A stretch of 64,000 bases of DNA from Oscillospiraceae bacterium. GTDB lineage: Bacteria > Bacillota > Clostridia > Oscillospirales > Oscillospiraceae. Shown here one piece after another: positions 1 through 64,000 of this stretch; within the stretch, counting starts at the first letter, position 1, and the number at the start of each line of letters is the position of its first letter. A program made the position numbers and the translations under genes. The notes beneath the pieces were generated by a model. The model was not told the DNA's origin. It made no database searches and saw only the letters and a program-made list of their open reading frames with translations. The DNA lies in NCBI GenBank assembly GCA_017458065.1, contig JAFTGD010000017.1, forward strand, positions 123,424 to 187,423, in the 5' to 3' direction.

Positions 1-591
1 GGTCAGCCACTTGTTGCGCATCCAGAGAAGCTTCTCCTCCCCGGCCGCGGCGGTGTTGACCGAGGGCAGCGCCTCGTTGGTCCCCTTCTCGAGGATGACC
101 AGGCAGCGGAAGCCCTCTTCCGTGACCCGGCAGGGGGCAAAGTGCAGCACCAGCGGGAAGACCTCGATCAGCACGCCCGCCGGCAGATAGAAGCCCACGA
201 CGTCCGCGCTGTCGAGCCTGCCGTCGTCCAGCTGCTCGGGCAGCGCCAGCAGCAGCACCGCGCCTGTCGTGGAGAAGTTGACCTCACTGCACTTGTGGTA
301 CTCCATGGCGTTAAGCCGGAAGCCGCGGCCGTTGCAGTAGCCCGCCTCGATGGGCATGTCGCCGAAGACGATGCGCTTCATGTCCTGCATGAGGGCCACT
401 TTCTCCAGCACCGGCTCGGACGCGTGGTAGCAGTTGCCCTGGTCCGGGATGGCGCAGGTGTCAAGCGCCTCTGCCAGCTCGCCGGTCTCAGCGGTGAGGA
501 CGCGCCCGTAGCGCTGAAACTCCGGGTCCAGAACGCTGTAGAGCGGCAGGGTGGGGTTCTTCCCGCGAAGCATTTCCAATACCTTATCCAT
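1..591 (-). CDS. DUF4867 family protein (3' end outside window)
   Basis: The reading frame starts with an ATG that overlaps the TAA of the ROK gene upstream by one base (TAATG) and is preceded by GGAGG, so it is probably translationally coupled to it. It runs off the window edge after about 197 residues. The translation has the family's typical landmarks as I recall them: an N-terminal YSVLDPEFQRYGR, a central MPIEAGYCNGRG followed by NAMEYHK, and LHFAPCRVTEEGFRC followed by KGTNEAL. No signal peptide or membrane segment is seen, so it should be cytoplasmic. DUF4867 has no established reaction; members sit in sugar-catabolic clusters. Its place as last gene of the sulfoquinovose arm suggests an auxiliary step on the sugar (for example epimer or anomer handling), but that is inference. 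Confidence 0.8.
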   Translation of the reverse strand, partial: MDKVLEMLRGKNPTLPLYSVLDPEFQRYGRVLTAETGELAEALDTCAIPDQGNCYHASEPVLEKVALMQDMKRIVFGDMPIEAGYCNGRGFRLNAMEYHKCSEVNFSTTGAVLLLALPEQLDDGRLDSADVVGFYLPAGVLIEVFPLVLHFAPCRVTEEGFRCLVILEKGTNEALPSVNTAAAGEEKLLWMRNKWLT

Positions 592-1811
592 TACCTGATA
601 CCTCCATTGTCAATAAAGTTCTGAACAGCCAGCAGACCGGCTGCCCGGTCTTCAAGCTGCTGATTGTACTTGCTCTTTTCAATGATCACATCGTGCCGGG
701 CATCGACGCCCTCCTGCAGCTCGCTGACGAGCCGTGAGAGGTAGTAGTGGTCCTCAAACAGGCTGCCGTACAGAACGATCTTGCCCGGGTCCACCAGGTA
801 GATCACCGCCTTGATGGCCGTGCCCAGCGCCTGGATCGCCCGGTCCACGATGGCGGAAGCGCCCTCGTCCCCGTTGCTGGCCGCGGCGAACACGTCGAAC
901 ACGCTGAGGCTGTCCGTATCCCGGTCCCGGTACTTTCTCCACAACAGGGGCGTCTCCTTCTCCGAGAGCAGGGCAATCGCGTCCTCCCGGATGGAGCCGG
1001 GCGAGGCGATGGTCTCGAGGCAGCCGCTTTTCCCGCAGTGGCAGGGCTTGCCGCCCCGCCGGATCACCGGGATGTGGCCGATCTCGGCGCACTGCGCGGT
1101 CACACCGTGCCAGATCCTGCCGTCGATGGAGAGCGCCGCGCCGATGCCGTAGCCGCAGCGGAGAAAGAACTGGGAGCCGGAGTTCTCGTCCCGGGAGACA
1201 AACATCTGCGCTGCAAAAAGCGAGCGGACGTTGTTCTCCAGCACCGTGGGGAAGCCCGTCAGCTTCTCAAACTCCTCGCACAGCGGATAGTCCGTCTCCG
1301 CCAGCGCGCCGAAGCTGTTGCGCACGGTGCGCCCGTCTTCCGAGGTGATGCCGCGCACCGCAACCCCGAGGCCGACGACAAGCTCCCGGTCGATGCCGTG
1401 CTCCTCCATCTGTCTCAAAAGCCGCTCGGAGAGCATCTTCGCCGTCTCTGCCGCCGGCGCTTTTGCCTGCAGCGGGACCTCTTCCGAAAAGATCACCCGT
1501 CCGTCCAGCCACACCGCCGACAGAATAGCCTGTCTGAGGTTAATCAGGACGCCGAGGCCGCAGGCGACCTCGCTGTTGAGATCGATGAGGATCTCGCGGC
1601 GTCCGGCGCCGCTGCTGGAGAGCATCTCCCCCTCCGAGAGCAGCCCGTCGGCGATCATCTCGCCGACGATTTTTGTGATGGCGGCAGGGGTCAGGTTCAT
1701 GTTCTCTGCCAGGCGCTTGCGCGACATAGCGCCCTTCTCGTGCAGGATCCGCAGCGCCGCGCTCCGGTTGCTGCGCTTCACACTCATCAGGTTATCGCCT
1801 TTGTATGACAT
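591..1811 (-). CDS. ROK family transcriptional regulator
   Basis: The 406-residue protein has an N-terminal winged-helix region (about residues 10-75, MSRKRLAENMNLTPAAITKI) followed by a ROK domain. The ROK zinc motif CHCGKSGCLE is present near residue 260, preceded by the EIGHIPV signature. This is the NagC/XylR/Mlc architecture, a sugar-responsive repressor or activator rather than a free sugar kinase. The chosen ATG has an AAGGGG ribosome site at good spacing; an internal ATG eight codons later is a weaker alternative. It lies within the left arm of the sulfoquinovose cluster, between the EamA transporter and the DUF4867 gene, and is the obvious candidate regulator of both arms. Its effector (SQ, sulfofructose or a glycoside) cannot be read from sequence. 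Confidence 0.92.
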   Translation of the reverse strand: MSYKGDNLMSVKRSNRSAALRILHEKGAMSRKRLAENMNLTPAAITKIVGEMIADGLLSEGEMLSSSGAGRREILIDLNSEVACGLGVLINLRQAILSAVWLDGRVIFSEEVPLQAKAPAAETAKMLSERLLRQMEEHGIDRELVVGLGVAVRGITSEDGRTVRNSFGALAETDYPLCEEFEKLTGFPTVLENNVRSLFAAQMFVSRDENSGSQFFLRCGYGIGAALSIDGRIWHGVTAQCAEIGHIPVIRRGGKPCHCGKSGCLETIASPGSIREDAIALLSEKETPLLWRKYRDRDTDSLSVFDVFAAASNGDEGASAIVDRAIQALGTAIKAVIYLVDPGKIVLYGSLFEDHYYLSRLVSELQEGVDARHDVIIEKSKYNQQLEDRAAGLLAVQNFIDNGGIR

Positions 1812-1829
1812 GAAACACCCCTTTCCCTT

Positions 1830-1860
1830 ATACTAATATCTGCTTATCAGGTATTGGTAT
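1830..1860. promoter_or_regulatory. Candidate operator before the ROK gene
   Basis: In the 83-base gap between the EamA and ROK genes, ATACTAATA and TATTGGTAT form an inverted repeat with one mismatch and a 13-base spacer, just upstream of the ROK ribosome site. AT-rich imperfect palindromes of this kind are typical ROK-regulator targets, so autoregulation is plausible. I see no convincing -35/-10 pair here. Confidence 0.35.
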
Positions 1861-1894
1861 TAGATTTGCTCTGTTGCTCTCTTCCGATTAACAT

Positions 1895-2809
1895 TTACGA
1901 TTCACGGGCCGGTCTTCCGCTGTGGTTGATGCGCCCACGCTGCAGGATGACCGCCGCGCCGGCCAGCACCACCAGGATGCCCAGCAGCTTCTTTGTCGTC
2001 AGTTCCTCATTCAGGAAGAACACCCCGATAAAGCAGCTCAGCACCGGCATCAGCAGCAGGTACAGCTTGACCAGCCAGACCTCAAAGTGCCTGAGGTTGC
2101 GGTAGTAGAAGAAATAGATCCCCGTCTGGGCAAGGCCCCCCAGCACCACCAGCCACCAGAAGCCGCCGCCCATATCCTGCGGGATACGGAACTCCCCGCG
2201 CAGCGCAGCGCTGCAGCCGAAGAGGATCAGCACCACGGCGTTGTTGTAGTAGGAGATCATATCCGCGTCCTCATGGTACTTCTCCTGCGCCGCCTTGATG
2301 ATAAAGGCGTTGGCGCTGACGCAGGCCGCCGAGAGAAGGAAGTAGAGATCCGTCACATGCAGCGTCATCCCGCTGAAGTCCACCCCCAGCACCAGCAGAA
2401 CGCCGCCGAGCATGATGGCGGTGCCGAGCCAGTCGGAGATGTAGAGCTTTTTGCGGTAGATGATCACGGTTGCGAGGTTCACCATCAGGACGTCCGTCTT
2501 CAGAAGCGCGGTCCCCGTGCTGAGAGAGCCGCCCGCATAACCGAGATTGGCAAACAGGTCCAGCAGGAAGCCGAATACACCGATCAGCAGCAGAATCCGG
2601 ACCGCTTTGCCCTGGTGGAACAACCGGCTGAAGTTCCTGTCCGCCAGCAGCTGGACCGTCAGGAAGACCAGCGCCGCCGAGCGCAGGAGAAAGCCTGCCA
2701 TCCTCGCCGACCCGGTCGCGTCCACCACGATCTTGCTGACCGCGTAATAGATCGACCAGGAGACCACCATCCCGATGACCATCAGGGTATATTTCAGATC
2801 TTCTTTCAT
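1895..2809 (-). CDS. EamA/DMT family transporter
   Basis: About 304 residues with ten predicted hydrophobic segments in two repeated halves, the drug/metabolite transporter layout. The first half ends near the helix ending LVLGVDFSG and the second half ends with the helix pair around LSCFIGVFFLNEELTTKK, where the short EE loop before the last helix is typical of EamA domains. The start is set at an ATG six bases after the alcohol dehydrogenase stop; a TTG two codons earlier is possible. Family members export small metabolites. Because the pathway encoded by its operon is predicted to end in isethionate, which such fermenters must excrete or pass on, this is the best exporter candidate in the cluster. 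That role is inferred from position only. Confidence 0.85.
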   Translation of the reverse strand: MKEDLKYTLMVIGMVVSWSIYYAVSKIVVDATGSARMAGFLLRSAALVFLTVQLLADRNFSRLFHQGKAVRILLLIGVFGFLLDLFANLGYAGGSLSTGTALLKTDVLMVNLATVIIYRKKLYISDWLGTAIMLGGVLLVLGVDFSGMTLHVTDLYFLLSAACVSANAFIIKAAQEKYHEDADMISYYNNAVVLILFGCSAALRGEFRIPQDMGGGFWWLVVLGGLAQTGIYFFYYRNLRHFEVWLVKLYLLLMPVLSCFIGVFFLNEELTTKKLLGILVVLAGAAVILQRGRINHSGRPARES

Positions 2810-2815
2810 CGCCAA

Positions 2816-3913
2816 TCAGGCGAGTTTTTCAAACATCTCCCGCAGGGATGCTTCACTCATTTTCACGGGGTTGTTGTTCATCAGGCCGTGGACCGCGCAG
2901 TCGTGCGCCAGCTTGTCCAGGTCGACTTCGCCAAGGTCGCTGAGTCTGCTGCGGAGGCCCGCCAGCTTCTTGAGCGCGGCGATACGCTGCGCCAGCTCCT
3001 CGGTCCCCGAGAGCCCGACTCTGCGGCACAGAAGCTCCAGCCGCTCGTCGGCGTTGATGCGCACAAAGCTGTCCAGCGTAAAGGCGCAGGCTTCGCCGTG
3101 GGGCAGATGATAGTCCTCGGACAGCGGGTAGCTGCAGGCATGGCAGCCGGCCGTCTTCGGCAGGGCAAAGCTCAGGCCGCCCAGCAGGGAGGCATAGGCC
3201 ATGTTGGCGCGCGCTTCCAGGTTGCCGCCGTCGGTATAGGCGGTCTCCAGGTTCTCCAGGATCGTGCGGACGGCTTCGATCGCCATCAGGTCCGAGATGG
3301 GCTGGTGATTCTTGCTCCAGTAGCCCTCCAGCGCGTGCGCCATGGCGTCCAGGCCGGTGTTCATGGTCGTGCGGGGCGGGACCGTGCTGCTGAGCACCGG
3401 GTCCACGATGGCCACCTTCGGCATGAAGACGGGGTTGTTGATGGTCTTCTTCTCGGTCTCATGGCTGATGACGGAAACCTGGGTCACCTCGCTGCCGGTG
3501 CCGGCGGTGGTCGGGACTGCGATGATGGTCAGGCGCTCGGCCGGGAAGGGCTTCTCCCCGTGGTAGTACTCGATGGCTTCGCCGTCGCCGAGGGCGATGG
3601 CCGCGGCAAACTTTGCCGTGTCGATGGCGCTGCCGCCGCCGATGCCGATGACGGCGTCCGCTTTGGTCTCACGGGCGAGACGGGCAGTCTCCGCCACACC
3701 GGAGAGCTGCGGGTTCTGTTCCACACCGCCGAACACCGCGACGATGCGGCTGTCCTGCTCCTGCATGGCCTTCGCCGTGGGGGCAAAGTGCTTCCCGCAG
3801 GCGATCACGCAGCGCTGCAGGCCCAGCTCATCCAGGACTTCGCCCAGCTTTGCAAACTTTCCCTCACCGAAATAAATCTTGACCGGCTGGGAATAGACAA
3901 AATCATGCGCCAT
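2816..3913 (-). CDS. Iron-type alcohol dehydrogenase, predicted sulfoacetaldehyde reductase
   Basis: A 365-residue group III (Fe-dependent) alcohol dehydrogenase. The N-terminal Rossmann-like half contains the dinucleotide motif GIGGGSAIDTAK and TTAGTGSEVT. The C-terminal half carries the metal ligands: DAMAHALEGY (Asp and His) and a later CHACSYPLSEDYHLPHG block (two His). The start is the ATG overlapping the rpiB-like stop by 11 bases; a longer open frame upstream is only read-through into that gene. In the sulfoglycolytic transketolase pathway an enzyme of this family reduces sulfoacetaldehyde to isethionate with NADH, and every other pathway enzyme is in this cluster, so that substrate is the best guess. 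A generic butanol/ethanol dehydrogenase role cannot be excluded from sequence. Confidence 0.88.
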   Translation of the reverse strand: MAHDFVYSQPVKIYFGEGKFAKLGEVLDELGLQRCVIACGKHFAPTAKAMQEQDSRIVAVFGGVEQNPQLSGVAETARLARETKADAVIGIGGGSAIDTAKFAAAIALGDGEAIEYYHGEKPFPAERLTIIAVPTTAGTGSEVTQVSVISHETEKKTINNPVFMPKVAIVDPVLSSTVPPRTTMNTGLDAMAHALEGYWSKNHQPISDLMAIEAVRTILENLETAYTDGGNLEARANMAYASLLGGLSFALPKTAGCHACSYPLSEDYHLPHGEACAFTLDSFVRINADERLELLCRRVGLSGTEELAQRIAALKKLAGLRSRLSDLGEVDLDKLAHDCAVHGLMNNNPVKMSEASLREMFEKLA

Positions 3914-4379
3914 AGATGTTCGCCTCGATCTCGCTGACCTTGGCCGCAAACTTGTGCATGTTGGCAGCGCGCCAGTCTTCCAGATCCTGGCACCAGTCGG
4001 TGGCGAGGAAGGTCTTCACCATCTCGACGGCCATCTCGGGTCCGACGATCCAGCCGCCCATGCAGAGGACATTGGCGTTGTTGATGGCGCGGGCCATCTT
4101 GGCGGAGTAAACGCCCTCGCAGGCGACGGCGTAGACGCCCTTGTACTTGTCGGCGACGACGGATATGCCGGCGCCGGTACCGCAGATGAGGACGGCCTTG
4201 TCATAGGTCCCGTTCTGCACCAGAGGCGCGACTTCGCTTGCGACCTGGTAATAGGGATGCACCTGCTCGAGGTCGGTGGTGCCGAGGTCGTCAAACTCGA
4301 CGCCCGCTTCGGTCAGGTATGCCTTGATGGCTTCTTTGGCGGAAAATCCGGATTTATCGCTTCCGATTGCAATTTTCAT
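3903..4379 (-). CDS. RpiB/LacAB family isomerase, predicted 4-deoxy-4-sulfoerythrose isomerase
   Basis: The 158-residue protein is full length for the RpiB/LacAB fold. The active-site block ICGTGAGISVVADK (Cys66) is intact. The N-terminal motif, normally SDHAG or SDHA in ribose-5-phosphate isomerase B, here reads SDKSG (Lys9-Ser10), so the conserved His is missing. That change fits a substrate other than a phosphorylated pentose. The gene sits between a split transketolase and an iron alcohol dehydrogenase, the order expected for aldose-ketose conversion of 4-deoxy-4-sulfoerythrose to the erythrulose in the sulfo-transketolase route. A tetrose-phosphate isomerase (EryI-like) is the main alternative. 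Confidence 0.87.
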   Translation of the reverse strand: MKIAIGSDKSGFSAKEAIKAYLTEAGVEFDDLGTTDLEQVHPYYQVASEVAPLVQNGTYDKAVLICGTGAGISVVADKYKGVYAVACEGVYSAKMARAINNANVLCMGGWIVGPEMAVEMVKTFLATDWCQDLEDWRAANMHKFAAKVSEIEANIYGA

Positions 4380-4401
4380 GATCTGTTCTCCTCATTCATA
4401 A

Positions 4402-4428
4402 AAATACCCCGCCCCGCAGAGGGGCGGG
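4402..4428 (-). terminator. Intra-operon hairpin with U-tract between transketolase and rpiB-like genes
   Basis: CCCGCCCC and GGGGCGGG form an 8-bp GC stem with a 5-base loop; read on the minus strand it is followed by TATTTTTATG. It lies inside the operon, so it probably causes partial termination, lowering expression of the downstream genes relative to transketolase. Confidence 0.6.
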
Positions 4429-4443
4429 ATTTGGTGTTCTGGG

Positions 4444-5367
4444 TTACTTCAGGCTCAGCGCCTTCTTCGCGCCGGCGATGATGTTCTCAACCGTGAGGCC
4501 GGTAACCTCGCGCAGGTACGGAAGCTTGCCGACTTCGCCGAAGCGGTCCTGTACGCCGACGGCGACCACGGGGATCTTCTCCTCGGCAAGGGCTTCCAGA
4601 ACGGCGGACTGCAGGCCGCCGATGACATTGTGGTTCTCCACCGTCAGGACCGTGCCGGTCTTGCGGGCGGAGGCGACGACGGTCTCCCTGTCGATGGGCT
4701 TGATGGTGTGGACATTGACGATCTCGGCGTCGACGCCTTCCTCGGCCAGCTGCTTTGCAGCGGTCACGACATCGGCCGTCAGCATGCCGCTGACAAAGAT
4801 CGTGAGGTCCTTGCCCTCTTTGATGGTGTCGGCCTTAAACAGGTCGAACTTGTAGCCCTCTTCAAAGACCTTCGGCAGTTCCTTGCGGAAGAGGCGGACA
4901 TAGACCGGTCCGTCATAGTCGTTCAGCACGGGCATGGCAGCGCGGAGCTGGACCTCGTCCACCGGCTCAAAGATCACGATACCCGGGATGGAGCGCATAA
5001 CGCCGATGTCTTCCATGCTCATGTGGGTGCCGCCGTTGAGCTCAGCCGCAATGCCGGGATCGGTGCCGACGATCTTCACATTGCGCTTGGCATAGACGAT
5101 CGAGATGGCAACCTGGTCGCAGATGCGGCGGGTGGCAAACGGGGTGAAGCTCTCGATCCAGGGCTTGAAGCCATAGCTGGAGAGACCGGCAGCGATGGAG
5201 GCCATGTCCTGCTCGGCAACGCCGCAGTCAAAGCTCTGCTCGGGGAACTTGGCGCGCAGGCCCAGCGTGCCGCTGGCCTTGCCCAGGTCGGCGTCCAGGA
5301 CGACGACGTGCTTGTCTTTTTCCATCAGCTCCGCGAGGCACGCGGCATAAACAGCTCTCATTTCCAT
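4444..5367 (-). CDS. Transketolase, C-terminal subunit (pyrimidine-binding and C-terminal domains)
   Basis: 307 residues covering the pyrimidine-binding domain (DADLGKASGT, then CGVAEQDMASIAAGL with the cofactor-activating Glu in the AEQ motif) and the C-terminal transketolase domain (HTIKPIDRETV, VENHNVIGGLQ). It starts three bases after the N-terminal subunit; the GGAGGAC ribosome site lies in the last codons of that gene, so the two are coupled and made in equal amounts. Split transketolases are common in Clostridia. In the sulfo-transketolase pathway the enzyme moves C2 units from 6-deoxy-6-sulfofructose, and then from 4-deoxy-4-sulfoerythrulose, to glyceraldehyde-3-phosphate, giving xylulose-5-phosphate. 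The dedicated location in this cluster supports that role over a housekeeping pentose-phosphate role. Confidence 0.93.
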   Translation of the reverse strand: MEMRAVYAACLAELMEKDKHVVVLDADLGKASGTLGLRAKFPEQSFDCGVAEQDMASIAAGLSSYGFKPWIESFTPFATRRICDQVAISIVYAKRNVKIVGTDPGIAAELNGGTHMSMEDIGVMRSIPGIVIFEPVDEVQLRAAMPVLNDYDGPVYVRLFRKELPKVFEEGYKFDLFKADTIKEGKDLTIFVSGMLTADVVTAAKQLAEEGVDAEIVNVHTIKPIDRETVVASARKTGTVLTVENHNVIGGLQSAVLEALAEEKIPVVAVGVQDRFGEVGKLPYLREVTGLTVENIIAGAKKALSLK

Positions 5368-5370
5368 GGA

Positions 5371-6198
5371 TTAGTCCTCCCCTCTGATTTCACGGATGGC
5401 AGCCTCGGCCTGCTCCTCGCTGACCGGGCAGTTGTGGTTGCCGGAACCGAGATCCTCGATCCACTTGACGCCGCAGCCCTTCAGGGTGTTGAGGATGATC
5501 ATGGTCGGCTTGCCGCTGTCGCGGCCCAGCTTGGCATGCTCCACGGCCTTCTCCACCTGCTCGATGTCATTGCCGTCTTCCACGTCGATGACGTTCCAGC
5601 CGAAGGCCGCCCACTTCTCCGCGAGAGGCGCAATGTCGTTGACCTCGGCAACGGTGCCGTCGATCTGCTGCTTGTTGTAGTCGGTAAAGGCGATGAGGTT
5701 ATCCAGCTTCTTGGCGGCAGCGAACATGGCCGCTTCCCAGATCTGGCCTTCCTGGCTCTCACCGTCGCCGATCATGGCATAGATGGTCGCGCCGTCCTTC
5801 TCAAGCTTCGAGCCCAGCGCCACGCCTACCGCGCAGCTGAAGCCCTGGCCGAGAGAACCGGTGGTCATGTCGATGCCGACGGTGCGGTTCATGTCGCAGT
5901 GGGACGGAAGATTGGTGCCGCCCTGATTGAGGGTGAGCAGCTCCTTCTTGTCAAAATAGCCGCGGTTGGCCAGCGTCGCGTAGACGGCGGGGCCGGCGTG
6001 ACCCTTGGAGCAGATGAAACGGTCACGGCCTTCCATCTTCGGGTTCTTCGGGTCGATGTTCATTTCCTTAAAATAAAGAACGGCCAGCGCCTCTACCACG
6101 GACAGGCAGCCGCCGATGTGGCCGACGCCCAGGTGCCCGATGCAGGTCATGATATCACAGCGGATATCTTTGCAGACTTCTTTCAGATCATAGCTCAA
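5371..6198 (-). CDS. Transketolase, N-terminal subunit (thiamine diphosphate-binding domain)
   Basis: 275 residues forming the pyrophosphate-binding half of transketolase. Visible landmarks are CIGHLGVGHIGGCLS near the N-terminus, the substrate-pocket CSKGHAGPA, TGSLGQGFSCAVG and the thiamine diphosphate-Mg motif GDGESQEGQIWEA (GDG..E). It is first in the left-arm operon, directly behind a consensus promoter. It needs the next gene product to make an active heterotetramer. The substrate inference is given under the C-terminal subunit. The Cys-rich N-terminus is unusual, but I attach no function to it. Confidence 0.93.
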   Translation of the reverse strand: MSYDLKEVCKDIRCDIMTCIGHLGVGHIGGCLSVVEALAVLYFKEMNIDPKNPKMEGRDRFICSKGHAGPAVYATLANRGYFDKKELLTLNQGGTNLPSHCDMNRTVGIDMTTGSLGQGFSCAVGVALGSKLEKDGATIYAMIGDGESQEGQIWEAAMFAAAKKLDNLIAFTDYNKQQIDGTVAEVNDIAPLAEKWAAFGWNVIDVEDGNDIEQVEKAVEHAKLGRDSGKPTMIILNTLKGCGVKWIEDLGSGNHNCPVSEEQAEAAIREIRGED

Positions 6199-6261
6199 TG
6201 TTATGTCCTCCTCCTTTAGTCTTTTTCTGAACAGTTGATTGATGATTGGAAAAACGCATCG

Positions 6262-6285
6262 GAAGCTTGATTTGATTAAAGCTTC
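6262..6285. promoter_or_regulatory. Candidate operator: GAAGCTT...AAGCTTC inverted repeat
   Basis: Perfect 7-bp arms with a 10-base spacer lie just downstream of the left-arm promoter's predicted start point. A repressor bound here would block the transketolase operon. It does not resemble the palindrome found before the binding-protein gene, so if both are operators they may not share one regulator. Confidence 0.35.
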
Positions 6286-6297
6286 TAACTAATGCAC

Positions 6298-6326
6298 AGT
6301 GTAGCCTTTTTCATTCTGTTTGTCAA
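6298..6326 (-). promoter_or_regulatory. Promoter of the left (transketolase) arm
   Basis: On the minus strand TTGACA, a 17-base spacer and TACACT form a good vegetative promoter about 100 bases before the transketolase start. It is divergent from the isomerase promoter 57 bases away, so both arms can share control sites. Confidence 0.75.
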
Positions 6327-6382
6327 TAGAAGTTTTGGTTTTCCCGTAAAATTGTCTCTCCCCTGCCGCCTGAAAATTGAAC

Positions 6383-6411
6383 TTGACAGTTTGGGTATAA
6401 AACGCTATGAT
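6383..6411 (+). promoter_or_regulatory. Promoter of the right (isomerase) arm
   Basis: TTGACA, 17 bases, TATGAT, with an AGGAGG ribosome site 25-30 bases further on, directly before the isomerase ATG. This is a near-consensus vegetative promoter and implies a short 5' leader. Confidence 0.8.
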
Positions 6412-6449
6412 AAGTTCACAGCGTTAAGTAATTTTTAGGAGGTACTCTC

Positions 6450-7787
6450 ATGAGCTTCTGTTCTGTGTATATTCCGGTGGGCGTCCCCACCTATCACCTG
6501 GAGACCGCCCAGGACCAGTTTGAACGTTCCTGCGCCATGCTCCGCAGCGTGGACGCGGACGTTGTCTGCCCGGACGAGATGCTGCTGACCATCGACAAGC
6601 TGCGCGCTTATCTGGAGGGATTGAATCCGGACCTGATCGTCTTTCAAAATCTGACCTTTGCCAACGCGGCCTACATGGCGGAGGTGCTCCGCCGGTATCA
6701 GTGCCCGGTGCTGCTCTGGACCCTGCGCGAGCCGGTCATCGACGGCGGCCGTCTCCGCCTCAACTCGCTGACCGGGGCTTACTCCGCCGCCAATACGCTT
6801 GCCGCCTTTGACGGCCGCGCCTTCAACTGGTGCTTCGGCGCCCCGGAGGAAGAGTCCGTTGTCGCCGCCGTGAAGGCCACCGTGGAAGCGGCCAGAGTCA
6901 AAAAGGCCATGCGCAGCCTCACGATGTCCGCCATCGGCCATACGCCTCAGGGCTTCGGTTTCGGCCGTGCGCTGGACAGCGAGCTGATGAACACCTTCGG
7001 CGTGGAGCTGGAGTCTATCGAAGCCCGCGAGCTCATTGACATGGCAAAGACCTACACCGACGAAGAATGCGCGGTGTATCTGCGTGAAACCGAGAACGTC
7101 ACCTGCGGTCTGGACCGGACCCCTGAGAAGAACAAGCTGGACCACGCCCGTCTGCTGAAGGCCTATTCCGATTACGTGAGCACCCATCACATCGGCGCCC
7201 TGGCCTCCCGCTGCTGGCCCGACTTCTTCACCTCCTTCGGCACGCCGGTCTGCACCGTGCTCAGCATGCTGAATGACAAGGGCGTTGCCGCCGCCTGCGA
7301 GGCGGACATCTACGGCGCGCTCTCCATGTGGATCGGCATGCAGCTGAGCCATGAGCCCGTCTTCTTCGGCGATCCGGTCGCCATGGACGAAGCCGAAAGC
7401 AGCATCACCTACTGGCACTGCGGTGCCGCCGCCTGCAGTCTCGCCCGCCGGGACACCGGCGCGGTCGTCGGCGTGCATCCCAACCGCAAGATCGGCCCCG
7501 CGATGGACTTCGGCTGCGAAGCCTTCCCGGAAGCCACTGTCTTCCGCATCGGGCGTAAGCCGGACGGCAGCTTCCGCTTCTTTGTGGCGGAGGGCTCGGT
7601 CCTGGATAAGCCCAAGCAGTTCATCGGCACTTCCATCGTAGTAAAGACCGACCGCAGCAGCCGCGAGGTCGTCGAGGACAGCATCCGCGCCGGCTTTGAG
7701 CCCCACTTTGCCGTCATCAAGGGCCGTCACGCCGAGACGCTGAAGGTCCTGGCTGAGATGTTCGGCTTTGAAGTCTGCCGCTACTGA
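6450..7787 (+). CDS. L-fucose/L-arabinose isomerase family protein, predicted sulfoquinovose isomerase
   Basis: The 445-residue protein has the fold of the FucI/AraA ketol-isomerase superfamily: an N-terminal substrate/cofactor half (PDLIVFQNLTFANAAYMAE), a middle segment and a C-terminal barrel half with ESSITYWHCGAAACSLAR. Members use a divalent metal, usually Mn, to interconvert aldoses and ketoses. The start has a perfect AGGAGG site. It is the first gene of the arm that also encodes the sugar importer and the sulfoquinovosidase, and it is divergent from the transketolase operon. An isomerase of this type (SqvD in the literature, as I recall) turns sulfoquinovose into 6-deoxy-6-sulfofructose, which is the predicted reaction here. 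Arabinose or fucose isomerisation is unlikely because no ribulokinase or fuculokinase is nearby. Confidence 0.87.
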   Translation: MSFCSVYIPVGVPTYHLETAQDQFERSCAMLRSVDADVVCPDEMLLTIDKLRAYLEGLNPDLIVFQNLTFANAAYMAEVLRRYQCPVLLWTLREPVIDGGRLRLNSLTGAYSAANTLAAFDGRAFNWCFGAPEEESVVAAVKATVEAARVKKAMRSLTMSAIGHTPQGFGFGRALDSELMNTFGVELESIEARELIDMAKTYTDEECAVYLRETENVTCGLDRTPEKNKLDHARLLKAYSDYVSTHHIGALASRCWPDFFTSFGTPVCTVLSMLNDKGVAAACEADIYGALSMWIGMQLSHEPVFFGDPVAMDEAESSITYWHCGAAACSLARRDTGAVVGVHPNRKIGPAMDFGCEAFPEATVFRIGRKPDGSFRFFVAEGSVLDKPKQFIGTSIVVKTDRSSREVVEDSIRAGFEPHFAVIKGRHAETLKVLAEMFGFEVCRY

Positions 7788-7793
7788 TCCTGT

Positions 7794-8417
7794 ATGAAAA
7801 AGTCACGGATCTCCGAGGCCCTGTCCGGACTGATCGACCTGATTGTCGCCGGGCTTCTCTGGCTGCTGTGCTCTCTGCCTGTTGTCACAATCGGCGCAGC
7901 ATCGACGGCGCTGTATTACGCCGTGAACAAGTGCGTCCGTCATAACCGCGGCCGTCTCACCCCGACCTTCTTCTCGGGCTTCCGGTCCAACTTTCGCCAG
8001 GCTACCGTTCTCTGGCTTCTGTTCCTTGCTTACGCCGCGGTCGGCGCCGCGGATGCCTATGCGATCCGGACGATGGGCTTCGGTCCCGGAACCGTTCTCC
8101 ACAGTCTCAGCATTCTTTTCTTCCTTCCGCTGCTTTTCTTCTTCCCCTGGGTGTTCGCCTTTCTCTCCCGTTTTGAAAACACTGTCGCGGGGACGCTCAA
8201 GTTCTGCGGCTGGCTGGCGCTGCGCTATTTCGGCAGAACGCTTCTGCTCGCGCTGGAGCTTGCAGGCTTTCTCCTGATCGTCTGGCTGCTTCCTTCCCTG
8301 CTTCCGCTTCTCCCCGCGGCATTCTGCCTCATGATGAGTCTCTCCATCGAGCCGGTTTTCAAAACGCTTCAGCAGGATCTGCCGGACGGGAATGCCGACA
8401 CCTGGTATAACGAATAG
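7794..8417 (+). CDS. YesL/DUF624 family membrane protein
   Basis: 207 residues with an N-terminal basic patch and about five hydrophobic segments. The family signature at the start (DLIVAGLLWLLCSLPVVTIG followed by TALYY) is clear. YesL proteins are found beside ABC sugar importers of the CUT1 type in Firmicutes, where their exact role is not settled; assistance to the transporter is usually assumed. It follows the isomerase by only six bases, so the two are co-transcribed and probably coupled. Confidence 0.88.
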   Translation: MKKSRISEALSGLIDLIVAGLLWLLCSLPVVTIGAASTALYYAVNKCVRHNRGRLTPTFFSGFRSNFRQATVLWLLFLAYAAVGAADAYAIRTMGFGPGTVLHSLSILFFLPLLFFFPWVFAFLSRFENTVAGTLKFCGWLALRYFGRTLLLALELAGFLLIVWLLPSLLPLLPAAFCLMMSLSIEPVFKTLQQDLPDGNADTWYNE

Positions 8418-8510
8418 TATCGTCTGTCTGTGATGGATTCCGAACTGCAGCGGCGGAGATCCTCCGGAAGAATCTTCAAAATGAATCCGAAACAACCGAA
8501 TCCGGTCTTG

Positions 8511-8539
8511 TTGACATCACCCCGATCTTGTGGTATAAA
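8511..8539 (+). promoter_or_regulatory. Strong upstream promoter before the binding-protein gene
   Basis: TTGACA, exactly 17 bases, TATAAA, in the 407-base gap after the YesL gene. It would give the importer genes their own transcript with a long leader of nearly 300 bases. Confidence 0.65.
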
Positions 8540-8711
8540 CAAAAACATACTAAATCATTCCTTTAATAGGAATATGGAAAGCGCCGTCTGCTTCGATGTT
8601 AAAATCCCGCACAAAAAAGCGGCCGTATGAATCCAGCCCGGCAGCTTGTTTTTGTTCAAATTGCCCAATTTCGGGGTGGAAAAATCTACAGATCCCACAA
8701 GGCGGAAGTCC

Positions 8712-8740
8712 TTTACAAACGTACACTTTCCCGGTATAAT
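8712..8740 (+). promoter_or_regulatory. Second, proximal promoter before the binding-protein gene
   Basis: TTTACA, 17 bases, TATAAT, about 85 bases before the binding-protein ATG. With the distal promoter this gives the importer tandem promoters. The rest of the gap holds no credible gene; a short frame at 8430-8630 has neither a ribosome site nor family features. Confidence 0.75.
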
Positions 8741-8775
8741 TAGGTTTGTGGCCGGAAGGCTATGATTTATGTGTA

Positions 8776-8798
8776 ATTAATTAACATTGTTAATTAAT
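8776..8798. promoter_or_regulatory. AT-only palindrome, candidate repressor operator
   Basis: ATTAATTAAC and GTTAATTAAT form perfect 10-bp arms around ATT, centred about 45 bases downstream of the proximal -10 box and just before the AAAAGGAG ribosome site. Position in the early transcribed region suits a roadblock repressor, with the ROK protein of this cluster the likely ligand. Confidence 0.55.
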
Positions 8799-8824
8799 GA
8801 ATAAAAACAAAAAGGAGAACAAAC

Positions 8825-10093
8825 ATGAAAAAGCTTTTATCCCTGTCGCTTGTCTTGATCATGATCATCGCCCTTGCTGTCCCCGCTTATGCAGCAAATG
8901 ACGAAATCATCATCAACTTCCCCAGTGTCTGGGTCGGCACCGACTCCAAGGCCCCTTACATGGAGCAGCTGATTGAAGCCTTCAACGCCGAAAACGCCGG
9001 CTCCATCAAGGTTGTCGTGGAAGAGCAGACCGACTATCAGGCCGCGCGCGACAAGCTGCGCACCACCATCACCACCGGTGAGACTCCTGACCTCTGCATC
9101 ATGGACACCACCTACGACATCAAGGGTTATTCCGAAGCAGGCAAGTTCATGGATCTGACCCCGTACCTGGACGAAGGCTGGGGCGACGATTTTGCCGAAG
9201 GCGCCTTTGACGCCTGGAGTGTGGACGGAAAGGTCTACGCGCTGCCCTTCGAATCCGCAATCTTCACACCGATCTATAACACCAAGATCTTTGCCGAGAT
9301 CGGCTGGGACCACTTCCCCGCCACCTATGACGAGTTCTTCCAGTTCTGCGAAGACGCCAAGGCCAAGGGCATCAACGCTGTTGGCCAGATGGCCGGTGAA
9401 AACGCCTGGACCTCCATGCTCTGGTACTCTCTGATTGTCGAAGCCATCGGCGGCAAAGACGTCTATGCCAACGGTCTTGAAGATCCCGCTTTTGTTCAGG
9501 CTGCCGACGTGCTGAAGGCGATGTATGACTACACCTTCGACGGCGCCATCTCCGCCGGTGCCGGCGATGTCAACGGCCACTGGCTTGCCCGTGACACCGC
9601 CATCTACCTGAACGGTCCCTGGTGGGTTGCCAACCTCTACAAAGAAGACAATGCCGTTGACGGCGTTCTCCTCGCGGACGACTGCGAAGTCGCGCTCAAC
9701 CCCGTCTATGAAGGCGGCAAGGGCGAAGGCGGTCTCGTGACCACCGTTCAGGCTTTCCTCGCAGCTGCCAAGCAGGACGATCCTGCCAAGGAAGAAGCTG
9801 TTGTCAAGTTCATCAAGTACATCACCGATCCTCAGCACGTCTCTGAGCTTGCGCTCTCTTCCGGCGCCATGTTCTTTGTGAAGTACGATCCGTCCCCCGA
9901 AACCAACCTGATCTCCCAGAAGCTGACGGAAGTCGCGAACAATGCCGATTTCTCCATCCTGCATGTCAACGGCGCATTCCCGACCGCAGTCTCCACCGAG
10001 TTCCCCGCCGCGGTCTCCGCGCTGGTCCTCGGCGAAGTTGACGCTCAGGGCTTTGTGGATCAGCTCCAGCTCGCCATCGATATGGCCGCATAA
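8825..10093 (+). CDS. ABC transporter sugar-binding protein (family 1), predicted SQ/SQ-glycoside binder
   Basis: 422 residues. An N-terminal signal peptide (MKKLLSLSLVLIMIIALAVP, cleavage after AYA) is followed by a mature family 1 solute-binding protein with the expected NAENAGSIKV start and PFESAIFTPIYNTKIF hinge region. There is no lipobox Cys, so the protein would be released by signal peptidase I rather than lipid-anchored, unusual for a Gram-positive importer. Two permease genes follow, and a sulfoquinovosidase after them, so the ligand is probably sulfoquinovose or its glycerol glycoside. No ATPase gene is in the operon; an MsmX-like shared ATPase encoded elsewhere is required. Confidence 0.88.
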   Translation: MKKLLSLSLVLIMIIALAVPAYAANDEIIINFPSVWVGTDSKAPYMEQLIEAFNAENAGSIKVVVEEQTDYQAARDKLRTTITTGETPDLCIMDTTYDIKGYSEAGKFMDLTPYLDEGWGDDFAEGAFDAWSVDGKVYALPFESAIFTPIYNTKIFAEIGWDHFPATYDEFFQFCEDAKAKGINAVGQMAGENAWTSMLWYSLIVEAIGGKDVYANGLEDPAFVQAADVLKAMYDYTFDGAISAGAGDVNGHWLARDTAIYLNGPWWVANLYKEDNAVDGVLLADDCEVALNPVYEGGKGEGGLVTTVQAFLAAAKQDDPAKEEAVVKFIKYITDPQHVSELALSSGAMFFVKYDPSPETNLISQKLTEVANNADFSILHVNGAFPTAVSTEFPAAVSALVLGEVDAQGFVDQLQLAIDMAA

Positions 10094-10108
10094 GCACAAG
10101 TTTTCCCG

Positions 10109-10135
10109 ACAGGGTGCGGCTTTCCCGCACCCTGT
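10109..10135 (+). terminator. Hairpin after the binding-protein gene (attenuator)
   Basis: ACAGGGTGCGG and CCGCACCCTGT form an 11-bp perfect stem with a 5-base loop, followed by TTGATTTTG. Such a hairpin between binding protein and permease genes reduces read-through and protects the upstream mRNA, giving excess binding protein. Confidence 0.65.
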
Positions 10136-10160
10136 TTGATTTTGTAAAGGAGGTAGCTCA

Positions 10161-11072
10161 GTGAAACTGGAACGCTCTGATCGGGCACCATTGTGGGCCT
10201 TTATGACTCCGGCTCTGGTCCTGATGCTCGTCTTTTTTGTGCTTCCTGTGATCTATGTTATCGTCATCAGCTTCATGAAGTGGAACGGGATCAACACGCC
10301 CGCGTTTGTCAACCTCAGAAACTTTATGCTCCTGTTCCGTGACAAGGCCTTCAAGCGCTCTGTCATCAACAACGTGATCTGGGCTCTGGTGGCCGGTTTT
10401 ATTCAGGTTCCCCTCGCCATGATCATGGCGATCATCCTCTCCCGCAAGCCGAAGGGCTGGAAGTTTTTCCGGACGGTCTACTTCTTCCCGCAGGTGATTT
10501 CCGGTATCGCCCTGGCAACGCTGTGGCGTGCCATCTACCGTGCGGATACCGGTCTTCTCAATGCCCTTCTCAACTCTGTCGGGCTCGGCCATCTTGCAAA
10601 AGACTGGCTTGGCACCCTGAGCACCGCTTTCCCTTCCGTTTTGATTTACTGGATCTTCTATGTGGGCTATTACATGGTCATCATGATGGCGGATATCACC
10701 ACCATCGACGACTCGTACTATGAAGCCGCCACCATAGACGGTGCCACTGATTTTCAGCAGGCGATCTATATTACCATTCCGTTGATCAGAAAAACCTCGC
10801 TGCTCACCTGTGTGACTCTGGCAAGCGTCATGGGCCTTCGCCAGTTCGAGCAGGTTTACATGCTCACCAACGGCGGACCGGCGAACTCCACATCCACCAT
10901 CGTGCTGTATATGTACAAGAAGCTGCAGGATGCCAACTATGGCATGGCCAGCGCATCGGCCGTCATTCTGATCATCATCGGCGTAGTCTTCATCGTCTGC
11001 ATCCGCAAGATTTTTGAAGGCCGCAATGAAGAGGCCGCAGCGCTGAAGAAAGCAGGGAGGGCAGCCGGATGA
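10161..11072 (+). CDS. Sugar ABC transporter permease (MalF/UgpA type)
   Basis: 303 residues with six predicted transmembrane segments. The permease-ATPase contact (EAA) loop is visible as YEAATIDGATDFQQAI near residue 190. The start is GTG, supported by an AAGGAGG site. CUT1-type importer inner-membrane subunit; it pairs with the next gene, which it overlaps by four bases. Substrate is inferred from the operon (sulfoquinovose or glycosides). Confidence 0.92.
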   Translation: MKLERSDRAPLWAFMTPALVLMLVFFVLPVIYVIVISFMKWNGINTPAFVNLRNFMLLFRDKAFKRSVINNVIWALVAGFIQVPLAMIMAIILSRKPKGWKFFRTVYFFPQVISGIALATLWRAIYRADTGLLNALLNSVGLGHLAKDWLGTLSTAFPSVLIYWIFYVGYYMVIMMADITTIDDSYYEAATIDGATDFQQAIYITIPLIRKTSLLTCVTLASVMGLRQFEQVYMLTNGGPANSTSTIVLYMYKKLQDANYGMASASAVILIIIGVVFIVCIRKIFEGRNEEAAALKKAGRAAG

Positions 11073-11929
11073 GTGAAACAAGAGTGCGCGCTCCCCTGCA
11101 CGGCAAGGATCTGGTTCTTGCGGTTCTGCGCTGGATCCTGATTATCTTCTTTGCGGTCTACACCCTGTTCCCCCTGATCTGGCTGTTCATCGCGTCTCTG
11201 AAGACAAACTACGAGTTCCTCGCAGACTCCCCCTTCTCGCTCCCCGCTGTTCCGCAGTGGCAGAACTATGTGAACGCGCTGAAAGTCGCGGGACTGGGCA
11301 GAATGCTTCTGAATTCTGTCATTGTCGGCGTTGCCGCCACCGTCTTCAATGTGATTGTCGCCAGCATGAGCGGTTACTGCATGTCCCGCTTCCGCTTTAA
11401 CGGAAGAGAGCAGCTGTTCACGCTCTTTACAGCCGGTATTCTGGTGCCTCTGAATGCGCTGATGGTTCCGTATTTCGTGATCATCAACAAGCTTGGGCTC
11501 TATAACACCTACGGCGGCATGATTCTTCTCTACTGTGCCATCGGCATTCCGATGTCCACCTTCCTGATCCGCGGTCTGATGGATTCGATCCCCATGGAGC
11601 TGGAAGAGGCTGCCTACATCGACGGCTGCGGCTTCTTCGGGCGTTTCTTCCACATCATTCTGCCGCTCAGCCGTACCGGCATCGTCACCGCCGCCACCTT
11701 TGAGTTCCTCACCTGCTGGAACGAATTTGTTTTTGCCAACCTCATCGTCTCCTCGGAAAAGCTCCGTACCATTCAGGTCGGTATCCGCTATTTCACCAAC
11801 CAGTTTTCTACGGACTATGTTTCGATGTACGCTGCGATCATGATCTCGATCATCCCTTCGATTATCGGGTATGTCCTCTTCCAGGAACAGATCATCAGCG
11901 GCATGACCAGCGGAGCCGTGAAAGGATAA
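11069..11929 (+). CDS. Sugar ABC transporter permease (MalG/UgpE type)
   Basis: 286 residues with six predicted transmembrane segments and the EAA loop LEEAAYIDGCGFFGRFF near residue 180. Its ATG overlaps the stop of the first permease (ATGA), so the two subunits are translationally coupled. The sulfoquinovosidase gene follows after ten bases. It forms the membrane channel of the predicted SQ importer. Confidence 0.92.
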   Translation: MSETRVRAPLHGKDLVLAVLRWILIIFFAVYTLFPLIWLFIASLKTNYEFLADSPFSLPAVPQWQNYVNALKVAGLGRMLLNSVIVGVAATVFNVIVASMSGYCMSRFRFNGREQLFTLFTAGILVPLNALMVPYFVIINKLGLYNTYGGMILLYCAIGIPMSTFLIRGLMDSIPMELEEAAYIDGCGFFGRFFHIILPLSRTGIVTAATFEFLTCWNEFVFANLIVSSEKLRTIQVGIRYFTNQFSTDYVSMYAAIMISIIPSIIGYVLFQEQIISGMTSGAVKG

Positions 11930-11939
11930 ACATCAGACT

Positions 11940-13940
11940 ATGCTCGATTTTCAAACTGAAAACGGACAGTACCGGCTGTTTTATAACGGCCGGTTGCTGT
12001 TGTCTCAAAGCAGGGATTTCCCGATGCTCTTCGCAGGCTGCGGAGAGGAATCGGTCGATATGTACCGCGGCAACTTTAAAATAGAGGACTATGTGACCGA
12101 GCGCCGTGCGCTGGCGGTGAGCGCCGTGCAGGAGCAGCCCGACGGACTCCTCGTCGAATACGGAGAGGATCTGAAGCTTCGGATCACCGTCGACGGCGAC
12201 TGCGCCGTTTTGTCCTTTACTCAAAAGAATCCGGCCATCAACCGGCTGTGGCTCCGCATCCCGGCCGAGAAAGACGAATGCTGCTGGGGTTGCGGCGAGC
12301 AGATGTCCTACTTTAACCTCCGCGGCAGGCACTTCCCGCTCTGGACCTCCGAGCCCGGCGTCGGCCGGGACAAGACCACCTATGTGACCTGGCGCTCGGA
12401 CGTGGAGAACAGGGCTGGCGGCGATTACTACAACACCAACTTCCCCCAGCCGACCTTTGTCTCCAGCCGACACTACTACCTGCACGCGGATACCACCGCC
12501 TATGCGGATTTTGATTTCCGTCATCCCGCTTTCCATGAACTGCAGTTCTGGGAGGTCCCTTCTTCCATCCGGATTGAGGCCGCGGATACCTTCCTCGATC
12601 TGCTGAAGAAAGAGAGCGCCTTCTTCGGCCGCCAGCCTGAGCTTCCGGACTGGATCTACAACGGTCTCATCATCGGCGTTCAGGGTGGCAGCGAGCGCTC
12701 CTTCGGTCTGCTGGAGAAGACCCTGCAGCACAACATCCGGGTCGCCGGCGTCTGGTGTCAGGACTGGTGCGGCAAGCGTGTCACCTCCTTCGGCAAGCGC
12801 CTGCAGTGGGACTGGCACTTCCATCCGGAAATGTACCCCGATCTCCCTGCGGAGATCGAAAAGCTCCACGCCCGGGGAATCCGCTTCCTGGGCTATATCA
12901 ACCCTTATCTGGTTGAGGGCGGAGAACTCTATCAAAAAGGTCTCGGGGCCGATGTTTTCGCCCGCCGCTCCGACGGCAGTGTCTATCTGGTCGATTTCGG
13001 CGAGTTCAGCTGCGGCGTCATCGATCTCACCGATCCGAAGGCCTATAACTGGTTCAAAGACGAGGTCATCAAAAAGTACAGCCTGGAGATCGGCATCGAC
13101 GGCTGGATGGCGGACTTCGGGGAGTACCTTCCGACGGACGACATCATCCTTCACAGCGGCAAGAGCCCGATGATGGAGCACAACCACTGGCCTGCGCTTT
13201 GGGCAAAGTGCAACTACGACGCGGTCTCCGAATCCGGCAAGCTCGGCGAGGCGGTCTACTTCATGCGCGCCGGCTTTACCGGCAGCCAGAAGTACTGCAC
13301 CCTGCTCTGGGCCGGCGACCAGAGTGTGGACTTCTCCCGCCATGATGGGCTCTGCACTGTCATCTGTGCCGCGCTGAGCGCGGGGATGAGCGGCTGTGGC
13401 CTGACCCACAGCGACATCGGCGGCTACACCAGCCTCTTCGACAACACCCGTACGAAGGAAGTCTTTCTCCGCTGGGCCGAGATGAACGCCTTCACCCCGG
13501 TCATGCGTACCCACGAGGGCAACCGCCCGGACACCAACTTCCAGTATTACGACGATGAGGACTGCATGCAGCGCCTTGCCCGTCTGGCGGAGATCCACAC
13601 GGCTCTCTCCCCCCTGCTGAAAGCGTTGGTGAAGGAGAATGCCGCATCCGGCGTCCCGGTGCAGCGCCCGCTTTTCCTGCATCATGAGGACGATCCCCGC
13701 TGCTACACCGAGCAGTTCGAGTACCTCCTCGGCGAGGACGTACTGGTGGCCCCGGTATGGAAAGCGGGACAGACCGAGTGGCCGGTCTATCTTCCTGAGG
13801 GCGACTGGATCCATCTCTGGACCGGCAAGTCCTTCGGCAAGGGCGAGCACACGGTCCCCGCGCCGCTGGGCAGCACGCCTGTCTTCTATCGGAAGGATTC
13901 CCGCTGGGCCGGGCTGATGGCAGAGGTCAGCCGGCTCTGA
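11940..13940 (+). CDS. GH31 sulfoquinovosidase (YihQ type)
   Basis: 666 residues, full length for GH31. The catalytic pair is present: nucleophile Asp392 in MADFGEYLP and acid/base Asp460 in WAGDQ. Residues that read the sulfonate in E. coli YihQ (Gln288, Arg301, Trp304, Tyr508 from memory) are matched by Gln274 in CQDW, Arg287 and Trp290 in GKRLQW, and Tyr496 in SDIGGYT, at conserved spacing. Ordinary GH31 alpha-glucosidases lack this set. It should hydrolyse alpha-sulfoquinovosyl glycerol (or the diglyceride) to SQ and glycerol. No signal peptide is seen, so the enzyme is intracellular and the importer must carry the glycoside. It is the last gene of the right arm. Confidence 0.93.
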   Translation: MLDFQTENGQYRLFYNGRLLLSQSRDFPMLFAGCGEESVDMYRGNFKIEDYVTERRALAVSAVQEQPDGLLVEYGEDLKLRITVDGDCAVLSFTQKNPAINRLWLRIPAEKDECCWGCGEQMSYFNLRGRHFPLWTSEPGVGRDKTTYVTWRSDVENRAGGDYYNTNFPQPTFVSSRHYYLHADTTAYADFDFRHPAFHELQFWEVPSSIRIEAADTFLDLLKKESAFFGRQPELPDWIYNGLIIGVQGGSERSFGLLEKTLQHNIRVAGVWCQDWCGKRVTSFGKRLQWDWHFHPEMYPDLPAEIEKLHARGIRFLGYINPYLVEGGELYQKGLGADVFARRSDGSVYLVDFGEFSCGVIDLTDPKAYNWFKDEVIKKYSLEIGIDGWMADFGEYLPTDDIILHSGKSPMMEHNHWPALWAKCNYDAVSESGKLGEAVYFMRAGFTGSQKYCTLLWAGDQSVDFSRHDGLCTVICAALSAGMSGCGLTHSDIGGYTSLFDNTRTKEVFLRWAEMNAFTPVMRTHEGNRPDTNFQYYDDEDCMQRLARLAEIHTALSPLLKALVKENAASGVPVQRPLFLHHEDDPRCYTEQFEYLLGEDVLVAPVWKAGQTEWPVYLPEGDWIHLWTGKSFGKGEHTVPAPLGSTPVFYRKDSRWAGLMAEVSRL

Positions 13941-14054
13941 CAGCCGAAATTCGTCTTGTCCTGTCCGGGGACGATGCGCGGATACACATCCGCACCGCTC
14001 TTCTGAGGACCGGAAAAGGCTCCTTTTCTGAAGAACTGTCCCCTTTGCGAAAAG

Positions 14055-14100
14055 CTGCCCGCAGAACACACTTTTTGATGTGCTCTGCGGGCAGTTTTTT
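14055..14100. terminator. Convergent-gene terminator
   Basis: A 16-bp stem (CTGCCCGCAGA... with one mismatch, loop CTTTTTGA) followed by six T on the plus strand ends the sulfoquinovosidase transcript and can also stop the TRAP operon coming from the other side. Confidence 0.85.
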
Positions 14101-14119
14101 CTTGATATTCCCTTCTGGT

Positions 14120-15079
14120 TCAGTCGATCAGGCCGATCTCGCGGTAATAGCGCTCGGCGCCGGGATGCAGCGGCACACCCGCCAGGTCTTCGCAGGCCTT
14201 CTCGGGATCGGCCGCCTTCAGGGCAGCGAAGTTCTCGGTCAGAGAATCCCAGTTCTCCCAGAAGACCTTGGTCATCTGATAGGCGGTCTCCTCGTCCACG
14301 TCCGGTGTGAGGAAGAGCGTGAGCTTCACAGCTGAGGTCGGTACGTCCTCGTCCTGTCCGGCATAGGTCCCGGCCGGGATCGTGTAGCTGGCGTACCAGG
14401 GATAATCCTCTTTCAGGGCTTCGACGGTCTCCTCGGGGATGGCCAGCAGGTGGGCGTCGCTGCTGGTGAGGATCTGGGTCACACCGGCGTTGGGAGCGCC
14501 CGCCATGATCCAGGCACCGTCCAGCTGTTTGTTCTGGATGGCGTCGGCGGAGGACGCCACATCCATGTACTCCGTCTTCATGTCGTCCAGGGTCAGGTCC
14601 GCGGTCGCCAGATGGTGCACCGCCTCGTCGATGGTGGTGGAACCGGCTGCGCCGACCGAGAAGTGCTTCCCGGCGAGATCCGCAATCGTCTCAACGCCGC
14701 TGGCGTCCGTGACGACGACCTGGTTCGGGTTATAATACAGTCCGGCGAAGATCTTGATATCGGGGTTTGCGTTGTCCTCGAAGGCGTCTGTGCCCATCAT
14801 CGACTGATACACCAGATTGGCGTTGGCAATGCCGATCTGGGCCTCGCCTTCCGCGGCCTGGTTCAGGTTGTCCACACCGCCGCCGGAGGGCGTCGCCACG
14901 GCGCGCATGCCTTCGATGTTCTCGTTCCAGAGCTTGGCGACTTCAACACTGATGGCGTAGAAGGTGCCGGACGTACCGGCAGTGACAAAGTTGATGTCGG
15001 TGGCGGCGCTGGCGGACGCGGCGGGAAGCGCGGCGCACAGGACGACCATGCAGAGCATCAGAGCGAGCAGTTTCTTCAT
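14120..15079 (-). CDS. TAXI family TRAP transporter substrate-binding protein
   Basis: 319 residues with a cleavable signal peptide (MKKLLALMLCMVVLCAALP, cleavage near ASA) and a TAXI-type periplasmic-binding fold. The diagnostic start INFVTAGTSGTFYAISVEVA is followed by GEAQIGIANANLVYQSM and the FSVGAAGSTT block. TAXI proteins capture small acids for Na+- or H+-driven TRAP uptake. The start is the ATG with AAGGAGG at correct spacing; a longer frame upstream is non-coding. It lies downstream of the fused permease in one operon. The ligand is unknown. Nearness to the sulfonate pathway makes an organosulfonate worth testing, but the operon is separate and opposite. Confidence 0.9.
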   Translation of the reverse strand: MKKLLALMLCMVVLCAALPAASASAATDINFVTAGTSGTFYAISVEVAKLWNENIEGMRAVATPSGGGVDNLNQAAEGEAQIGIANANLVYQSMMGTDAFEDNANPDIKIFAGLYYNPNQVVVTDASGVETIADLAGKHFSVGAAGSTTIDEAVHHLATADLTLDDMKTEYMDVASSADAIQNKQLDGAWIMAGAPNAGVTQILTSSDAHLLAIPEETVEALKEDYPWYASYTIPAGTYAGQDEDVPTSAVKLTLFLTPDVDEETAYQMTKVFWENWDSLTENFAALKAADPEKACEDLAGVPLHPGAERYYREIGLID

Positions 15080-15163
15080 GTTGTGTTTCCTCCTTTTGTG
15101 TTTGCGGAATTGAATATAGGGAATCAAGTCCGGGCCTTTGCCCGGCACTTCATTCTCGACAGA

Positions 15164-17140
15164 TCAGGGCGCGGCAGGCCGCGCTTTCCGGAGAAAGCCC
15201 CTGTCCAGCAGAAGCTGCAGACCGATCAGCCCAAGGGCCGCGGCGTCGGTCAAAATCCCCGGCTGGATCAGCAGGATGCCGGCCGCAACCAGCAGCCCCC
15301 GGCCGGCAAGCCGGACTGCCGTCACGCCTCCGGAAGCCTTCTCCGTCGGCAGACCCGCAAGGCCGGATGCCAGGGCCAGAACGCCCACGCAGGCGGTGGC
15401 GAAGGCATAGACCGTCGTCCCGGCTGCCACTCCCTCGGTGCTGCCGTAGAGCAGGACCGGGTTATCTAGAAAGAAGAAGGGGACGATGAAGCCGGCGATG
15501 CCCAGCTTGATCGCGATGAGGCTGGTTCTGGTCATGTTGCTGTCGGCGATACCGCTCGCGACATACGAGCTCATCGCGACCGGCGGTGTGATGTTGCTGA
15601 GGCAGGCATAGATGAGGCAGAACATGTTGGCCGCCATCTCCGTGGCCCCCACGCCGCGCAGCACAGGCACCGCGACCGCGTACACGATGACGTAGGCGGC
15701 GACGCCCGGCACGCCCATCCCCAGGATGATGGACATTACCATCACCATGAGCCCGCCGAGGAACAGCTGACCCTCCCCGACGATCCGGAGAATCAGGTTG
15801 CCGAAGTTGACGCCAAGGCTGGTCATGTTCACAGACCCGATGATCACGCCGATGATCACGCAGCTGACCCCGACCCCGATCGCCCCGCGCGCCCCTTCCA
15901 GGACAGCCTGCAGAATGATCTTCGGCGTCATGCGGGTCTCCTTCCGCAGCCAGGACACCGGGACCGTCACAAAAATCGCGAGGATCGCGGCATAGAGGGG
16001 CGTGTAGCCCGCGAACATCATCCCCAGCAGCAGAAGGAGCGGCAGGAGGAGATGCCCTCTCGCCTTCATGACCTCGGCGGCCTTCGGGATGTTCTCCGGC
16101 GAGAGGCCGGAGAGACCGAGGCGTTTGGCCTCCAGATGCACCGACCAGAGCAGCCCCAGATAATACAGGAAGGCCGGGATCGCCGCCGCCAGCATCACCC
16201 TGGTGTAGCTGACAGACATGAACTCCGCCATCACAAAGCCGACCGCGCCCATGATGGGCGGGGTGAACTGACCTCCCGTCGAGGCAACCGCTTCCACCGC
16301 ACCGGCAAATTCTTTCTTGTAGCCGGTTTTCTTCATCAGCGGGATGGTGATGGTCCCGGTGGTGGCCACGTTGGCAATGGCCGAGCCGTTGATCATACCC
16401 ATCAGCGCCGACGCGATCACCGCCACCTTCGCCGGGCCGCCCGGCGACCGCCCCACCAGCGTCAGGGAGATGTCATTGATGAACTGGGAGAATCCGCTGT
16501 ACTTCAGGAAGGCGCCGAACAGGACAAAGATGAAAATATACGTCGCCGAGACACCGCTGCCGGTGCCGAGGATGCCAATGGTGTCCCAGACCAGCGACTT
16601 GACCACGCGCTTGAGCGTGAAGGCCGCGGTACCGAAGGTCCCGGGGACATAGCGGCCCCACAGGGCAAAATAGGAGAGGAAAACCAGCGCGATGACAGCG
16701 AGGTTCCCGCTGGTGCGCCGCGCCGCCTCGAAAGAGACGATCAGGCATACGATCCCAACCCGGATGTCCGTGTCGTTCAGCCGTCCGGTCTTGGCGAGCG
16801 TGTCATAACGCGACAGGATATACGCGAAGCAGAAGACCGCCGCGGCACACAGCAGCAGGTCCCAGACCGGCATCATCTTCCGCCGTCTCCGCTCGGTGCG
16901 CCAGGTCGGATAGAGCATGAAAGCGAGGGGCAGAAGGATCATGATATGCGCGGCGCGCAGCTTCACTGCGCCCAGCGTGCCGGTCAGGTTTGCCCAGACC
17001 TGAAAGAGCGTGAAGCCGACCAGAATGACCGAGACGAGGGTCTCCATCCAGCCGGTATAAACCCGGGTGCGGCTGTCGGAATCCTTCTCTTCCATCAGCT
17101 CCTGCGCCTTCCGGTCGATCGTCTCTGCGTTCCCTGACAT
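15164..17140 (-). CDS. TRAP transporter fused DctQ-DctM permease
   Basis: 658 residues with many hydrophobic segments. The first four helices (about residues 25-165) correspond to the small DctQ subunit, and the rest to DctM with its characteristic GMINGSAIANVATTGTITIP and FTPPIMGAVGFVM loops and a MGVPGVAAYVI segment. The fusion is normal for TAXI-type TRAP systems. The ATG is chosen on its GGAGGAGG site; the open frame continues about 100 codons upstream into promoter DNA and is not coding there. It is first in the operon with the TAXI binding protein. Confidence 0.93.
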   Translation of the reverse strand: MSGNAETIDRKAQELMEEKDSDSRTRVYTGWMETLVSVILVGFTLFQVWANLTGTLGAVKLRAAHIMILLPLAFMLYPTWRTERRRRKMMPVWDLLLCAAAVFCFAYILSRYDTLAKTGRLNDTDIRVGIVCLIVSFEAARRTSGNLAVIALVFLSYFALWGRYVPGTFGTAAFTLKRVVKSLVWDTIGILGTGSGVSATYIFIFVLFGAFLKYSGFSQFINDISLTLVGRSPGGPAKVAVIASALMGMINGSAIANVATTGTITIPLMKKTGYKKEFAGAVEAVASTGGQFTPPIMGAVGFVMAEFMSVSYTRVMLAAAIPAFLYYLGLLWSVHLEAKRLGLSGLSPENIPKAAEVMKARGHLLLPLLLLLGMMFAGYTPLYAAILAIFVTVPVSWLRKETRMTPKIILQAVLEGARGAIGVGVSCVIIGVIIGSVNMTSLGVNFGNLILRIVGEGQLFLGGLMVMVMSIILGMGVPGVAAYVIVYAVAVPVLRGVGATEMAANMFCLIYACLSNITPPVAMSSYVASGIADSNMTRTSLIAIKLGIAGFIVPFFFLDNPVLLYGSTEGVAAGTTVYAFATACVGVLALASGLAGLPTEKASGGVTAVRLAGRGLLVAAGILLIQPGILTDAAALGLIGLQLLLDRGFLRKARPAAP

Positions 17141-17164
17141 GCCGCACGCCTCCTCCCCTGTTGC

Positions 17165-17186
17165 TTTAGCAAAATAGTATGCTAAA
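17165..17186. promoter_or_regulatory. Candidate operator over the TRAP promoter
   Basis: TTTAGCA and TGCTAAA are perfect 7-bp arms with an 8-base spacer. They begin at the edge of the -10 box, so a protein bound here would block initiation of the TRAP operon. Confidence 0.45.
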
Positions 17187-17214
17187 GTATACAAAACAAA
17201 TGGGTTTCTGTCAA
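17186..17214 (-). promoter_or_regulatory. Promoter of the TRAP operon
   Basis: Minus-strand TTGACA, 17 bases, TATACT: near-consensus vegetative promoter about 45 bases before the permease ATG. Confidence 0.8.
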
Positions 17215-17227
17215 GAAAAAGCATAGG

Positions 17228-17273
17228 AAAAGCCTGCGGAAACAGGGCGTTGCTCCGCTCTCCGCAGGCTTTT
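17228..17273 (-). terminator. Terminator after the degV gene
   Basis: AAAAGCCTGCGGA pairs with TCCGCAGGCTTTT (13 bp). On the minus strand the stem is followed by the run of T in its own arm; it separates the DegV gene from the TRAP promoter. Confidence 0.75.
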
Positions 17274-17300
17274 CTTTTTGCTCCGGGTTTGCTTCTATGA

Positions 17301-18185
17301 TTATTCCGGCTGGCGGCTCTCGCAGAGGTAGAAGACCGTGAGCAGGCCGGGGCCGCAGTGCGCGCCGATGACCACACCGAGGCTTGTGATGGTGATCTCC
17401 CCGACCTGGGGGAAGGCTGTTTTGATCTCGTCCCGCACATGCTCGGCATCCGCCACGCAGTCGGCCTGCAAAATGTGGATCCTCGTCCCGGTGCAGTCGA
17501 TCTTGCTGAGGTCGTGCAGCACGCCGTCCATGATGCTCTTCAGGGCGGCTTTGCGGCCTCTCGCCTTCTTGACCACGTCCAGCGTGCCGCGGTCCGGCAC
17601 ATAGAGGACGGGCTTGATGGAGAGAAGCGAGCCCACCAGCGCCGAGGCGTTGGAGACGCGGCCGCCGGCCTTGAGGTAATTGAGGTCGTCCACGGTGAAG
17701 CGGTGGGCGATCTTCAGCTTGTTCTCCTCGCCCCAGGCGATCGCCTCGTCATAGCTGGCGCCGGCTTCCATCCGCTCGACCATGTTCTGCACCAGGGTCC
17801 CGAGCCCGCCGGAGATGCAGCAGGTATCCATCACATAGAGCTTCTGCTGCGGATATTCCTCCCGGATCCGCTCCGCCGCCTTGTTGGCGTTGGCAAAGGA
17901 GACGGACATCTCCTTCGACATATCGAGGAAGATGACATCCTTTCCGCTGTCCAGCAGACCCTTGAAAAAGTCGTAATAGACAAACTCGTTGATCATAGAG
18001 GTTTTGAGCCTGTCCCCCGCTCTCATCCCGCGATAGACCGCAGCGCGGGACTCCTCCCGGCAGTCGTCCTCACAGAGCTCGTCATTCACCGTGTAGGTAT
18101 AGGGGATAAACGGAATGCCGTGCGCGTCAAGCCAGGTCCGGGTCAGGTCGGAGGTGGAAGACGTCGCGATGATATAGTCTGCCAT
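17301..18185 (-). CDS. DegV family fatty-acid-binding protein
   Basis: 294 residues with the DegV two-domain layout: N-terminal segment ending in ATSSTSDLT (the SxSD-type fatty-acid head-group loop) and a C-terminal domain with KPVLYVPDRGTLDVV and GVVIGAHCGPGLL. DegV/FakB proteins bind fatty acids and hand them to the FakA kinase for acyl-phosphate formation. Single gene with its own promoter and terminator. Firmicutes carry several paralogues with different chain preferences, which cannot be told apart here. Confidence 0.93.
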   Translation of the reverse strand: MADYIIATSSTSDLTRTWLDAHGIPFIPYTYTVNDELCEDDCREESRAAVYRGMRAGDRLKTSMINEFVYYDFFKGLLDSGKDVIFLDMSKEMSVSFANANKAAERIREEYPQQKLYVMDTCCISGGLGTLVQNMVERMEAGASYDEAIAWGEENKLKIAHRFTVDDLNYLKAGGRVSNASALVGSLLSIKPVLYVPDRGTLDVVKKARGRKAALKSIMDGVLHDLSKIDCTGTRIHILQADCVADAEHVRDEIKTAFPQVGEITITSLGVVIGAHCGPGLLTVFYLCESRQPE

Positions 18186-18222
18186 GTGATCAGGTTCTCC
18201 TTTTCGTTATTGCATTTGCGTT

Positions 18223-18251
18223 ATCATACCACTTTTTCATTATCCTTTCAA
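18223..18251 (-). promoter_or_regulatory. Promoter of the degV gene
   Basis: Minus-strand TTGAAA, 17 bases, TATGAT, about 40 bases before the ATG. Confidence 0.7.
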
Positions 18252-18387
18252 CTCACAAAGCGCTTCCGGTTGTACCACTTTTCTTTCTCCGCCTCCGGCG
18301 GCGCTGCACGGGATGGTCTTTCCCTCTTCCGCTGCCGCGGGGAAGCTCTCCGCCCGGCCGTCTCAGGCCGCGGGATCGGCGTCCCTA

Positions 18388-18416
18388 TTGTAAGATGCCG
18401 CAAAATGGTGTAAAAT
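18388..18416 (+). promoter_or_regulatory. Promoter of the Hsp70-like two-gene operon
   Basis: TTGTAA, 17 bases, TAAAAT, about 35 bases before the first gene. No CIRCE element is present, so the pair is not under the groESL heat-shock repressor. Confidence 0.65.
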
Positions 18417-18449
18417 AAAGCGACTATCACGGAAAACGAGGTGGACGGA

Positions 18450-19292
18450 ATGGATGCCGTAAGCATGAGCAGCCTGCTCCAAACGGAAGAAGAAAAGCTC
18501 CGCAGCGAACTGAAGGCCGACGCGGTGATCGACCGGAACCGGAAGCAGAGCGTGGAGCGCCTGAACGCAGCGCTGGACCGTGTGCTGCTGCGGTATAACG
18601 CCGCCAACACCGACGACAGAAGCCGTCAGGCCATCGCCGACTGCGAGGCGGCTGCCGTACGGGATATGCTTGGCCTTCTGCTGGCTGGCACCGCCCGGAA
18701 AGAGATCACCAAACGCCGTCTGAGGGCAGGCGCCATCATCGCGCTGCTGCTCGCTGTGATCTGCGGTCTGGTTTCCGCCCTGCTGATCAGGCGCTATTAC
18801 CTCGCCGGCTGCATCGCCGTCGGGGCCGCCGCGCTGTTTGCCTTTCTCTCCGGCAGGCTCTGGTACGGGGAGCGCGAGGTCCGCGTCCACGCGGAGCTGG
18901 ACCCGGACGTGGTCTGGAAAACGCTGAAAAGGACCGCCGAGACCATGGACCGGAAAACAGAGGAATTCCTCTCGCAGCAGGAGGCCTGGGCGCAGGACGC
19001 GGCCCCGGATCCCGCCGGGAGCGAGCTGCCGCTCAGCCCGGACGAGCTGAAGCTTCTCAGCGAGCTGCTGGAGGCGCTCTATGCGAACAACGGCGAGTTT
19101 GCCCTGCGGCAGCTCAAACGCATCCAGCCCTGGCTGCGCCAGAAGGGCATCGAGACGGTGGACTACAGCGAAGAGACCCGCGAGCTCTTCGAACTGCTGC
19201 CCACAAAGCGGGACACCGCCACTCAGCGCCCGGCCCTGCTCTATGAGGACAGGCTGCTGGTTGCGGGCAAAGCCACTGAACACGTAAACTGA
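18450..19292 (+). CDS. Membrane protein partner of an Hsp70-like ATPase, unknown function
   Basis: 280 residues. The first 95 residues are charged and helix-rich (LLQTEEEKLRSELKAD), possibly a coiled coil in the manner of a co-chaperone. Two adjacent transmembrane helices follow (around GAIIALLLAVICGLVSALLI and LAGCIAVGAAALFAF). The C-terminal 140 residues are again soluble and acidic. I do not recognise a family. The ATG is preferred to a GTG three codons earlier because of an AGGTGG site at workable spacing. It lies 16 bases before the Hsp70-like gene, which also has two central membrane helices, so the two products probably form one membrane complex. Confidence 0.8.
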   Translation: MDAVSMSSLLQTEEEKLRSELKADAVIDRNRKQSVERLNAALDRVLLRYNAANTDDRSRQAIADCEAAAVRDMLGLLLAGTARKEITKRRLRAGAIIALLLAVICGLVSALLIRRYYLAGCIAVGAAALFAFLSGRLWYGEREVRVHAELDPDVVWKTLKRTAETMDRKTEEFLSQQEAWAQDAAPDPAGSELPLSPDELKLLSELLEALYANNGEFALRQLKRIQPWLRQKGIETVDYSEETRELFELLPTKRDTATQRPALLYEDRLLVAGKATEHVN

Positions 19293-19308
19293 CATAGGAG
19301 AAGCTTCT

Positions 19309-21438
19309 ATGATGCATTATTGGGGATTTGACCTCGGAGACGGCGAGAGCACGCTTGCCCGCGTCCGGGGCGAAGGCTCAGGCTATCCCGAGATCATCGA
19401 CGTCGACGGGAAGAAAGTGACCATCACGGTCTGGGCCGTCATGCGCAACGGCGAGGTCCGGATCGGGGAGAACGCCGCGCGCTCCGCCGCCTCGGCAGTG
19501 CGCAGTGCGGCCAGGTTCAAACGCCGTTTTCTGGACACCCAGTCCGACAGCGCCGCGCTGATCCGGGATTTTTCGGCGCGTGTCTTTGAGTCGCTGCGTG
19601 ACAGCGGCGCCCTCGTCGGCGGCGAGAAGAGCAACAGCGTCTACGTCGGCTGTCCCGCCGGCTGGGATGCGGAAAACCGTGCCCGCTACCAGCGCATTTT
19701 TGAGACCATCGGCTTCCCGACGCCCCATGTGGTGTCGGAATCCCGCGCCGTCATGGTCGGGGCTATCCAGTCCAACTCCGTGCGGGATTATGTCGATCTC
19801 CGGTCCAAGTCCGTTCTGGTCATCGACATCGGCTCCTCCACCACGGACTTTGCGTATATCAACAAGGGCAGGGAGACCGAGATCCACACCGGCGGCGAGG
19901 TTGCCCTGGGCGGCGGCGTCATGGACGAGGTGCTGCTGGACGCCTGCGTCGGCGCCTCAAAGAACGCATCTGCGCTGCGCCAGGTGCTGGCCGAGAGCGA
20001 GAGCTGGCGCGTGGACTGCGAGCTGCACGCCCGCCAGCTGAAGGAGCAGTACTACTCCCGTCCCGCCGAAGAACGCGAGCCGGAATGTGCGGAATCGCTC
20101 CTCATCACCTATGACGAGCCGCTGATCCTCGATCTGGTCATGAACCCTGCCATGTCCCAGCGTCTCACGGACAAGCCCTGCCCCCAGCTGAACGGCAAAT
20201 CCTTCCGTGAGGTCTTCACCGCCGGGCTGCGCGAGGTCCGCAGCAGCATCGGGGACGAGCTGCCCGAGCTGCTCTTCCTCACGGGCGGCGTCTCACGGAT
20301 GGAGGAGGTGCGCGCCTGGTGCCGGGAGGTCTTCCCGGAGGCGGTCATCTACAACGACCGCGAGCCGGAATTCAGCGTGGCAAGAGGCCTCGCCTGGTGC
20401 GGCAAGATCGACGACGAGCTCACGCGCTTCCGCGCTGACGTGGAGCAGCTGATCTCCTCCAACACCGTTGAGGTCATCGTCTCGGGCCGCCTGAACGAGC
20501 TCTATCGCTACGCGCTGGACCATCTGCTCGACCCTCTGCTGGAGCAGGCGGTCAAGCCTGTCCTGATCGACTGGAAAAACGGAAAAATCGAGCGCCTGAA
20601 GGACATGGAGAGCGCCCTGCAGGAACGCATCAAGCTCTATCTGTACTCTGAGGACGCCAAGGCCTGTCTCTATCAGCCTGTCACAGAGTGGCTGATGAAG
20701 ATCTCGCAGGAGCTGGAGCCCTATACCTCCCAGATCTGCCGCAAATATCACGTACCGGACCGGTCTCTGGAGATCTCTTCCGCCCTCTCCGCCAGCGACT
20801 TCCGCCTGCTGGAGAAGCTGGAGGCCAAGGACGTCCTCGCGGGCGACTCGCTCACCTGGACCGCCGTGTTTGTCGAGTCGATCATCTCGATCCTGATCGC
20901 GATGCTCTGTGGCGGCAGCGGCGTTGTCCTCATCAGTGAGGGGCCCGCAGGCATGCTGATCGGCTTTATCCTGTCCTTCATGATCCTGCTGGTGAGCCAC
21001 GCCATGGGCAAGAAAGCCATCGATGAAAAGCTCATGAACGCAAAGCTGCCTCTGTCCATCCGCCGCATGGCGCTCTCCGGCTCTTCCCTCCATATCGAGG
21101 GGCCCAGTCTCGGGCTCTCGAATCCTTTCAAAGAGAACCGGCTGTCCCGTCTCTTCTCTGAGAGCGGCAGCACCGCGGAAGACAGCGCGGCTTCCGCCGG
21201 CGGCCGAGCCAGGAAGGCCCATCTGCTCCCCCGCGTCAGCTTCTCCCGTGAGGAGCAGATCTCCGAGCGGCGCCTTCAGGCCATCCGGTCCCGGATCCTG
21301 ACAAGCTATGAAAAGCTGATCACCGGCGCGGACAACGAGGATCTGCTGGCCCTGAACACCCGCATGAGCCGCGACATCTCCGAGCAGATCGAGGCCCGTC
21401 TGAAGGAGCTGGCCGAGCAGGTGGAGATCCCGCTCTAA
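19309..21438 (+). CDS. Membrane-anchored Hsp70/actin-fold ATPase
   Basis: 709 residues. The N-terminal 370 residues carry the Hsp70-type ATPase motifs: phosphate-1 FDLGDGEST, phosphate-2 VLVIDIGSSTTDFAYI near residue 170, and the adenosine motif LFLTGGVSRM near 325. There is no standard peptide-binding beta domain. Instead comes a long helical region, then two transmembrane helices at about 519-565 separated by a short loop (LISEGPAG), then a cytosolic helical tail. The acidic residues of the phosphate motifs look intact, so it should bind and hydrolyse ATP. An Hsp70-like ATPase held on the membrane with a small membrane partner suggests envelope quality control or assembly. No function is established. 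Confidence 0.85.
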   Translation: MMHYWGFDLGDGESTLARVRGEGSGYPEIIDVDGKKVTITVWAVMRNGEVRIGENAARSAASAVRSAARFKRRFLDTQSDSAALIRDFSARVFESLRDSGALVGGEKSNSVYVGCPAGWDAENRARYQRIFETIGFPTPHVVSESRAVMVGAIQSNSVRDYVDLRSKSVLVIDIGSSTTDFAYINKGRETEIHTGGEVALGGGVMDEVLLDACVGASKNASALRQVLAESESWRVDCELHARQLKEQYYSRPAEEREPECAESLLITYDEPLILDLVMNPAMSQRLTDKPCPQLNGKSFREVFTAGLREVRSSIGDELPELLFLTGGVSRMEEVRAWCREVFPEAVIYNDREPEFSVARGLAWCGKIDDELTRFRADVEQLISSNTVEVIVSGRLNELYRYALDHLLDPLLEQAVKPVLIDWKNGKIERLKDMESALQERIKLYLYSEDAKACLYQPVTEWLMKISQELEPYTSQICRKYHVPDRSLEISSALSASDFRLLEKLEAKDVLAGDSLTWTAVFVESIISILIAMLCGGSGVVLISEGPAGMLIGFILSFMILLVSHAMGKKAIDEKLMNAKLPLSIRRMALSGSSLHIEGPSLGLSNPFKENRLSRLFSESGSTAEDSAASAGGRARKAHLLPRVSFSREEQISERRLQAIRSRILTSYEKLITGADNEDLLALNTRMSRDISEQIEARLKELAEQVEIPL

Positions 21439-21481
21439 TCCGCTGCCGGGATCGCGGAACAATTTCATACGGAAATAGAAA

Positions 21482-21503
21482 CGCCGCCCCTTTCGGGGCG
21501 GCG
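21482..21503. terminator. Bidirectional terminator between convergent genes
   Basis: CGCCGCCCC-TTTC-GGGGCGGCG is a perfect 9-bp stem with a tetraloop. Downstream on the plus strand lies AAAAGTTTATTCTTTTTT. It separates the Hsp70-like gene from cstA. Confidence 0.7.
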
Positions 21504-21549
21504 AAAAGTTTATTCTTTTTTAGATGTTCAGGTCAAAACCGCTGAGCGA

Positions 21550-23265
21550 TCAAGCCTTTTTCTTGCCCTGCTGGGAGAGGGTCTTGAAGGCGGTGATGGC
21601 CAGGATGACAGCCAGGACAACCAGAATGATGGACCAGATGACCTGGAAGTAGGTGCCCCACTGGGTACCGGCGGCAATCGCCTTGAAGCCGTTGATGATG
21701 GTGAAGCAGAGCGCGGTGATGGTGGCGCAGAGCATGAAGACCATCGGGAAGTAGAACATCTTGTTGTTGCGGCCGATCTTGCCGAGCCAGGTGCAGACAG
21801 CGAGCATTGCAACGCCGGCGAGCAGCTGGTTGGCGGAACCGAACACGCTCCAGATCTGGCTCAGGCCCATGAAGCCCATGCCGCAGCCGATGACGACCAT
21901 GATCAGGGTGGAGACGATCGGGGTGCTGAAGAACTTCGCAGCGCCGGTCAGATCCTCGTGGGTCTTTCCTTCCGGAGTGAGGAGCTCAGCAAACAGGTAA
22001 CGGCAGAGACGGGTCGCGGAGTCCAGAGAGGTCAGCGCGAAGACGGAGACTGCCAGGGTGAACAGGTTGTAGATCACAGCATAGGTGCCCTCGCCTGCGA
22101 AGGACGCGAACATGGTGGCAATACCACCGGCGAAGATGGTGGGAGGTGCAGAGAGCAGATAGCGCTCGCCGCCGCCGGCAGAGGTCTGGCTCCACACGAC
22201 CATGACAGCGATCAGGGAGATAACGCCAAGGGCGGACTCAATGACCATGGAGCCGTAGCCGATGATCTGGGCATCCTTCTCGTTGTTGATCTGCTTGGAA
22301 GAAGTACCGGAGCTGATCAGGGAGTGGAAGCCGGAGCAGGCGCCGCAGGCGACCGTGATGAACAGGAACGGGAACAGGGGCTGGCCGGAGGGGTTCTTCC
22401 AGCCGTAGAAGGCAGGGCCTTCCATGGTGGCAGCACCGGTGAAGGAACCGCCGACAATGGCGACGACCGCGATGATCATCATGCCATAGAGCAGGAAGGA
22501 GCTCAGGTAGTCACGGGGCTGGAGCAGAATCCAGACCGGGAGCATAGAAGCAACCGTGACGTAAACGGCAATGAAGAGCACCCAGAAGGTACGGCTGAAG
22601 TGCAGGCCGACATACTGGCCAAGGATAACGATGGCGACGATGCCGAGAATGCCGATGATGGTGGCCGGGCCGACCTTCGCGTTCTTGCGGTACACGAAGA
22701 AGCCGAAGATAGCGGCAATGACGATGAACAGGATGGAGGTCATTGCAGTGGAGCCGTTGGCGGCATAGGTGGCTGCAGACGGATCAACCGACACGAAGGT
22801 GCCTGCGACAACCGCCGTGAAGGAGGCGATGACCAGGATCAGAACGGCCAGGGCGAAGATGATGAACAGACGCTGGGACTTGACGCCCATGGAGTCCTTC
22901 ATGATCTCACCGACAGAGCCGCCGTTGTGACGGATGGAGGCGAACAGCGCGCCAAAGTCGTGCATGGCGCCGAAGAAGATGCCACCGAGGACGCACCACA
23001 GGAAAACAGGCACCCAGCCGAAGACTGCAGCCTGGATCGGTCCGTTAATCGGGCCTGCGCCGGCGATGGAAGAGAAGTGGTGACCCATCAGAACGGCGGG
23101 GTTTGCAGGAACGAAGTCCTTGCCGTCGTAGCTGGTGTGGGCCGGGGTTTCACGGTTGGGGTCGACGCCCCACTGCTTTGCAAGCCAGCTGCCGTAGAAC
23201 ACGTAGCCGAGAGCAAGCAGTACGACCGCGATGACGAGGATAAGTAATGCGCTCACACTTTTCAC
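21550..23265 (-). CDS. cstA: CstA family peptide/pyruvate transporter
   Basis: 571 residues with about fifteen hydrophobic segments. Family landmarks are AHTSYDGKDFVPANPAVLMGH-type N-terminus, HHFSSIAGAGPINGP, and the ACGACSGFHSLISSGTSSKQI loop. It is the shorter Firmicutes form. CstA and its relative BtsT take up pyruvate or peptides during nutrient limitation. It follows a small gene of unknown function by 57 bases, under one promoter. Confidence 0.93.
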   Translation of the reverse strand: MKSVSALLILVIAVVLLALGYVFYGSWLAKQWGVDPNRETPAHTSYDGKDFVPANPAVLMGHHFSSIAGAGPINGPIQAAVFGWVPVFLWCVLGGIFFGAMHDFGALFASIRHNGGSVGEIMKDSMGVKSQRLFIIFALAVLILVIASFTAVVAGTFVSVDPSAATYAANGSTAMTSILFIVIAAIFGFFVYRKNAKVGPATIIGILGIVAIVILGQYVGLHFSRTFWVLFIAVYVTVASMLPVWILLQPRDYLSSFLLYGMMIIAVVAIVGGSFTGAATMEGPAFYGWKNPSGQPLFPFLFITVACGACSGFHSLISSGTSSKQINNEKDAQIIGYGSMVIESALGVISLIAVMVVWSQTSAGGGERYLLSAPPTIFAGGIATMFASFAGEGTYAVIYNLFTLAVSVFALTSLDSATRLCRYLFAELLTPEGKTHEDLTGAAKFFSTPIVSTLIMVVIGCGMGFMGLSQIWSVFGSANQLLAGVAMLAVCTWLGKIGRNNKMFYFPMVFMLCATITALCFTIINGFKAIAAGTQWGTYFQVIWSIILVVLAVILAITAFKTLSQQGKKKA

Positions 23266-23322
23266 TCCTTAGATGAAAAATATAGTTTTTATCACTAAAT
23301 GCCGTTTGTGCAGGGTCTTTGC

Positions 23323-23844
23323 TTATGCTCTCGCGGCAAATAGCTTCTTGAAATACGGGACCAGCTCGTGTCCTTCTTTGTTGGTCACGGTCTTCTCTGT
23401 CCCGAGATCAGTGATGCCGGTCAGCAGATTGCTGTACCCGTGGAGGCCGAACTTATAGTTTTTGGTAAAGCTCTTTTTCTGTACGGCCTTTGCCGTCTCC
23501 TCACTGACAGAGTCGGCAATAAAGATCACTTTGACGTTCGTGCACTGGTGCTCGCTGTGCGGCTTCACGCGGGGAAGCCCGTCCTCCAGCGCCCAGTCCA
23601 TGCATCGATCCGCGAGCTCCGGGCTGAATGAATCCGCGATGAAAACGTATGCATATTCATTCTTCTCATTGCCCCAGATTTTCACGCTCTTGGTCAGCCA
23701 ATAGCGCTCGTCGCGCGCCACATAATCCGCGCGGAACGCGATGGGCAGCTCAGTGTTGAGCTCGCCGGGGTTATCGTGGATCGAATAATATGCGCTGTAG
23801 GAATCCTTCAGGATCTCAGCAAACTCGGAACAAGGAATCGCCAT
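23323..23844 (-). CDS. Small soluble protein upstream of cstA, unknown function
   Basis: 173 residues, no signal peptide or membrane helix. It shows alternating strands such as NEYAYVFIADSF and TNVKVIFIADSV, which look like two copies of one structural unit (both contain FIADS). The start is set at the ATG with AAGAAGGG at good spacing; 22 codons further upstream are open but lie in the leader and cover an operator-like palindrome. It is first in the cstA operon, so it may be a regulator or accessory of that transporter. I do not recognise the family. Confidence 0.75.
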   Translation of the reverse strand: MAIPCSEFAEILKDSYSAYYSIHDNPGELNTELPIAFRADYVARDERYWLTKSVKIWGNEKNEYAYVFIADSFSPELADRCMDWALEDGLPRVKPHSEHQCTNVKVIFIADSVSEETAKAVQKKSFTKNYKFGLHGYSNLLTGITDLGTEKTVTNKEGHELVPYFKKLFAARA

Positions 23845-23867
23845 TGCAGGAACCCTTCTTGAATGGA

Positions 23868-23881
23868 TGGAAACGTTCCCA
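23868..23881. promoter_or_regulatory. LacI-type operator in the cstA operon leader
   Basis: TGGAAACGTTCCCA is a near-perfect palindrome of the LacI/CcpA (cre-like) class with the central CG. It lies in the transcribed leader about 20-30 bases after the predicted start, a roadblock position, consistent with carbon catabolite control of cstA. Confidence 0.6.
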
Positions 23882-23898
23882 CCCGAAATACAGTGTGT

Positions 23899-23927
23899 AC
23901 TATAACGCAATCACAGAAAAAAATCAA
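23899..23927 (-). promoter_or_regulatory. Promoter of the cstA operon
   Basis: Minus-strand TTGATT, 17 bases, TATAGT, about 55 bases before the first ATG. Confidence 0.65.
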
Positions 23928-24092
23928 TAGTTTATTTAAAAAATCTTTACAATTTCAGCTTCGCTTGTGTTAAGCTTTCGGAGCAGACCACAAAATATGG
24001 CTTTTTGGCTTTACAAGCTCGCCTTTTTGTACTATCTTAATAAAGGATTTTACCGTTTGCTCTTATTTTTATTTTCTGAACAGGATCGATTT

Positions 24093-25217
24093 ATGGAAAA
24101 TACGCTTCGTTTTCGCTTTTGTGTTCCATCCCTTTTCGGGGTGGAGGGTCTTGTCGCGGATGAACTGCGGCGAATGAATATACAGGATGTCCGGGCGGAG
24201 GACGGCCGGGTTTTCTTTACGGGCGGTCTCGCCGACTGTGCAAAGGTCAATCTATCCCTCCGCTGCGGAGAGCGCGTCCTGATGGAACTCGGTTCTTTTC
24301 CCGCCAGAAGCTTCGATCAGCTGTTCGAGGGTGTCCGCGCCCTCCCCTGGGAAAACCTGCTCCCCCGTGACGCGGCCTTTCCGGTCACCGGCTACAGTCT
24401 GGATTCGACGCTTTTCTCCGTGCCGGACTGCCAACGCATCATCAAGAAGGCCGTCGTGGAGCGGATGAAGAGCCGCTACCGTCTGGAGCGCTTCCCGGAA
24501 AGCGGCGCGGAATACAAGATTCGCTTCGCTCTCCGCAAGGATCAGGTCTCGGTCTTTCTGGACACCTCCGGCGCCGCGCTGCACAAACGCGGCTATCGCC
24601 CGGCCCACACCGAGGCTTCTCTGCGCGAGACGCTCGCTGCCGCGATGGTCAAGCTCTCCCGTTACCGCGGCAAAGGGGACTTCTGCGATCCCCTCTGCGG
24701 CAGCGGCACCATTGCCATCGAGGCGGCGCTGGCGGCGCTGAATCGCGCTCCCGGCCTGTATCGCAGCTTTGCCGCCGAGGACTGGGCTTTCATGGACCCG
24801 GCGCTCTGGCAGCAGGCGCGCGCCGAGGCCATCGCGGCGGAGTATCACGGGGAATATCACATCTGCGCCTCGGACATCGACCCGCGCGCAATCCAGATCG
24901 CCCGTGAAAACGCCGTACGCGCCGGGGTGGACCACCTGATCGACTTTTCCGTTGCCGACGCATGTTCCTTCTCCCGCGAGACCGCGCGCGGCGTCATTGT
25001 AACCAATCCGCCCTATGGCGAGCGTCTGCTGGATCAGAAGCAGGCCGAGGCGATCTATCAGCGCTTCGGCGCGGCGCTGGCTGAAAAGGAAAACTGGTCT
25101 CTCTATCTGCTCTCCTCCCACGCGGAGTTTGAGCGCTTCTTCGGCAAGCCCGCCGACAAGAAGCGCAAGCTCTATAACGGTATGATCAAGTGCGATCTCT
25201 TTATGTACTATCAGTAA
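24093..25217 (+). CDS. THUMP-domain class I SAM-dependent RNA methyltransferase
   Basis: 374 residues: N-terminal THUMP-type RNA-binding region (SLFGVEGLVADELRRM, typical of the RlmL N-terminal family) and a C-terminal Rossmann methyltransferase domain with motif I CDPLCGSGTIAIEAAL and the catalytic NPPYGERL. This is the RlmL/YpsC-like family that makes N2-methylguanosine in 23S rRNA. The start follows an AGGA site; the open frame extends 42 codons further but that stretch is AT-rich leader DNA. Confidence 0.92.
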   Translation: MENTLRFRFCVPSLFGVEGLVADELRRMNIQDVRAEDGRVFFTGGLADCAKVNLSLRCGERVLMELGSFPARSFDQLFEGVRALPWENLLPRDAAFPVTGYSLDSTLFSVPDCQRIIKKAVVERMKSRYRLERFPESGAEYKIRFALRKDQVSVFLDTSGAALHKRGYRPAHTEASLRETLAAAMVKLSRYRGKGDFCDPLCGSGTIAIEAALAALNRAPGLYRSFAAEDWAFMDPALWQQARAEAIAAEYHGEYHICASDIDPRAIQIARENAVRAGVDHLIDFSVADACSFSRETARGVIVTNPPYGERLLDQKQAEAIYQRFGAALAEKENWSLYLLSSHAEFERFFGKPADKKRKLYNGMIKCDLFMYYQ

Positions 25218-25235
25218 GGAGGCGGAATACAGAAC

Positions 25236-26171
25236 ATGAAACACCTGTTTGTCGTCAATCCCGTTGCCGGAGGCAGCGACGCCTCCCCTGAGATCCGCCG
25301 CCGCGTGGAAGAGGCCTTTCGTTCCCGCGAGGACGCCTGCGAGGTCTATGTCACCCGCGGCCCGAAGGACGCCACGGAGAAGATCAGGCAGGAAGCTGCG
25401 TCCTCCGGGGAAGAGCTGCGCGTCTACGCCTGCGGCGGAGACGGCACCTTCAACGAGTGCGTCTGCGGCGCGGCACTGCAGCCGCACGTCGCCGTCTGTC
25501 CCTTCCCCACCGGCACCGGCAATGACTTCTGCCGCATGTTCGGCTCCGATGCCGATCTCTTCCGGGATCTGAACGCGCTGCTGGACGGGCAGGTGAAGAC
25601 GATTGATCTCATCTCCTGCAACGGCAGCTACAGCGCCAATATCTGCTCCGTCGGGATCGACGCCCGTATCGGGACCGAGGTCCATAAGTATTCCGGCATT
25701 CCCCTGATCGGCGGCACCGGCGGGTATGTGATCTCGGCCGTGGTGAACGCCTTCCGCGGCATCGCCACCACCATGCATGTCCGCAGCGGCAGCTATGACG
25801 CCAGGGAAAAATACTCCCTGATCTGCGCCTGCAACGGCCGCTTCTACGGCGGCGGTTTCAACCCCTCCCCGGATGCGAAACTGGACGACGGTCTGCTTGA
25901 CATCTTCATTGTGAAAAAGGTCTCTCTTTTCACCTTTGCCCGGCTGATCGGCAAATACGCCTCCGGCCACGCGGACGATTTTCCCAAATATATCACACAC
26001 CTGCGTGGGACCGAACTGTGGATCGAGTTTGAGCGCGAGGACGTCATCAACCTGGACGGCGAGGCGCTCTATGCTTCCGAGGTGGAGATGAAGCTGCTCC
26101 CCGGAGCGCTGAAGCTGATTGTTCCCCGCGGCCTCGGCCACGGCACCGAGCTCCCGCCCCTGGCTTTGTAA
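25236..26171 (+). CDS. Diacylglycerol kinase-like lipid kinase (YegS/BmrU family)
   Basis: 311 residues with the DAGK catalytic signature: FVVNPVAGG at the N-terminus, the nucleotide loop ACGGDGTFNE near residue 70, and PTGTGNDFCRM. The C-terminal beta-sandwich with NGRFYGGGFNPSPDAKLDDG is complete. It phosphorylates diacylglycerol or a related lipid alcohol, recycling it into phospholipid synthesis. It lies 18 bases after the methyltransferase gene, so it is probably co-transcribed; the AAGGAGG site is rather far (13 bases) from the ATG. Confidence 0.9.
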   Translation: MKHLFVVNPVAGGSDASPEIRRRVEEAFRSREDACEVYVTRGPKDATEKIRQEAASSGEELRVYACGGDGTFNECVCGAALQPHVAVCPFPTGTGNDFCRMFGSDADLFRDLNALLDGQVKTIDLISCNGSYSANICSVGIDARIGTEVHKYSGIPLIGGTGGYVISAVVNAFRGIATTMHVRSGSYDAREKYSLICACNGRFYGGGFNPSPDAKLDDGLLDIFIVKKVSLFTFARLIGKYASGHADDFPKYITHLRGTELWIEFEREDVINLDGEALYASEVEMKLLPGALKLIVPRGLGHGTELPPLAL

Positions 26172-26203
26172 CAAAAAGTTTATAATTTTCTTCTCTGTGG
26201 GAC

Positions 26204-26231
26204 TTGAAAAAAAATAAAAGTGTGGTATTAT
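26204..26231 (+). promoter_or_regulatory. Promoter of groESL
   Basis: TTGAAA, 16 bases, TATTAT, ending directly before the CIRCE element, the usual arrangement for HrcA-controlled chaperone operons. Confidence 0.75.
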
Positions 26232-26232
26232 T

Positions 26233-26273
26233 AGCATCGTTAGCACTCAGATGTTTTGAGTGCTAACGATGCT
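26233..26273. promoter_or_regulatory. CIRCE operator (HrcA-binding site), extended
   Basis: TTAGCACTC-N9-GAGTGCTAA matches the CIRCE consensus exactly. The perfect pairing continues outward through AGCATCG/CGATGCT and inward by one base, giving 17-bp arms around a 7-base loop. HrcA binds here and represses groESL until heat shock. Confidence 0.97.
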
Positions 26274-26308
26274 GAATTTAGTAATCTAATTTCATGGAGG
26301 TTAAGAAT

Positions 26309-26593
26309 ATGAAGCTCAAACCCTTAGCAGACCGTGTTGTTCTCAAGCAGAACGAAGCCGAGGAGCGCACCGCTTCCGGTATTTTCCTCACTTCCGCCGC
26401 TCAGGAAAAGCCCGAGATTTACGAAGTCGTCGAAGTCGGCCCCGGCGGTGTCGTCGACGGCAACGAGGTCACCATGATCGTGGCCGCCGGTCAGAAAGTT
26501 CTGGTCGGCAAGTACAGCGGCAGCAAGGTCAAGCTTGAAGACGTTGAGTACACCATCGTGCGCCAGAGTGACATTCTGGCTGTGATTGAGTAA
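26309..26593 (+). CDS. groES: Co-chaperonin GroES
   Basis: 94 residues, normal length. KPLADRVVLKQNEAEERTASGI at the start and the mobile-loop region are typical, as is VLVGKYSGSKVKLE near the middle. It caps the GroEL chamber. The ATG five codons into the open frame is chosen because TGGAGG lies at the right distance and because the product then begins MKLKPL as in the family. Confidence 0.97.
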   Translation: MKLKPLADRVVLKQNEAEERTASGIFLTSAAQEKPEIYEVVEVGPGGVVDGNEVTMIVAAGQKVLVGKYSGSKVKLEDVEYTIVRQSDILAVIE

Positions 26594-28237
<1,644 letters not shown>

Positions 28238-28627
28238 TAAGGTAGCTATCGGCTTCTAAAATCGCCTTAAATCGCGGTTTTTCTCCGATTTTCCTAACTT
28301 CTTCGGCGCAAAAAGTGTGGGTTTACGCAGAACTTACGCAGAGGGTTAGGCGCCTATGAGTAGAACAAAGAGACAGCCAGCACGTTTCTGTGTTGGCTGT
28401 CTCTTTGCGTAAGCTGATAAGGTGTGGCTGTGCCGGAAAACTGCCGTACATGCGTCGGAAAACGGCGCCCCACAGGTCAACAAATCGTCTGTAGTGATGC
28501 AGGAAACTGCCCACAAGTATATAATAAGAAATAACATAAAAACAAGAAGAAAAAGGCGCTTCTTTTGGAGCTGTCACAGCTCGGAGGACAGGCCCTTTTG
28601 TTTTGTGTGAGTCAGGGAATACTATAT
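28238..28627. other. Non-coding stretch between groEL and the fic gene
   Basis: About 390 bases with no credible gene. It contains a tandem pair of TTACGCAGA nonamers (28323 and 28334), a long hairpin described separately, and after it GCGTAAG, which is the reverse complement of the CTTACGC in the second nonamer. The base composition falls from here into the accessory patch. Confidence 0.5.
28367..28406. terminator. Long-stem hairpin downstream of groEL
   Basis: AAAGAGACAGCCAGCAC pairs with GTGTTGGCTGTCTCTTT (17 bp, one G-U type mismatch) around a 6-base loop. The run of T is within the descending arm, so it should work as a bidirectional terminator for groESL, 130 bases after the stop. Confidence 0.65.
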
Positions 28628-28696
28628 CGTCCAAACGCATTGACTTTTCGTCCAAAATCAATTAAAATTGGACGAAAGAAAGATGGCTGGACGAAA
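28628..28696. promoter_or_regulatory. Nested inverted-repeat operator before the fic gene
   Basis: Inner arms TTTCGTCCAA and TTGGACGAAA are perfect 10-mers with a 12-base spacer. An outer pair, CGTCCAAA and GGACGAAA, flanks them almost symmetrically about the same centre. The inner pair covers the promoter spacer and -10 box, so binding would shut the promoter off. The C-terminal winged helix of the Fic protein itself is a possible ligand. Confidence 0.7.
28640..28668 (+). promoter_or_regulatory. Promoter of the fic gene
   Basis: TTGACT, 17 bases, TAAAAT, embedded in the nested operator. Confidence 0.75.
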
Positions 28697-28706
28697 GGAG
28701 CCTTCC

Positions 28707-29771
28707 ATGAGAGAGTTTGACTACAGCAAGCTGGCAGACCGCACATGGCCGTCAGATATCTTGAATCTTGCAGCGAAGATCCATGAGTATAAGGGCAGAC
28801 AGGATATGTTTGTCCGGCAAAAGCCCGTGGAACTGGATCGTCTGGTGGAAATTGCCAAGATCCAAAGCACTGAGGCATCCAATAAAATCGAAGGTATCAT
28901 TACCACCAGTACCCGCATGAAGCAGCTCTTTGAAGAAAAGACTACGCCGAGGAACCGTGATGAGGACGAAATCATGGGCTATCGGGATGTGCTGAACACC
29001 ATCCACGAGAGCAATGAGTATATCCCCATCCGCCCGTCGTATATCCTGCAGCTCCACCGTGATTTGCTGCGGCGCTCTAGCGCATCCTATGGCGGCAGCT
29101 TCAAGAACGTCCAGAACTATATCAACGAAACAAGGCCGGACGGAACGACTTTTACGCGGTTTACGCCTGTCGCCCCGTATGAGACACCGGAAGCGATGAC
29201 CGGGCTGTGCGAAGCCTATGAGCAGGCACTGGCCAAAGAGAGCATTGACGCGCTGATCTTGATCCCCTGCTTTATCGTGGACTTTCTCTGCATTCACCCG
29301 TTCAACGACGGGAATGGCAGAATGAGTCGCTTGCTGACACTGCTGCTTCTCTATAAAAATGGGTATAGCGTCGGCAAATATATCAGTATTGAAAAGCAGA
29401 TTGAAAAGACCAAAGATCGCTATTACGATGTGCTGGAAATGGCGGACGCCGGTTGGCACGAGGAGAAGAACGATCCCACTCCCTTTATCCGCTACATGCT
29501 GATGGTGATCCTCGCCTGCTATACGGAATTTGAGGATCGTGTCGGTTTGATGGAAAAAACAGGCACATCCAGCACCGCCTATGATGTTGTGAAGAAGTAT
29601 GTCGAAGATAAGGTCGGCAAGTTTACCGGTGCAGATGTCGTTGCCAACTGCCCGAGCATCGGAAGATCGTCCGCCTTGGCCGCGTTGAAAAAGCTGACGG
29701 ACGAGGGCGTGATCCTTCGGCAAGGCGCAGGAAGAAATACATTCTATGTAAGAGCGGACACTGAGGAATAA
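28707..29771 (+). CDS. Fic family AMP/nucleotidyl-transferase with self-inhibitory helix
   Basis: 354 residues. An N-terminal Fic-associated region contains the class II inhibitory motif SNKIEG (Ser58 to Gly63, Glu62 being the inhibitory residue). The Fic core has the complete active-site loop HPFNDGNGRMSR with catalytic His197. The C-terminal 90 residues look like a winged helix (GADVVANCPSIGRSSALAAL). Fic enzymes transfer AMP or other nucleotides to protein hydroxyls. Class II enzymes of this layout are usually stand-alone and self-controlled. The start is the ATG after GAAAGGAG; an upstream TTG would reach into the operator. Confidence 0.92.
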   Translation: MREFDYSKLADRTWPSDILNLAAKIHEYKGRQDMFVRQKPVELDRLVEIAKIQSTEASNKIEGIITTSTRMKQLFEEKTTPRNRDEDEIMGYRDVLNTIHESNEYIPIRPSYILQLHRDLLRRSSASYGGSFKNVQNYINETRPDGTTFTRFTPVAPYETPEAMTGLCEAYEQALAKESIDALILIPCFIVDFLCIHPFNDGNGRMSRLLTLLLLYKNGYSVGKYISIEKQIEKTKDRYYDVLEMADAGWHEEKNDPTPFIRYMLMVILACYTEFEDRVGLMEKTGTSSTAYDVVKKYVEDKVGKFTGADVVANCPSIGRSSALAALKKLTDEGVILRQGAGRNTFYVRADTEE

Positions 29772-29787
29772 ATTACGATCATGGTCT

Positions 29788-29832
29788 AAACCGCGGCTAT
29801 GCCCAAACCTGGGCACGGCCGCGGTTTTATCG
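29788..29832 (+). terminator. Terminator of the fic gene
   Basis: AAACCGCGGC pairs with GCCGCGGTTT, with an additional inner GCCC/GGGC pairing, and ends in TTTTAT. Confidence 0.75.
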
Positions 29833-29868
29833 ATGTTTTGAACACAGTAGTTACAGTGTTAGTGGAAG

Positions 29869-30233
29869 TCAACTATTTGAGAGCATGATGTCCAAGATTT
29901 TCTGTTCTGTCACGTTCAATGTATTCTTTGGACTCGTCTCCTTTTTCTCCGAAATGGATCTGTTGATTTCCGAACTATCTCCGAATTTCTCCGAACTATC
30001 TCCGCCAATCTCCGAACTGCGGCGGAGATTCACACGGATGAAGCTGTCGGATTCGATAAACTCCGGTTCTGGCAAGCCGTATTCGGCTGCCAGCTGCCGG
30101 ATTCTCAAGATGCCTGTCCCCCAAGACTCAATCAGTCCCATCTGATTCAGCCGGGAGATGTGACCTCCAATCGGTCATCATAGAGTGCCACCTGCACACA
30201 GGCTTCTGCAGTCCACAGTCGACGGCGTGGCAT
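29869..30233 (-). pseudogene. Decayed AlbA/GHKL-type ATP-binding transcriptional regulator
   Basis: Two in-order pieces of one family are visible. A short upstream piece reads ACVQVALYDDRLEVTSPG then hits TGA. The second piece, in another frame, reads RLNQMGLIESWGTGILRI followed by GLPEPEF and SSEIGGDSSEKFGDSSE. In intact proteins (Schlafen/AlbA domain plus GHKL ATPase, often named RecG-like regulators) about 40 residues join them. The internal deletion, the loss of the N-terminal DNA- or RNA-binding half and an early stop in the C-terminal winged helix make this a remnant. The last 90 codons are still open but unlikely to be functional. Confidence 0.75.
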
Positions 30234-30245
30234 TGTTACCTCCTG

Positions 30246-30467
30246 TCAGAAGAGTTCCGGTTCAGTTTCCTTAAGGATCTGCGCAAGCACCTTGTGATCC
30301 AGATACTGCACTCCCTCCACGCCGTTATGGATCTTGTCGGAAAGCTTGCTACAGTAGTAAAGATCCATAGCCTGTTCCAGCGAGAGACTTTCCCTCTCTG
30401 CAAGACAGGCGATCAGCTGCTCTTCCAATCTCTCCTGATAGATCTTTTCCAACGCATCGTCATTCAT
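30246..30467 (-). CDS. Small acidic protein in DUF3990 cassette, possible antitoxin
   Basis: 73 residues, acidic and helical (LEKIYQERLEEQLIACLAER), with a conserved-looking LYYCSKLSDKIHNG near the middle. No known domain is recognised. It starts three bases after the DUF3990 gene, in one operon with it. Such a small acidic partner beside an ADP-ribosyltransferase-like protein could be an antitoxin; this is inference from arrangement. Confidence 0.7.
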   Translation of the reverse strand: MNDDALEKIYQERLEEQLIACLAERESLSLEQAMDLYYCSKLSDKIHNGVEGVQYLDHKVLAQILKETEPELF

Positions 30468-30470
30468 TGC

Positions 30471-30947
30471 TCACACCTCATAAAAGGAATCGAATTTCAG
30501 CAATTGTTCAATAGCCTTCTGCGTGATAAAAGCATACTGGTCATAATTCGGATAGACCTTGATCTCCCGCAGGGCTCGATCCTTCTCCCAGATTCCTGCA
30601 CGATACAAGTCAACAACCCGAAACACCTTATCATTTGCAACCTTCCCATAGATCAGATCATATTGCTGATAATCTGTTTCTCCGTCGCGGCAGCGGCATA
30701 CAAAATCGATCCATTCCACCAGATCATCGTCGAATGTTTTCAAGTTCAGATCGTTAAGTTCCTCTGACATCTGATAGCAGTTGACGATCGCTTTTCCGCC
30801 AAACAGGTCTGCCTTACGCCGCGCCCAATGTGCCGCCTGCCCCTCCACCGTCGTAATGTAAAAACCTTTTCCGAAATCAAGTGATCGGTAAGAATGCAGA
30901 ACGTCAGGCGTTTCCATCTTCATAGATGAACCGTGATAGACGATCAT
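30471..30947 (-). CDS. DUF3990 family protein (ADP-ribosyltransferase-like fold)
   Basis: 158 residues. It begins IVYHGSSMKMETPDV and has the DFGKGFYITTVEGQAAHWARRK block typical of DUF3990, which resembles the NAD-binding start (H-G-S) and middle strand (G-x-GFY-x-T) of ADP-ribosyltransferases. No secretion signal is present. The ATG overlaps the stop of the DUF3791 gene by four bases. Members occur in accessory regions of Clostridia next to DUF3791 proteins; modification of a host macromolecule as a toxin is plausible but untested. Confidence 0.88.
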   Translation of the reverse strand: MIVYHGSSMKMETPDVLHSYRSLDFGKGFYITTVEGQAAHWARRKADLFGGKAIVNCYQMSEELNDLNLKTFDDDLVEWIDFVCRCRDGETDYQQYDLIYGKVANDKVFRVVDLYRAGIWEKDRALREIKVYPNYDQYAFITQKAIEQLLKFDSFYEV

Positions 30948-31159
30948 ACCGTCACCCCTCTCAGTTTTATGTATTCCTGAATGTCATCCACCAGATAATC
31001 CGTCCCCTGCGTGTGCAAGACTTCATAGTGTGGAACGAGGTAGCGGTCAATACACCCACTGCTTTTCATGACGTTATAAACCTTCTTTGGGGTGCTTCCC
31101 CAGCGATTGGCACAGGCGTGGATCAGGTAAACCACAAACGGAAAGGTATCCTTATTCAT
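30944..31159 (-). CDS. DUF3791 family protein
   Basis: 71 residues with the typical core FPFVVYLIHACANRWGSTPKK followed by VYNVMKSSGCIDRYLVPHYEVLHTQG. Helical, no membrane segment. GAGGAGG precedes the ATG. It overlaps both neighbours: the small gene before it (TAATG) and the DUF3990 gene after it (ATGA), which forces balanced translation. Function unknown; the constant pairing with DUF3990 suggests a binding partner or immunity protein. Confidence 0.85.
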   Translation of the reverse strand: MNKDTFPFVVYLIHACANRWGSTPKKVYNVMKSSGCIDRYLVPHYEVLHTQGTDYLVDDIQEYIKLRGVTV

Positions 31160-31314
31160 TATCTGGTTCCTCCTCTTTCGGTGGAAGCCGCGGATGTCGC
31201 TTGAAGTCCCGAGCTGTTTTGAATGAGTTCCATTTCTATAGAAGAGTCGACAATCTCTTCTATTTGAGGATCCATCAATTGATAGCGAACTCCATTCATA
31301 ATTTGGTAATTCAT
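31159..31314 (-). CDS. Small protein opening the DUF3791/DUF3990 cassette
   Basis: 51 codons beginning MNYQIMNGVRYQLMDPQIEE and ending in GGTR, with TAA overlapping the DUF3791 ATG by one base. The overlap, the acidic helical sequence and the position behind a TATAAT box support it as a real gene. The ribosome site (GGGAG) is very close to the ATG, so the start is uncertain. No family is recognised. Confidence 0.55.
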   Translation of the reverse strand: MNYQIMNGVRYQLMDPQIEEIVDSSIEMELIQNSSGLQATSAASTERGGTR

Positions 31315-31342
31315 GCTCCCGCAAACAGTGCTGCCAAGGTAT

Positions 31343-31348
31343 ATTATA
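31343..31348 (-). promoter_or_regulatory. -10 box of the DUF3791/DUF3990 cassette
   Basis: Minus-strand TATAAT about 30 bases before the first small gene. A good -35 is lacking (TTTTGC at 17 bases), so the promoter may need an activator or be weak. Confidence 0.4.
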
Positions 31349-31396
31349 TCACGTTAAACGACAGCGCAAAACAGGGTTCTCTGCTGCGTCTGCCGC

Positions 31397-32350
31397 TTAT
31401 CCGACGGCAGCGCCCGCTTCGGCCGTCGTTACGGTCCTGAATGCCGCCGGCAGATGGCCTATCAGATCGGACGGCGTGACACAGTACTCTCCCAGTTCCC
31501 GGGAGGCCAGGTCCCCGGCGAGCCCGTGCAGATACGCCGCGGTGCGGGCTGCAAACAGCGGCTCAAAGCCCTGCGCCAGGAGCGCGCACAGCATCCCGCT
31601 GAGCACATCGCCCGATCCGCCCTTGGCCATCGCCGCAGATCCGGTGGGGTTCACAAAGACCTCGCTCCCCGAACAGATCAGCGTCCCATGGCCCTTCAAA
31701 ACCAGGACTGCGTTGGGGTACCGCGCGGCAAACGCAAGCGCGCCCTCCAGCCTCCCCTGAGACAGATCTCCGCCAAGACGTTTAAACTCCCCCTCATGTG
31801 GGGTGAGGATCACAGGGACCTTACAGACTGAAAGCAGCTCCGTTTCCATGCCGCAGATCGTCAGCGCATCCGCATCGAGGACGAGCGGACAATCCGCTTC
31901 CCGGAGGATCCCGCTGACCAGACGGTGGGCTTCTTCGCTGCGTCCGAGTCCGGGTCCCACTGCACAGGCGTCCGCGGCCTTCAACACCGGCAGGACTTCC
32001 TCCAGCGCCCCTGTGCCGACACTCCCCTGCTCCGCCGTACAGAGAGGCGTCACGACCGCCCCGTCGCAGCAGGCAGCCACAATCGGATAGATGCTCTCCG
32101 GGACCATTACGTGCGTCAGACCCGCGCCGCTGCGCTCGCAGGCGTTTGCGGCAAGCCGCGGCGCACCGGAAAAGCCTCTGCAGCCGCCGATGATCAGCGC
32201 GCGGCCGTAGCTGTACTTATGACTGACAGGACGGCGCTTCGGCAGCCGGCAGTCCTCCGGTCCGGTCTCATAAAGACTGACTGTTCCGTCTCCGATCTCA
32301 GCGGGATCACCATACCCGGATCTGTATTCCTCTTTGGTTAGCTTCTTCAT
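31397..32350 (-). CDS. nnrD: ADP/ATP-dependent NAD(P)H-hydrate dehydratase
   Basis: About 317 residues of the ribokinase-like CARKD family. Landmarks are YGRALIIGGCRGFSGAP near the N-terminus, VGPGLGRSEE, LDADAL, LTPHEGEFKRL and the catalytic GGSGDVLSGML. It repairs hydrated NADH and NADPH. It stands alone without the usual N-terminal epimerase domain (NnrE). The ATG with GGAG at nine bases is preferred; a GTG twelve codons upstream overlaps the DUF1848 stop as GTGA and is a real alternative. Confidence 0.93.
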   Translation of the reverse strand: MKKLTKEEYRSGYGDPAEIGDGTVSLYETGPEDCRLPKRRPVSHKYSYGRALIIGGCRGFSGAPRLAANACERSGAGLTHVMVPESIYPIVAACCDGAVVTPLCTAEQGSVGTGALEEVLPVLKAADACAVGPGLGRSEEAHRLVSGILREADCPLVLDADALTICGMETELLSVCKVPVILTPHEGEFKRLGGDLSQGRLEGALAFAARYPNAVLVLKGHGTLICSGSEVFVNPTGSAAMAKGGSGDVLSGMLCALLAQGFEPLFAARTAAYLHGLAGDLASRELGEYCVTPSDLIGHLPAAFRTVTTAEAGAAVG

Positions 32351-32382
32351 ATGCTTAACTCCGTCCGCTTTCTTCCGCTTCT

Positions 32383-33312
32383 TCACAGGAAAAGGCTCAT
32401 CTGTCCGTTGGCCCAGGACTTTTGGTTTGCCTCCCGGATCACGTCTCCCGGCATGGGCCCTCCGATCAGGTACGGCGACTCCGGATCGTGCCTGCGCATG
32501 TTCCGGAGCACAACAGCCCGGTCGTAATTGGCGTAGCAGTATTTACAAAAATGCGCGCAGGTGTTGTACATGCCGATATCGTTTCCCAGTATACAGGCGC
32601 ACTCCGGTCTTGCTCCGGGCCCTTTCGGCGTCTCCAGGGTGATTCCCAGCGCCTCCTCCAGCACATCTCTCGTCATGCAGCCGTCGGTCACAGCACCGTA
32701 TTGGGAGAGCTGCCGGTTCTCCAGGCAGGTACGGATTGTCATGCCGTATCTCTCTCCTATCGAGACAAAGGCCTTTGTCAGCTCGATCTGCTCTTCTGCT
32801 GTGACCGCTCTGACCTCCGGGAAATTGCGCTTTGTCTTCTCGTAGAGGTCGATGAAGCTGATGACCGAGGTCCGGGTATATCCACGCAGTTCTTCTGCCA
32901 TTTTTTCAAACGCCTCTATATGAAAGCCGACGCTGTATTGATCCGAAACAAAAATCGGATCATACCGCCAGATTACCGCCTTTTTCCCTACCGCTTCGGA
33001 TAATCTTCTGAAAGCCGCCATTACCCGGGTCTTGTCCGGAACATTCTCTTCGATCTCTTTCCCATAGGGCGTGATGGTGACAAACCAGAACTGGCGGAAC
33101 ATCTTCAGCTCTTCGAGATAAGGAAGCATGGGCTCCGGATTCTTGGTACAGAACGCGAGCACATCCACGACCGCAGGATCCAGCCGGTATCTTGTGACCT
33201 GTTCGGGATAGTATGGATTGCGGACCATGACAAAGCCCTCCCGAACGCGATTCATGAACCACTTGCTGTAGAAGGCCGGGATGTCTGTTCTGGAGCCGCT
33301 GTTGATGATCAT
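32383..33312 (-). CDS. DUF1848 family Fe-S cluster-type protein
   Basis: 309 residues, starting INSGSRTDIPAFYSKWF as in the family. The C-terminal part holds ECACILGNDIGMYNTC and then CAHFCKYCYAN, where the last three Cys form a CxxxCxxC pattern of the radical-SAM kind, but near the C-terminus and not in the usual N-terminal place. Middle strands (FVTITPYG, VIWRYDPIFV) suit a TIM barrel. Function unknown. It is the first gene of a two-gene operon with nnrD. Confidence 0.88.
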   Translation of the reverse strand: MIINSGSRTDIPAFYSKWFMNRVREGFVMVRNPYYPEQVTRYRLDPAVVDVLAFCTKNPEPMLPYLEELKMFRQFWFVTITPYGKEIEENVPDKTRVMAAFRRLSEAVGKKAVIWRYDPIFVSDQYSVGFHIEAFEKMAEELRGYTRTSVISFIDLYEKTKRNFPEVRAVTAEEQIELTKAFVSIGERYGMTIRTCLENRQLSQYGAVTDGCMTRDVLEEALGITLETPKGPGARPECACILGNDIGMYNTCAHFCKYCYANYDRAVVLRNMRRHDPESPYLIGGPMPGDVIREANQKSWANGQMSLFL

Positions 33313-33397
33313 GTGCCTTTTGTGCCTCCTCCCCGGTATCGGTCCAGTGGGGCTTTCCCTCTTCTGCTCTTCCCAATTCACCATCTTTTTTACGCTG

Positions 33398-33427
33398 ATT
33401 ATACCATGACTCTCTGAAAATTGGCAA
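33398..33427 (-). promoter_or_regulatory. Promoter of the DUF1848-nnrD operon
   Basis: Minus-strand TTGCCA, 18 bases, TATAAT, about 80 bases before the ATG. Confidence 0.7.
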
Positions 33428-33569
33428 CGATTCCTGACAAAATGAATCGGGCTCCGGTCTACTGATCCGGGATGCCGTTTGTTTTCAGCTGTGATAACGA
33501 TTACTTTCAGTTTTACTCCTAAATTTATGGATTTCCTTCACTTTTTATAACTTTTTTGGCCGTTTCGTC

Positions 33570-33599
33570 TTGACCGGAACCGGATCGGTTTGTTATACT
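33570..33599 (+). promoter_or_regulatory. Promoter of the ferritin-like gene
   Basis: TTGACC, 18 bases, TATACT, about 35 bases before the ATG. The rest of the 323-base intergenic region shows no gene. Confidence 0.7.
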
Positions 33600-33635
33600 T
33601 CTTTTATCCTATCTTTTATTCGGAGTGTGATTTCT

Positions 33636-34031
33636 ATGGATCAAGCCGTTATCAATGCCAATATGGACGCCCTTCTGAAAGCCCAGCAGGGAGAATTGGA
33701 TGCTATTTTGATGTATAACAAGCTGGCGGAGATCGTCTCTGAGCGCGATGCCGCTGTGTTCAGGCAGCTTGCCGCGGAAGAGGGGCGCCACGCTTCCGTC
33801 TTTCACAACTACACCCGGAAAACCCTGGAGCCAAAGAAGACGAAGTCCGTTCTTGTTCCCTTTCTGTACAGGACCATCGGACGCGAGAAGACCTATCAGC
33901 TGATTTCGAGCCAGGAGTACTCGGCCGGAGAGAAGTACATAACCCTTCTCAATACCTTTGCAGATGTCCAGGAAGTCCGGGATGACGAATTCCGGCATGG
34001 TGACATGGTCAAGGCGCTTTTACAGCCCTGA
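33636..34031 (+). CDS. Rubrerythrin-like ferritin-family protein
   Basis: 131 residues forming a short ferritin-like bundle. Metal ligands are suggested by QGELDAILMYNKLAE (first helix Glu), AAEEGRHASVFHNY (ExxRH, second helix) and SQEYSAGEKYITLL (third helix). There is no C-terminal rubredoxin domain. Such proteins bind di-iron and act in peroxide or oxygen defence in anaerobes. The ATG is chosen on GGAG; 22 further codons upstream run across the promoter and are not coding. Confidence 0.8.
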   Translation: MDQAVINANMDALLKAQQGELDAILMYNKLAEIVSERDAAVFRQLAAEEGRHASVFHNYTRKTLEPKKTKSVLVPFLYRTIGREKTYQLISSQEYSAGEKYITLLNTFADVQEVRDDEFRHGDMVKALLQP

Positions 34032-34200
34032 TCGACATCTGCTCCGCTTCAGGGGCACAGCTTCCGAAGGCCAGGCATAATCCCTTACGATTGCACCTGA
34101 TATTCGCCGGCCGGTCATGAAGTATTACCGGCACGGATGCGCAGATCGAGGTGCTGCCCGCCTCCGGCGGCAACATCATCACAATTGTTCACCCGCAGCG

Positions 34201-34231
34201 AAAAACGCCCTGACTCAGCCGAGTCAGGGCG
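34201..34231 (-). terminator. Terminator of the ArsC-like operon
   Basis: CGCCCTGACTC-AGCC-GAGTCAGGGCG is a perfect 11-bp stem; on the minus strand five T follow. The 219 bases between it and the ferritin-like gene hold nothing else recognised. Confidence 0.85.
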
Positions 34232-34250
34232 CGCGCTTTCCAGAATCGTG

Positions 34251-34499
34251 TCAGAACCAGTATTCTTTCATTGCCAGCAGAAGCGAATCATCCAGCTCAT
34301 AGTCATAGCTCTCCGGGATGACCGCGTCGATGCTGCAGTACGGGCAGCGGGCAGTCTCTTCCTGAATCCACTCCGTGATGCTTGAGGGATCATACATCCG
34401 CAGGCAGAAGAAGCATCCACACTGCCTGGAATCCAGCAGCGCTCCCCGGTTGTTCATGCTCCTGGCGCGGAGCATCTTCTGGTAATCGTCTGTCAGCAT
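34251..34499 (-). CDS. Small zinc-ribbon-like protein
   Basis: 82 residues with two Cys pairs, CGCFFC and CPYC, about 25 residues apart, a likely zinc site. The C-terminal half (PESYDYELDDSLLLAMKEYWF region) resembles a widespread short 'cytoplasmic protein' family of Proteobacteria and Firmicutes. No catalytic motif is seen. It lies 43 bases after the ArsC-like gene and shares its terminator. Confidence 0.75.
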   Translation of the reverse strand: MLTDDYQKMLRARSMNNRGALLDSRQCGCFFCLRMYDPSSITEWIQEETARCPYCSIDAVIPESYDYELDDSLLLAMKEYWF

Positions 34500-34542
34500 G
34501 TCAGTACGTTCCCCTCCCTTGCGGTCTGTGCGAAGTCGCCAT

Positions 34543-34896
34543 TCAGAGCAGTTTCTCCGCCCACTCGACTTCCCTGAAGCCGGTCAGCACAAAATCTTCG
34601 CCCACTGCAAGCGGACGCTTCACCAGCATTCCGTCCGTTGCGAGCAGGGCCAGCTGTTCGTCTTCGCTCATGTCCGGCAGCTTTCTGGAAAGCTCCATCT
34701 CACGGTAAGGGATGCCGCTTGTATTGAAAAAGCGCTTCAGCGGCAGTCCGCTTCTGGCATAATACGATCTGAGCGCCGCTTCGTCCGGGTGATCCGCCTT
34801 GATATCAACAACGGAATATTCAACGCCCTTCTCATCCAGCCATTTCAGTGCTTTCTTGCAGGTCGTGCAGCGGCTGTAGCAATATACTTTAAGCAT
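34543..34896 (-). CDS. ArsC/Spx family thioredoxin-fold reductase
   Basis: 117 residues starting MLKVYCYSRCTTCKKALKWL, with CTTC in the redox position and the family's LKRFFNTSG and VKRPLAV segments. The YffB/ArsC-like clade includes glutaredoxin-type arsenate reductases and Spx regulators. The C-terminal Arg that marks true ArsC is not obvious, so arsenate reduction is not assured. The ATG follows GGAG at eight bases. Confidence 0.88.
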   Translation of the reverse strand: MLKVYCYSRCTTCKKALKWLDEKGVEYSVVDIKADHPDEAALRSYYARSGLPLKRFFNTSGIPYREMELSRKLPDMSEDEQLALLATDGMLVKRPLAVGEDFVLTGFREVEWAEKLL

Positions 34897-35154
34897 ATGG
34901 TTTTCTCCGTTCTCTTTTTTTCCGGTGTTCCTAGAAGGCTTTTGCCGCTGTCTGCCGTTGAAAATCGGGCACGGCATAATACCCTCTTCTCTTATGTTGC
35001 AAGTATACTGTGTTTGTATGGATAATTCAAGACAGTTTCTGCGTCACGTTTTCGCGATCATGCAAGAAGCTGTCCTCCAGCTCCGCGGCATCCGAAGACA
35101 TGAAAATAACCGTCCCAGACCTGTCCGGCAGTTCCATACAAACGAAGTGCTCGA

Positions 35155-35191
35155 TTTACTGCCTCATATTATGTTAAAATGAGGCAGTAAA
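35155..35191. promoter_or_regulatory. Palindromic operator of the degraded fic locus
   Basis: TTTACTGCCTCAT and ATGAGGCAGTAAA are perfect 13-bp arms with an 11-base spacer that contains a TTAAAAT-like -10. The layout repeats that of the intact fic gene's operator with a different arm sequence. The 260 bases before it hold no clear gene; a 36-codon minus-strand frame (35027-35137) may be a fragment. Confidence 0.65.
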
Positions 35192-35212
35192 ACAGCAAGG
35201 GAGATCATTGAT

Positions 35213-35293
35213 ATGCATTCATTTGACTATCCGTTCTTAAAGTATGATATGCCTGCCGATCATGAAGATGTCGCAACTCGCATTACGCAATAA
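35213..35293 (+). pseudogene. N-terminal remnant of a second Fic-type gene
   Basis: 26 codons after GGGAG and ATG, reading MHSFDYPFLKYDMPADHEDV, then TAA. The start matches the Fic-family N-terminus (FDYxxL then PADI or PSDI), as in the intact fic product's FDYSKLADRTWPSDI. Nothing of the catalytic part remains downstream, where a terminator and the tRNA gene follow. Confidence 0.5.
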
Positions 35294-35304
35294 ATATCGA
35301 TTAT

Positions 35305-35344
35305 AGAAAAGCCAGAGCCACAATAATGAAGCCCTGACTTTTCT
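35305..35344 (-). terminator. Terminator of the tRNA-Leu gene
   Basis: AGAAAAGCCAGAGC pairs with GCCCTGACTTTTCT with a small internal mismatch; on the minus strand the descending arm ends in TTTTCT. Confidence 0.65.
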
Positions 35345-35364
35345 ATCTTTTTGATGCTGCAATA

Positions 35365-35450
35365 TGGTGCCGGCGGCCCGACTCGAACGGGTACGCAGTT
35401 GCCTGCAAGGGATTTTAAGTCCCTGGTGTCTACCATTCCACCACGCCGGC
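35365..35450 (-). tRNA. tRNA-Leu, anticodon UAA
   Basis: On the minus strand the gene starts GCCGGCGTGGTGGAAT and ends in the acceptor strand CGCCGGC, discriminator A and encoded CCA. The anticodon stem-loop GGGACTTAAAATCCC gives UAA. A long variable arm and the GTTCGAGTC T-loop are present, as expected for tRNA-Leu. It sits at the edge of the accessory patch, a usual place for integration, but no attachment duplicate is seen. Confidence 0.95.
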
Positions 35451-35471
35451 GTATTCTTTTTTTCGGTGTTC

Positions 35472-35500
35472 AATTTAACACCTTCAAAGGAAAGTGTCAA
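35472..35500 (-). promoter_or_regulatory. Promoter of tRNA-Leu
   Basis: Minus-strand TTGACA, 17 bases, TAAATT, about 22 bases before the tRNA 5' end. Confidence 0.75.
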
Positions 35501-35586
35501 GCACAAGCTGATACTTTCCTCTTTTTTATTTCGGCTTCTTCTGGTATACTGGCGGTGTTTGATTCTATGCGAAAGAAGGAATGACC

Positions 35587-36348
35587 ATGTCCCTGATTCA
35601 GCAGCTTAACGCGCCGTTTCTCTATCTTGTCTGCGGCGCGATCATCCTGTTTATTGCTGCGGTTTCGCTGTTCTTTCTGATCCGCGCCTACCGCGCGGGC
35701 AAGGCCATCGGGATGGACACCGCGAAGATGAAGCGCGCCATAACCGCCAGCGCCACCTTCACCCTGCTCCCCAGCGTCGGCATTCTGCTGGGCGTCATCG
35801 CTCTCTCGGGCAGTCTCGGTACGCCCTGGCCCTGGCTCCGCCTTTCGGTCATCGGAGCGCTGCACTATGAGACACAGGTTGCCACCGCGGCGGCGGAGGC
35901 TGTCGGTCTGAACGGTCTCTCCGCTTCCCAGATGACGGCGAAGGCCTTCTCCACGATCTGTCTGCTGATGAGCGTCTGTATCATGTGGGGCATGGTCCTC
36001 TCTGTGATTTTTAATCAGCGCTATCTCGCCCGGCTGTCCAGCGGCGGAAGCGGCGGGAAGAAGTCTTCCCTCGCAGGCTTCGGAGATCTCGCCATGACCG
36101 CCATGTTCATCGGCCTCATCTGCGCCTATCTCGGCAGCTATATCGGTGGCTTTGTCTCCGGCGGAGGCCTGTTTTCCTTCGGCGGCAGCTGGATTCCCCT
36201 TGCGGTGGTGGCTGTCGCCTGCCTCGCCATGGCGGGATTTCTCTGGCTGTATGAAAAGAAAAACGCCGTCTGGGTGGAGAGCTTCTCCATCGCGGGCAGC
36301 ATGCTGATTGCCATGGCAGCGGCAGTCGCCTTCGGCGCCATAGGCTGA
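35587..36348 (+). CDS. DUF5058 family membrane protein
   Basis: About 253 residues with seven or so hydrophobic segments (for example YLVCGAIILFIAAVSLFFLI and TFTLLPSVGILLGVIALSG). The N-terminal SLIQQLNAPFLYLVCG and WPWLRLSVIGALHYET segments match DUF5058. The ATG with AAGGA at six bases is used; another ATG lies two codons upstream. It forms an operon with a second membrane protein and an M20 peptidase, which suggests a two-part transporter for a peptide or acylated amino acid. Confidence 0.85.
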   Translation: MSLIQQLNAPFLYLVCGAIILFIAAVSLFFLIRAYRAGKAIGMDTAKMKRAITASATFTLLPSVGILLGVIALSGSLGTPWPWLRLSVIGALHYETQVATAAAEAVGLNGLSASQMTAKAFSTICLLMSVCIMWGMVLSVIFNQRYLARLSSGGSGGKKSSLAGFGDLAMTAMFIGLICAYLGSYIGGFVSGGGLFSFGGSWIPLAVVAVACLAMAGFLWLYEKKNAVWVESFSIAGSMLIAMAAAVAFGAIG

Positions 36349-36362
36349 GAGGAGGGACAGAC

Positions 36363-37055
36363 ATGACCAACGAACAGAAACAGGCTGTCTTTGAGCAGTA
36401 TAACGCCAAGACCCATCGGTACGGGCGTATCGTCAGCGTCGTCACGCTCGTTCTGCTGCTGGGCGCGCCCTTTGTCATCGGCCGCTACCTCGGAGCGCTG
36501 CCCGATATGGCCGCCTTCGGCAGGGGCTTTCTCGCCATCGGTCTGATCTGGATGGTGAGCAGCGTTGCCGAGTACCTGATCTATACCCCGATGCTGGGCG
36601 CGGGCGGCGGATACCTCGCCTTTATTACGGGGAACCTCATCAATATGAAGATCCCCTGCGCTGTAAACGCCCGGGACATCGTCGGGGCGAAAGCCGGCAC
36701 GCCCGAGAACGAGATCATCTCTACGCTCTCGATTGCGACTTCCGCCCTTACGACCATCCTGGTCCTCGCCGCGGGCGTTGCGCTCCTGATCCCGCTGCAG
36801 CCGCTGCTTCAGGCCCCTGCGCTGCAGCCCGCTTTCGACAACGTGGTGCCGGCGCTCTTCGGCGCGATGGCCTATAAATATTTCCGCCGCAATATGGACA
36901 TCGCGATCCTGCCGCTCCTTGTCATGAGCCTGCTCTTCACACTGGTTCCGTCACTGATTTCTTCCACCAGCTTCATGATTCTCCCCAGCGGCGCTCTGGC
37001 GATCTTCCTTGCCTGGTGGAAGTTCAAAAAAGCGAATGCGGAGGCCGCATCATGA
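36363..37055 (+). CDS. Membrane protein, partner of DUF5058
   Basis: 230 residues with about six hydrophobic segments and a conserved-looking cytosolic or re-entrant loop AGGGYLAFITGNLINMKIPCA, which resembles substrate loops of carriers. No family name is recognised. It has a strong GAGGAGGG site and overlaps the following M20 peptidase gene by four bases. With DUF5058 it probably forms a heteromeric carrier. Confidence 0.8.
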   Translation: MTNEQKQAVFEQYNAKTHRYGRIVSVVTLVLLLGAPFVIGRYLGALPDMAAFGRGFLAIGLIWMVSSVAEYLIYTPMLGAGGGYLAFITGNLINMKIPCAVNARDIVGAKAGTPENEIISTLSIATSALTTILVLAAGVALLIPLQPLLQAPALQPAFDNVVPALFGAMAYKYFRRNMDIAILPLLVMSLLFTLVPSLISSTSFMILPSGALAIFLAWWKFKKANAEAAS

Positions 37056-38494
37056 TCGCGCTGTACATTCTGCTCGGCCTTCTCGGCCTGCTGCTTCTGC
37101 TGATCCTCATCGCAGTGGTCCGCACGCTCCTCGCGCCTCGCCTGCATTCCGATTACCAGGCGCCCCCCGCAGACGACCGCGCTGCGCTTTACGCCGAAAA
37201 GCTCTCCCGGATGGTGGCCTATGAGACCGTTTCGGTCCCGGATACCGACCAGAGAGAAAAATTCCTCGGCTTCCACCGGCTGCTGGAAGAGCTCTTCCCC
37301 CTGGTCCATCAGCACCTGGAGAAGACCGAGATCGACGGAAATCTCCTCTTCCACTGGGAAGGCCTTTACCACGACAAGCCTCTGGTTCTCATGAGCCATC
37401 AGGACGTGGTGCCGGCCGAAGGGCAGTGGCTCCACGAACCTTTTTCCGGTGACTTCGCCGACGGCAAGGTCTGGGGCCGGGGCGCGTCCGACACAAAATG
37501 CTCCGTCATGGGTTTCTTCCAGGCGGCGGAGGAATTGCTCCGGGAGGGATATGTCCCGCCCCAGGATGTGTATCTCTCCTCTTCCTGTACCGAGGAATAC
37601 GCCGGCCCCGGCTGTCCGAAGCTGGTGGCGGAGCTGCAGCGCCGCGGAGTGAAGCCCTTCCTCGTCTGCGATGAGGGCGGCGGCATCATCACCGATCCCA
37701 TCGGCGGCATCCCGGGCAACTTTGCCATGATGGGGGTGTTTGAAAAAGGGAAGGCGGATGTCCGATTCACCGCCCGTTCCGACGGCGGCCACGCCAGCGC
37801 GCCGCCTCGCAACTCCCCCATTGTCCGGCTCGCTGATTTCGAGCGGCACATGGAGCGCCGCTCGCCGTTTCAGAAAAAGTTTGAGCCGGAGGTCAGGGCG
37901 ATGTTTGAACGCCTGGCGCCCTATGCGGGCTTCGGCATGCGGCTGCTGTTTTCCAACTTCTGGCTGTTTCAGCCCCTCCTGAAGCTTGTCATGCCGATGG
38001 TTTCCAATCTGGCGGGGGCGATGCTGCGCACCACCATCGCCTTCACCATGCAGTCCGGGTCCGATGCCTGCAACGTGCTGCCCCAGGAGGCCAGCGTCTG
38101 GGCCAACATGCGTTTCATCCCCCATCAGGGGATGGAGGAGAGCCTAGCTCTGACCCGCAGGATTGCGGAGAAATACCGCCTCGAGATGGAGGTCCTCAGC
38201 GCCAGCGACTACAGCCGCGCCACGGACATCGAAGGCGAAGGCTGGAAGCTTGCGGTACGTGTTGTGCAGCAGACCTTCCCGGGCCTCCCCGTGAGCCCCT
38301 ATGTGATGACCGGCGCAACCGACGCCAAGTGCTACCAGGAGATCTGCGACAACATCATCCGCTTCGCCCCGGTGATTTACGGGCCGGAGCAGATGAAAGG
38401 CATGCACGGCGTCAACGAGAACATTGAGATCTCCTGCCTCCCCGGCGCTGTGGATTTCTACAGGAATCTGATCGCCGCCATGGGCAGTCTCTGA
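37052..38494 (+). CDS. M20 family metallopeptidase, membrane-tethered
   Basis: 480 residues. An N-terminal transmembrane helix (LYILLGLLGLLLLLILIAVV) is followed by an M20/ArgE-DapE-type catalytic domain: metal ligands in LMSHQDVVPA and WGRGASDTK, catalytic Glu pair in CTEEYAG, and the dimerisation domain starting ARSDGGHAS. These enzymes cut dipeptides or N-acyl amino acids. Its ATG overlaps the carrier gene stop (ATGA), linking hydrolysis with transport. Confidence 0.92.
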   Translation: MIALYILLGLLGLLLLLILIAVVRTLLAPRLHSDYQAPPADDRAALYAEKLSRMVAYETVSVPDTDQREKFLGFHRLLEELFPLVHQHLEKTEIDGNLLFHWEGLYHDKPLVLMSHQDVVPAEGQWLHEPFSGDFADGKVWGRGASDTKCSVMGFFQAAEELLREGYVPPQDVYLSSSCTEEYAGPGCPKLVAELQRRGVKPFLVCDEGGGIITDPIGGIPGNFAMMGVFEKGKADVRFTARSDGGHASAPPRNSPIVRLADFERHMERRSPFQKKFEPEVRAMFERLAPYAGFGMRLLFSNFWLFQPLLKLVMPMVSNLAGAMLRTTIAFTMQSGSDACNVLPQEASVWANMRFIPHQGMEESLALTRRIAEKYRLEMEVLSASDYSRATDIEGEGWKLAVRVVQQTFPGLPVSPYVMTGATDAKCYQEICDNIIRFAPVIYGPEQMKGMHGVNENIEISCLPGAVDFYRNLIAAMGSL

Positions 38495-38530
38495 TCGGCT
38501 TTTCCCCTGCATTTCCGCTCTTCTCCAGTA

Positions 38531-38559
38531 TTGTCAAAGCGGATCAGAAATGCTATAAT
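38531..38559 (+). promoter_or_regulatory. Promoter of the envelope acylation operon
   Basis: TTGTCA, 17 bases, TATAAT, 45 bases before the MBOAT start. Confidence 0.8.
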
Positions 38560-38603
38560 ATTATGATTTTTTATCTGTCTGGGAGAAGGGAGGAAACAGC
38601 ACC

Positions 38604-40010
38604 TTGGTTTTCAGTTCGGCGATTTTTCTGTTCTGCTTTCTCCCCGCGGTGTTTCTGCTGTATCGGCTGCCCTTCGGCCGCCGGTATCAGAACATCCTGC
38701 TCGCCGCTGCGAGCCTGGTGTTCTATGCCTTCGGCAACCTTCACTATGTGCCGCTGTTCCTGTTCTCGATCCTGCTGAACTATCTGACCGGCCTGCTGCT
38801 CGGCGGCCGGTATCCGCACAGCAGAACGGTCCTCACCGTCAATGTCCTGCTGAACCTGGGGCTTCTCTGTGTTTTCAAATACACCGACTTTCTGATTGCG
38901 AATTTCAACACGCTCTCCGGGCTCTCCGTTGCGCCTGTGGGGCTGGTGCTTCCAATCGGCATCTCGTTCTTCACCTTCCAGGGGCTGAGCTACACCATCG
39001 ACGTGTATCGCCGCCCGGAGGAATACAGCCGCAGCTTTCTGAAGCTTTTGCTTTATATTTCCTTCTTCCCGCAGCTGATCGCCGGACCCATTGTCCGCTG
39101 GGGCGATATCGCGGCACAGATTGACGCGCGCAGCTGCACGCCGGAGAAGACCTCTTCCGGGATCCGCCGTTTCATCGTCGGTCTCAGTAAGAAGATACTG
39201 CTGGCGGATACGGCGGCTTATGTGGTGGACGCTGTTTTTGCCGCCGGGATCCCGGATGCCCGGCTCGCCTGGCTGGGCGGGATCTGCTATACGCTGCAGA
39301 TCTATTTTGATTTTTCCGGTTACAGCGACATGGCCATCGGCATGGGCCGGATGTTCGGCTTTTCGATCAAGGAGAACTTTCTCTTCCCCTACACGGCGAC
39401 CTCCATCCGGGACTTCTGGCGGAAGTGGCATATCTCCCTCTCCACCTGGTTCCGGGAGTACCTGTACTTTCCCCTCGGCGGCAGCCGCCGAGGCCGCGCC
39501 CGCGCCGCGCTGAACCGCTTTATCGTGTTCTTCTGCACCGGCCTCTGGCACGGGGCCAACTGGACCTTTGTTCTCTGGGGCCTGGGTCACGGGCTGCTCT
39601 CCAGTCTGGAGGGCAGCGGGATCATCCCTGTGGATCGGCTTCAGAAGTCGGTGCTCGGCAGAGTCCTCTGCCGGGTCTATACCCTCCTTGCCGTGATGCT
39701 GCTGTTTACCCTGTTCCGCGCGGACAGCGTTGCGCAGGGATTTGGCATGATTGCGGCGATGTTCCGTTTCCGCTCACTTGCGGAAGGCTCGCTTCTGCTG
39801 GCAAAGCTCTCCGCGCCCGCGGTGTCCGTGCTGCTCTGCGCCGCCCTGGCGCTCACGCTGAGCACCGACGGCAAACGCATCCACGCCTATCTGACGGAAG
39901 AGCGCCCTGGCGAGCTGCTTCCGGATCTGTTTTGTCTGCTGCTTTTGCTGCTGAGCGTCATGTCGCTGGCGCAGAGCGGTTTCCATCCCTTTATCTATTT
40001 TCAGTTCTGA
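38604..40010 (+). CDS. MBOAT family O-acyltransferase (AlgI/DltB/PatA-like)
   Basis: 468 residues with about eleven hydrophobic segments. The MBOAT signature is present: SYTIDVYR, the DFWRKWHISLSTWFREYLY block, and catalytic His316 in GLWHGANW. It moves acyl groups, usually acetate, across the membrane to an extracytoplasmic acceptor. The start is TTG behind GGGAGG, giving the usual VFSSAIFLFCFLP beginning. The AlgJ-like partner follows after four bases, as in alginate and peptidoglycan acetylation systems. Confidence 0.93.
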   Translation: MVFSSAIFLFCFLPAVFLLYRLPFGRRYQNILLAAASLVFYAFGNLHYVPLFLFSILLNYLTGLLLGGRYPHSRTVLTVNVLLNLGLLCVFKYTDFLIANFNTLSGLSVAPVGLVLPIGISFFTFQGLSYTIDVYRRPEEYSRSFLKLLLYISFFPQLIAGPIVRWGDIAAQIDARSCTPEKTSSGIRRFIVGLSKKILLADTAAYVVDAVFAAGIPDARLAWLGGICYTLQIYFDFSGYSDMAIGMGRMFGFSIKENFLFPYTATSIRDFWRKWHISLSTWFREYLYFPLGGSRRGRARAALNRFIVFFCTGLWHGANWTFVLWGLGHGLLSSLEGSGIIPVDRLQKSVLGRVLCRVYTLLAVMLLFTLFRADSVAQGFGMIAAMFRFRSLAEGSLLLAKLSAPAVSVLLCAALALTLSTDGKRIHAYLTEERPGELLPDLFCLLLLLLSVMSLAQSGFHPFIYFQF

Positions 40011-40014
40011 CGCT

Positions 40015-41079
40015 ATGAAGGATCATCATCTTGCCAACTTATTCATCGGGCTTTTTCTGCTGCTCTGCCTGATCCCGTCGCTGGGGATGCTGGCGCTGGG
40101 TCCGTCTCCGCTGCTCGCCAACGAGAGTGCGCCGCGCACGCCTGCCCTTTTCGACCGGGACGGCGCGGTAAACCCGGACGTGCTTGCGGATGTGACAGAT
40201 TATATGGGCACCCGGTTTGCTCTGCGTCCTTACCTGGTCTCGGCACGCTCCTTCCTCTATGAGAAGCTGCTGAACAGCTCCGCGGAGGAACAGGTCACTT
40301 TGGGGACCGACGGCCAGCTTTACTACAGCTCCACGCTGGAGGACTACGCCGGCGTCGGCCTTTCGGACGGGGATCTCCGCCGTATCGCAGAAAGCCTCGC
40401 CGCCATCCAGGAGCAGGCGGAGGCTCAGGGCAGCCGCTTCGTCTTTACCGTGGCGCCCAACAAGAACTCCGTGATCCCCCAGCAGATGCCGGCCCGTTTC
40501 CCCGCTGGCCATGAAAACGGCAATCTCGCCCGCCTTCTGCCCCTGCTGGAAGAAGCCGGGGTAAACTATGTCGATCTGTACGGGCTTCTGGCCGGGCAGC
40601 CGGCGCTCTATTACAGGACCGATTCGCACTGGACCGCCGAAGGCGCCGCTATGGCCGCCGACGCGCTGCTCGCCGCTCTCGGGCGGGAGAGTTCCTTCGC
40701 CGCGGGCCCCTTTGCGGAAGACGGCCTGCATATCGGGGACCTGTACCAGATGCTCTATCCCGTCGGGAAGGGGCGCGAAGCGGAACTCGTCTACAGCCCC
40801 GGCCATGTCCATGAGACCGCCTCTGACCCCCGCGGCGGCAACGCCATCACCATCCGGACTTCTTCCTCCGATGGAAAAGGCAGCCTTTACTGCCGCCGGG
40901 ATTCCTTCGGTATCGCGCTGTATCCCTACCTCGCCGATGCTTTTGAGACGGCGGAGTTCTCCCGCTCGGCGGACTATTCGCCGGAGGCTTTTTCCGGCGT
41001 CGAGGCCGACGCCGTGATTCTGGAAATCGTGGAGCGGAACATCCCGCTTCTCCTCCCCGATGAGGACGGCGCCCTATGA
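40015..41079 (+). CDS. DHHW/AlgJ-like SGNH-type O-acetylation protein
   Basis: 354 residues with one N-terminal transmembrane anchor (LANLFIGLFLLLCLIPSLGM) and an extracytoplasmic SGNH-hydrolase-like domain. The family's TDSHWT motif is at residues 202-207 (Asp203, His205), and VAPNKNSVIP occurs in the middle. The partner MBOAT supplies the acyl group and this protein passes it to the polymer. Its last codons overlap the next gene by four bases. Confidence 0.87.
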   Translation: MKDHHLANLFIGLFLLLCLIPSLGMLALGPSPLLANESAPRTPALFDRDGAVNPDVLADVTDYMGTRFALRPYLVSARSFLYEKLLNSSAEEQVTLGTDGQLYYSSTLEDYAGVGLSDGDLRRIAESLAAIQEQAEAQGSRFVFTVAPNKNSVIPQQMPARFPAGHENGNLARLLPLLEEAGVNYVDLYGLLAGQPALYYRTDSHWTAEGAAMAADALLAALGRESSFAAGPFAEDGLHIGDLYQMLYPVGKGREAELVYSPGHVHETASDPRGGNAITIRTSSSDGKGSLYCRRDSFGIALYPYLADAFETAEFSRSADYSPEAFSGVEADAVILEIVERNIPLLLPDEDGAL

Positions 41080-42842
41080 GCAGGCCGGATTTGCGCAGCC
41101 ATCGGGAGCGGCAGGAACGCGCTTCCCGTGTTTTTAGGGGGGAGGTCAAACGCCCCGCCGGTGCTGCCGCCCGCAGAGAACGCGCCGAGCGAAGCAGACG
41201 GTCCTCCCGCCTGGCCCGTGTTCTGGCGACGCTTCGGAAAGTCCCCTGGCTCTCGATCCTGCTCTGGTCCGTCTTTGCGGCAGCGGTGGTCCTGCAGGTT
41301 TATATTCTCCGGACGGACGCCTCTGAGCGGGAAGCGCGCCGGCTGGAGATGGAGGAATACCGCGAGCAGCAGGAACAGCTGGATACCAGGGCGAGGGAAT
41401 CCGTTCCCGATTCCTGTGAGATCCGCTATCTGGTCCCCAATCAGGACGACATTACGGAGCATGTCCCCTACGGCGCTCCCGTCGCGCTGCACAAGCCGGT
41501 GGAGCTTGAGGGCTACACCTTCCTCGCATGGATCAATACCGACGGCGAGCCTGAAACCCGCAGCAGCTTCCCGCTCTACGAGGACACGGTCCTGACCGCC
41601 CGGTATGCGCTGAAGTTTGAGACCGAGGAGCACATCCCCTATCTGGAGGTCGACCGCGACGGCGTTGTGGACGTGGATGCGGAAGTCACCGTGAGGGAAT
41701 ATGTCAAGGTACTCTATAAGCTGCTGAACATTGATCTTGTCGGTCAGGGCAGCTTCCTCGACGTGGGCGAACGCGACAGCTGTTTCAAAGCCGCCGCCAC
41801 GCTCAAGGACCTGGGCATTCTGGAGGGCAATTACCTCTACCCCGATGAGCTTCTCCGCGAACAGGAGATGCTTCAGCTTCTGGAGCGCTTCTACCCCGCA
41901 TCCGACGCCGTATTCGACTTTCCGGATCTGGACCCCGGGAGCGAGGCCTCTGCCGTATATTCCACAGCCGCCGCTTACGGCTGGATCGACGCAGGAGAAG
42001 CGGCCCCCGAATCCACCGTGACCCGCGGCGAGCTCGCCCGCGTCATCAACCGCGTGCTCGGCCGCAGCACCCTGCAGCGCCTGCCGGCCGCCCGGGTCGG
42101 GATGATCCTTGACGTCGCACCGTCCCATCCCAGCTACGCGGATATTGCCGAGGCGGTGATTCCGCACAGCTATACCTGGCAGGACGGCGCTGAGGTCTGG
42201 ACCTCCAGCAAGCCCCTCCCCATCTACGAGCCCGGTCTCTTCTTCGCCGGTGTGCGTCTTCACTGCATCGATGACAACGGCAGGCCTCTATTGAACACCA
42301 GCTTCGACGGCCGCACCTACAACCAGAACGGCGAGGTCACAAGCGGCGATGCCGACCTGGACCGCAAGCTCTGGGCGATCCTGGAGGAGTGCGTCGATCC
42401 GGATGTCATGGAGAGCGAGGATATGCTGCGGATCCTGTACGACTATGTCTGCGACAACTTCAGTCCCTGTTCCGACACGCTCTATGAGGTCGGCGCGCAG
42501 GGCTGGGCCGTCAAGGAGGCAAAACGCATCCTCGACAAGGGCGAAGCCAGCAGTTACGGCTACGCGGCGCTCTTCTATGAGCTCTCCTATATGATCGGTT
42601 ATCATCCCGAGCTCATCAGCGGCACCATCTACGGGACCCAGACACAGTTCAAGAACGAAAACGGCATCCGCATCGAGGCAAAACCCGGCCATACCCCGCA
42701 CGCCTGGGTGGAGATCAAATACCTCGGCATATCGTATATCTTTGACCCTGCGGGAGAGTCCCGCGTCGACCCCTATCGGCAGTATTATCACCGCAACGAA
42801 CCCATCCGCTGGCAGCGGGGGTATCTGAGCAATGTATCTTAA
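41076..42842 (+). CDS. Membrane-anchored transglutaminase-like protein with Ser in place of catalytic Cys
   Basis: 588 residues. A very basic N-terminal tail, one transmembrane helix near residues 62-80, an InlB/Listeria-Bacteroides-type repeat (around ALHKPVELEGYTFLAW), two SLH-like repeats (FLDVGERDSCFKAAATLKDLG), then a transglutaminase-like domain. In that domain His542 and Asp557 are present, but the nucleophile position is Ser493 (EASSYGYAALF). The paralogue two genes downstream has Cys there (GNCYCFAALF). It is therefore probably a non-catalytic partner or binding protein of the cell surface, or uses Ser in another way. It may hold wall polymers through the SLH-like part. Confidence 0.85.
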   Translation: MSRPDLRSHRERQERASRVFRGEVKRPAGAAARRERAERSRRSSRLARVLATLRKVPWLSILLWSVFAAAVVLQVYILRTDASEREARRLEMEEYREQQEQLDTRARESVPDSCEIRYLVPNQDDITEHVPYGAPVALHKPVELEGYTFLAWINTDGEPETRSSFPLYEDTVLTARYALKFETEEHIPYLEVDRDGVVDVDAEVTVREYVKVLYKLLNIDLVGQGSFLDVGERDSCFKAAATLKDLGILEGNYLYPDELLREQEMLQLLERFYPASDAVFDFPDLDPGSEASAVYSTAAAYGWIDAGEAAPESTVTRGELARVINRVLGRSTLQRLPAARVGMILDVAPSHPSYADIAEAVIPHSYTWQDGAEVWTSSKPLPIYEPGLFFAGVRLHCIDDNGRPLLNTSFDGRTYNQNGEVTSGDADLDRKLWAILEECVDPDVMESEDMLRILYDYVCDNFSPCSDTLYEVGAQGWAVKEAKRILDKGEASSYGYAALFYELSYMIGYHPELISGTIYGTQTQFKNENGIRIEAKPGHTPHAWVEIKYLGISYIFDPAGESRVDPYRQYYHRNEPIRWQRGYLSNVS

Positions 42843-42859
42843 AATCAGGAAGTGTTTGT

Positions 42860-43315
42860 ATGAGACGTAATCTGTTCGTGGTTATTCTGTGCCTTGTCTG
42901 CGCCCTGCTGCTCTGCGCCTGCAGTGGCAGCTCCGCCCCGGCAGCCTCCCCGGCGCCGACGGCGTCCGAGGCTCCCGCGGAGACAGCGCCGCCTGAGGAG
43001 ACCCCCGCCCCCGTCGAGAGTGCGGAACCGGCGGAGAGCGCCGCCCCTGTCGCAACGCTGCCGGACGCCGGGCTGGTCCCCGACACGGAACCGGAGAACG
43101 CCGCGGAAGCCTCGCTCTTTGAGCTTGCCAAGGGCTATGTGGATAAGCCTCTGGCGGAACTGCAGGAAGAGATCGGCGAGCCCCTCTCCTCCGCCTATGT
43201 ATCCAGCTGCCTGATCCCGGGCGGCCAGGACGGCGAGCTGCAGTATGACGGATTTATCGTCTCAACCGTAAAGAGCGGCGACTCGGAGACCGTGCTGGAT
43301 GTCCGCGAAGACTGA
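42860..43315 (+). CDS. Small lipoprotein
   Basis: 151 residues. The signal peptide ends in a true lipobox LLCAC, so it is lipid-anchored at Cys20 or nearby. A low-complexity Ala/Pro/Glu linker of about 50 residues follows, then a compact domain of about 75 residues (LAKGYVDKPLAELQEEIGEP). The domain is similar to small repeat-type surface domains, but no family is named. It overlaps the next gene by 17 bases and lies between the two transglutaminase-like paralogues. Confidence 0.82.
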   Translation: MRRNLFVVILCLVCALLLCACSGSSAPAASPAPTASEAPAETAPPEETPAPVESAEPAESAAPVATLPDAGLVPDTEPENAAEASLFELAKGYVDKPLAELQEEIGEPLSSAYVSSCLIPGGQDGELQYDGFIVSTVKSGDSETVLDVRED

Positions 43316-45053
43316 TTCTTCCAACCACCGTGAGCGGCAGAGCCGCGCCCTGAGGCACCGGAATCTCCCGAAAAAGAAGATCCCGGTCCGCCCGGCGCTC
43401 ACCCCCTCGCCCTCCTCCTGGTCTCTGTCCCCGGCGCTTCAGGCGCGGGCTTCCGCCAACGGGGTCGTTCCGCCGCAGGCCGACGCACAGCCGAAGAAGC
43501 GCCGCTACTGGTTTCTCTGGCTGTTTGCCTTTGTCCAGCTGGCGCTGATCTTTGCGCTCTATCGGATGGCGAACACGCCGGAGCCCGAGATCGGCCCTCT
43601 GCCGGATCTCCCCATGATGGAGGTCCGCTATCAGGTGCCCGGCGGGGAGGACATCGTCGAGACGATCCTCTGCGGCGAGAATGCCGCCCTGCATGAGCCT
43701 GTCGAGGTGGAGGGCTGCACCTTCCTCGGCTGGACCGCTGAGGACGGGAAGACGGAGAATCGCGCTTCCTTCCCGGTTTACCGCGATACGGTCTATACCG
43801 CGAAGCTGATCCCGGCATTTGAGACCGAGGAGCACATCCCCTATCTCAGCACCGACGAGGAGGCCGTTATCGACGTGGATGGCCCCGTGACGGTCCGGGA
43901 GTTTGTCAACATCCTTTATCTGCTGCTGGATACCGAAGAGACCGGAAGCGGCCGTTTTGTGGACGTGCCGGAAGAGGACAGCTGCTATGAGGCTGCCGCT
44001 TACCTGAAAGATCTGGGCGTTCTCTCCGGGCCCCGGCTGCATCCCGACAGCGACCTTGTCTGCGGCGACATGCTCGAGACCCTGTGCCGCTTCTTCCCCG
44101 CGTCGAATGAGAGCTTCGTGTTCCAGGATCTGGAGGCCGACAGCCCGTATTATTCCAGCTTCTGTACCGCCGCCGCCAACGGCTGGATCCCCAGCGGGAC
44201 GCTGGTCAGGACCGAGGCCGCCGAGCCCATCAGCCGCGGACGATTTGCCAGGATCATGAACCATATCCTGCACCGCGACGCGGAGCGGAATCTGGCGCCG
44301 GAGTCCGTCGGGACGATTCTGGACGTGCCTCCCTCCGGGGATTATTATGACGACGTGGTTGAAGCCCTGATCCCTCACCGCTACCGCATGCGCGGCGAGG
44401 AGGAGATATGGACCGAGAGTGAGGCGCTCCCGGTGCACGAGCCGGGCTTCTTCTTTGCTGGAGTCCGTCTCCACTACATCGACGAAGACGGCGTCCCCGC
44501 GGTGAACGGCAATGTCGACGGGCTGGACTACAACCGCAACGGCGAGGTCACCAGCGGCGACAGCTGGCTGGACCGCGAGCTCTGGGCGATTTTGGAGGAC
44601 ACGGTCGATCCGAAGGTCATGGAGCGGGAGGAGATGCTCCGCGCGGTCTATGACTACGTGGTGCACAACTACACCTACCGCTACGGAAGCATGTACGAAT
44701 TCGGCGCGGAGGGCTGGGCGGTCAAGGAAGCCCGGCGCATGCTGGAATACGGCAGCGGCAACTGCTACTGCTTTGCGGCGCTCTTTTACGAGCTGGCCCG
44801 CTTCGTGGGCTACGACGCCAGGATCTACAGCGGGCGGGCCTACGGCGAACAATACGAATTCCGCGGCTACGAAGGCGACCTGGTCTATGCTCCCATGGGC
44901 TACACGCCCCACGGCTGGGTCGAGATCGAGTTTGACGGCGAGCCCTATATCTTCGACACCGAGTATGAATACCGCAGCTATGGGCTGCGTCAGATGTTCA
45001 AGGCCGATGACACCGTCCGGAAACAATATGGCTATGTCAAAGCCGAGTCATGA
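43299..45053 (+). CDS. Membrane-anchored transglutaminase-like protein with intact triad
   Basis: 584 residues, same layout as its paralogue: basic tail, transmembrane helix (YWFLWLFAFVQLALIFALY), InlB-type repeat (ALHEPVEVEGCTFLGW), two SLH-like repeats (FVDVPEEDSCYEAAAYLKDLG) and a transglutaminase-like domain. The triad Cys489 (GSGNC), His538 (PHGW) and Asp553 (IFDTE) is complete. It could cross-link or hydrolyse amide bonds in wall-associated proteins or peptides outside the cell. It ends the envelope operon at a strong terminator. Confidence 0.88.
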   Translation: MSAKTDSSNHRERQSRALRHRNLPKKKIPVRPALTPSPSSWSLSPALQARASANGVVPPQADAQPKKRRYWFLWLFAFVQLALIFALYRMANTPEPEIGPLPDLPMMEVRYQVPGGEDIVETILCGENAALHEPVEVEGCTFLGWTAEDGKTENRASFPVYRDTVYTAKLIPAFETEEHIPYLSTDEEAVIDVDGPVTVREFVNILYLLLDTEETGSGRFVDVPEEDSCYEAAAYLKDLGVLSGPRLHPDSDLVCGDMLETLCRFFPASNESFVFQDLEADSPYYSSFCTAAANGWIPSGTLVRTEAAEPISRGRFARIMNHILHRDAERNLAPESVGTILDVPPSGDYYDDVVEALIPHRYRMRGEEEIWTESEALPVHEPGFFFAGVRLHYIDEDGVPAVNGNVDGLDYNRNGEVTSGDSWLDRELWAILEDTVDPKVMEREEMLRAVYDYVVHNYTYRYGSMYEFGAEGWAVKEARRMLEYGSGNCYCFAALFYELARFVGYDARIYSGRAYGEQYEFRGYEGDLVYAPMGYTPHGWVEIEFDGEPYIFDTEYEYRSYGLRQMFKADDTVRKQYGYVKAES

Positions 45054-45088
45054 AAAATGAGCTGCTTTTTACGGCAGCTCATTTTTCA
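45051..45088. terminator. Bidirectional terminator between the envelope operon and malQ
   Basis: TGAAAAATGAGCTGC and GCAGCTCATTTTTCA form a perfect 15-bp stem with an 8-base loop. The A/T-rich outer arms give a U-tract in either direction. Confidence 0.9.
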
Positions 45089-45102
45089 TATTCTATTCTG
45101 TA

Positions 45103-46653
45103 TTATTCCTTTTCCGCTTCCGCGGCTTCTTCGTCTTCTTTCGGTTCTTCTTCAGGCAGAGGATCTGTCCGGCGGAAGGTCTCGGTATAGAGCCGCAGCT
45201 TCGCCGCCAGGGCCTCGTCCGCGGCGCCGGGCAGCATACGCCAGCGCCAGTTGCCGGAATCGGAGCCGGGCTTGTTCATACGGGCGGTCCCGTCCAACTC
45301 CAGCAGATCCTGCATCTGAACCACAAACAGCACAGAGGACGTCGCCATACCGCTGCGGATCATCCCCCAGCACCAGCCCTCATCGGGCGTAATGTGCATG
45401 TAGCGTTTGGCAAACGCCATGTCTTCCTCGTCGGTCGTCTCCAGCCAGCCGTGCACGGTGTCATTGTCGTGGGTACCGAGATAGCAGATGCTGTTTTCAT
45501 TGCAGCGGTGCGGCAGGTAATCCGACTCGCCGTGGGCGTCGAAGGCAAACTCCATCACCCGCATTCCGGGCAGGCCGGAATCCGACAGAAGCTTTTTGAC
45601 CTCCGGGGTCAGGTAGCCGAGATCTTCGGCGATGAAGCTGGTCTCGTTGAACCAACTGGTCAACACGCCGACCAGGCCCATGCCCGGTCCGGGACGCCAG
45701 CGGCCGTTCTTGGCGGTCTTGTCCCCGTAGGGCACAGCCCAATAGCTCTCCATCCCGCGGAAGTGGTCGATCCGCAGCACGTCGAAGAGCTTGGTGGCGC
45801 CTTCGATCCGGCGGATCCACCAGCCGTATCCGTCCGCCTTCATGCGGTCCCAGTCATAGAGCGGGTTGCCCCAGAGCTGGCCGTCCTCGGTGAAAGGATC
45901 GGGCGGCACGCCGGCAACCTCTTTGGGAACGCCGTCCGCGTCCAGCTGGAAGAATTGCGGCTCCGCCCAGATATCGGCGGAATCCATCGCGACGTAGATC
46001 GGAATATCCCCGATGAAAAGCACGCCCTTCTCAGACGCATAGTCCTTCAGGGCCTTCCACTGACGGAAGAACAGAAACTGCACAAAGCGGTAGAAATCCA
46101 CCTCGTCCTGCAGCATCCCCATATAGCGGTGGATCGCGTCCGGCTGATGCTTCCGGATTTCGGCATCCGGCCATTCGGTCCAGCTCTTCATCTCGAAGTG
46201 CGCCTTGACCGCCATGTACAGGGCAAACTCGTTCAGCCAGCGGGCGTTTTCCCGGCAGAACTGTTCCACATCCCCGCCGAGCTTCTCTCTCCCGCGCTCA
46301 TAGGCTTTCCGGAGCAGCGGGTAGCGCCCCTGATAAAGCCTGCTGTAGTCCGTCTGTGACGGCTCTGTCCCCCATTCCACCGCTTTGACTTCCTCCTCGG
46401 TCAGGAGCCCCTCTTCGATCAGGAGGTCCAGATCGATCAGATAGGGATTGCCGGCGAAAGTGGAATAGGAGGAATAGGGGCTGTCGCCGTAACCGGTCGG
46501 CCCCAGCGGCAGCAGCTGCCAGTACTTCTGACCCGCAGCCGCGAGAAAATCTACAAAACGGAAAGCTTCCTTTCCCATGGTTCCGACCCCGTAGGGGGAC
46601 GGCAGTGACGTCATCGGCATCAAAACGCCGCTTGAACGCTCCAAATCACTCAA
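45103..46653 (-). CDS. malQ: 4-alpha-glucanotransferase
   Basis: 516 residues, GH77. Landmarks are SSGVLMPMTSLPSPYGVGTMG, LPLGPTGYGDSPY, GDIPIYVAMDSAD, the nucleophile region RIDHFRGMESYW, FIAEDLGYLTPEV (acid/base Glu) and THDNDT. It disproportionates malto-oligosaccharides taken up by the ABC system encoded upstream. The start is a TTG with AGGAAAAG; the first in-frame ATG would remove the conserved SSGVL. An extra acidic C-terminal tail rich in Glu is seen. Confidence 0.95.
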   Translation of the reverse strand: MSDLERSSGVLMPMTSLPSPYGVGTMGKEAFRFVDFLAAAGQKYWQLLPLGPTGYGDSPYSSYSTFAGNPYLIDLDLLIEEGLLTEEEVKAVEWGTEPSQTDYSRLYQGRYPLLRKAYERGREKLGGDVEQFCRENARWLNEFALYMAVKAHFEMKSWTEWPDAEIRKHQPDAIHRYMGMLQDEVDFYRFVQFLFFRQWKALKDYASEKGVLFIGDIPIYVAMDSADIWAEPQFFQLDADGVPKEVAGVPPDPFTEDGQLWGNPLYDWDRMKADGYGWWIRRIEGATKLFDVLRIDHFRGMESYWAVPYGDKTAKNGRWRPGPGMGLVGVLTSWFNETSFIAEDLGYLTPEVKKLLSDSGLPGMRVMEFAFDAHGESDYLPHRCNENSICYLGTHDNDTVHGWLETTDEEDMAFAKRYMHITPDEGWCWGMIRSGMATSSVLFVVQMQDLLELDGTARMNKPGSDSGNWRWRMLPGAADEALAAKLRLYTETFRRTDPLPEEEPKEDEEAAEAEKE

Positions 46654-46693
46654 CTCTTTTCCTAAAAATAACCCTTAATACTGCTTTGCGTTC

Positions 46694-46726
46694 CAGTCTC
46701 CCCGCGGAGCGGGGAGACTGTTTTTT
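46694..46726 (+). terminator. Hairpin with T-tract between permease gene and malQ
   Basis: CAGTCTCCCCGC-GGA-GCGGGGAGACTG followed by six T on the plus strand. The genes around it run on the minus strand, where it would act as a structured attenuator before malQ, not as a full terminator. Confidence 0.6.
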
Positions 46727-46727
46727 C

Positions 46728-47588
46728 TCAGCCTTTCACAGCACCGGCCGCAACACCCTTGATGATGTACTTCTGGCATGCCAGATAGAAGATGATCACC
46801 GGGATAATGCTGAGCAGGATCAGCGCCATCGTGGCGCCCAGATCCACCGTGCCGTAGCTTCCTTTCAGATACTGGATATGGATCGGGATGGTCCGGTACT
46901 TGTTGATATCCAGCACCAGATAGGGCAGCAGATAGTCGTTCCAGACCCACATGATCTCCAGAATGCCGACCGAAATCATCGTCGGCTTCAGCATCGGGAA
47001 GACCACGGAGAAGTAGGTCCTGACCGGACCGCAGCCGTCGATGGACGCCGCTTCCTCGATCTCCAGGGGGATCGACTTGACAAAGCCCACAAACATGAAA
47101 ATCGCAAGCCCCGCGCCAAAGCCCAGATAGACGATGGGGATTGTCCAGGGCGTGTTCAGATGCAGCGAGTCCGCCGTCTTGGACAACGTGAACATGACCA
47201 TCTGGAACGGCACCACCATCGAAAACACGCAGAGGTAATAAATCACCTTGCAGAGGAAGGAATTGACACGGGCGATGTACCACGCGGCCATGGAGGTAAA
47301 GAGGATGATCAGCGCGGTGGACAGCACCGTGATGATCACGCTGTACTTTACACTGTTCCAGAAGGGGTAGTTGCCGAAGGTCATGCCCTTGATGAAGTTT
47401 GCAAAGCCGGCCCACATCTCACCCGTCGGGATGGCGAAGGTGTCCGTCTTGACGAAGGTGTTGACCTTGAAGGAGTTGATGACGACTGACAGCACCGGCA
47501 GCACATAGATGATGCAGATCACACCGAGGACAACCGACAGCGTCGTTTTTCTGCGGCGTTCGGCCGCTATGCTCTCTTGCTTGTTCAT
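46728..47588 (-). CDS. Maltodextrin-type ABC transporter permease (MalG type)
   Basis: 286 residues with six hydrophobic segments and the EAA loop EIEEAASIDGCGPVRTYF near residue 185. It shares one base with the stop of the preceding permease gene. It belongs to the locus with a LacI regulator and malQ, which suggests malto-oligosaccharide import. No ATPase is encoded here. Confidence 0.92.
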   Translation of the reverse strand: MNKQESIAAERRRKTTLSVVLGVICIIYVLPVLSVVINSFKVNTFVKTDTFAIPTGEMWAGFANFIKGMTFGNYPFWNSVKYSVIITVLSTALIILFTSMAAWYIARVNSFLCKVIYYLCVFSMVVPFQMVMFTLSKTADSLHLNTPWTIPIVYLGFGAGLAIFMFVGFVKSIPLEIEEAASIDGCGPVRTYFSVVFPMLKPTMISVGILEIMWVWNDYLLPYLVLDINKYRTIPIHIQYLKGSYGTVDLGATMALILLSIIPVIIFYLACQKYIIKGVAAGAVKG

Positions 47589-48481
47589 TACTGCTGCACC
47601 TCCCTCTTGCGGGTGTAGCTGAGCTGGGCAAGCCCGAGCCCGGCAACCAGGATGAAGAACAGAACCGCTTTCGCCTGGCCTACGCCCTTCGACGCGGAGT
47701 TCTGTCCGTAGAAGGTGTTGTAGATGTTGAGCGCCAGCATCTCCGTCGTCTTGACCGTGGAGCCGTCCGGCTGGATAATAAAGGGCTGTCCGGCTGTCAG
47801 CGCAAGGTTCTGGTCAAAGAGCTTGAAACCGTTGGTCAGGCTCAGGAAGGTGCAGATCGTGATGGAGGGCATCACGTTGGGAATCGTCACGCGGAAGAGC
47901 GTCTGTCTCTTGGTGGCGCCGTCGATCTTTGCTGCTTCCAGCATGTCTTCCGGGACGGACTGCAGCCCTGCGATATAGATGATCATCATATACCCGATCT
48001 GCTGCCAGCACATCAGAATGATAAGCCCCCAGAAGCCGTATTTGGTCTCCAACAGGATCGAGGTGCCGTAGCGCGACAGGATACCGTCGAAGATCATGGA
48101 CCAGATATAGCCCAGGACAATGCCGCCGATCAGGTTCGGCATGAAGAAGACCGTGCGGTAGAGGTTACTGCCTTTGATGCCCTGAGTCAGCGCGTAGGCT
48201 GCCGCAAAGCCCAGTACATTGATAAACAGGAGGCTTACAATGGCAAACAGCGCCGTGTACCAGAAGGAATGCATAAAGCTCGCATCCTTCAGCGCCTGTA
48301 CATAATTGTCAAAGCCGACCCATGTGGTCTTGGAGATCAGCTTGAATTTGCAGAAGGAAAGATAAATGCCCTGAAAGAAGGGCCAGACGAAACCGATGCA
48401 GAACGCTGCGGTAACCGGTCCCAGGAAGAACCAGCCCCAGCGGCGCATCGGGTTTTTGAAGATGCCTTTCAACGGTTCCAC
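47588..48481 (-). CDS. Maltodextrin-type ABC transporter permease (MalF type)
   Basis: 297 residues with six hydrophobic segments and the EAA loop MLEAAKIDGATKRQTLF near residue 195. It follows the binding-protein gene after a 112-base gap with a hairpin. It pairs with the MalG-type permease whose gene begins at its stop. Confidence 0.92.
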   Translation of the reverse strand: MEPLKGIFKNPMRRWGWFFLGPVTAAFCIGFVWPFFQGIYLSFCKFKLISKTTWVGFDNYVQALKDASFMHSFWYTALFAIVSLLFINVLGFAAAYALTQGIKGSNLYRTVFFMPNLIGGIVLGYIWSMIFDGILSRYGTSILLETKYGFWGLIILMCWQQIGYMMIIYIAGLQSVPEDMLEAAKIDGATKRQTLFRVTIPNVMPSITICTFLSLTNGFKLFDQNLALTAGQPFIIQPDGSTVKTTEMLALNIYNTFYGQNSASKGVGQAKAVLFFILVAGLGLAQLSYTRKREVQQ

Positions 48482-48543
48482 TCCCTTTTCTCATGATCCG
48501 AAATTGATTGAAGCTGTTGGTTGAACGCGGGATTGAAAAGAAG

Positions 48544-48567
48544 GGGGCGGACGAAGTTGTCCGCCCC
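48544..48567 (-). terminator. Attenuator hairpin after the binding-protein gene
   Basis: GGGGCGGAC and GTCCGCCCC form a 9-bp stem with a 6-base loop; on the minus strand it is followed by CTTCTTTTC. It should lower permease expression relative to binding protein. Confidence 0.65.
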
Positions 48568-48593
48568 GGAATTAAACTACAGGGAATCAGAGA

Positions 48594-49871
48594 TCAGCCG
48601 TTGGCAGCCGCATACTGAGTGGCCCAGCCGTCGATGGCGGCGGTCTTCACGAGCTCCCAGTTGGCGTCGCTCTGGTCGGCGCAGTACTGGTTCAGTGCGG
48701 AGACAAGCGCTGCACGGTAGTCATCCACATTGGGCTGATAGTTGGTGGCCCAATCCATGACATAGCAGCCGTCAGCAGTGTAGGCAGCGGCATCGTTCAG
48801 GAAGCCGTTGGTGGACTCGACAGCGGATTTGTAAGGCATGATGCCGAGCTGCTCAACCATGGCGGCAGAGGCTTCGGGATCGGTCACGAGCCATACCATG
48901 AAGTCCATGGTGGCCTGCTTGTCGGCGTCGGAAGCAGTGTCGTTGATGGCCCAGCAGTTCTCAGTGCCGCAGTTCAGGCCGGCTTTCTCTTCGCCTTCCA
49001 CACCGCAGTAATAGGGGATCATGGTTGCATTGGGGACATCGCCGGAGACGGCGGCATACTCCCAGGAGCCGTTCACAAAGAAGGCTGCCTTACCGGACTT
49101 GAACTCGGCTTCGGCATCGTGGCCGCCAGTGGCGAGATCCTTCGGATCGGTCAGGCTGTTGTTGATGCAGAGGTCAAAGAGGTTCTTGAAGTTGTCCATG
49201 TAGTTACCGGTCAGCTCAGCGGGGCACTCGGTCCAGACAGCGCCGGCTTCACGCTCTTCATAAACATACTCGAGGTTGATCATGTGGCCGGTGAAACGCC
49301 AGCTGGAGGAGCCGTCCATGTCGGAGGAGGAGAAGGCATCGAAGCCCAGCTCATCGGCGCGGACGTGGATGTCCTCGGCGACAGCCTTCAGACCGTCAAA
49401 GTTCTTGATCTCATCCATGCTGTGGCCTGCGGCCTCGATGAGGTCGGGGTTCACGATGATGCCGTAGCACTCATAGCAGTAGCCGATGGAGACCAGACGG
49501 CCGTCCTCATCATAGAGGTTGTAGGCGTCGGTGTTCAGCTCGTTGGCAATGGCCGTGTCGGTCAGATCCATGGCGAACTCGCCCCACTCCTTAACGCCGG
49601 CCTGGTTGCCGATGATGAAGAGGGTCGGAGCGGCTTTCTTGTCCATCTCGGAGGTGAGGGTCTGGCTGTAGGTACCGGAAGCGGCGGTGACAACCTTGAC
49701 TTCGACGCCGGTTGCCTCGGTGTACTTGGCAGCCAGGGCCTGTGCGGTCTCGTCCAGCTCAGGCTTGAAGTTCAGCCAGTAGACGGAGCCGTCGTTTGCA
49801 GCGGACGCGGCAGGAACTGCCAGTGCAAAGATCATAACCAGCGTCAGCGCAAGTGCGAGAATCTTTTTCAT
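48594..49871 (-). CDS. ABC transporter sugar-binding protein, maltodextrin type
   Basis: 425 residues with a signal peptide (MKKILALALTLVMIFALAVP, cleavage near ASA) and a family 1 binding fold (FIIGNQAGVKEW, AAFFVNGSWEYAAV). As in the sulfoquinovose importer, no lipobox Cys is present. The ATG after AAGGAG is used; 14 codons upstream are open but poly-basic leader. Position between the LacI regulator and the two permeases plus malQ suggests a malto-oligosaccharide ligand. Confidence 0.88.
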   Translation of the reverse strand: MKKILALALTLVMIFALAVPAASAANDGSVYWLNFKPELDETAQALAAKYTEATGVEVKVVTAASGTYSQTLTSEMDKKAAPTLFIIGNQAGVKEWGEFAMDLTDTAIANELNTDAYNLYDEDGRLVSIGYCYECYGIIVNPDLIEAAGHSMDEIKNFDGLKAVAEDIHVRADELGFDAFSSSDMDGSSSWRFTGHMINLEYVYEEREAGAVWTECPAELTGNYMDNFKNLFDLCINNSLTDPKDLATGGHDAEAEFKSGKAAFFVNGSWEYAAVSGDVPNATMIPYYCGVEGEEKAGLNCGTENCWAINDTASDADKQATMDFMVWLVTDPEASAAMVEQLGIMPYKSAVESTNGFLNDAAAYTADGCYVMDWATNYQPNVDDYRAALVSALNQYCADQSDANWELVKTAAIDGWATQYAAANG

Positions 49872-49905
49872 GTTTTTTCTCCTTCTTCTAAAAAAATGAT
49901 TTTTT

Positions 49906-49932
49906 ATTTTCAAACCCTTTGGGTTGGAAAAT
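49906..49932 (-). terminator. Terminator of the LacI-type gene
   Basis: ATTTTCAAACCC pairs with GGGTTGGAAAAT (one mismatch) around TTT. On the minus strand the stem begins at the regulator's stop codon and an AT-rich tract with seven T follows. It separates regulator and binding-protein transcription. Confidence 0.65.
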
Positions 49933-50945
49933 CAAATCGACCTGACGGAGGCGCCCTCTCTGAGCGGGGCGGCCAGCAGTCTGTGTCCGGTGTAGCTCGG
50001 GTCCTTCAGCATGTTCATGAGGATCCGCACACTCTCCCGGCCCATTTCCTCCGCCGGCTGTATCATCGTCGTCAGCGTCGGGATTGCGTATTCCGAGACA
50101 TTGAGCCCGTCGATGGCAATCACCGAGACATCCTGCGGGATCCTTCTGCCCCGGTCTTCCAGGGCCTTCATCGCCGCCATCGCCGTCGTATCCGAGAGCA
50201 GGAACAGCGCTGTAAAATCTTTTGTCCGGTCCAGCAGTCTGCAGACGCCTTCATACGTATCCGGCATCTCGAAGCAGCCGCCCGTCTCTTCGATCAGGCT
50301 CTCGTCGGCTTCCAAACCACTGTCCTTCAGCGCCGCCAGAAAGCCCCGATAACGCAGTTCACTGATCGAGCGGTCGTCCTTGCTCGGGACCACCGCCGCA
50401 ATCCGCCGGTGCCCCCGCCGGATCAGTTCTGTGACAGCGTTGTAGGCCGTAGCGTAATCGTCGATGGAGACGGAGGAATAGTCCTTCTCGTCCAGATTTC
50501 CAAAGTAATTGGTATAGCTGCAGCAGACAAATGGGATCCCGATCACAGACAGTTCCGAGGGGGTATAATCAAATCTGCCGCCCAGAAACAGCAGCCCCTG
50601 CAGCTTCTTCTCGCGCTCCAGGATGGCGCCGGCCTTGACCTCATCCGCGTCAGAGCCGATGTAATGCAGCACCATGGTGTATCCGTAGCGCTCGATCTCC
50701 TCCGAAACCGTCTTCAGAACAGCGGAGAAAAACAGGTTCCCCGTACCGCGGACCACGACACCGATGGCGTCGGAACGGCTTTTCACCAGATCCCTGGCAC
50801 TGTTGTTCGGGATATAGCCGCAGCGCTCGACCTCGTCCAGGACCCGCTGTCGGACCTCCTCGCTCACATCCGGGTGTTGGTTCAGCACACGGGATACGGT
50901 GCTTACGCTCACGCCGCAGCTTTTTGCAACGTCTTTGATCGTCAT
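49932..50945 (-). CDS. LacI family transcriptional regulator
   Basis: 337 residues from the MTIKDVAK start: LacI helix-turn-helix (DVAKSCGVSVSTVSRVLN) and a periplasmic-binding-type effector domain (AIGVVVRGTGNLFF, AIDGLNVSEYAIP). An ATG six codons upstream is possible. It most likely represses the adjoining malto-oligosaccharide locus and itself; an operator-like palindrome lies just before it. The effector is probably maltose or a breakdown product, by position. Confidence 0.94.
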   Translation of the reverse strand: MTIKDVAKSCGVSVSTVSRVLNQHPDVSEEVRQRVLDEVERCGYIPNNSARDLVKSRSDAIGVVVRGTGNLFFSAVLKTVSEEIERYGYTMVLHYIGSDADEVKAGAILEREKKLQGLLFLGGRFDYTPSELSVIGIPFVCCSYTNYFGNLDEKDYSSVSIDDYATAYNAVTELIRRGHRRIAAVVPSKDDRSISELRYRGFLAALKDSGLEADESLIEETGGCFEMPDTYEGVCRLLDRTKDFTALFLLSDTTAMAAMKALEDRGRRIPQDVSVIAIDGLNVSEYAIPTLTTMIQPAEEMGRESVRILMNMLKDPSYTGHRLLAAPLREGASVRSI

Positions 50946-51014
50946 GCTTTTCCGATCCCTCATTCCGGGAGCGGCAGCCCGGCACGCCGGACACCGTCGC
51001 CTTCAATTCCGCGT

Positions 51015-51040
51015 TGGAAACGATACCGGGAACGTTTCCA
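51015..51040. promoter_or_regulatory. LacI-type split operator before the regulator gene
   Basis: TGGAAACG and CGTTTCCA are perfect 8-bp arms separated by 10 bases, in the transcribed leader 16-40 bases after the predicted start. The half-site TGGAAACG is the same as in the palindrome of the cstA leader, though the spacing differs. Confidence 0.65.
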
Positions 51041-51055
51041 GTGCTTACATTTGAG

Positions 51056-51084
51056 ATTTTAACAGTCATTTTGTACAAAGTCAA
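51056..51084 (-). promoter_or_regulatory. Promoter of the LacI-type gene
   Basis: Minus-strand TTGACT, 17 bases, TAAAAT. Confidence 0.75.
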
Positions 51085-51089
51085 CGAAA

Positions 51090-51122
51090 ACAAAGCGCCG
51101 AAGAAAAACTTCGGCGCTTTGT
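51090..51122 (-). terminator. Terminator of the Opp operon
   Basis: ACAAAGCGCCGAAG and CTTCGGCGCTTTGT form a perfect 14-bp stem around five A; on the minus strand the stem ends in TTTT. It closes the oligopeptide operon about 50 bases after its last stop codon. Confidence 0.85.
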
Positions 51123-51174
51123 CTATTTTTCAGGCTCGCTTTTTGTGTATTTTGCCTATATGGTATGTCCCGTA

Positions 51175-52785
51175 TCAGTCGGCGAGGTCGGCATAGCGGT
51201 ACATCGGCTCGCCCTTCTCGTTGATCGTGACATTGTCAAGGCGCGGGTTCCACAGGCAGATATAGACCTGGGTCGCAACCGGGATGACATAGAAGTTCTC
51301 GCCGACCAGAAGCTGCTCGGCCTGGTGCAGAAGATCGTTGCGCTCGGTCTGGTCCGCGGTCTCGTTGGAGGCCTCGATCAGCGCGTCGTACTCGGGGCTG
51401 TTCACACCATTGTAGTTGCCGCCGGAGTAAGAGGTGTAGAGATCAAGATAGTTGATCGGGTCGTTGAAGTCGGCCGTCCAGCTGTGGCGGATCAGGTCAT
51501 AGCTGCCTTCGGCGCGGGTGCTGGAATAGACCTGGTCCTCGACACCGTTGAGCTCGATATTAATGCCAAGGTTCTGTTTCAGCTGCGCCTGGATGGCCTG
51601 GGCCAGCAGCGCGTCCTTGTCGCTGTTGGGATAGGTATAGGTCAGCGTCGGGAAGCCTTCGCCGCCGGGATATCCGGCCTCCGCCAGAAGCTCCTGGGCC
51701 TTTGCGATATCCTCGGTGAAGAGGGGTTCCCGCTCCTTTGAGAAGTACTCGGAAGAGGCGTTGGACATCATGAATTCCGCCACATATGAGGTAGAGGGGA
51801 TGTAGTCCGCGCCGATGACCGCGCAGATTTCTTCACGGTTCAGGCCCAGGGCGATGGCTTCGCGCACCCGCAGGTCGTCCAGCGGCTGAACGCTGAGGTT
51901 CGGGAGGATGAACTTTGAGGTCAGCATGTTCCAGATAAAGAGCTCTTCCGAGCCGGCGTACGCGTCGCCGATATAGTCGGGCAGGCCGGTGGCGACATCC
52001 ACCTCACCGGTCTGGTAGGCGGCGAGAAGGGCTTGCTGGTCATAGATCAGAAAGACGTTCACCGTGTCGATGTTCACGGCGTCGGCGTTCCAGTAGCTGG
52101 GGTTCTTCTTGAGGAAGTAGTGGTCGCCGTCGACGTACTCGGTCAGGCAGTAAGCGCCGTTGCCGAGGCTGGTCTCGGGATTCTTCCACCAGGAAGGATC
52201 CTCCAGCGTTGCAAGACCGGTCTTAGAAGGATAGAAGGGGCCGACTGTCAGCAGGCTTGTGAAATAGGTGCAGGGGGCTTTCAGCGTAAACTGCAGGGTG
52301 TAATCGTCCAGCGCCACCGCGGCCACGTCGTCAAGACTGCCTTCGCCGCTGCGGGCTTCCTGGGCACCCACGATGGGATAGAGGACGCTGGCATAGATGG
52401 ACATGCCGTTTTCAGGGTTCAGGGCGCGGTGAATGGTGTTGATGAAGTCGCCGGCCGTCACCGGGGAGCCGTCGGACCACTTGCCGTTTTCACGCAGGTG
52501 GAAGGTCCAGACCAGTCCGTCGTCCGAGACCTCATAGCTCTCGGCGGCTTCATAGACCACGTTTCCCTCTTCGTCAAAGCGGATCAGCGGATCCACGCAC
52601 ATTTTGCAGTACTCGGTCCACATGTCAATGGCGATACCCGCCGGGTCGAGATCGCCCGCACCCGAGAAGGTCGCGATGTTCAGGACTTTTTCCCCGCCGT
52701 CGGCGGACGCGCAGGTCATCGGCGCCGCAGCCAGTGCCAGTGCCAGCACCAGCAGAACGGCTATGATTTTACGGATCGTTTTCAT
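51175..52785 (-). CDS. ABC transporter substrate-binding protein, family 5 (OppA/NikA type)
   Basis: 536 residues. A signal peptide (IIAVLLVLALALAAAPMTCA) is followed by the family 5 fold: DGLVWTFHLRENGKWSDG, PVTAGDFINTIHRALNP, and the C-terminal SWTADFNDPINYLDLY. The Cys at the end of the signal region does not sit in a good lipobox. Ligands of this family are peptides, nickel or other small molecules. It is the last gene of an operon that begins with a FAD-ferredoxin oxidoreductase, which makes a reducible substrate possible. Confidence 0.92.
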   Translation of the reverse strand: MKTIRKIIAVLLVLALALAAAPMTCASADGGEKVLNIATFSGAGDLDPAGIAIDMWTEYCKMCVDPLIRFDEEGNVVYEAAESYEVSDDGLVWTFHLRENGKWSDGSPVTAGDFINTIHRALNPENGMSIYASVLYPIVGAQEARSGEGSLDDVAAVALDDYTLQFTLKAPCTYFTSLLTVGPFYPSKTGLATLEDPSWWKNPETSLGNGAYCLTEYVDGDHYFLKKNPSYWNADAVNIDTVNVFLIYDQQALLAAYQTGEVDVATGLPDYIGDAYAGSEELFIWNMLTSKFILPNLSVQPLDDLRVREAIALGLNREEICAVIGADYIPSTSYVAEFMMSNASSEYFSKEREPLFTEDIAKAQELLAEAGYPGGEGFPTLTYTYPNSDKDALLAQAIQAQLKQNLGINIELNGVEDQVYSSTRAEGSYDLIRHSWTADFNDPINYLDLYTSYSGGNYNGVNSPEYDALIEASNETADQTERNDLLHQAEQLLVGENFYVIPVATQVYICLWNPRLDNVTINEKGEPMYRYADLAD

Positions 52786-52854
52786 GTTTATACCTCCATG
52801 ATCAATATGTCAGCGGGTTTTTCCCGTTGAACGCCAAAAGGAAAAAAAGAAGGG

Positions 52855-53817
52855 CTACAGGAAACAGGCCACCTGTCTTCCGCCCGTCTCCCGCAGGGGC
52901 GGGACGGCGCAGCGGCACTGTTCCGTGGCATAGGGGCAGCGCGGGGAAAAAGGGCAGCCGGGCGGAAGGTCGATGGGACTTGGGACCTCTCCCTCCGGCA
53001 GGATCCGTTTCTGCTGTCTTGCACGGACGGGGTCCGGAACCGGAACCGCCGACATCAGAAGCCTCGTATACGGATGCAGCGGGTGTTGGCACACCTCGTC
53101 CGCGGGGCCGATCTCGACCAGCGCGCCCATATACATTACCCCGATACGGTGGCTGATATGCCGCACCATGGTCAAGTCGTGGGCAATGAACAGATATGAG
53201 AGCTCCTTCTCGTCCTGGATCCGCTCGAGCAGGCCGACAATCTGCGCTTGGATCGAGACATCCAGGGCCGAAATCGGCTCGTCACAGACGATGAATTCCG
53301 GTTCCAGCGCCAGAGCGCGTGCAATGCCGATGCGCTGCCGCTGTCCGCCGGAGAACTCGTGCGGGTAGCGCCGGATGTGGTCCGGCTTGAGGCCGACCGT
53401 CCGGAGCAGCTCCTGCACACGCTCGGTCTGCTCCTGCGGGCTGCAGCTTTCATAGATCTTCATCGGTTCGGCGATCAGCTCGCCCACTGTAAAGCGCGGG
53501 TTCAGCGACGCGTAGGGATCTTGAAAGATCATCTGCATCTTTTTCCGCCAGGGGCGCATCTGCCGGTGGCTGAAGCCGGTGATGTCCGTCCCGTCGCAGA
53601 AGATCCGTCCGGCGTCGGGCTCATAGACCTTCAGAATCGTCCGGCCCAATGTGCTCTTGCCGCAGCCGGACTCTCCGACGAGGCCGAGGGTCTCCCCTTT
53701 TCCGATTTCCAGGGATACCCCGTTCACCGCATGGACGACGCCCTTCTTCCCGAGAGAGCCGCTGCGGATGTGAAACCGCTTTTCCAGCTGCTGAACGCGG
53801 ATGACAGGTTCAGTCAT
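52855..53817 (-). CDS. Oligopeptide ABC transporter ATPase (OppF type)
   Basis: 320 residues. Walker [10 protein letters not shown], signature [15 protein letters not shown], Walker [13 protein letters not shown], and the Opp-type C-terminal Cys region ([15 protein letters not shown]), which binds an Fe-S cluster in some members. The start is the ATG overlapping the OppD-type gene by eight bases; a longer frame upstream is read-through. Confidence 0.94.
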
Positions 53818-54880
53818 TCTGCTCACCCCGCTCTCTGTCCTGCGCCGCCACAAGCTCGCCGGCCCGCTCCTTGCAGTAGAGCCAGCATGCCGCCGTATGC
53901 TGCGGGCCAAAGTCCGTCACTGCCGGTACATAGTCCCGGCAGATTTTCATTGCCGCCTCGCAACGGGCGGCAAAAGGACAGCCGTCCCGGATTCTCAGCA
54001 GGTCGGGGGGCGATCCGGGAATCGACACCAGCGTCCCCCGGGCGCTGCCCCCACCGGTGCTGTCCCGGCGCGCCACGCTCTGAAGCAGGCCCTCGGTGTA
54101 GGGGTGTTTTGTCTCATAAAAGATCTCGTCCGACGTGCCCGTCTCACAGACCTTTCCGCCGTAGAGCACCGTGATCCGGTCGCAGAGCGACGCGACCACG
54201 CCCAGATCGTGGGTGATCAGGATGACGGCCGTCCCGTTTTCCCGTGCAAGACCGCGGATCAGGTCCAGAATCTGGGCCTGTACCGTGACGTCCAGCGCTG
54301 TGGTCGGCTCGTCCGCGATCAGCAGCTGCGGCTCGCAGGCCAGGGCAGCGGCAATAATCATGCGCTGCCGCTGCCCGCCGGAGAACTCATAGGGATACTG
54401 CCTCATGCGCCGCTCCGGGTTCGAGATGCCCACCTTCCGCAGCAGCTCGGTCCCTTTCTGCCAGGCCTCCTGCCGGGAGCACTTTCCATGGGCAACTAGC
54501 CCCTCGGTCAGCTGGGTCCCGATGCTGAGCACCGGGTTCATATAGGTCATAGGATCCTGAAAGATCATCCCGATGCGGTTTCCGCGGATGCCGCGCAGCA
54601 TGTTCTCATGCGTCCGCAATTCCGCGCGGGAAGAGAGGCCCGCCGCCGACAGCTCCTGCCCCTCAAAGAGAATGCTGCCGCTGTCGATGCGGCCGTTGCG
54701 CGCCAGCAGGCCGAGGCACGAGAGCATCGTGACGCTCTTTCCCGAGCCGCTCTCGCCCACCAGGCCCAGGATTTCGCCCCGGTTGACATGCAGGTTCACG
54801 TCCCGCAGGGCCCTGACCGTCCCCTGCGGGGTGTCGAACGAGACCGAGAGTCCCCGGATGTCGAGAAGGCGTTCACTCAT
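53810..54880 (-). CDS. Oligopeptide ABC transporter ATPase (OppD type)
   Basis: 356 residues. Walker [11 protein letters not shown], signature [15 protein letters not shown], Walker [13 protein letters not shown], and the C-terminal [14 protein letters not shown] cluster. The true start is the ATG overlapping the upstream permease by four bases; the frame is open about 130 codons more but codes in another frame there. It forms a heterodimer with the OppF-type subunit. Confidence 0.94.
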
Positions 54881-55794
54881 GGCCGCCGCCCCCTCGGGTC
54901 CAACGCCGTCTCGAGCCCTTCGGCAATGAAGTTCAGCGAGAAGATCACGATGCAGATCATCAGCACCGGCCAGACCATCTGCATAGGATAGACGTTCATC
55001 AGCATCTTGGCGTCCTGGGCCAACGTGCCAAGGCTTGCCATCGGTGCCGAGATGCCGATGCCGATAAAGCTCAGAAATGCCTCGGTAAAGATAGCCTGCG
55101 GGATCATCAGCGTGACCGTCACGATCACCGGGCCCAGACAGTTGAGCAGCAGATGGCGGAAAAGGATGCGCCGGCGGTCGGCGCCGATGACAAAGGCCGC
55201 CACCGCAAATTCCTGCTCCTTCAGGGACATCACCTGCGAGCGGACGATCCTGGCCATGTTGACCCAACCGTTGATGCAGATGCCCAGCATCACGCTGTAG
55301 ACGTTCGAGCCGAAGATCAGCATCAGCAGAATCATATAGATCATGGCCGGCACGGCATAGATGACGTCGACAATGCGCATCATGATCATATCCGTACGGC
55401 CGCCGACATAACCGGCGATGCCGCCGTAGAGGACGCCGATCACAAGGTTCAGCGCTGTGGAGGCAAAGCCCACCATCAGGCTGACCCGGGTGCCGTAGAG
55501 GACGCGGGTAAAGATGTCCCGCCCCATCTGGTCGGTGCCGAAAAGATGGGCGGCAGAGCTCCCCTGATTGCGGGCGAGCGCGTCCATCCCGTCATAGGGA
55601 TACGGCGTGAGCAGAGGCCCGATCAGCGCCGTCAGCACGATCAGTGCCAGGCAAACAAGGCCCAAAAGTGCCAGTCTGTTTTTGGAAAAACTGTCCCACA
55701 CGTTCCGCCCGAAGGACCTGGTCTCGACGGCGATGAATTCCGTGTCCCGGTCTTCCGGCGGCAGAGGGGCAAAATATTCCTCTGGTTTCAGCAT
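54877..55794 (-). CDS. Oligopeptide ABC transporter permease (OppC type)
   Basis: 305 residues: a cytosolic N-terminal stretch, then six hydrophobic segments with GTDQMGRDIFTRVLYGTRVSL, the OppC hallmark, and the ATPase-contact segment around FAVAAFVIGADRRRIL. It lies 16 bases after the OppB-type gene. Confidence 0.94.
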   Translation of the reverse strand: MLKPEEYFAPLPPEDRDTEFIAVETRSFGRNVWDSFSKNRLALLGLVCLALIVLTALIGPLLTPYPYDGMDALARNQGSSAAHLFGTDQMGRDIFTRVLYGTRVSLMVGFASTALNLVIGVLYGGIAGYVGGRTDMIMMRIVDVIYAVPAMIYMILLMLIFGSNVYSVMLGICINGWVNMARIVRSQVMSLKEQEFAVAAFVIGADRRRILFRHLLLNCLGPVIVTVTLMIPQAIFTEAFLSFIGIGISAPMASLGTLAQDAKMLMNVYPMQMVWPVLMICIVIFSLNFIAEGLETALDPRGRRP

Positions 55795-55810
55795 GTTCCG
55801 TTCTTTCCGT

Positions 55811-56728
55811 TCAGTCAGTCAGTTTGATTCTGGGGTCAATGAGCGCGCATAGCAGGTCCGCAATCAGGTTGCAGAGGATGATGAGCGCCCCGATGAAGAT
55901 GGTGAGCCCCATCACCACCGTATAGTCGCGATTGGACACCGCCGTCACGAACTCACGCCCGATGCCGGGGATGGTAAAGATAGTCTCGACCACAAAGCTG
56001 CCCGTCAGCAGGAAGGCGATCATCGGCCCGGCGGCCGTGATCACCGGGATCATGGCGTTTTTCAGGATGTGCAGCATCGTGACCCGGACGGGGGCAATCC
56101 CCTTCGCCTTCGCCATCACGACATAGTCCTGCTGCATGGCCTCGGAAAAGCTGGACTTCACGAGGCGCGAGATCTGGGCCAGCGGATACACCGCGAGCGC
56201 GGTCACCGGCAGCACATAGTGTACCGGCGTCCCCAGCCCCAGCACCGGGAACCACTTGAGCTGGACCCCGAAGACCAGCATCAGCACCAGCGCCAGCACA
56301 TAGTTCGGCACGCTGATCCCCAGCGTCGTGAAGGTCAGGACCGCCCCACGGACGGCGTCATGACCCGTCACCGCCGCGTGGATGCCGCTCAGCGTCCCCA
56401 GCACCAGCGCCGCCAGGAAGGCGATCCCGCCGAGGCGCATGGTGGCGGGGGCCTTCTGGACGATCAGGTCGCTCACCGAGACGCCGGATTTCTTAAATGA
56501 GATGCCGAAATCGCCGTGCAACAGGTTCCCGATATACTGTCCCAGCTGTTCCAGGACCGGCCGGTCCAGTCCGTAGTGGTGCATCATCTCCTCCTGGTTG
56601 GAGGGGGTGAGGTTCGCGATATCAAAGGGGTTACCGGGCATCAGGTGCACCAACAGGAAGGTGACCACGATCAGCGCCAGCAGCGTCACCAGTCCGATCC
56701 CGATGCGTTTGAACACGTATCTCAGCAT
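55811..56728 (-). CDS. Oligopeptide ABC transporter permease (OppB type)
   Basis: 305 residues starting MLRYVFKRIGIGLVTLLALI, with VTFLLVHLMPGNPF and DLGISFKKSG-type OppB landmarks (here GDFGISFKKSG) and six hydrophobic segments. The ATG overlaps the end of the FAD protein gene by seven bases; the upstream extension of the frame belongs to that gene in another frame. Confidence 0.94.
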   Translation of the reverse strand: MLRYVFKRIGIGLVTLLALIVVTFLLVHLMPGNPFDIANLTPSNQEEMMHHYGLDRPVLEQLGQYIGNLLHGDFGISFKKSGVSVSDLIVQKAPATMRLGGIAFLAALVLGTLSGIHAAVTGHDAVRGAVLTFTTLGISVPNYVLALVLMLVFGVQLKWFPVLGLGTPVHYVLPVTALAVYPLAQISRLVKSSFSEAMQQDYVVMAKAKGIAPVRVTMLHILKNAMIPVITAAGPMIAFLLTGSFVVETIFTIPGIGREFVTAVSNRDYTVVMGLTIFIGALIILCNLIADLLCALIDPRIKLTD

Positions 56729-59082
56729 GCCGTTTCGGACTCCTGCCGCTTTACCGGGACAAACCGGGCCTGGTTCATCAGCGGATGCTCCAGACGGATC
56801 GCCCCCTCCCTCGGGCAGACCATCACGCACGCGCCGCAGTAATAGCACTCCCCGGGGTACATCACGACCGGGTGCTCGCCCTTGACCGGCGACGGGATCA
56901 AAACGTCGCACTGGCAGACCGCCGCACAGCGGTTGCAGCCGATGCAGAGCCCGCTGTCATAGCGGATGGGCCGCGTGCTGCAGGGGACCGGCGTCAGTTC
57001 GGGGATCACAAAGCCGGGTTCACGCCTGGATGCTTCCGGTTTTCCGGCTTCGGCGCTGCTCCTTTCGGTTTTGCTCCCGGATGCCGCCTGCTCTCTCAGG
57101 GCTTCCTCTTCAGCCGGATAGCCGCTGTTTCGCCGCTCATATTCTGTTTTCAGATCGCCGAAGTAGTCCAGCGGCACTTCCCGCACCCGGACTTCCCCAC
57201 TGCTCTGCCGGATGACCAGATGCCGCTTCTGCGCCTGCGTCTCTTCGGGATAATCGCTGCGGACAAAGGAAAGCGTCTCTGAGCCGGCCTTTCGCGCAAG
57301 GGAGGCATGCAGCACCATCTGCGCCACCGTCAGGATGTCCAGCACCTCGTGGGTCCGCATCAGGTCGTGGGGATTGGCCGCGGCGAGACGCGGCACCCAG
57401 TCCCTCTCATAAGCAGTGAGAAGGTCGAGCCCTTCGGTCAGCAGCGCGTCGCACTTGACGCCGCCGCAGTAATTCTGCATGGCCTTGGCGATGGCCTTGT
57501 TCAGTTCCTTCCAGTGGATGCCGTCCTCTTCCGGCACCGCGAGCGGAGCGAGAAGGCGTTTTGTCTCTTCTTCGATCTGCGCCGCGTCCGCCGCGGGCAG
57601 CCCCGGGAGCCCTTCAGCCCAGGCGGTCGCCTTTCTTCCGGCATAATAGCCCGTTGCGCAGGCAAAGCCGGCGCAGTCGGTCGCAAACAGCTGATCCCCG
57701 CCGGCGAACACGCCCGGGATGTTGGTCATCAGGTCCCAGTCGTGCATGATGCCGCCGGGCGCGCCGAAGAACTGGCGCTCCTGATCCAGAAAACTGGCGG
57801 ACTGCCAGCCGGTTCCGTAGCTCTGCAGCATGTGCTTCGCCGGATCGAACCCGCGCCGGGTATAATTGTCATAGATCGGGATCTTGGTCTTGCCCTCTTC
57901 CCCAACCATCAGGCCCCAGATGGCCTTGCGCTCCATCTCAGGCATGCGGCTGAGGTCGGCGTAGAACGGCAGCTGATAGCCGCGTTTTTCGAGCTCTTCA
58001 TAATCCAGCGTCTCAGGCCCCCGATACTCGTACTTCGGGTTATCGATGACGCCGCCCTTCAGGAAAAATTTCTGTCCTTCGACCGGGTAATAGCGCTCCC
58101 GGACGGTCTTCAGCTCCCGCCCGTCCCGGTCCACATAGGGGATCTCCACCCCGCGCGCGTCTACCATCGTGGCGGCGTACCAGGTGTTGTGGTTATTGCC
58201 CGTCCCGTAGGGCGGAAAGCTGCGCCCCGCCGCCGAGAACTCCGCCCGGACGGTCTTCTCCATCATCGTAAATTCCATCCCCGCGCGCCAGCCCATGGCA
58301 TGGCCGCTGCCGATCGACTGCATCGGGCGGAATTCGCAGAGCCCGACCTGGTCCGAATCAAAGAGCCAGACCCGTGCCGGCCGCGACATGCACAGGACGG
58401 TCGCCTTTGCGCGAAAGACCGTGATCTTCCCGGTGTGGACATTCATCCCGATTGCGCCGGCGCCGCGCAGCAGTCCGCTGGCGCAGTCTGTTCCCGTCCC
58501 GCCGGAGCCGCCCGCATCCATGTGTTCGGTCAGAAGGGCCGTCGCCTCCGTGCGGTCAATGATCCGGACGCCGAGGCGGCGCATCTCACGGACCAGCGCC
58601 GGCTTGAAGGTTGAGCCCCAGACCCGGAAGGTAAAACGGTTCTTATAATCATAGGCAAACAGGAACCCGGTCTCTTCGTCCCGGAAGTCCGCTCCACGGA
58701 AGGCGTTCTCCGTATCCCGGATCTTCCCACCGAAGCGCTCCATATCCAGCAGTCTGTCATAGCCCTCCCGGCAGCCGATGTAGTTCACAATGCCGTTGGA
58801 GTAGCCGTTCTGTTCATCCACAAAAGCCCAGGCGATCTCTTCCGGTGTTACACCGGAGCAGGGATTGGTACAGGCGTTTTCCCAGTGGTCAAAGCCGGTC
58901 CCGGCAGAGCCGGATTTCTCCGTCGCGCCCTTCTCCACAAGGATCACGCGCTGTCCGCGCCGGGCTGCCGCGATGGCGGCAAAACACCCCGCCATGCCGC
59001 CTCCCAGCACCAGCACGTCGCACTCCGCGGTCTCGGTCAGACCGAATTCATTCTCATATGGCCAGTCATATACGTTCTTCAT
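56722..59082 (-). CDS. FAD-dependent oxidoreductase fused to a 2[4Fe-4S] ferredoxin domain
   Basis: 786 residues. An N-terminal FAD-binding domain of the fumarate reductase/AprA type starts CDVLVLGGGMAGCFAAIAAA, with the second FAD site GVFAGGDQLFATDCAGFA near residue 490. A helical C-terminal domain follows (WVPRLAAANPHDLMR), then a linker rich in Ser/Glu. The last 80 residues carry two [4Fe-4S] motifs, CIGCNRCAAVC and CYYCGACVMVC. This resembles an AprA/AprB or fumarate-reductase-like pair made as one chain. It is soluble; no Tat signal. It is the first gene of the Opp operon, so it probably reduces or oxidises what that system imports. Substrate unknown. Confidence 0.88.
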   Translation of the reverse strand: MKNVYDWPYENEFGLTETAECDVLVLGGGMAGCFAAIAAARRGQRVILVEKGATEKSGSAGTGFDHWENACTNPCSGVTPEEIAWAFVDEQNGYSNGIVNYIGCREGYDRLLDMERFGGKIRDTENAFRGADFRDEETGFLFAYDYKNRFTFRVWGSTFKPALVREMRRLGVRIIDRTEATALLTEHMDAGGSGGTGTDCASGLLRGAGAIGMNVHTGKITVFRAKATVLCMSRPARVWLFDSDQVGLCEFRPMQSIGSGHAMGWRAGMEFTMMEKTVRAEFSAAGRSFPPYGTGNNHNTWYAATMVDARGVEIPYVDRDGRELKTVRERYYPVEGQKFFLKGGVIDNPKYEYRGPETLDYEELEKRGYQLPFYADLSRMPEMERKAIWGLMVGEEGKTKIPIYDNYTRRGFDPAKHMLQSYGTGWQSASFLDQERQFFGAPGGIMHDWDLMTNIPGVFAGGDQLFATDCAGFACATGYYAGRKATAWAEGLPGLPAADAAQIEEETKRLLAPLAVPEEDGIHWKELNKAIAKAMQNYCGGVKCDALLTEGLDLLTAYERDWVPRLAAANPHDLMRTHEVLDILTVAQMVLHASLARKAGSETLSFVRSDYPEETQAQKRHLVIRQSSGEVRVREVPLDYFGDLKTEYERRNSGYPAEEEALREQAASGSKTERSSAEAGKPEASRREPGFVIPELTPVPCSTRPIRYDSGLCIGCNRCAAVCQCDVLIPSPVKGEHPVVMYPGECYYCGACVMVCPREGAIRLEHPLMNQARFVPVKRQESETAC

Positions 59083-59106
59083 GATCTATCTCCCGTGTTC
59101 TGAAAC

Positions 59107-59148
59107 AGCCTTGCTATTTTACTCCATTCTCTTTCTTAATGCAAGGCT
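59107..59148 (-). promoter_or_regulatory. Promoter with flanking inverted repeat, FAD-Opp operon
   Basis: Minus-strand TTGCAT, 17 bases, TAAAAT (59116-59144). AGCCTTGC and GCAAGGCT, perfect 8-bp arms 26 bases apart, overlap the -35 box and the start point. This suits a dimeric regulator that spans the promoter. Confidence 0.65.
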
Positions 59149-59193
59149 TTAAACCTTTAAATCGGCAAAGTTTTTTGCGGCAGACATGTGGAA

Positions 59194-59221
59194 GCGGCGC
59201 CGCGTGATGATGCGGCGCCGC
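59194..59221. terminator. GC-rich hairpin after the PfkB gene
   Basis: GCGGCGCCGC occurs twice, 8 bases apart, and being self-palindromic can form a 10-bp stem. A T-tract lies about 25 bases further on the minus strand, so termination is likely but not classical. Confidence 0.45.
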
Positions 59222-59255
59222 ATGGGCAGATAACAATTTGTACTCCGGCCCGGCC

Positions 59256-60203
59256 TCAGAACAGGCTCATCTGTTCTCTTTCCTTTACGTCAAGGCCCAG
59301 CTCCTGCGGCAGGAAACGGGGACAGACGCTCTCCGGCACGGTGATGGTCGCTGTTGCCAGCCTTGTCCCGATGACGCAGGCCTCCGCCAGGGTCTTGCCG
59401 TAGCTCAGCCCGATGCTGACCCCGGCGCAGAAAGCGTCTCCCGCGCCGGAGGTATCGCATACCTGTACCGGCACCGACGGGCAGACGCCAAACCCGCCCC
59501 GTGCCTCGGCCCAGACCGCCCCCTGCGAACCCATTGTGACAACCATGGCGTTCAGCCCGGCGGCCTGTACTCTTCTATGCAGCTCTTCCGCCATCTGCTC
59601 CGGGCTGCAGCCCATGAAATCATCCGCGAAGAAGATCCCGGCCTCTTGCTGGTTGCAGATAAAGCAGTTGGTGCGCTTGATCAGATCCCTCCGCTGCAGG
59701 GCGATGCTCATGTTCGCCACCAGCGCGTAGGTCGGCACGCCGTACTTCTCGGCATAATAGAAGGTCTCCTTGGCGACATCCTTGTCGATGTCGACTTCGA
59801 TCACCACGCTGGTCGCGTCGCAGAAAATTTCGTCCCCGTGCTCCTGCAGCAGCTTCAGCATGGCGTCCATCTTCGGCCGCTTGGAGATGGAGCCGACCAC
59901 GTCCCCGTTGTGATCCATCACCGCGAGCCAGATTCCCATGCCGTCCGGCACCACCGAGATAAACTTGGTATCCACCTTGTGGTTCTGTAGCTTGCGCAAC
60001 ACTTCCGCCCCCTGAGCGGTGTTGTCCACCATACTCACAAAGCGCGGCCGCAGCTCGACATTGGCGATATCCTCGGCCACATTACGCCCCACGCCGCCGT
60101 GGACGATCTCCACCCGCCCGGCGTTGCGCCCGGCCGGGATATACGTTCCCTCCGGAAAGCCTTTGAAGTCTACAAATACGTTCCCCACAACCACCATCGG
60201 CAT
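59256..60203 (-). CDS. PfkB family carbohydrate/nucleoside kinase
   Basis: 315 residues with the ribokinase fold: N-terminal VHGGVGRNVAEDIANV (the GG...RN substrate segment, most like pseudouridine- or nucleoside-type members), and the C-terminal anion-hole motif DTSGAGDAFCAGVSIGL with catalytic Asp. It is the last gene of an operon with an Fbp/Pot-type ABC transporter, so it may phosphorylate the imported compound. Whether the substrate is a sugar or a nucleoside cannot be decided. Confidence 0.9.
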   Translation of the reverse strand: MPMVVVGNVFVDFKGFPEGTYIPAGRNAGRVEIVHGGVGRNVAEDIANVELRPRFVSMVDNTAQGAEVLRKLQNHKVDTKFISVVPDGMGIWLAVMDHNGDVVGSISKRPKMDAMLKLLQEHGDEIFCDATSVVIEVDIDKDVAKETFYYAEKYGVPTYALVANMSIALQRRDLIKRTNCFICNQQEAGIFFADDFMGCSPEQMAEELHRRVQAAGLNAMVVTMGSQGAVWAEARGGFGVCPSVPVQVCDTSGAGDAFCAGVSIGLSYGKTLAEACVIGTRLATATITVPESVCPRFLPQELGLDVKEREQMSLF

Positions 60204-60229
60204 AGCAGAATTCTCCTTCCGGATCAGAT

Positions 60230-61306
60230 TTACAGTACGTGGACAGACCTTGGATCAAACACCAGCGAGCAGTGATCCCCGACCGCGTAGATGTGCTTGT
60301 TCTTCGGGTTGTGCTCCTCCAGCTTCACCAGCGTATCGCCGACCTTGACATGGTAGTTCTGGTACGAGCCCATGAAGCAGGAGAGAACGACCTCGCAGGG
60401 CAGGCCTCCCTCATCGGCGAGCGACGCCGCCTCAGGCCGGAGCACCAGCGTATACTCCCCGCCGGCTTCCATCTTGCCGTTATCCTCGACGGGAAGGGCG
60501 TTCCCCTCGATGTCCAGGACTGCGTGTCCGGCATCCTTCCCGGTCATTTTGCCTTTCAGGAAGTTGGCCTCGCCTATGAAGTCGGCGACAAACTCGTTGA
60601 CGGGATGGTAGTAGATCTCCTGCGGCGTGCCCATCTGGGCGACGACGCCCTTGTTCATAATGATGATTTTGTCTGACAAAGCCATGGCTTCGGACTGGTC
60701 GTGCGTCACGTAGATCGCCGTGATGCCGACCTCCTGCTGGATGCGGCGGATCTCGGTACGCATCGAGACACGCAGCTTGGCGTCCAGGTTGGACAGTGGT
60801 TCGTCAAACAGGAGGACGGAAGGCTCGATCACCAGCGCCCTTGCCAGCGCCACGCGCTGCTGCTGGCCGCCGGAGAGCTGGTTGGTCATGCGCCCCTCCA
60901 TCCCGGTCAGCTCCACCAGATCCAGGATTTTCATGACGCGCTCGCGGATCTCGTCCTTCGGGATCTTGCGCAGCTTCAGGCCGTAGGCCACGTTGTCAAA
61001 CACGTTATAATGCGGCAGCAGCGCATAGCTCTGAAAGACCATGGCCGTGTCGCGCTTGTTTGGCGTGAGCTCGTTGATGGGCTCGTCACCCAGATAGATC
61101 TCGCCCTCGTCCGGGCTTTCAAAGCCCGCGATCATGCGCAGGGTCGTCGTCTTGCCGCAGCCGGAGGGGCCCAGCAGCGTTACAAAGGAGCCCGGTTCAA
61201 TATCCAGCGAGGTGTCCCTGACGGCGTAGAAGTCCTTTCCGGTCTTCGGGTCCTGGTAGATTTTGGAAATATGCTCCAGCCTGACGCCTTTTTTCATCTT
61301 TTCCAT
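60230..61306 (-). CDS. ABC transporter ATPase (PotA/FbpC type)
   Basis: 358 residues. Walker A GPSGCGKTT, signature LSGGQQQRVALARAL, Walker B LLFDEPLSNLD, His switch YVTHDQSEA, and a C-terminal TOBE domain. It lies three bases after the fused permease gene, with the GGAGGAC ribosome site within that gene's last codons. It powers the Fbp/Pot-like importer. Confidence 0.95.
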   Translation of the reverse strand: MEKMKKGVRLEHISKIYQDPKTGKDFYAVRDTSLDIEPGSFVTLLGPSGCGKTTTLRMIAGFESPDEGEIYLGDEPINELTPNKRDTAMVFQSYALLPHYNVFDNVAYGLKLRKIPKDEIRERVMKILDLVELTGMEGRMTNQLSGGQQQRVALARALVIEPSVLLFDEPLSNLDAKLRVSMRTEIRRIQQEVGITAIYVTHDQSEAMALSDKIIIMNKGVVAQMGTPQEIYYHPVNEFVADFIGEANFLKGKMTGKDAGHAVLDIEGNALPVEDNGKMEAGGEYTLVLRPEAASLADEGGLPCEVVLSCFMGSYQNYHVKVGDTLVKLEEHNPKNKHIYAVGDHCSLVFDPRSVHVL

Positions 61307-61309
61307 GGA

Positions 61310-63019
61310 TTAGTCCTCCTTGATCTGTTTGCTGGTGCCGAAGTGCTTGATAAACAGATTCATCAGCAGCACAGCGCCGTAGGTAATGAGAATCAGGATC
61401 GTTGCGAACGCGCAGGCAAGGCTGTAGGAGCCCTTTTCCGCAAACTCGTTGATCTGTACGGTGATAAGCAGATACTGCGGCGTCACCAGCAGGATGATGG
61501 CCGAAATGGCCGTGATGCTGCGGACAAAGGCCGTCACCAAACCGCTGAGGAACGAATCCTTAATGAGCGGCAGTGTTACGGTCATAAACACCTTGAAGCT
61601 GTCCGCGCCCATATCGTAAGCCGATTCCTCAATGGACTTGTCGATCTGCCGCAGGGCGGAGATGCCGCTTCGGGTACCCGTCGGCAGTGACCGCACCACG
61701 AAGACAATGACCAGGATCAGACCTGTCCCGTAGATGCCCTGCAGGATTCCGCTGTGGAAGAGGCCGCCTGAGAAGCCGCGGATATATCCGACGCCGAGAA
61801 CCGTGCCCGGCACCGCCATGGCCAGCATTGAGACTGCCTCGATGAAGCCCTTGGCTTTGAACTTGCGTTTCACCACGAGGTAAGAAATGATCATGCTGAG
61901 CAGCGCCGTAATGGGTGCCGAGATAAAGGAGAGCACAAAGGAATCCCGGAAGGCCTGAAAGCCGCGGTAGCGGGTGAAGACCTGCTGGAACCACTTCCCT
62001 GTCAGCGGGAAGAACTTGTAGCCCCAGGTCGGGAACAGCGCTCCAATGGGCACACAGATATACATCAGGATGACAAAGGCCGCCACCAGTGCGCAGAAGA
62101 TGGTCAGAGGGACCTTTACGCTGTTATCCTCGATCAGCATACGGCCTCGGCTGGCCTTGCCGGTCAGGGTCGCGGCGGTCTTGGCCTCGAGGTAATACTT
62201 TTGTACCGCGAACATCGCAAGCGTGATGCACAGCAGCACCACGGCCATCGCCGCGGCGCCCGCCTTGTCATAGGCACCGGTGATCTGAAGATAGATCGTC
62301 GTGGCGAGCGTATCGTAGGAACCGCCGATGATCATCGGGTTTGCAAAGTCCGCGATCGACTCGATAAAGGTCACGAGAAAGGCATTCCCGAGGCCCGGCA
62401 GCAGCAGCGGCAGCGTCACATCGGCAAACACCTTCCAGCGGCCTGCGCCCATGTCTCTCGCCGCCTCCTCGAGGGAAGGGTCGATGTTCTTGAGCAGGCC
62501 CTTCAGCATCATGTAGCACACCGGGAAGAAGGTCAGCGTCTGGACAATGACGATGCCCCAGTAGCCATAGACGCTGTTGTCATAGATGTGCAGCAGGAAG
62601 CGGGTGATGATGCCCGCCTTGCCGAAGAGCATGATCATCGAAAGGCTCAGCACGAAGGGCGGCGAAACCACCGGCAGCATGGACACGACCTTGAACAGGC
62701 CGCCCACGAAGCGGTTCATCCGCACATAGACCTCCACATAGGCAAACAAAAGGCCGATCAGTGCGGACAGGATCCCCACTACGAAGCCAACTTTCAGTGT
62801 ATTTGTGATCGCGCGGGTAAAGCTTGGCATGGCAAAGATCCGTTTGAAGATACTGAATCCGAAGCTCCCGTCGCCCACAAAACTGTCCACCAGCAGGATC
62901 GCCAGCGGATAGAGAATAAACAAGGTTAAAAACGTTATCAGCAAGACAATGGTCGTCACCATGATCGGATCTGCCATCAGCTTCTTCCGATCCAGCGCCG
63001 CTCCCTGGCTTTTGGCCAT
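61310..63019 (-). CDS. ABC transporter fused permease (FbpB/AfuB type)
   Basis: 569 residues, about twelve hydrophobic segments in two permease halves. Each half carries an ATPase-contact loop: LEEAARDMGAGRWKVFADV in the first and IEESAYDMGADSFKVFMTV in the second. Such two-in-one permeases serve importers of Fe3+, phosphonates, polyamines or sugar phosphates. The binding-protein gene is upstream and damaged. Confidence 0.94.
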   Translation of the reverse strand: MAKSQGAALDRKKLMADPIMVTTIVLLITFLTLFILYPLAILLVDSFVGDGSFGFSIFKRIFAMPSFTRAITNTLKVGFVVGILSALIGLLFAYVEVYVRMNRFVGGLFKVVSMLPVVSPPFVLSLSMIMLFGKAGIITRFLLHIYDNSVYGYWGIVIVQTLTFFPVCYMMLKGLLKNIDPSLEEAARDMGAGRWKVFADVTLPLLLPGLGNAFLVTFIESIADFANPMIIGGSYDTLATTIYLQITGAYDKAGAAAMAVVLLCITLAMFAVQKYYLEAKTAATLTGKASRGRMLIEDNSVKVPLTIFCALVAAFVILMYICVPIGALFPTWGYKFFPLTGKWFQQVFTRYRGFQAFRDSFVLSFISAPITALLSMIISYLVVKRKFKAKGFIEAVSMLAMAVPGTVLGVGYIRGFSGGLFHSGILQGIYGTGLILVIVFVVRSLPTGTRSGISALRQIDKSIEESAYDMGADSFKVFMTVTLPLIKDSFLSGLVTAFVRSITAISAIILLVTPQYLLITVQINEFAEKGSYSLACAFATILILITYGAVLLMNLFIKHFGTSKQIKED

Positions 63020-63065
63020 AAAAACAGCTCCTCTCTGTTCTGCTTGTTAAGCTGCCTGTAAAAGA

Positions 63066-63092
63066 AAGGATGGCGGGAAACCCGCCATCCTT
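63066..63092 (-). terminator. Attenuator hairpin after the binding-protein gene
   Basis: AAGGATGGCGGG and CCCGCCATCCTT form a perfect 12-bp stem with a 3-base loop; on the minus strand TTTCTTTTA follows. It is the third such hairpin placed directly after a binding-protein gene in this window. Confidence 0.7.
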
Positions 63093-63137
63093 GCGGATGC
63101 TATAAGCCTAAGTGTAAAGTCTCTTCCGATACGGAGA

Positions 63138-63863
63138 TCAGGAGGTCTGGAAACGTCCCTCGCCGACATCTGCGCCGGAATTCTCAATTGCGGTCATGAC
63201 ATCCTCGACATTCTGAGCAGTGTCCTCAACCGCGGCTGCAAAATCATAGCCGTCCCATACCAGGCTGGGATCCAGGCCAAACTCCGCGGCTGCTGCCGGC
63301 TGCTCGGCATTGTCGATGACCAGGAACTGATAGGAACCGGTCTCGTCCGCCAGCTCTACGCAGTCCGGGGACAGGGCATACTCCACAAACAGCTTCGCAG
63401 CATTGGGATGCGCGGCGCCCTTGAAGATGGCCACGGGGCCGATCTCGCAGGTGGTGCCGTCCTGCGGAACGATGAGCTTGACGTTCTCATAGCCGTTGTC
63501 CACAATCTGGGTGATGCCGTCATGCAGGAAGCCGATGCCGATGACGCACTCGCCGGTGCCGACGTTCTTGGACGGGCCGGAGCCGGACTTGGTGTAGACT
63601 TCAACGTTTTTATCCAGGTCGACGAGATACTGGATGCCTTCGTCATGGCCCTTCAGCTGGATCATGAGGTTGGCGACCAGTTTCGGCGTGCCGGCGGTCT
63701 TGTAGTTGGAGAGCCAGATCAGGCCCTTGTATTCGGGCTTCAGCAGGTCGTCCCAGGTCTGGGGCGCTTCAAGGCCGAGACGGTCGAGCTCGTCCGTGTT
63801 GACCATGAAGCCCAGCAGGCCGGTGTAAATGCCATACCAGTAGCCGTTGGGATCCTTATACTC
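63138..63863 (-). pseudogene. ABC transporter substrate-binding protein (Fbp/AfuA type), 5' end lost
   Basis: 241 codons remain of a protein that normally has about 340. The open part begins EYKDPNGYWYGIYTGLLGF and continues through LEAPQTWDDLLKPEYKG, GTGECVIGIGFLHDG and AIFKGAAHPNAAKLF, all typical of family 1 Fbp-type binding proteins. In frame before it lies TAA, and sequence past that point is unrelated and AT-rich, so signal peptide and N-terminal third are missing. Without them the remnant cannot be exported. Either an element has inserted here or the assembly is wrong at the junction. Confidence 0.8.
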
Positions 63864-64000
63864 TTAACTCCTGAGAAAATTAACTCTCAATTGCCTGCAT
63901 GACTTCACCACTGGCAAACTACCCAAGTAAACAGGGCGTTTTTCTACTTTTCTTCTTGCAATTTCAGAGGAAATATGCTAAATTATTGAGTGTTAAATAA
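63864..64000. other. AT-rich foreign DNA at the right edge, likely end of an inserted element
   Basis: Composition falls sharply to about 37 % GC. TTAACTC occurs twice close to the junction (63864 and 63880), and the AAGAAGAAAAG-rich stretch looks non-coding. The edge resembles an insertion-sequence terminus with its leader, but no transposase codons are visible before the window ends and the terminal repeat cannot be checked. Confidence 0.45.

Follow-up and report, generated by a model that had tools for sequence, protein, structure and literature searches.

The window (the whole 64,000-nucleotide stretch of Oscillospiraceae DNA that was analysed) is filled from position 1 to position 13940 by a divergent gene cluster, for which the earlier note had predicted the gene set for sulfoquinovose (SQ) degradation. 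This prediction held: each gene that it named was found as an intact reading frame in its expected place, except that DUF4867 crosses the left edge of the window and has its final 78 bases beyond it (the full frame was read in L002). The rightward arm carries the isomerase, YesL, a solute-binding protein, two permeases and a GH31 enzyme, and the leftward arm a split transketolase, an RpiB-like isomerase, an iron-containing alcohol dehydrogenase (Fe-ADH), EamA, a ROK-family protein and DUF4867 (Table 1). All 13 cluster genes (10 + 3) were scanned against Pfam. The host assembly is fragmented (83 contigs; completeness 96.41, contamination 2.87). The cluster is without a TauE gene, and one TauE lies elsewhere in the genome. 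The TAXI-TRAP genes at 14120-17140 were considered as part of the SQ system and rejected; neither protein has a match of more than 60 bits in the 80 related loci that formed our comparison set.

Table 1. Genes and predicted regulatory sites of the cluster, in window coordinates.
Feature	Coordinates	Strand	Evidence
DUF4867 (SftX/SqvB-type cupin), 222 aa in full	1..591	-	PF16161 E 6e-58
ROK-family regulator, winged-helix N-terminus	591..1811	-	PF00480 E 3e-37, PF01047
EamA/DMT membrane transporter	1895..2815	-	PF00892 E 9e-29
Iron-containing alcohol dehydrogenase, putative SqwF type	2816..3913	-	PF00465/PF25137; start best placed at 3913
RpiB-like, putative SqwI-type 4-deoxy-4-sulfoerythrose isomerase	3903..4379	-	PF02502; active-site residues
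Transketolase C-terminal subunit (SqwH)	4444..5367	-	PF02779/PF02780; A31, D103 replace Ser, His
Transketolase N-terminal subunit (SqwG)	5371..6198	-	PF00456 E 4e-49
Candidate ROK operator TTTGATTAAA-N5-TAACTAA	6271..6292	.	exact in window
Sigma-70-like promoter, leftward operon (TTGACA-17-TACACT)	6298..6326	-	consensus scan 10/12
Sigma-70-like promoter, rightward operon (TTGACA-17-TATGAT)	6383..6411	+	consensus scan 11/12
Sulfoquinovose isomerase, SftI/SqvD type	6450..7787	+	NF048012 E 3e-114, 382 bits; PF02952
YesL/DUF624 membrane protein (MusI-like)	7794..8417	+	PF04854 E 3e-15; NF052431 102 bits, below cut-off 160
ABC solute-binding protein	8825..10093	+	PF13416, PF01547
ABC permease 1	10161..11072	+	PF00528
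ABC permease 2	11069..11929	+	PF00528
GH31 alpha-sulfoquinovosidase (YihQ type)	11940..13940	+	NF007746 968 bits, cut-off 553

Signature residues of the cluster enzymes

The assignment of the isomerase to the SQ pathway was upheld, since its sole NCBIfam match is the SQ isomerase SftI model (under the cut-off of 700), which places it in the SqvD/SftI type; the same search returned no match to fucose or arabinose isomerase models, and a sequence search found no relatives among solved structures. The GH31 enzyme had been described as a YihQ-type sulfoquinovosidase with sulfonate-reading residues, and both parts of this description are supported. Six solved sequences score 813-1105 bits against it (6pnr 1105, 8r56 891, YihQ 5aed 815), four of the six being named YihQ or sulfoquinovosidase, and other GH31 proteins reach at most 155 bits. 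It also keeps the full sulfonate clamp (Arg287, Trp290 and Tyr496; which we take to be R301, W304 and Y508 in YihQ) and the catalytic pair Asp392 and Asp492.

Both subunits of the predicted two-subunit transketolase are present. The window protein carries R4, A31, D103 and R158 of the R-A-F-D-R signature, given as the substrate signature of SF transketolase in section 3.4 of PMC11659671, and F74 is our guess for the Phe. Among readable cluster copies of the C subunit, Ser is replaced by Ala in 71 of 74 (L068, L074 and L075 retain Ser) and His by Asp in all 73, three plus-strand paralogues (L111, L114 and L124) being left out of the count; the genome encodes three further split C subunits, and in two of these Ser and His are both present.

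The RpiB-like protein departs from ribose-5-phosphate isomerase B in its ring-opening His and its phosphate-binding set (residue roles as given in PMC4783025 and PMC3212906). In the cluster copies the Cys base is kept (68/68 readable rows), His10 is Lys (69/69), the ring-opening His99 is Ile (67/67), Arg109/113 is Trp in all readable rows and Arg133/137 is Glu, while the Arg137/141 phosphate column, where the alignment is gapped, is still Arg in 67/67. A canonical RpiB with both His residues is found elsewhere in the genome. The earlier note would have counted best matches to enzymes of non-sulfonated sugars, for this protein and the isomerase, against its reading. The isomerase shows no such match. 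By name the RpiB-like protein does, its best named matches being ribose- and erythrulose-phosphate isomerases (no entry named SqwI was returned by the NCBIfam search and one further search), but its residues argue against either phosphate as substrate and suggest a SqwI-type 4-deoxy-4-sulfoerythrose isomerase. The NCBIfam matches of the Fe-ADH are all below cut-off, with PsrA best (214 bits) and SarD at 179 bits (cut-off 700); the protein is a putative SqwF-type sulfoacetaldehyde reductase.

Of the importer expected in the cluster, the solute-binding protein and two permeases are present and the ATPase is absent: the Pfam scan found no ABC ATP-binding subunit among the 13 genes, so that the importer is incomplete on its own. 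Elsewhere the genome encodes an MsmK-like ATPase (C63) that shares 80% identity with its counterpart in a relative. YesL would be a transporter accessory and EamA is a candidate isethionate exporter. DUF4867 has the 2His-2Glu metal site described in PMC11968277 (E97, H99, E103 and H150 in 32/32 rows, window included).

Conservation and regulation of the cluster

Genes in the relatives were called with a codon-usage caller trained on the window genes; longest-frame calling was dropped because, at this G+C, many of the frames it called were antisense. The caller fails in L173-L175, where tblastn was used instead (L173 and L174 were also read by ORF listing). Among related loci (ruminant-gut relatives) whose left flank was long enough to be counted, we observed left of the isomerase the divergent transketolase N subunit in 69/70, the C subunit in 65/66, the RpiB-like gene in 62/63, the Fe-ADH in 54/59, EamA in 50/57, ROK in 37/52 and DUF4867 in 30/51. 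Since this order recurs, the arrangement of the cluster is not due to chance; gene content and conserved order, like the residue signatures above, are direct observations. Inspection by eye of the neighbours in clusters without Fe-ADH (L033, L035, L037 and L059) revealed no clear substitute.

NagC and Mlc models match the ROK protein far below cut-off in NCBIfam. With up to three mismatches, the candidate operator pattern occurs in 35/43 ROK-bearing and 0/13 ROK-less intergenic regions, counts that ignore kinship, and in 6/1520 shuffled sequences; since the pattern was derived from the same regions, the split between ROK-bearing and ROK-less loci is its sole independent test. The co-occurrence of ROK gene and pattern is seen directly. 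An earlier pattern, built of two TTGATTAAA halves, performed less well (21/43 versus 0/13) and was superseded. A promoter scan of 6100-6550 gave two sites compared with 0.5 (sd 0.9) in shuffles, and the candidate operator sits at the predicted start of the leftward operon. Bound there, ROK would repress transcription until an SQ-derived inducer appears.

The predicted pathway and related systems

The SQ-isomerase match, the GH31 clamp, the R-A-F-D-R signature and the altered RpiB active site support the sulfoglycolytic transketolase (sulfo-TK) route that had been proposed, and we consider it highly likely that the cluster serves to ferment SQ and its glycosides to isethionate by this route. 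The reactions predicted for the host, and the directions of transport, would be as follows. SQ or sulfoquinovosyl glycerol would be taken up by the ABC importer with a shared ATPase, and GH31 would release SQ inside the cell. The isomerase, perhaps aided by the DUF4867 cupin, would convert SQ to sulfofructose, whose two-carbon unit the split transketolase would transfer to glyceraldehyde 3-phosphate, leaving 4-deoxy-4-sulfoerythrose. The RpiB-like protein would convert the latter to a ketose, a second transketolase cut would yield sulfoacetaldehyde, and the Fe-ADH would reduce this to isethionate for export by EamA.

Variants of sulfo-TK that end in sulfoacetate, or that are bifurcated between transketolase and transaldolase as in Faecalicatena and Caproiciproducens, are in print (PMC12890257, PMC11659671, PMC13219744), but we regard either as very improbable here: the cluster has a reductase-type Fe-ADH, with no acylating dehydrogenase or CoA ligase among its scanned genes, and the genome's only transaldolase-family match adjoins a glycyl-radical-enzyme-like frame and, by eye, is without the NPRH stretch that SftT-like proteins carry in two sulfo-TAL-like clusters. 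Scarcer still is our credence in a cluster that degrades a non-sulfonated rare sugar via isomerase, transketolase and pentose- or tetrose-phosphate isomerase, for although the RpiB-like protein and Fe-ADH are best matched by name to enzymes of other substrates and DUF4867 occurs in ordinary aldose/ketose clusters too (PMC11968277), the sulfonate clamp, the SQ-isomerase family match, the altered phosphate residues of the transketolase and RpiB-like protein and the lack of a separate sugar kinase among the scanned genes (the N-terminus of the ROK protein is of a DNA-binding kind) all speak against it.

The sulfo-TK pathway is already known, and the cluster is a clean further example of it. Contrary to the claim that its arrangement is little described, sulfo-TK clusters have been published from Clostridia, Faecalicatena (PMC11659671) and rumen Ca. 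Limivicinus (2026, PMC13219744), including DUF4867 within them (also in Ca. Limivicinus, PMC13219744) and the Faecalicatena permease. Faecalicatena and Caproiciproducens, which carry such genes, have been reported to grow on SQ and to form isethionate from it. Clostridium sp. MSTE9 (Liu et al. 2021, via PMC9594981, PMC12890257 and PMC11659671), found through YihQ-containing clusters and likened here by enzyme set rather than gene-by-gene layout, shares SqvD, SqwGH, SqwI, SqwF and a DUF4867-type candidate mutarotase, but has the SqwE sulfite/sulfonate transporter where EamA is the likely exporter here. Faecalicatena sp. DSM22707 (PMC11659671) has in common the isomerase, transketolase subunits with the same signature, SqwI and reductase candidates, a candidate mutarotase, a drug/metabolite permease, an ABC transporter and a repressor candidate; it differs in encoding two transaldolases and an SQase predicted to be NAD-dependent, whereas the cluster described here has neither and its SQase is a GH31 enzyme. 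Ca. Limivicinus from cow rumen, likened by gene content and not order, shares the family Oscillospiraceae, the ruminant gut and sulfo-TK to isethionate, with YihQ and SftX (DUF4867) in a legend of PMC13219744, and our host probably belongs to this genus. Sulfo-TAL clusters, for example that of Eubacterium rectale (PMC11968277) and, by eye, L173 of genome G407, are a further related kind: L173 encodes an isomerase 63%, a GH31 71% and a DUF4867 41% identical to those of the window, but has transaldolase-like and reductase-like frames where the window has transketolase, SqwI and Fe-ADH.

Altered GH31 proteins in relatives

What the present analysis adds is the candidate ROK operator and a module swap in relatives, many of which have a GPH symporter and a YihQ-like GH31 in place of the ABC and canonical sulfoquinovosidase module. 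In this GH31 the sulfonate-binding Arg and Tyr are replaced by Gln and Phe, and in most copies, though not all, a basic residue has been acquired six positions upstream, which two Gln-Phe copies from another family lack. In typing the GH31 proteins, 9 of 67 matches could not be assigned. Across 42 loci with left flanks of at least 9.5 kb and right flanks of at least 7 kb, DUF4867 is present in 12/16 with the Gln type, 7/17 with the Arg type, 2/2 with both and 3/7 without a typed GH31, a spread over GH31 types that makes the tally no test of the mutarotase idea.

We found no description of a Gln-Phe type sulfoquinovosidase in the open-licence literature searched. Tentatively, and with rather less than even confidence, we suggest that it may be a second kind of sulfoquinovosidase that works with the GPH symporter, in most copies with the basic residue as a new anion contact, and that it may release SQ in many rumen sulfo-TK bacteria without the canonical form.

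SQ, the sulfur sugar of green-plant membranes, is one of the most plentiful organosulfur compounds, and the isethionate derived from it feeds hydrogen-sulfide formers of the gut (PMC11659671, PMC13219744). The altered GH31 and GPH module bears on a question raised in PMC13219744, namely by what means SQ is acquired in fermenting bacteria that have no known sulfoquinovosidase.

Gene content, limits and conservation of the cluster

The genome behind the window spans 3.6 Mb over 83 contigs, and the cluster genes named in the earlier note were found concordantly in the ORF listing, Pfam, NCBIfam and the output of a codon-usage caller. The DUF4867 gene crosses the left window edge by 78 bases, and past it lie a convergent fumarylacetoacetase-family gene and then symporter-, proA- and proB-like frames (the latter labels assigned by eye); we place the end of the cluster there. 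On the right side stands a TAXI-TRAP transporter with no counterpart found in 80 related loci. The cluster had been described as complete, and it is a real and conserved predicted sulfoglycolytic transketolase (sulfo-TK) cluster of an already known kind, but only a nearly complete one, as none of its 13 genes encodes an ABC ATPase; in the whole genome, an MsmK-like ATPase has six matches at E 1e-60 or better, the top one 80% identical. The sole transaldolase-family match of the genome (L144) adjoins a glycyl-radical-enzyme-like frame.

Species genomes were scanned with an alignment of 11 isomerases. Related stretches were confirmed in 495 cases, and the 80 best were retained; where named, the host animals of these 80 were cattle, goat, sheep, buffalo, yak and roe deer. 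The neighbour counts in the table indicate that the right-hand half of the window layout (YesL, GH31, solute-binding protein) is common to a minority only. Four loci (L033, L035, L037 and L059) contain isomerase, transketolase and SqwI-like genes without an adjoining Fe-ADH.

Coordinates of features, and neighbours of the isomerase in the 80 loci (denominators are loci with sufficient flank only)
Feature	Coordinates	Placement	Loci
Candidate ROK operator	window 6271-6292	inside divergent gap	
TAXI-TRAP transporter	window 14120-17140	convergent with GH31 gene	
Gln-type GH31, reference copy	L120:11485-13461		
Second RpiB-like protein	L142:1423-2644		
Transaldolase-family match	L144:1456-3547		
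Transketolase N subunit		left, opposite strand	69/70
Transketolase C subunit		left, opposite strand	65/66
RpiB-like		left, opposite strand	62/63
Fe-ADH		left, opposite strand	54/59
EamA		left, opposite strand	50/57
ROK		left, opposite strand	37/52
DUF4867		left, opposite strand	30/51
YesL		right, same strand	24/66
GH31		right, same strand	25/53
Solute-binding protein		right, same strand	16/52

Within the genus, which is likely Ca. Limivicinus, 38 of 61 genomes (counted by hand) contain an isomerase piece with at least 66% identity (in two of these genomes, no piece reaches 140 residues), and a class-wide draw of 391 genomes gave four with the isomerase at 50% identity or more, the window's genome included. 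According to PMC13219744, sulfo-TK genes are transcribed in the rumen by Ca. Limivicinus, Caproiciproducens and Sphaerochaetaceae, and microcosms formed isethionate from sulfoquinovose (SQ).

Signatures of the pathway enzymes

According to the earlier note, best matches of the isomerase and RpiB-like proteins to enzymes of non-sulfonated sugars would refute the pathway. The single NCBIfam match of the isomerase is sulfoquinovose isomerase SftI (E 3e-114; 382 bits, under the cut-off of 700), which favours the pathway, and the best matches of the RpiB-like protein are, by name, RpiB and erythrulose-phosphate isomerase models, which does not. We considered the active site of the RpiB-like protein in an alignment of 69 rows (the window and 68 related clusters), with a yardstick of three RpiB rows only: from the genome itself, the canonical RpiB (contig C24) and a second, RpiB-like copy (C45), and from E. 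coli, a chain fragment. The catalytic Cys is kept (68/68 readable rows), the phosphate His is replaced by Lys (69/69), the ring-opening His by Ile (67/67) and Arg109/113 by Trp (67/67). On chemical grounds, as C4 of 4-deoxy-4-sulfoerythrose lacks a hydroxyl, furanose ring closure is impossible, and a ring-opening His would thus be needless. Residue roles follow parts of PMC4783025 and PMC3212906, the latter suspecting shorter substrates for a fungal RpiB with Ser in place of the ring-opening His. Overall, the altered active site supports, but does not prove, the assignment as SqwI; counter to it, the Arg137/141 column is still Arg (67/67 rows, the alignment being gapped there) and the C45 copy also has an altered phosphate His, here Arg. 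The second RpiB-like protein at L142, with Arg at this position, adjoins a frame resembling IspD cytidylyltransferase (labels assigned by eye). Direct measurement of SqwI is described as hampered in a portion of PMC9594981.

In the transketolase C subunit, Ala takes the place of the phosphate-contacting Ser in 71 of 74 cluster copies (Ser is retained in L068, L074 and L075) and Asp that of the His in all 73 readable ones, whereas of the genome's remaining three split C subunits two have Ser and His and one has Ala and Asn. The same change, RSFHR to RAFDR, is reported for the sulfofructose transketolase in an extract of PMC11659671. The metal ligands are retained in the window's DUF4867 protein; the pages of PMC11968277 on this family report a solved member structure, sulfo-TK neighbourhoods for 15 of 127 network members and, within stated assay limits, no detected mutarotase or kinase activity.

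A candidate operator in the divergent gap

The divergent genes are 251 bases apart. The gap contains sigma-70-like promoters on both strands (two, versus 0.5 expected) and a candidate ROK operator, TTTGATTAAA-N5-TAACTAA. With up to three mismatches, the pattern was found in 44 of the 76 intergenic regions, the window's among them, versus 6 of 1520 letter-shuffled ones, an excess that is partly built in because the pattern was derived from those regions. Its split by ROK is not built in by the choice of pattern: it occurs in 35 of 43 loci with a ROK gene and in 0 of 13 without (kinship among loci uncorrected), and in 9 of 20 whose short flank hides ROK status. The predicted leftward transcript start coincides with the candidate operator, which would fit a repressor.

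Two types of GH31 in relatives

Against solved sequences, the window GH31 scores 813-1105 bits with six, of which four carry the name YihQ or sulfoquinovosidase and two (6pnr and 8r56) general names, and at most 155 with other GH31 enzymes. Both catalytic Asp are present, as are the Arg, Trp and Tyr of the sulfonate clamp (by YihQ residue numbers). Among 59 GH31 rows longer than 400 residues (window included), the first clamp position is Arg in 33 and Gln in 26, and the third is Tyr in 32 and Phe in 25, with two unread; the L120 copy and 25 others among L061-L140 have Gln (and Phe where readable) for the clamp Arg and Tyr. Of 53 loci with at least 7 kb right of the isomerase, 22 contain a Gln-type GH31, 19 of these also with a GPH symporter gene (passing GPH model TIGR00792); 20 are Arg-type only, with the symporter in two, both times ~7 kb left of the isomerase; and 11 have no typed GH31.

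Six positions before the first clamp residue stands Val, Ile or Leu in 33/33 full-length Arg-type rows and Arg or Lys in the 26/26 initial Gln-type rows. Further Gln-type copies have Arg (L176-L181, six copies) or Ile (L182) there. Two Gln-Trp-Phe copies lying ~6 kb apart in G207, whose source belongs to another family, have Ile and Val (L152 and L157, G207:C192); G207 also contains an isomerase with an adjoining Arg-type GH31. A basic residue is thus found in 32 of 35 Gln-type copies, and the three exceptions leave a relocated anion contact less well supported than the clamp loss itself.

Gln-type GH31 (at least 60% identity to that of L120) occurs in 17 genomes of the genus, all within the 38 isomerase holders (0/23 others), and GH31 of either kind in 34/38 versus 0/23 (E 1e-60 or better, Arg kind taken by 35-45% identity, kinship uncorrected). 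The association has exceptions: in G061 and G085, two genomes of the order but outside the genus, a YihQ-like GH31 is present and no isomerase was matched. In another family, a Gln-Trp-Tyr GH31 (L174) adjoins a GPH-like symporter in a transaldolase-route-like operon with isomerase, transaldolase-, reductase- and TauE-like frames (labels partly by eye). In a quick tree built from 35 rows (alternate rows of the Arg and Gln types, clamp columns removed), a branch (99) sets all 13 Gln-type rows apart, and the L174 protein, entered as L151, falls across from them (92); the very long outgroup was flagged by the tool.

Gln-type GH31 is closest to 8r56 (426 bits) and YihQ (417; other GH31 139) and passes NCBIfam PRK10426 (614 bits, cut-off 553); the window GH31 passes too, so this model cannot separate them. 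The Gln type may act on SQ glycosides, or instead on neutral glycosides, for example a galactolipid headgroup. That some SQ fermenters lack any known sulfoquinovosidase is noted in a section of PMC13219744, and an altered sulfonate residue is reported for GH188, a different family, in part of PMC11465081. Both the operator site and the altered GH31 lead in relatives are worth testing.
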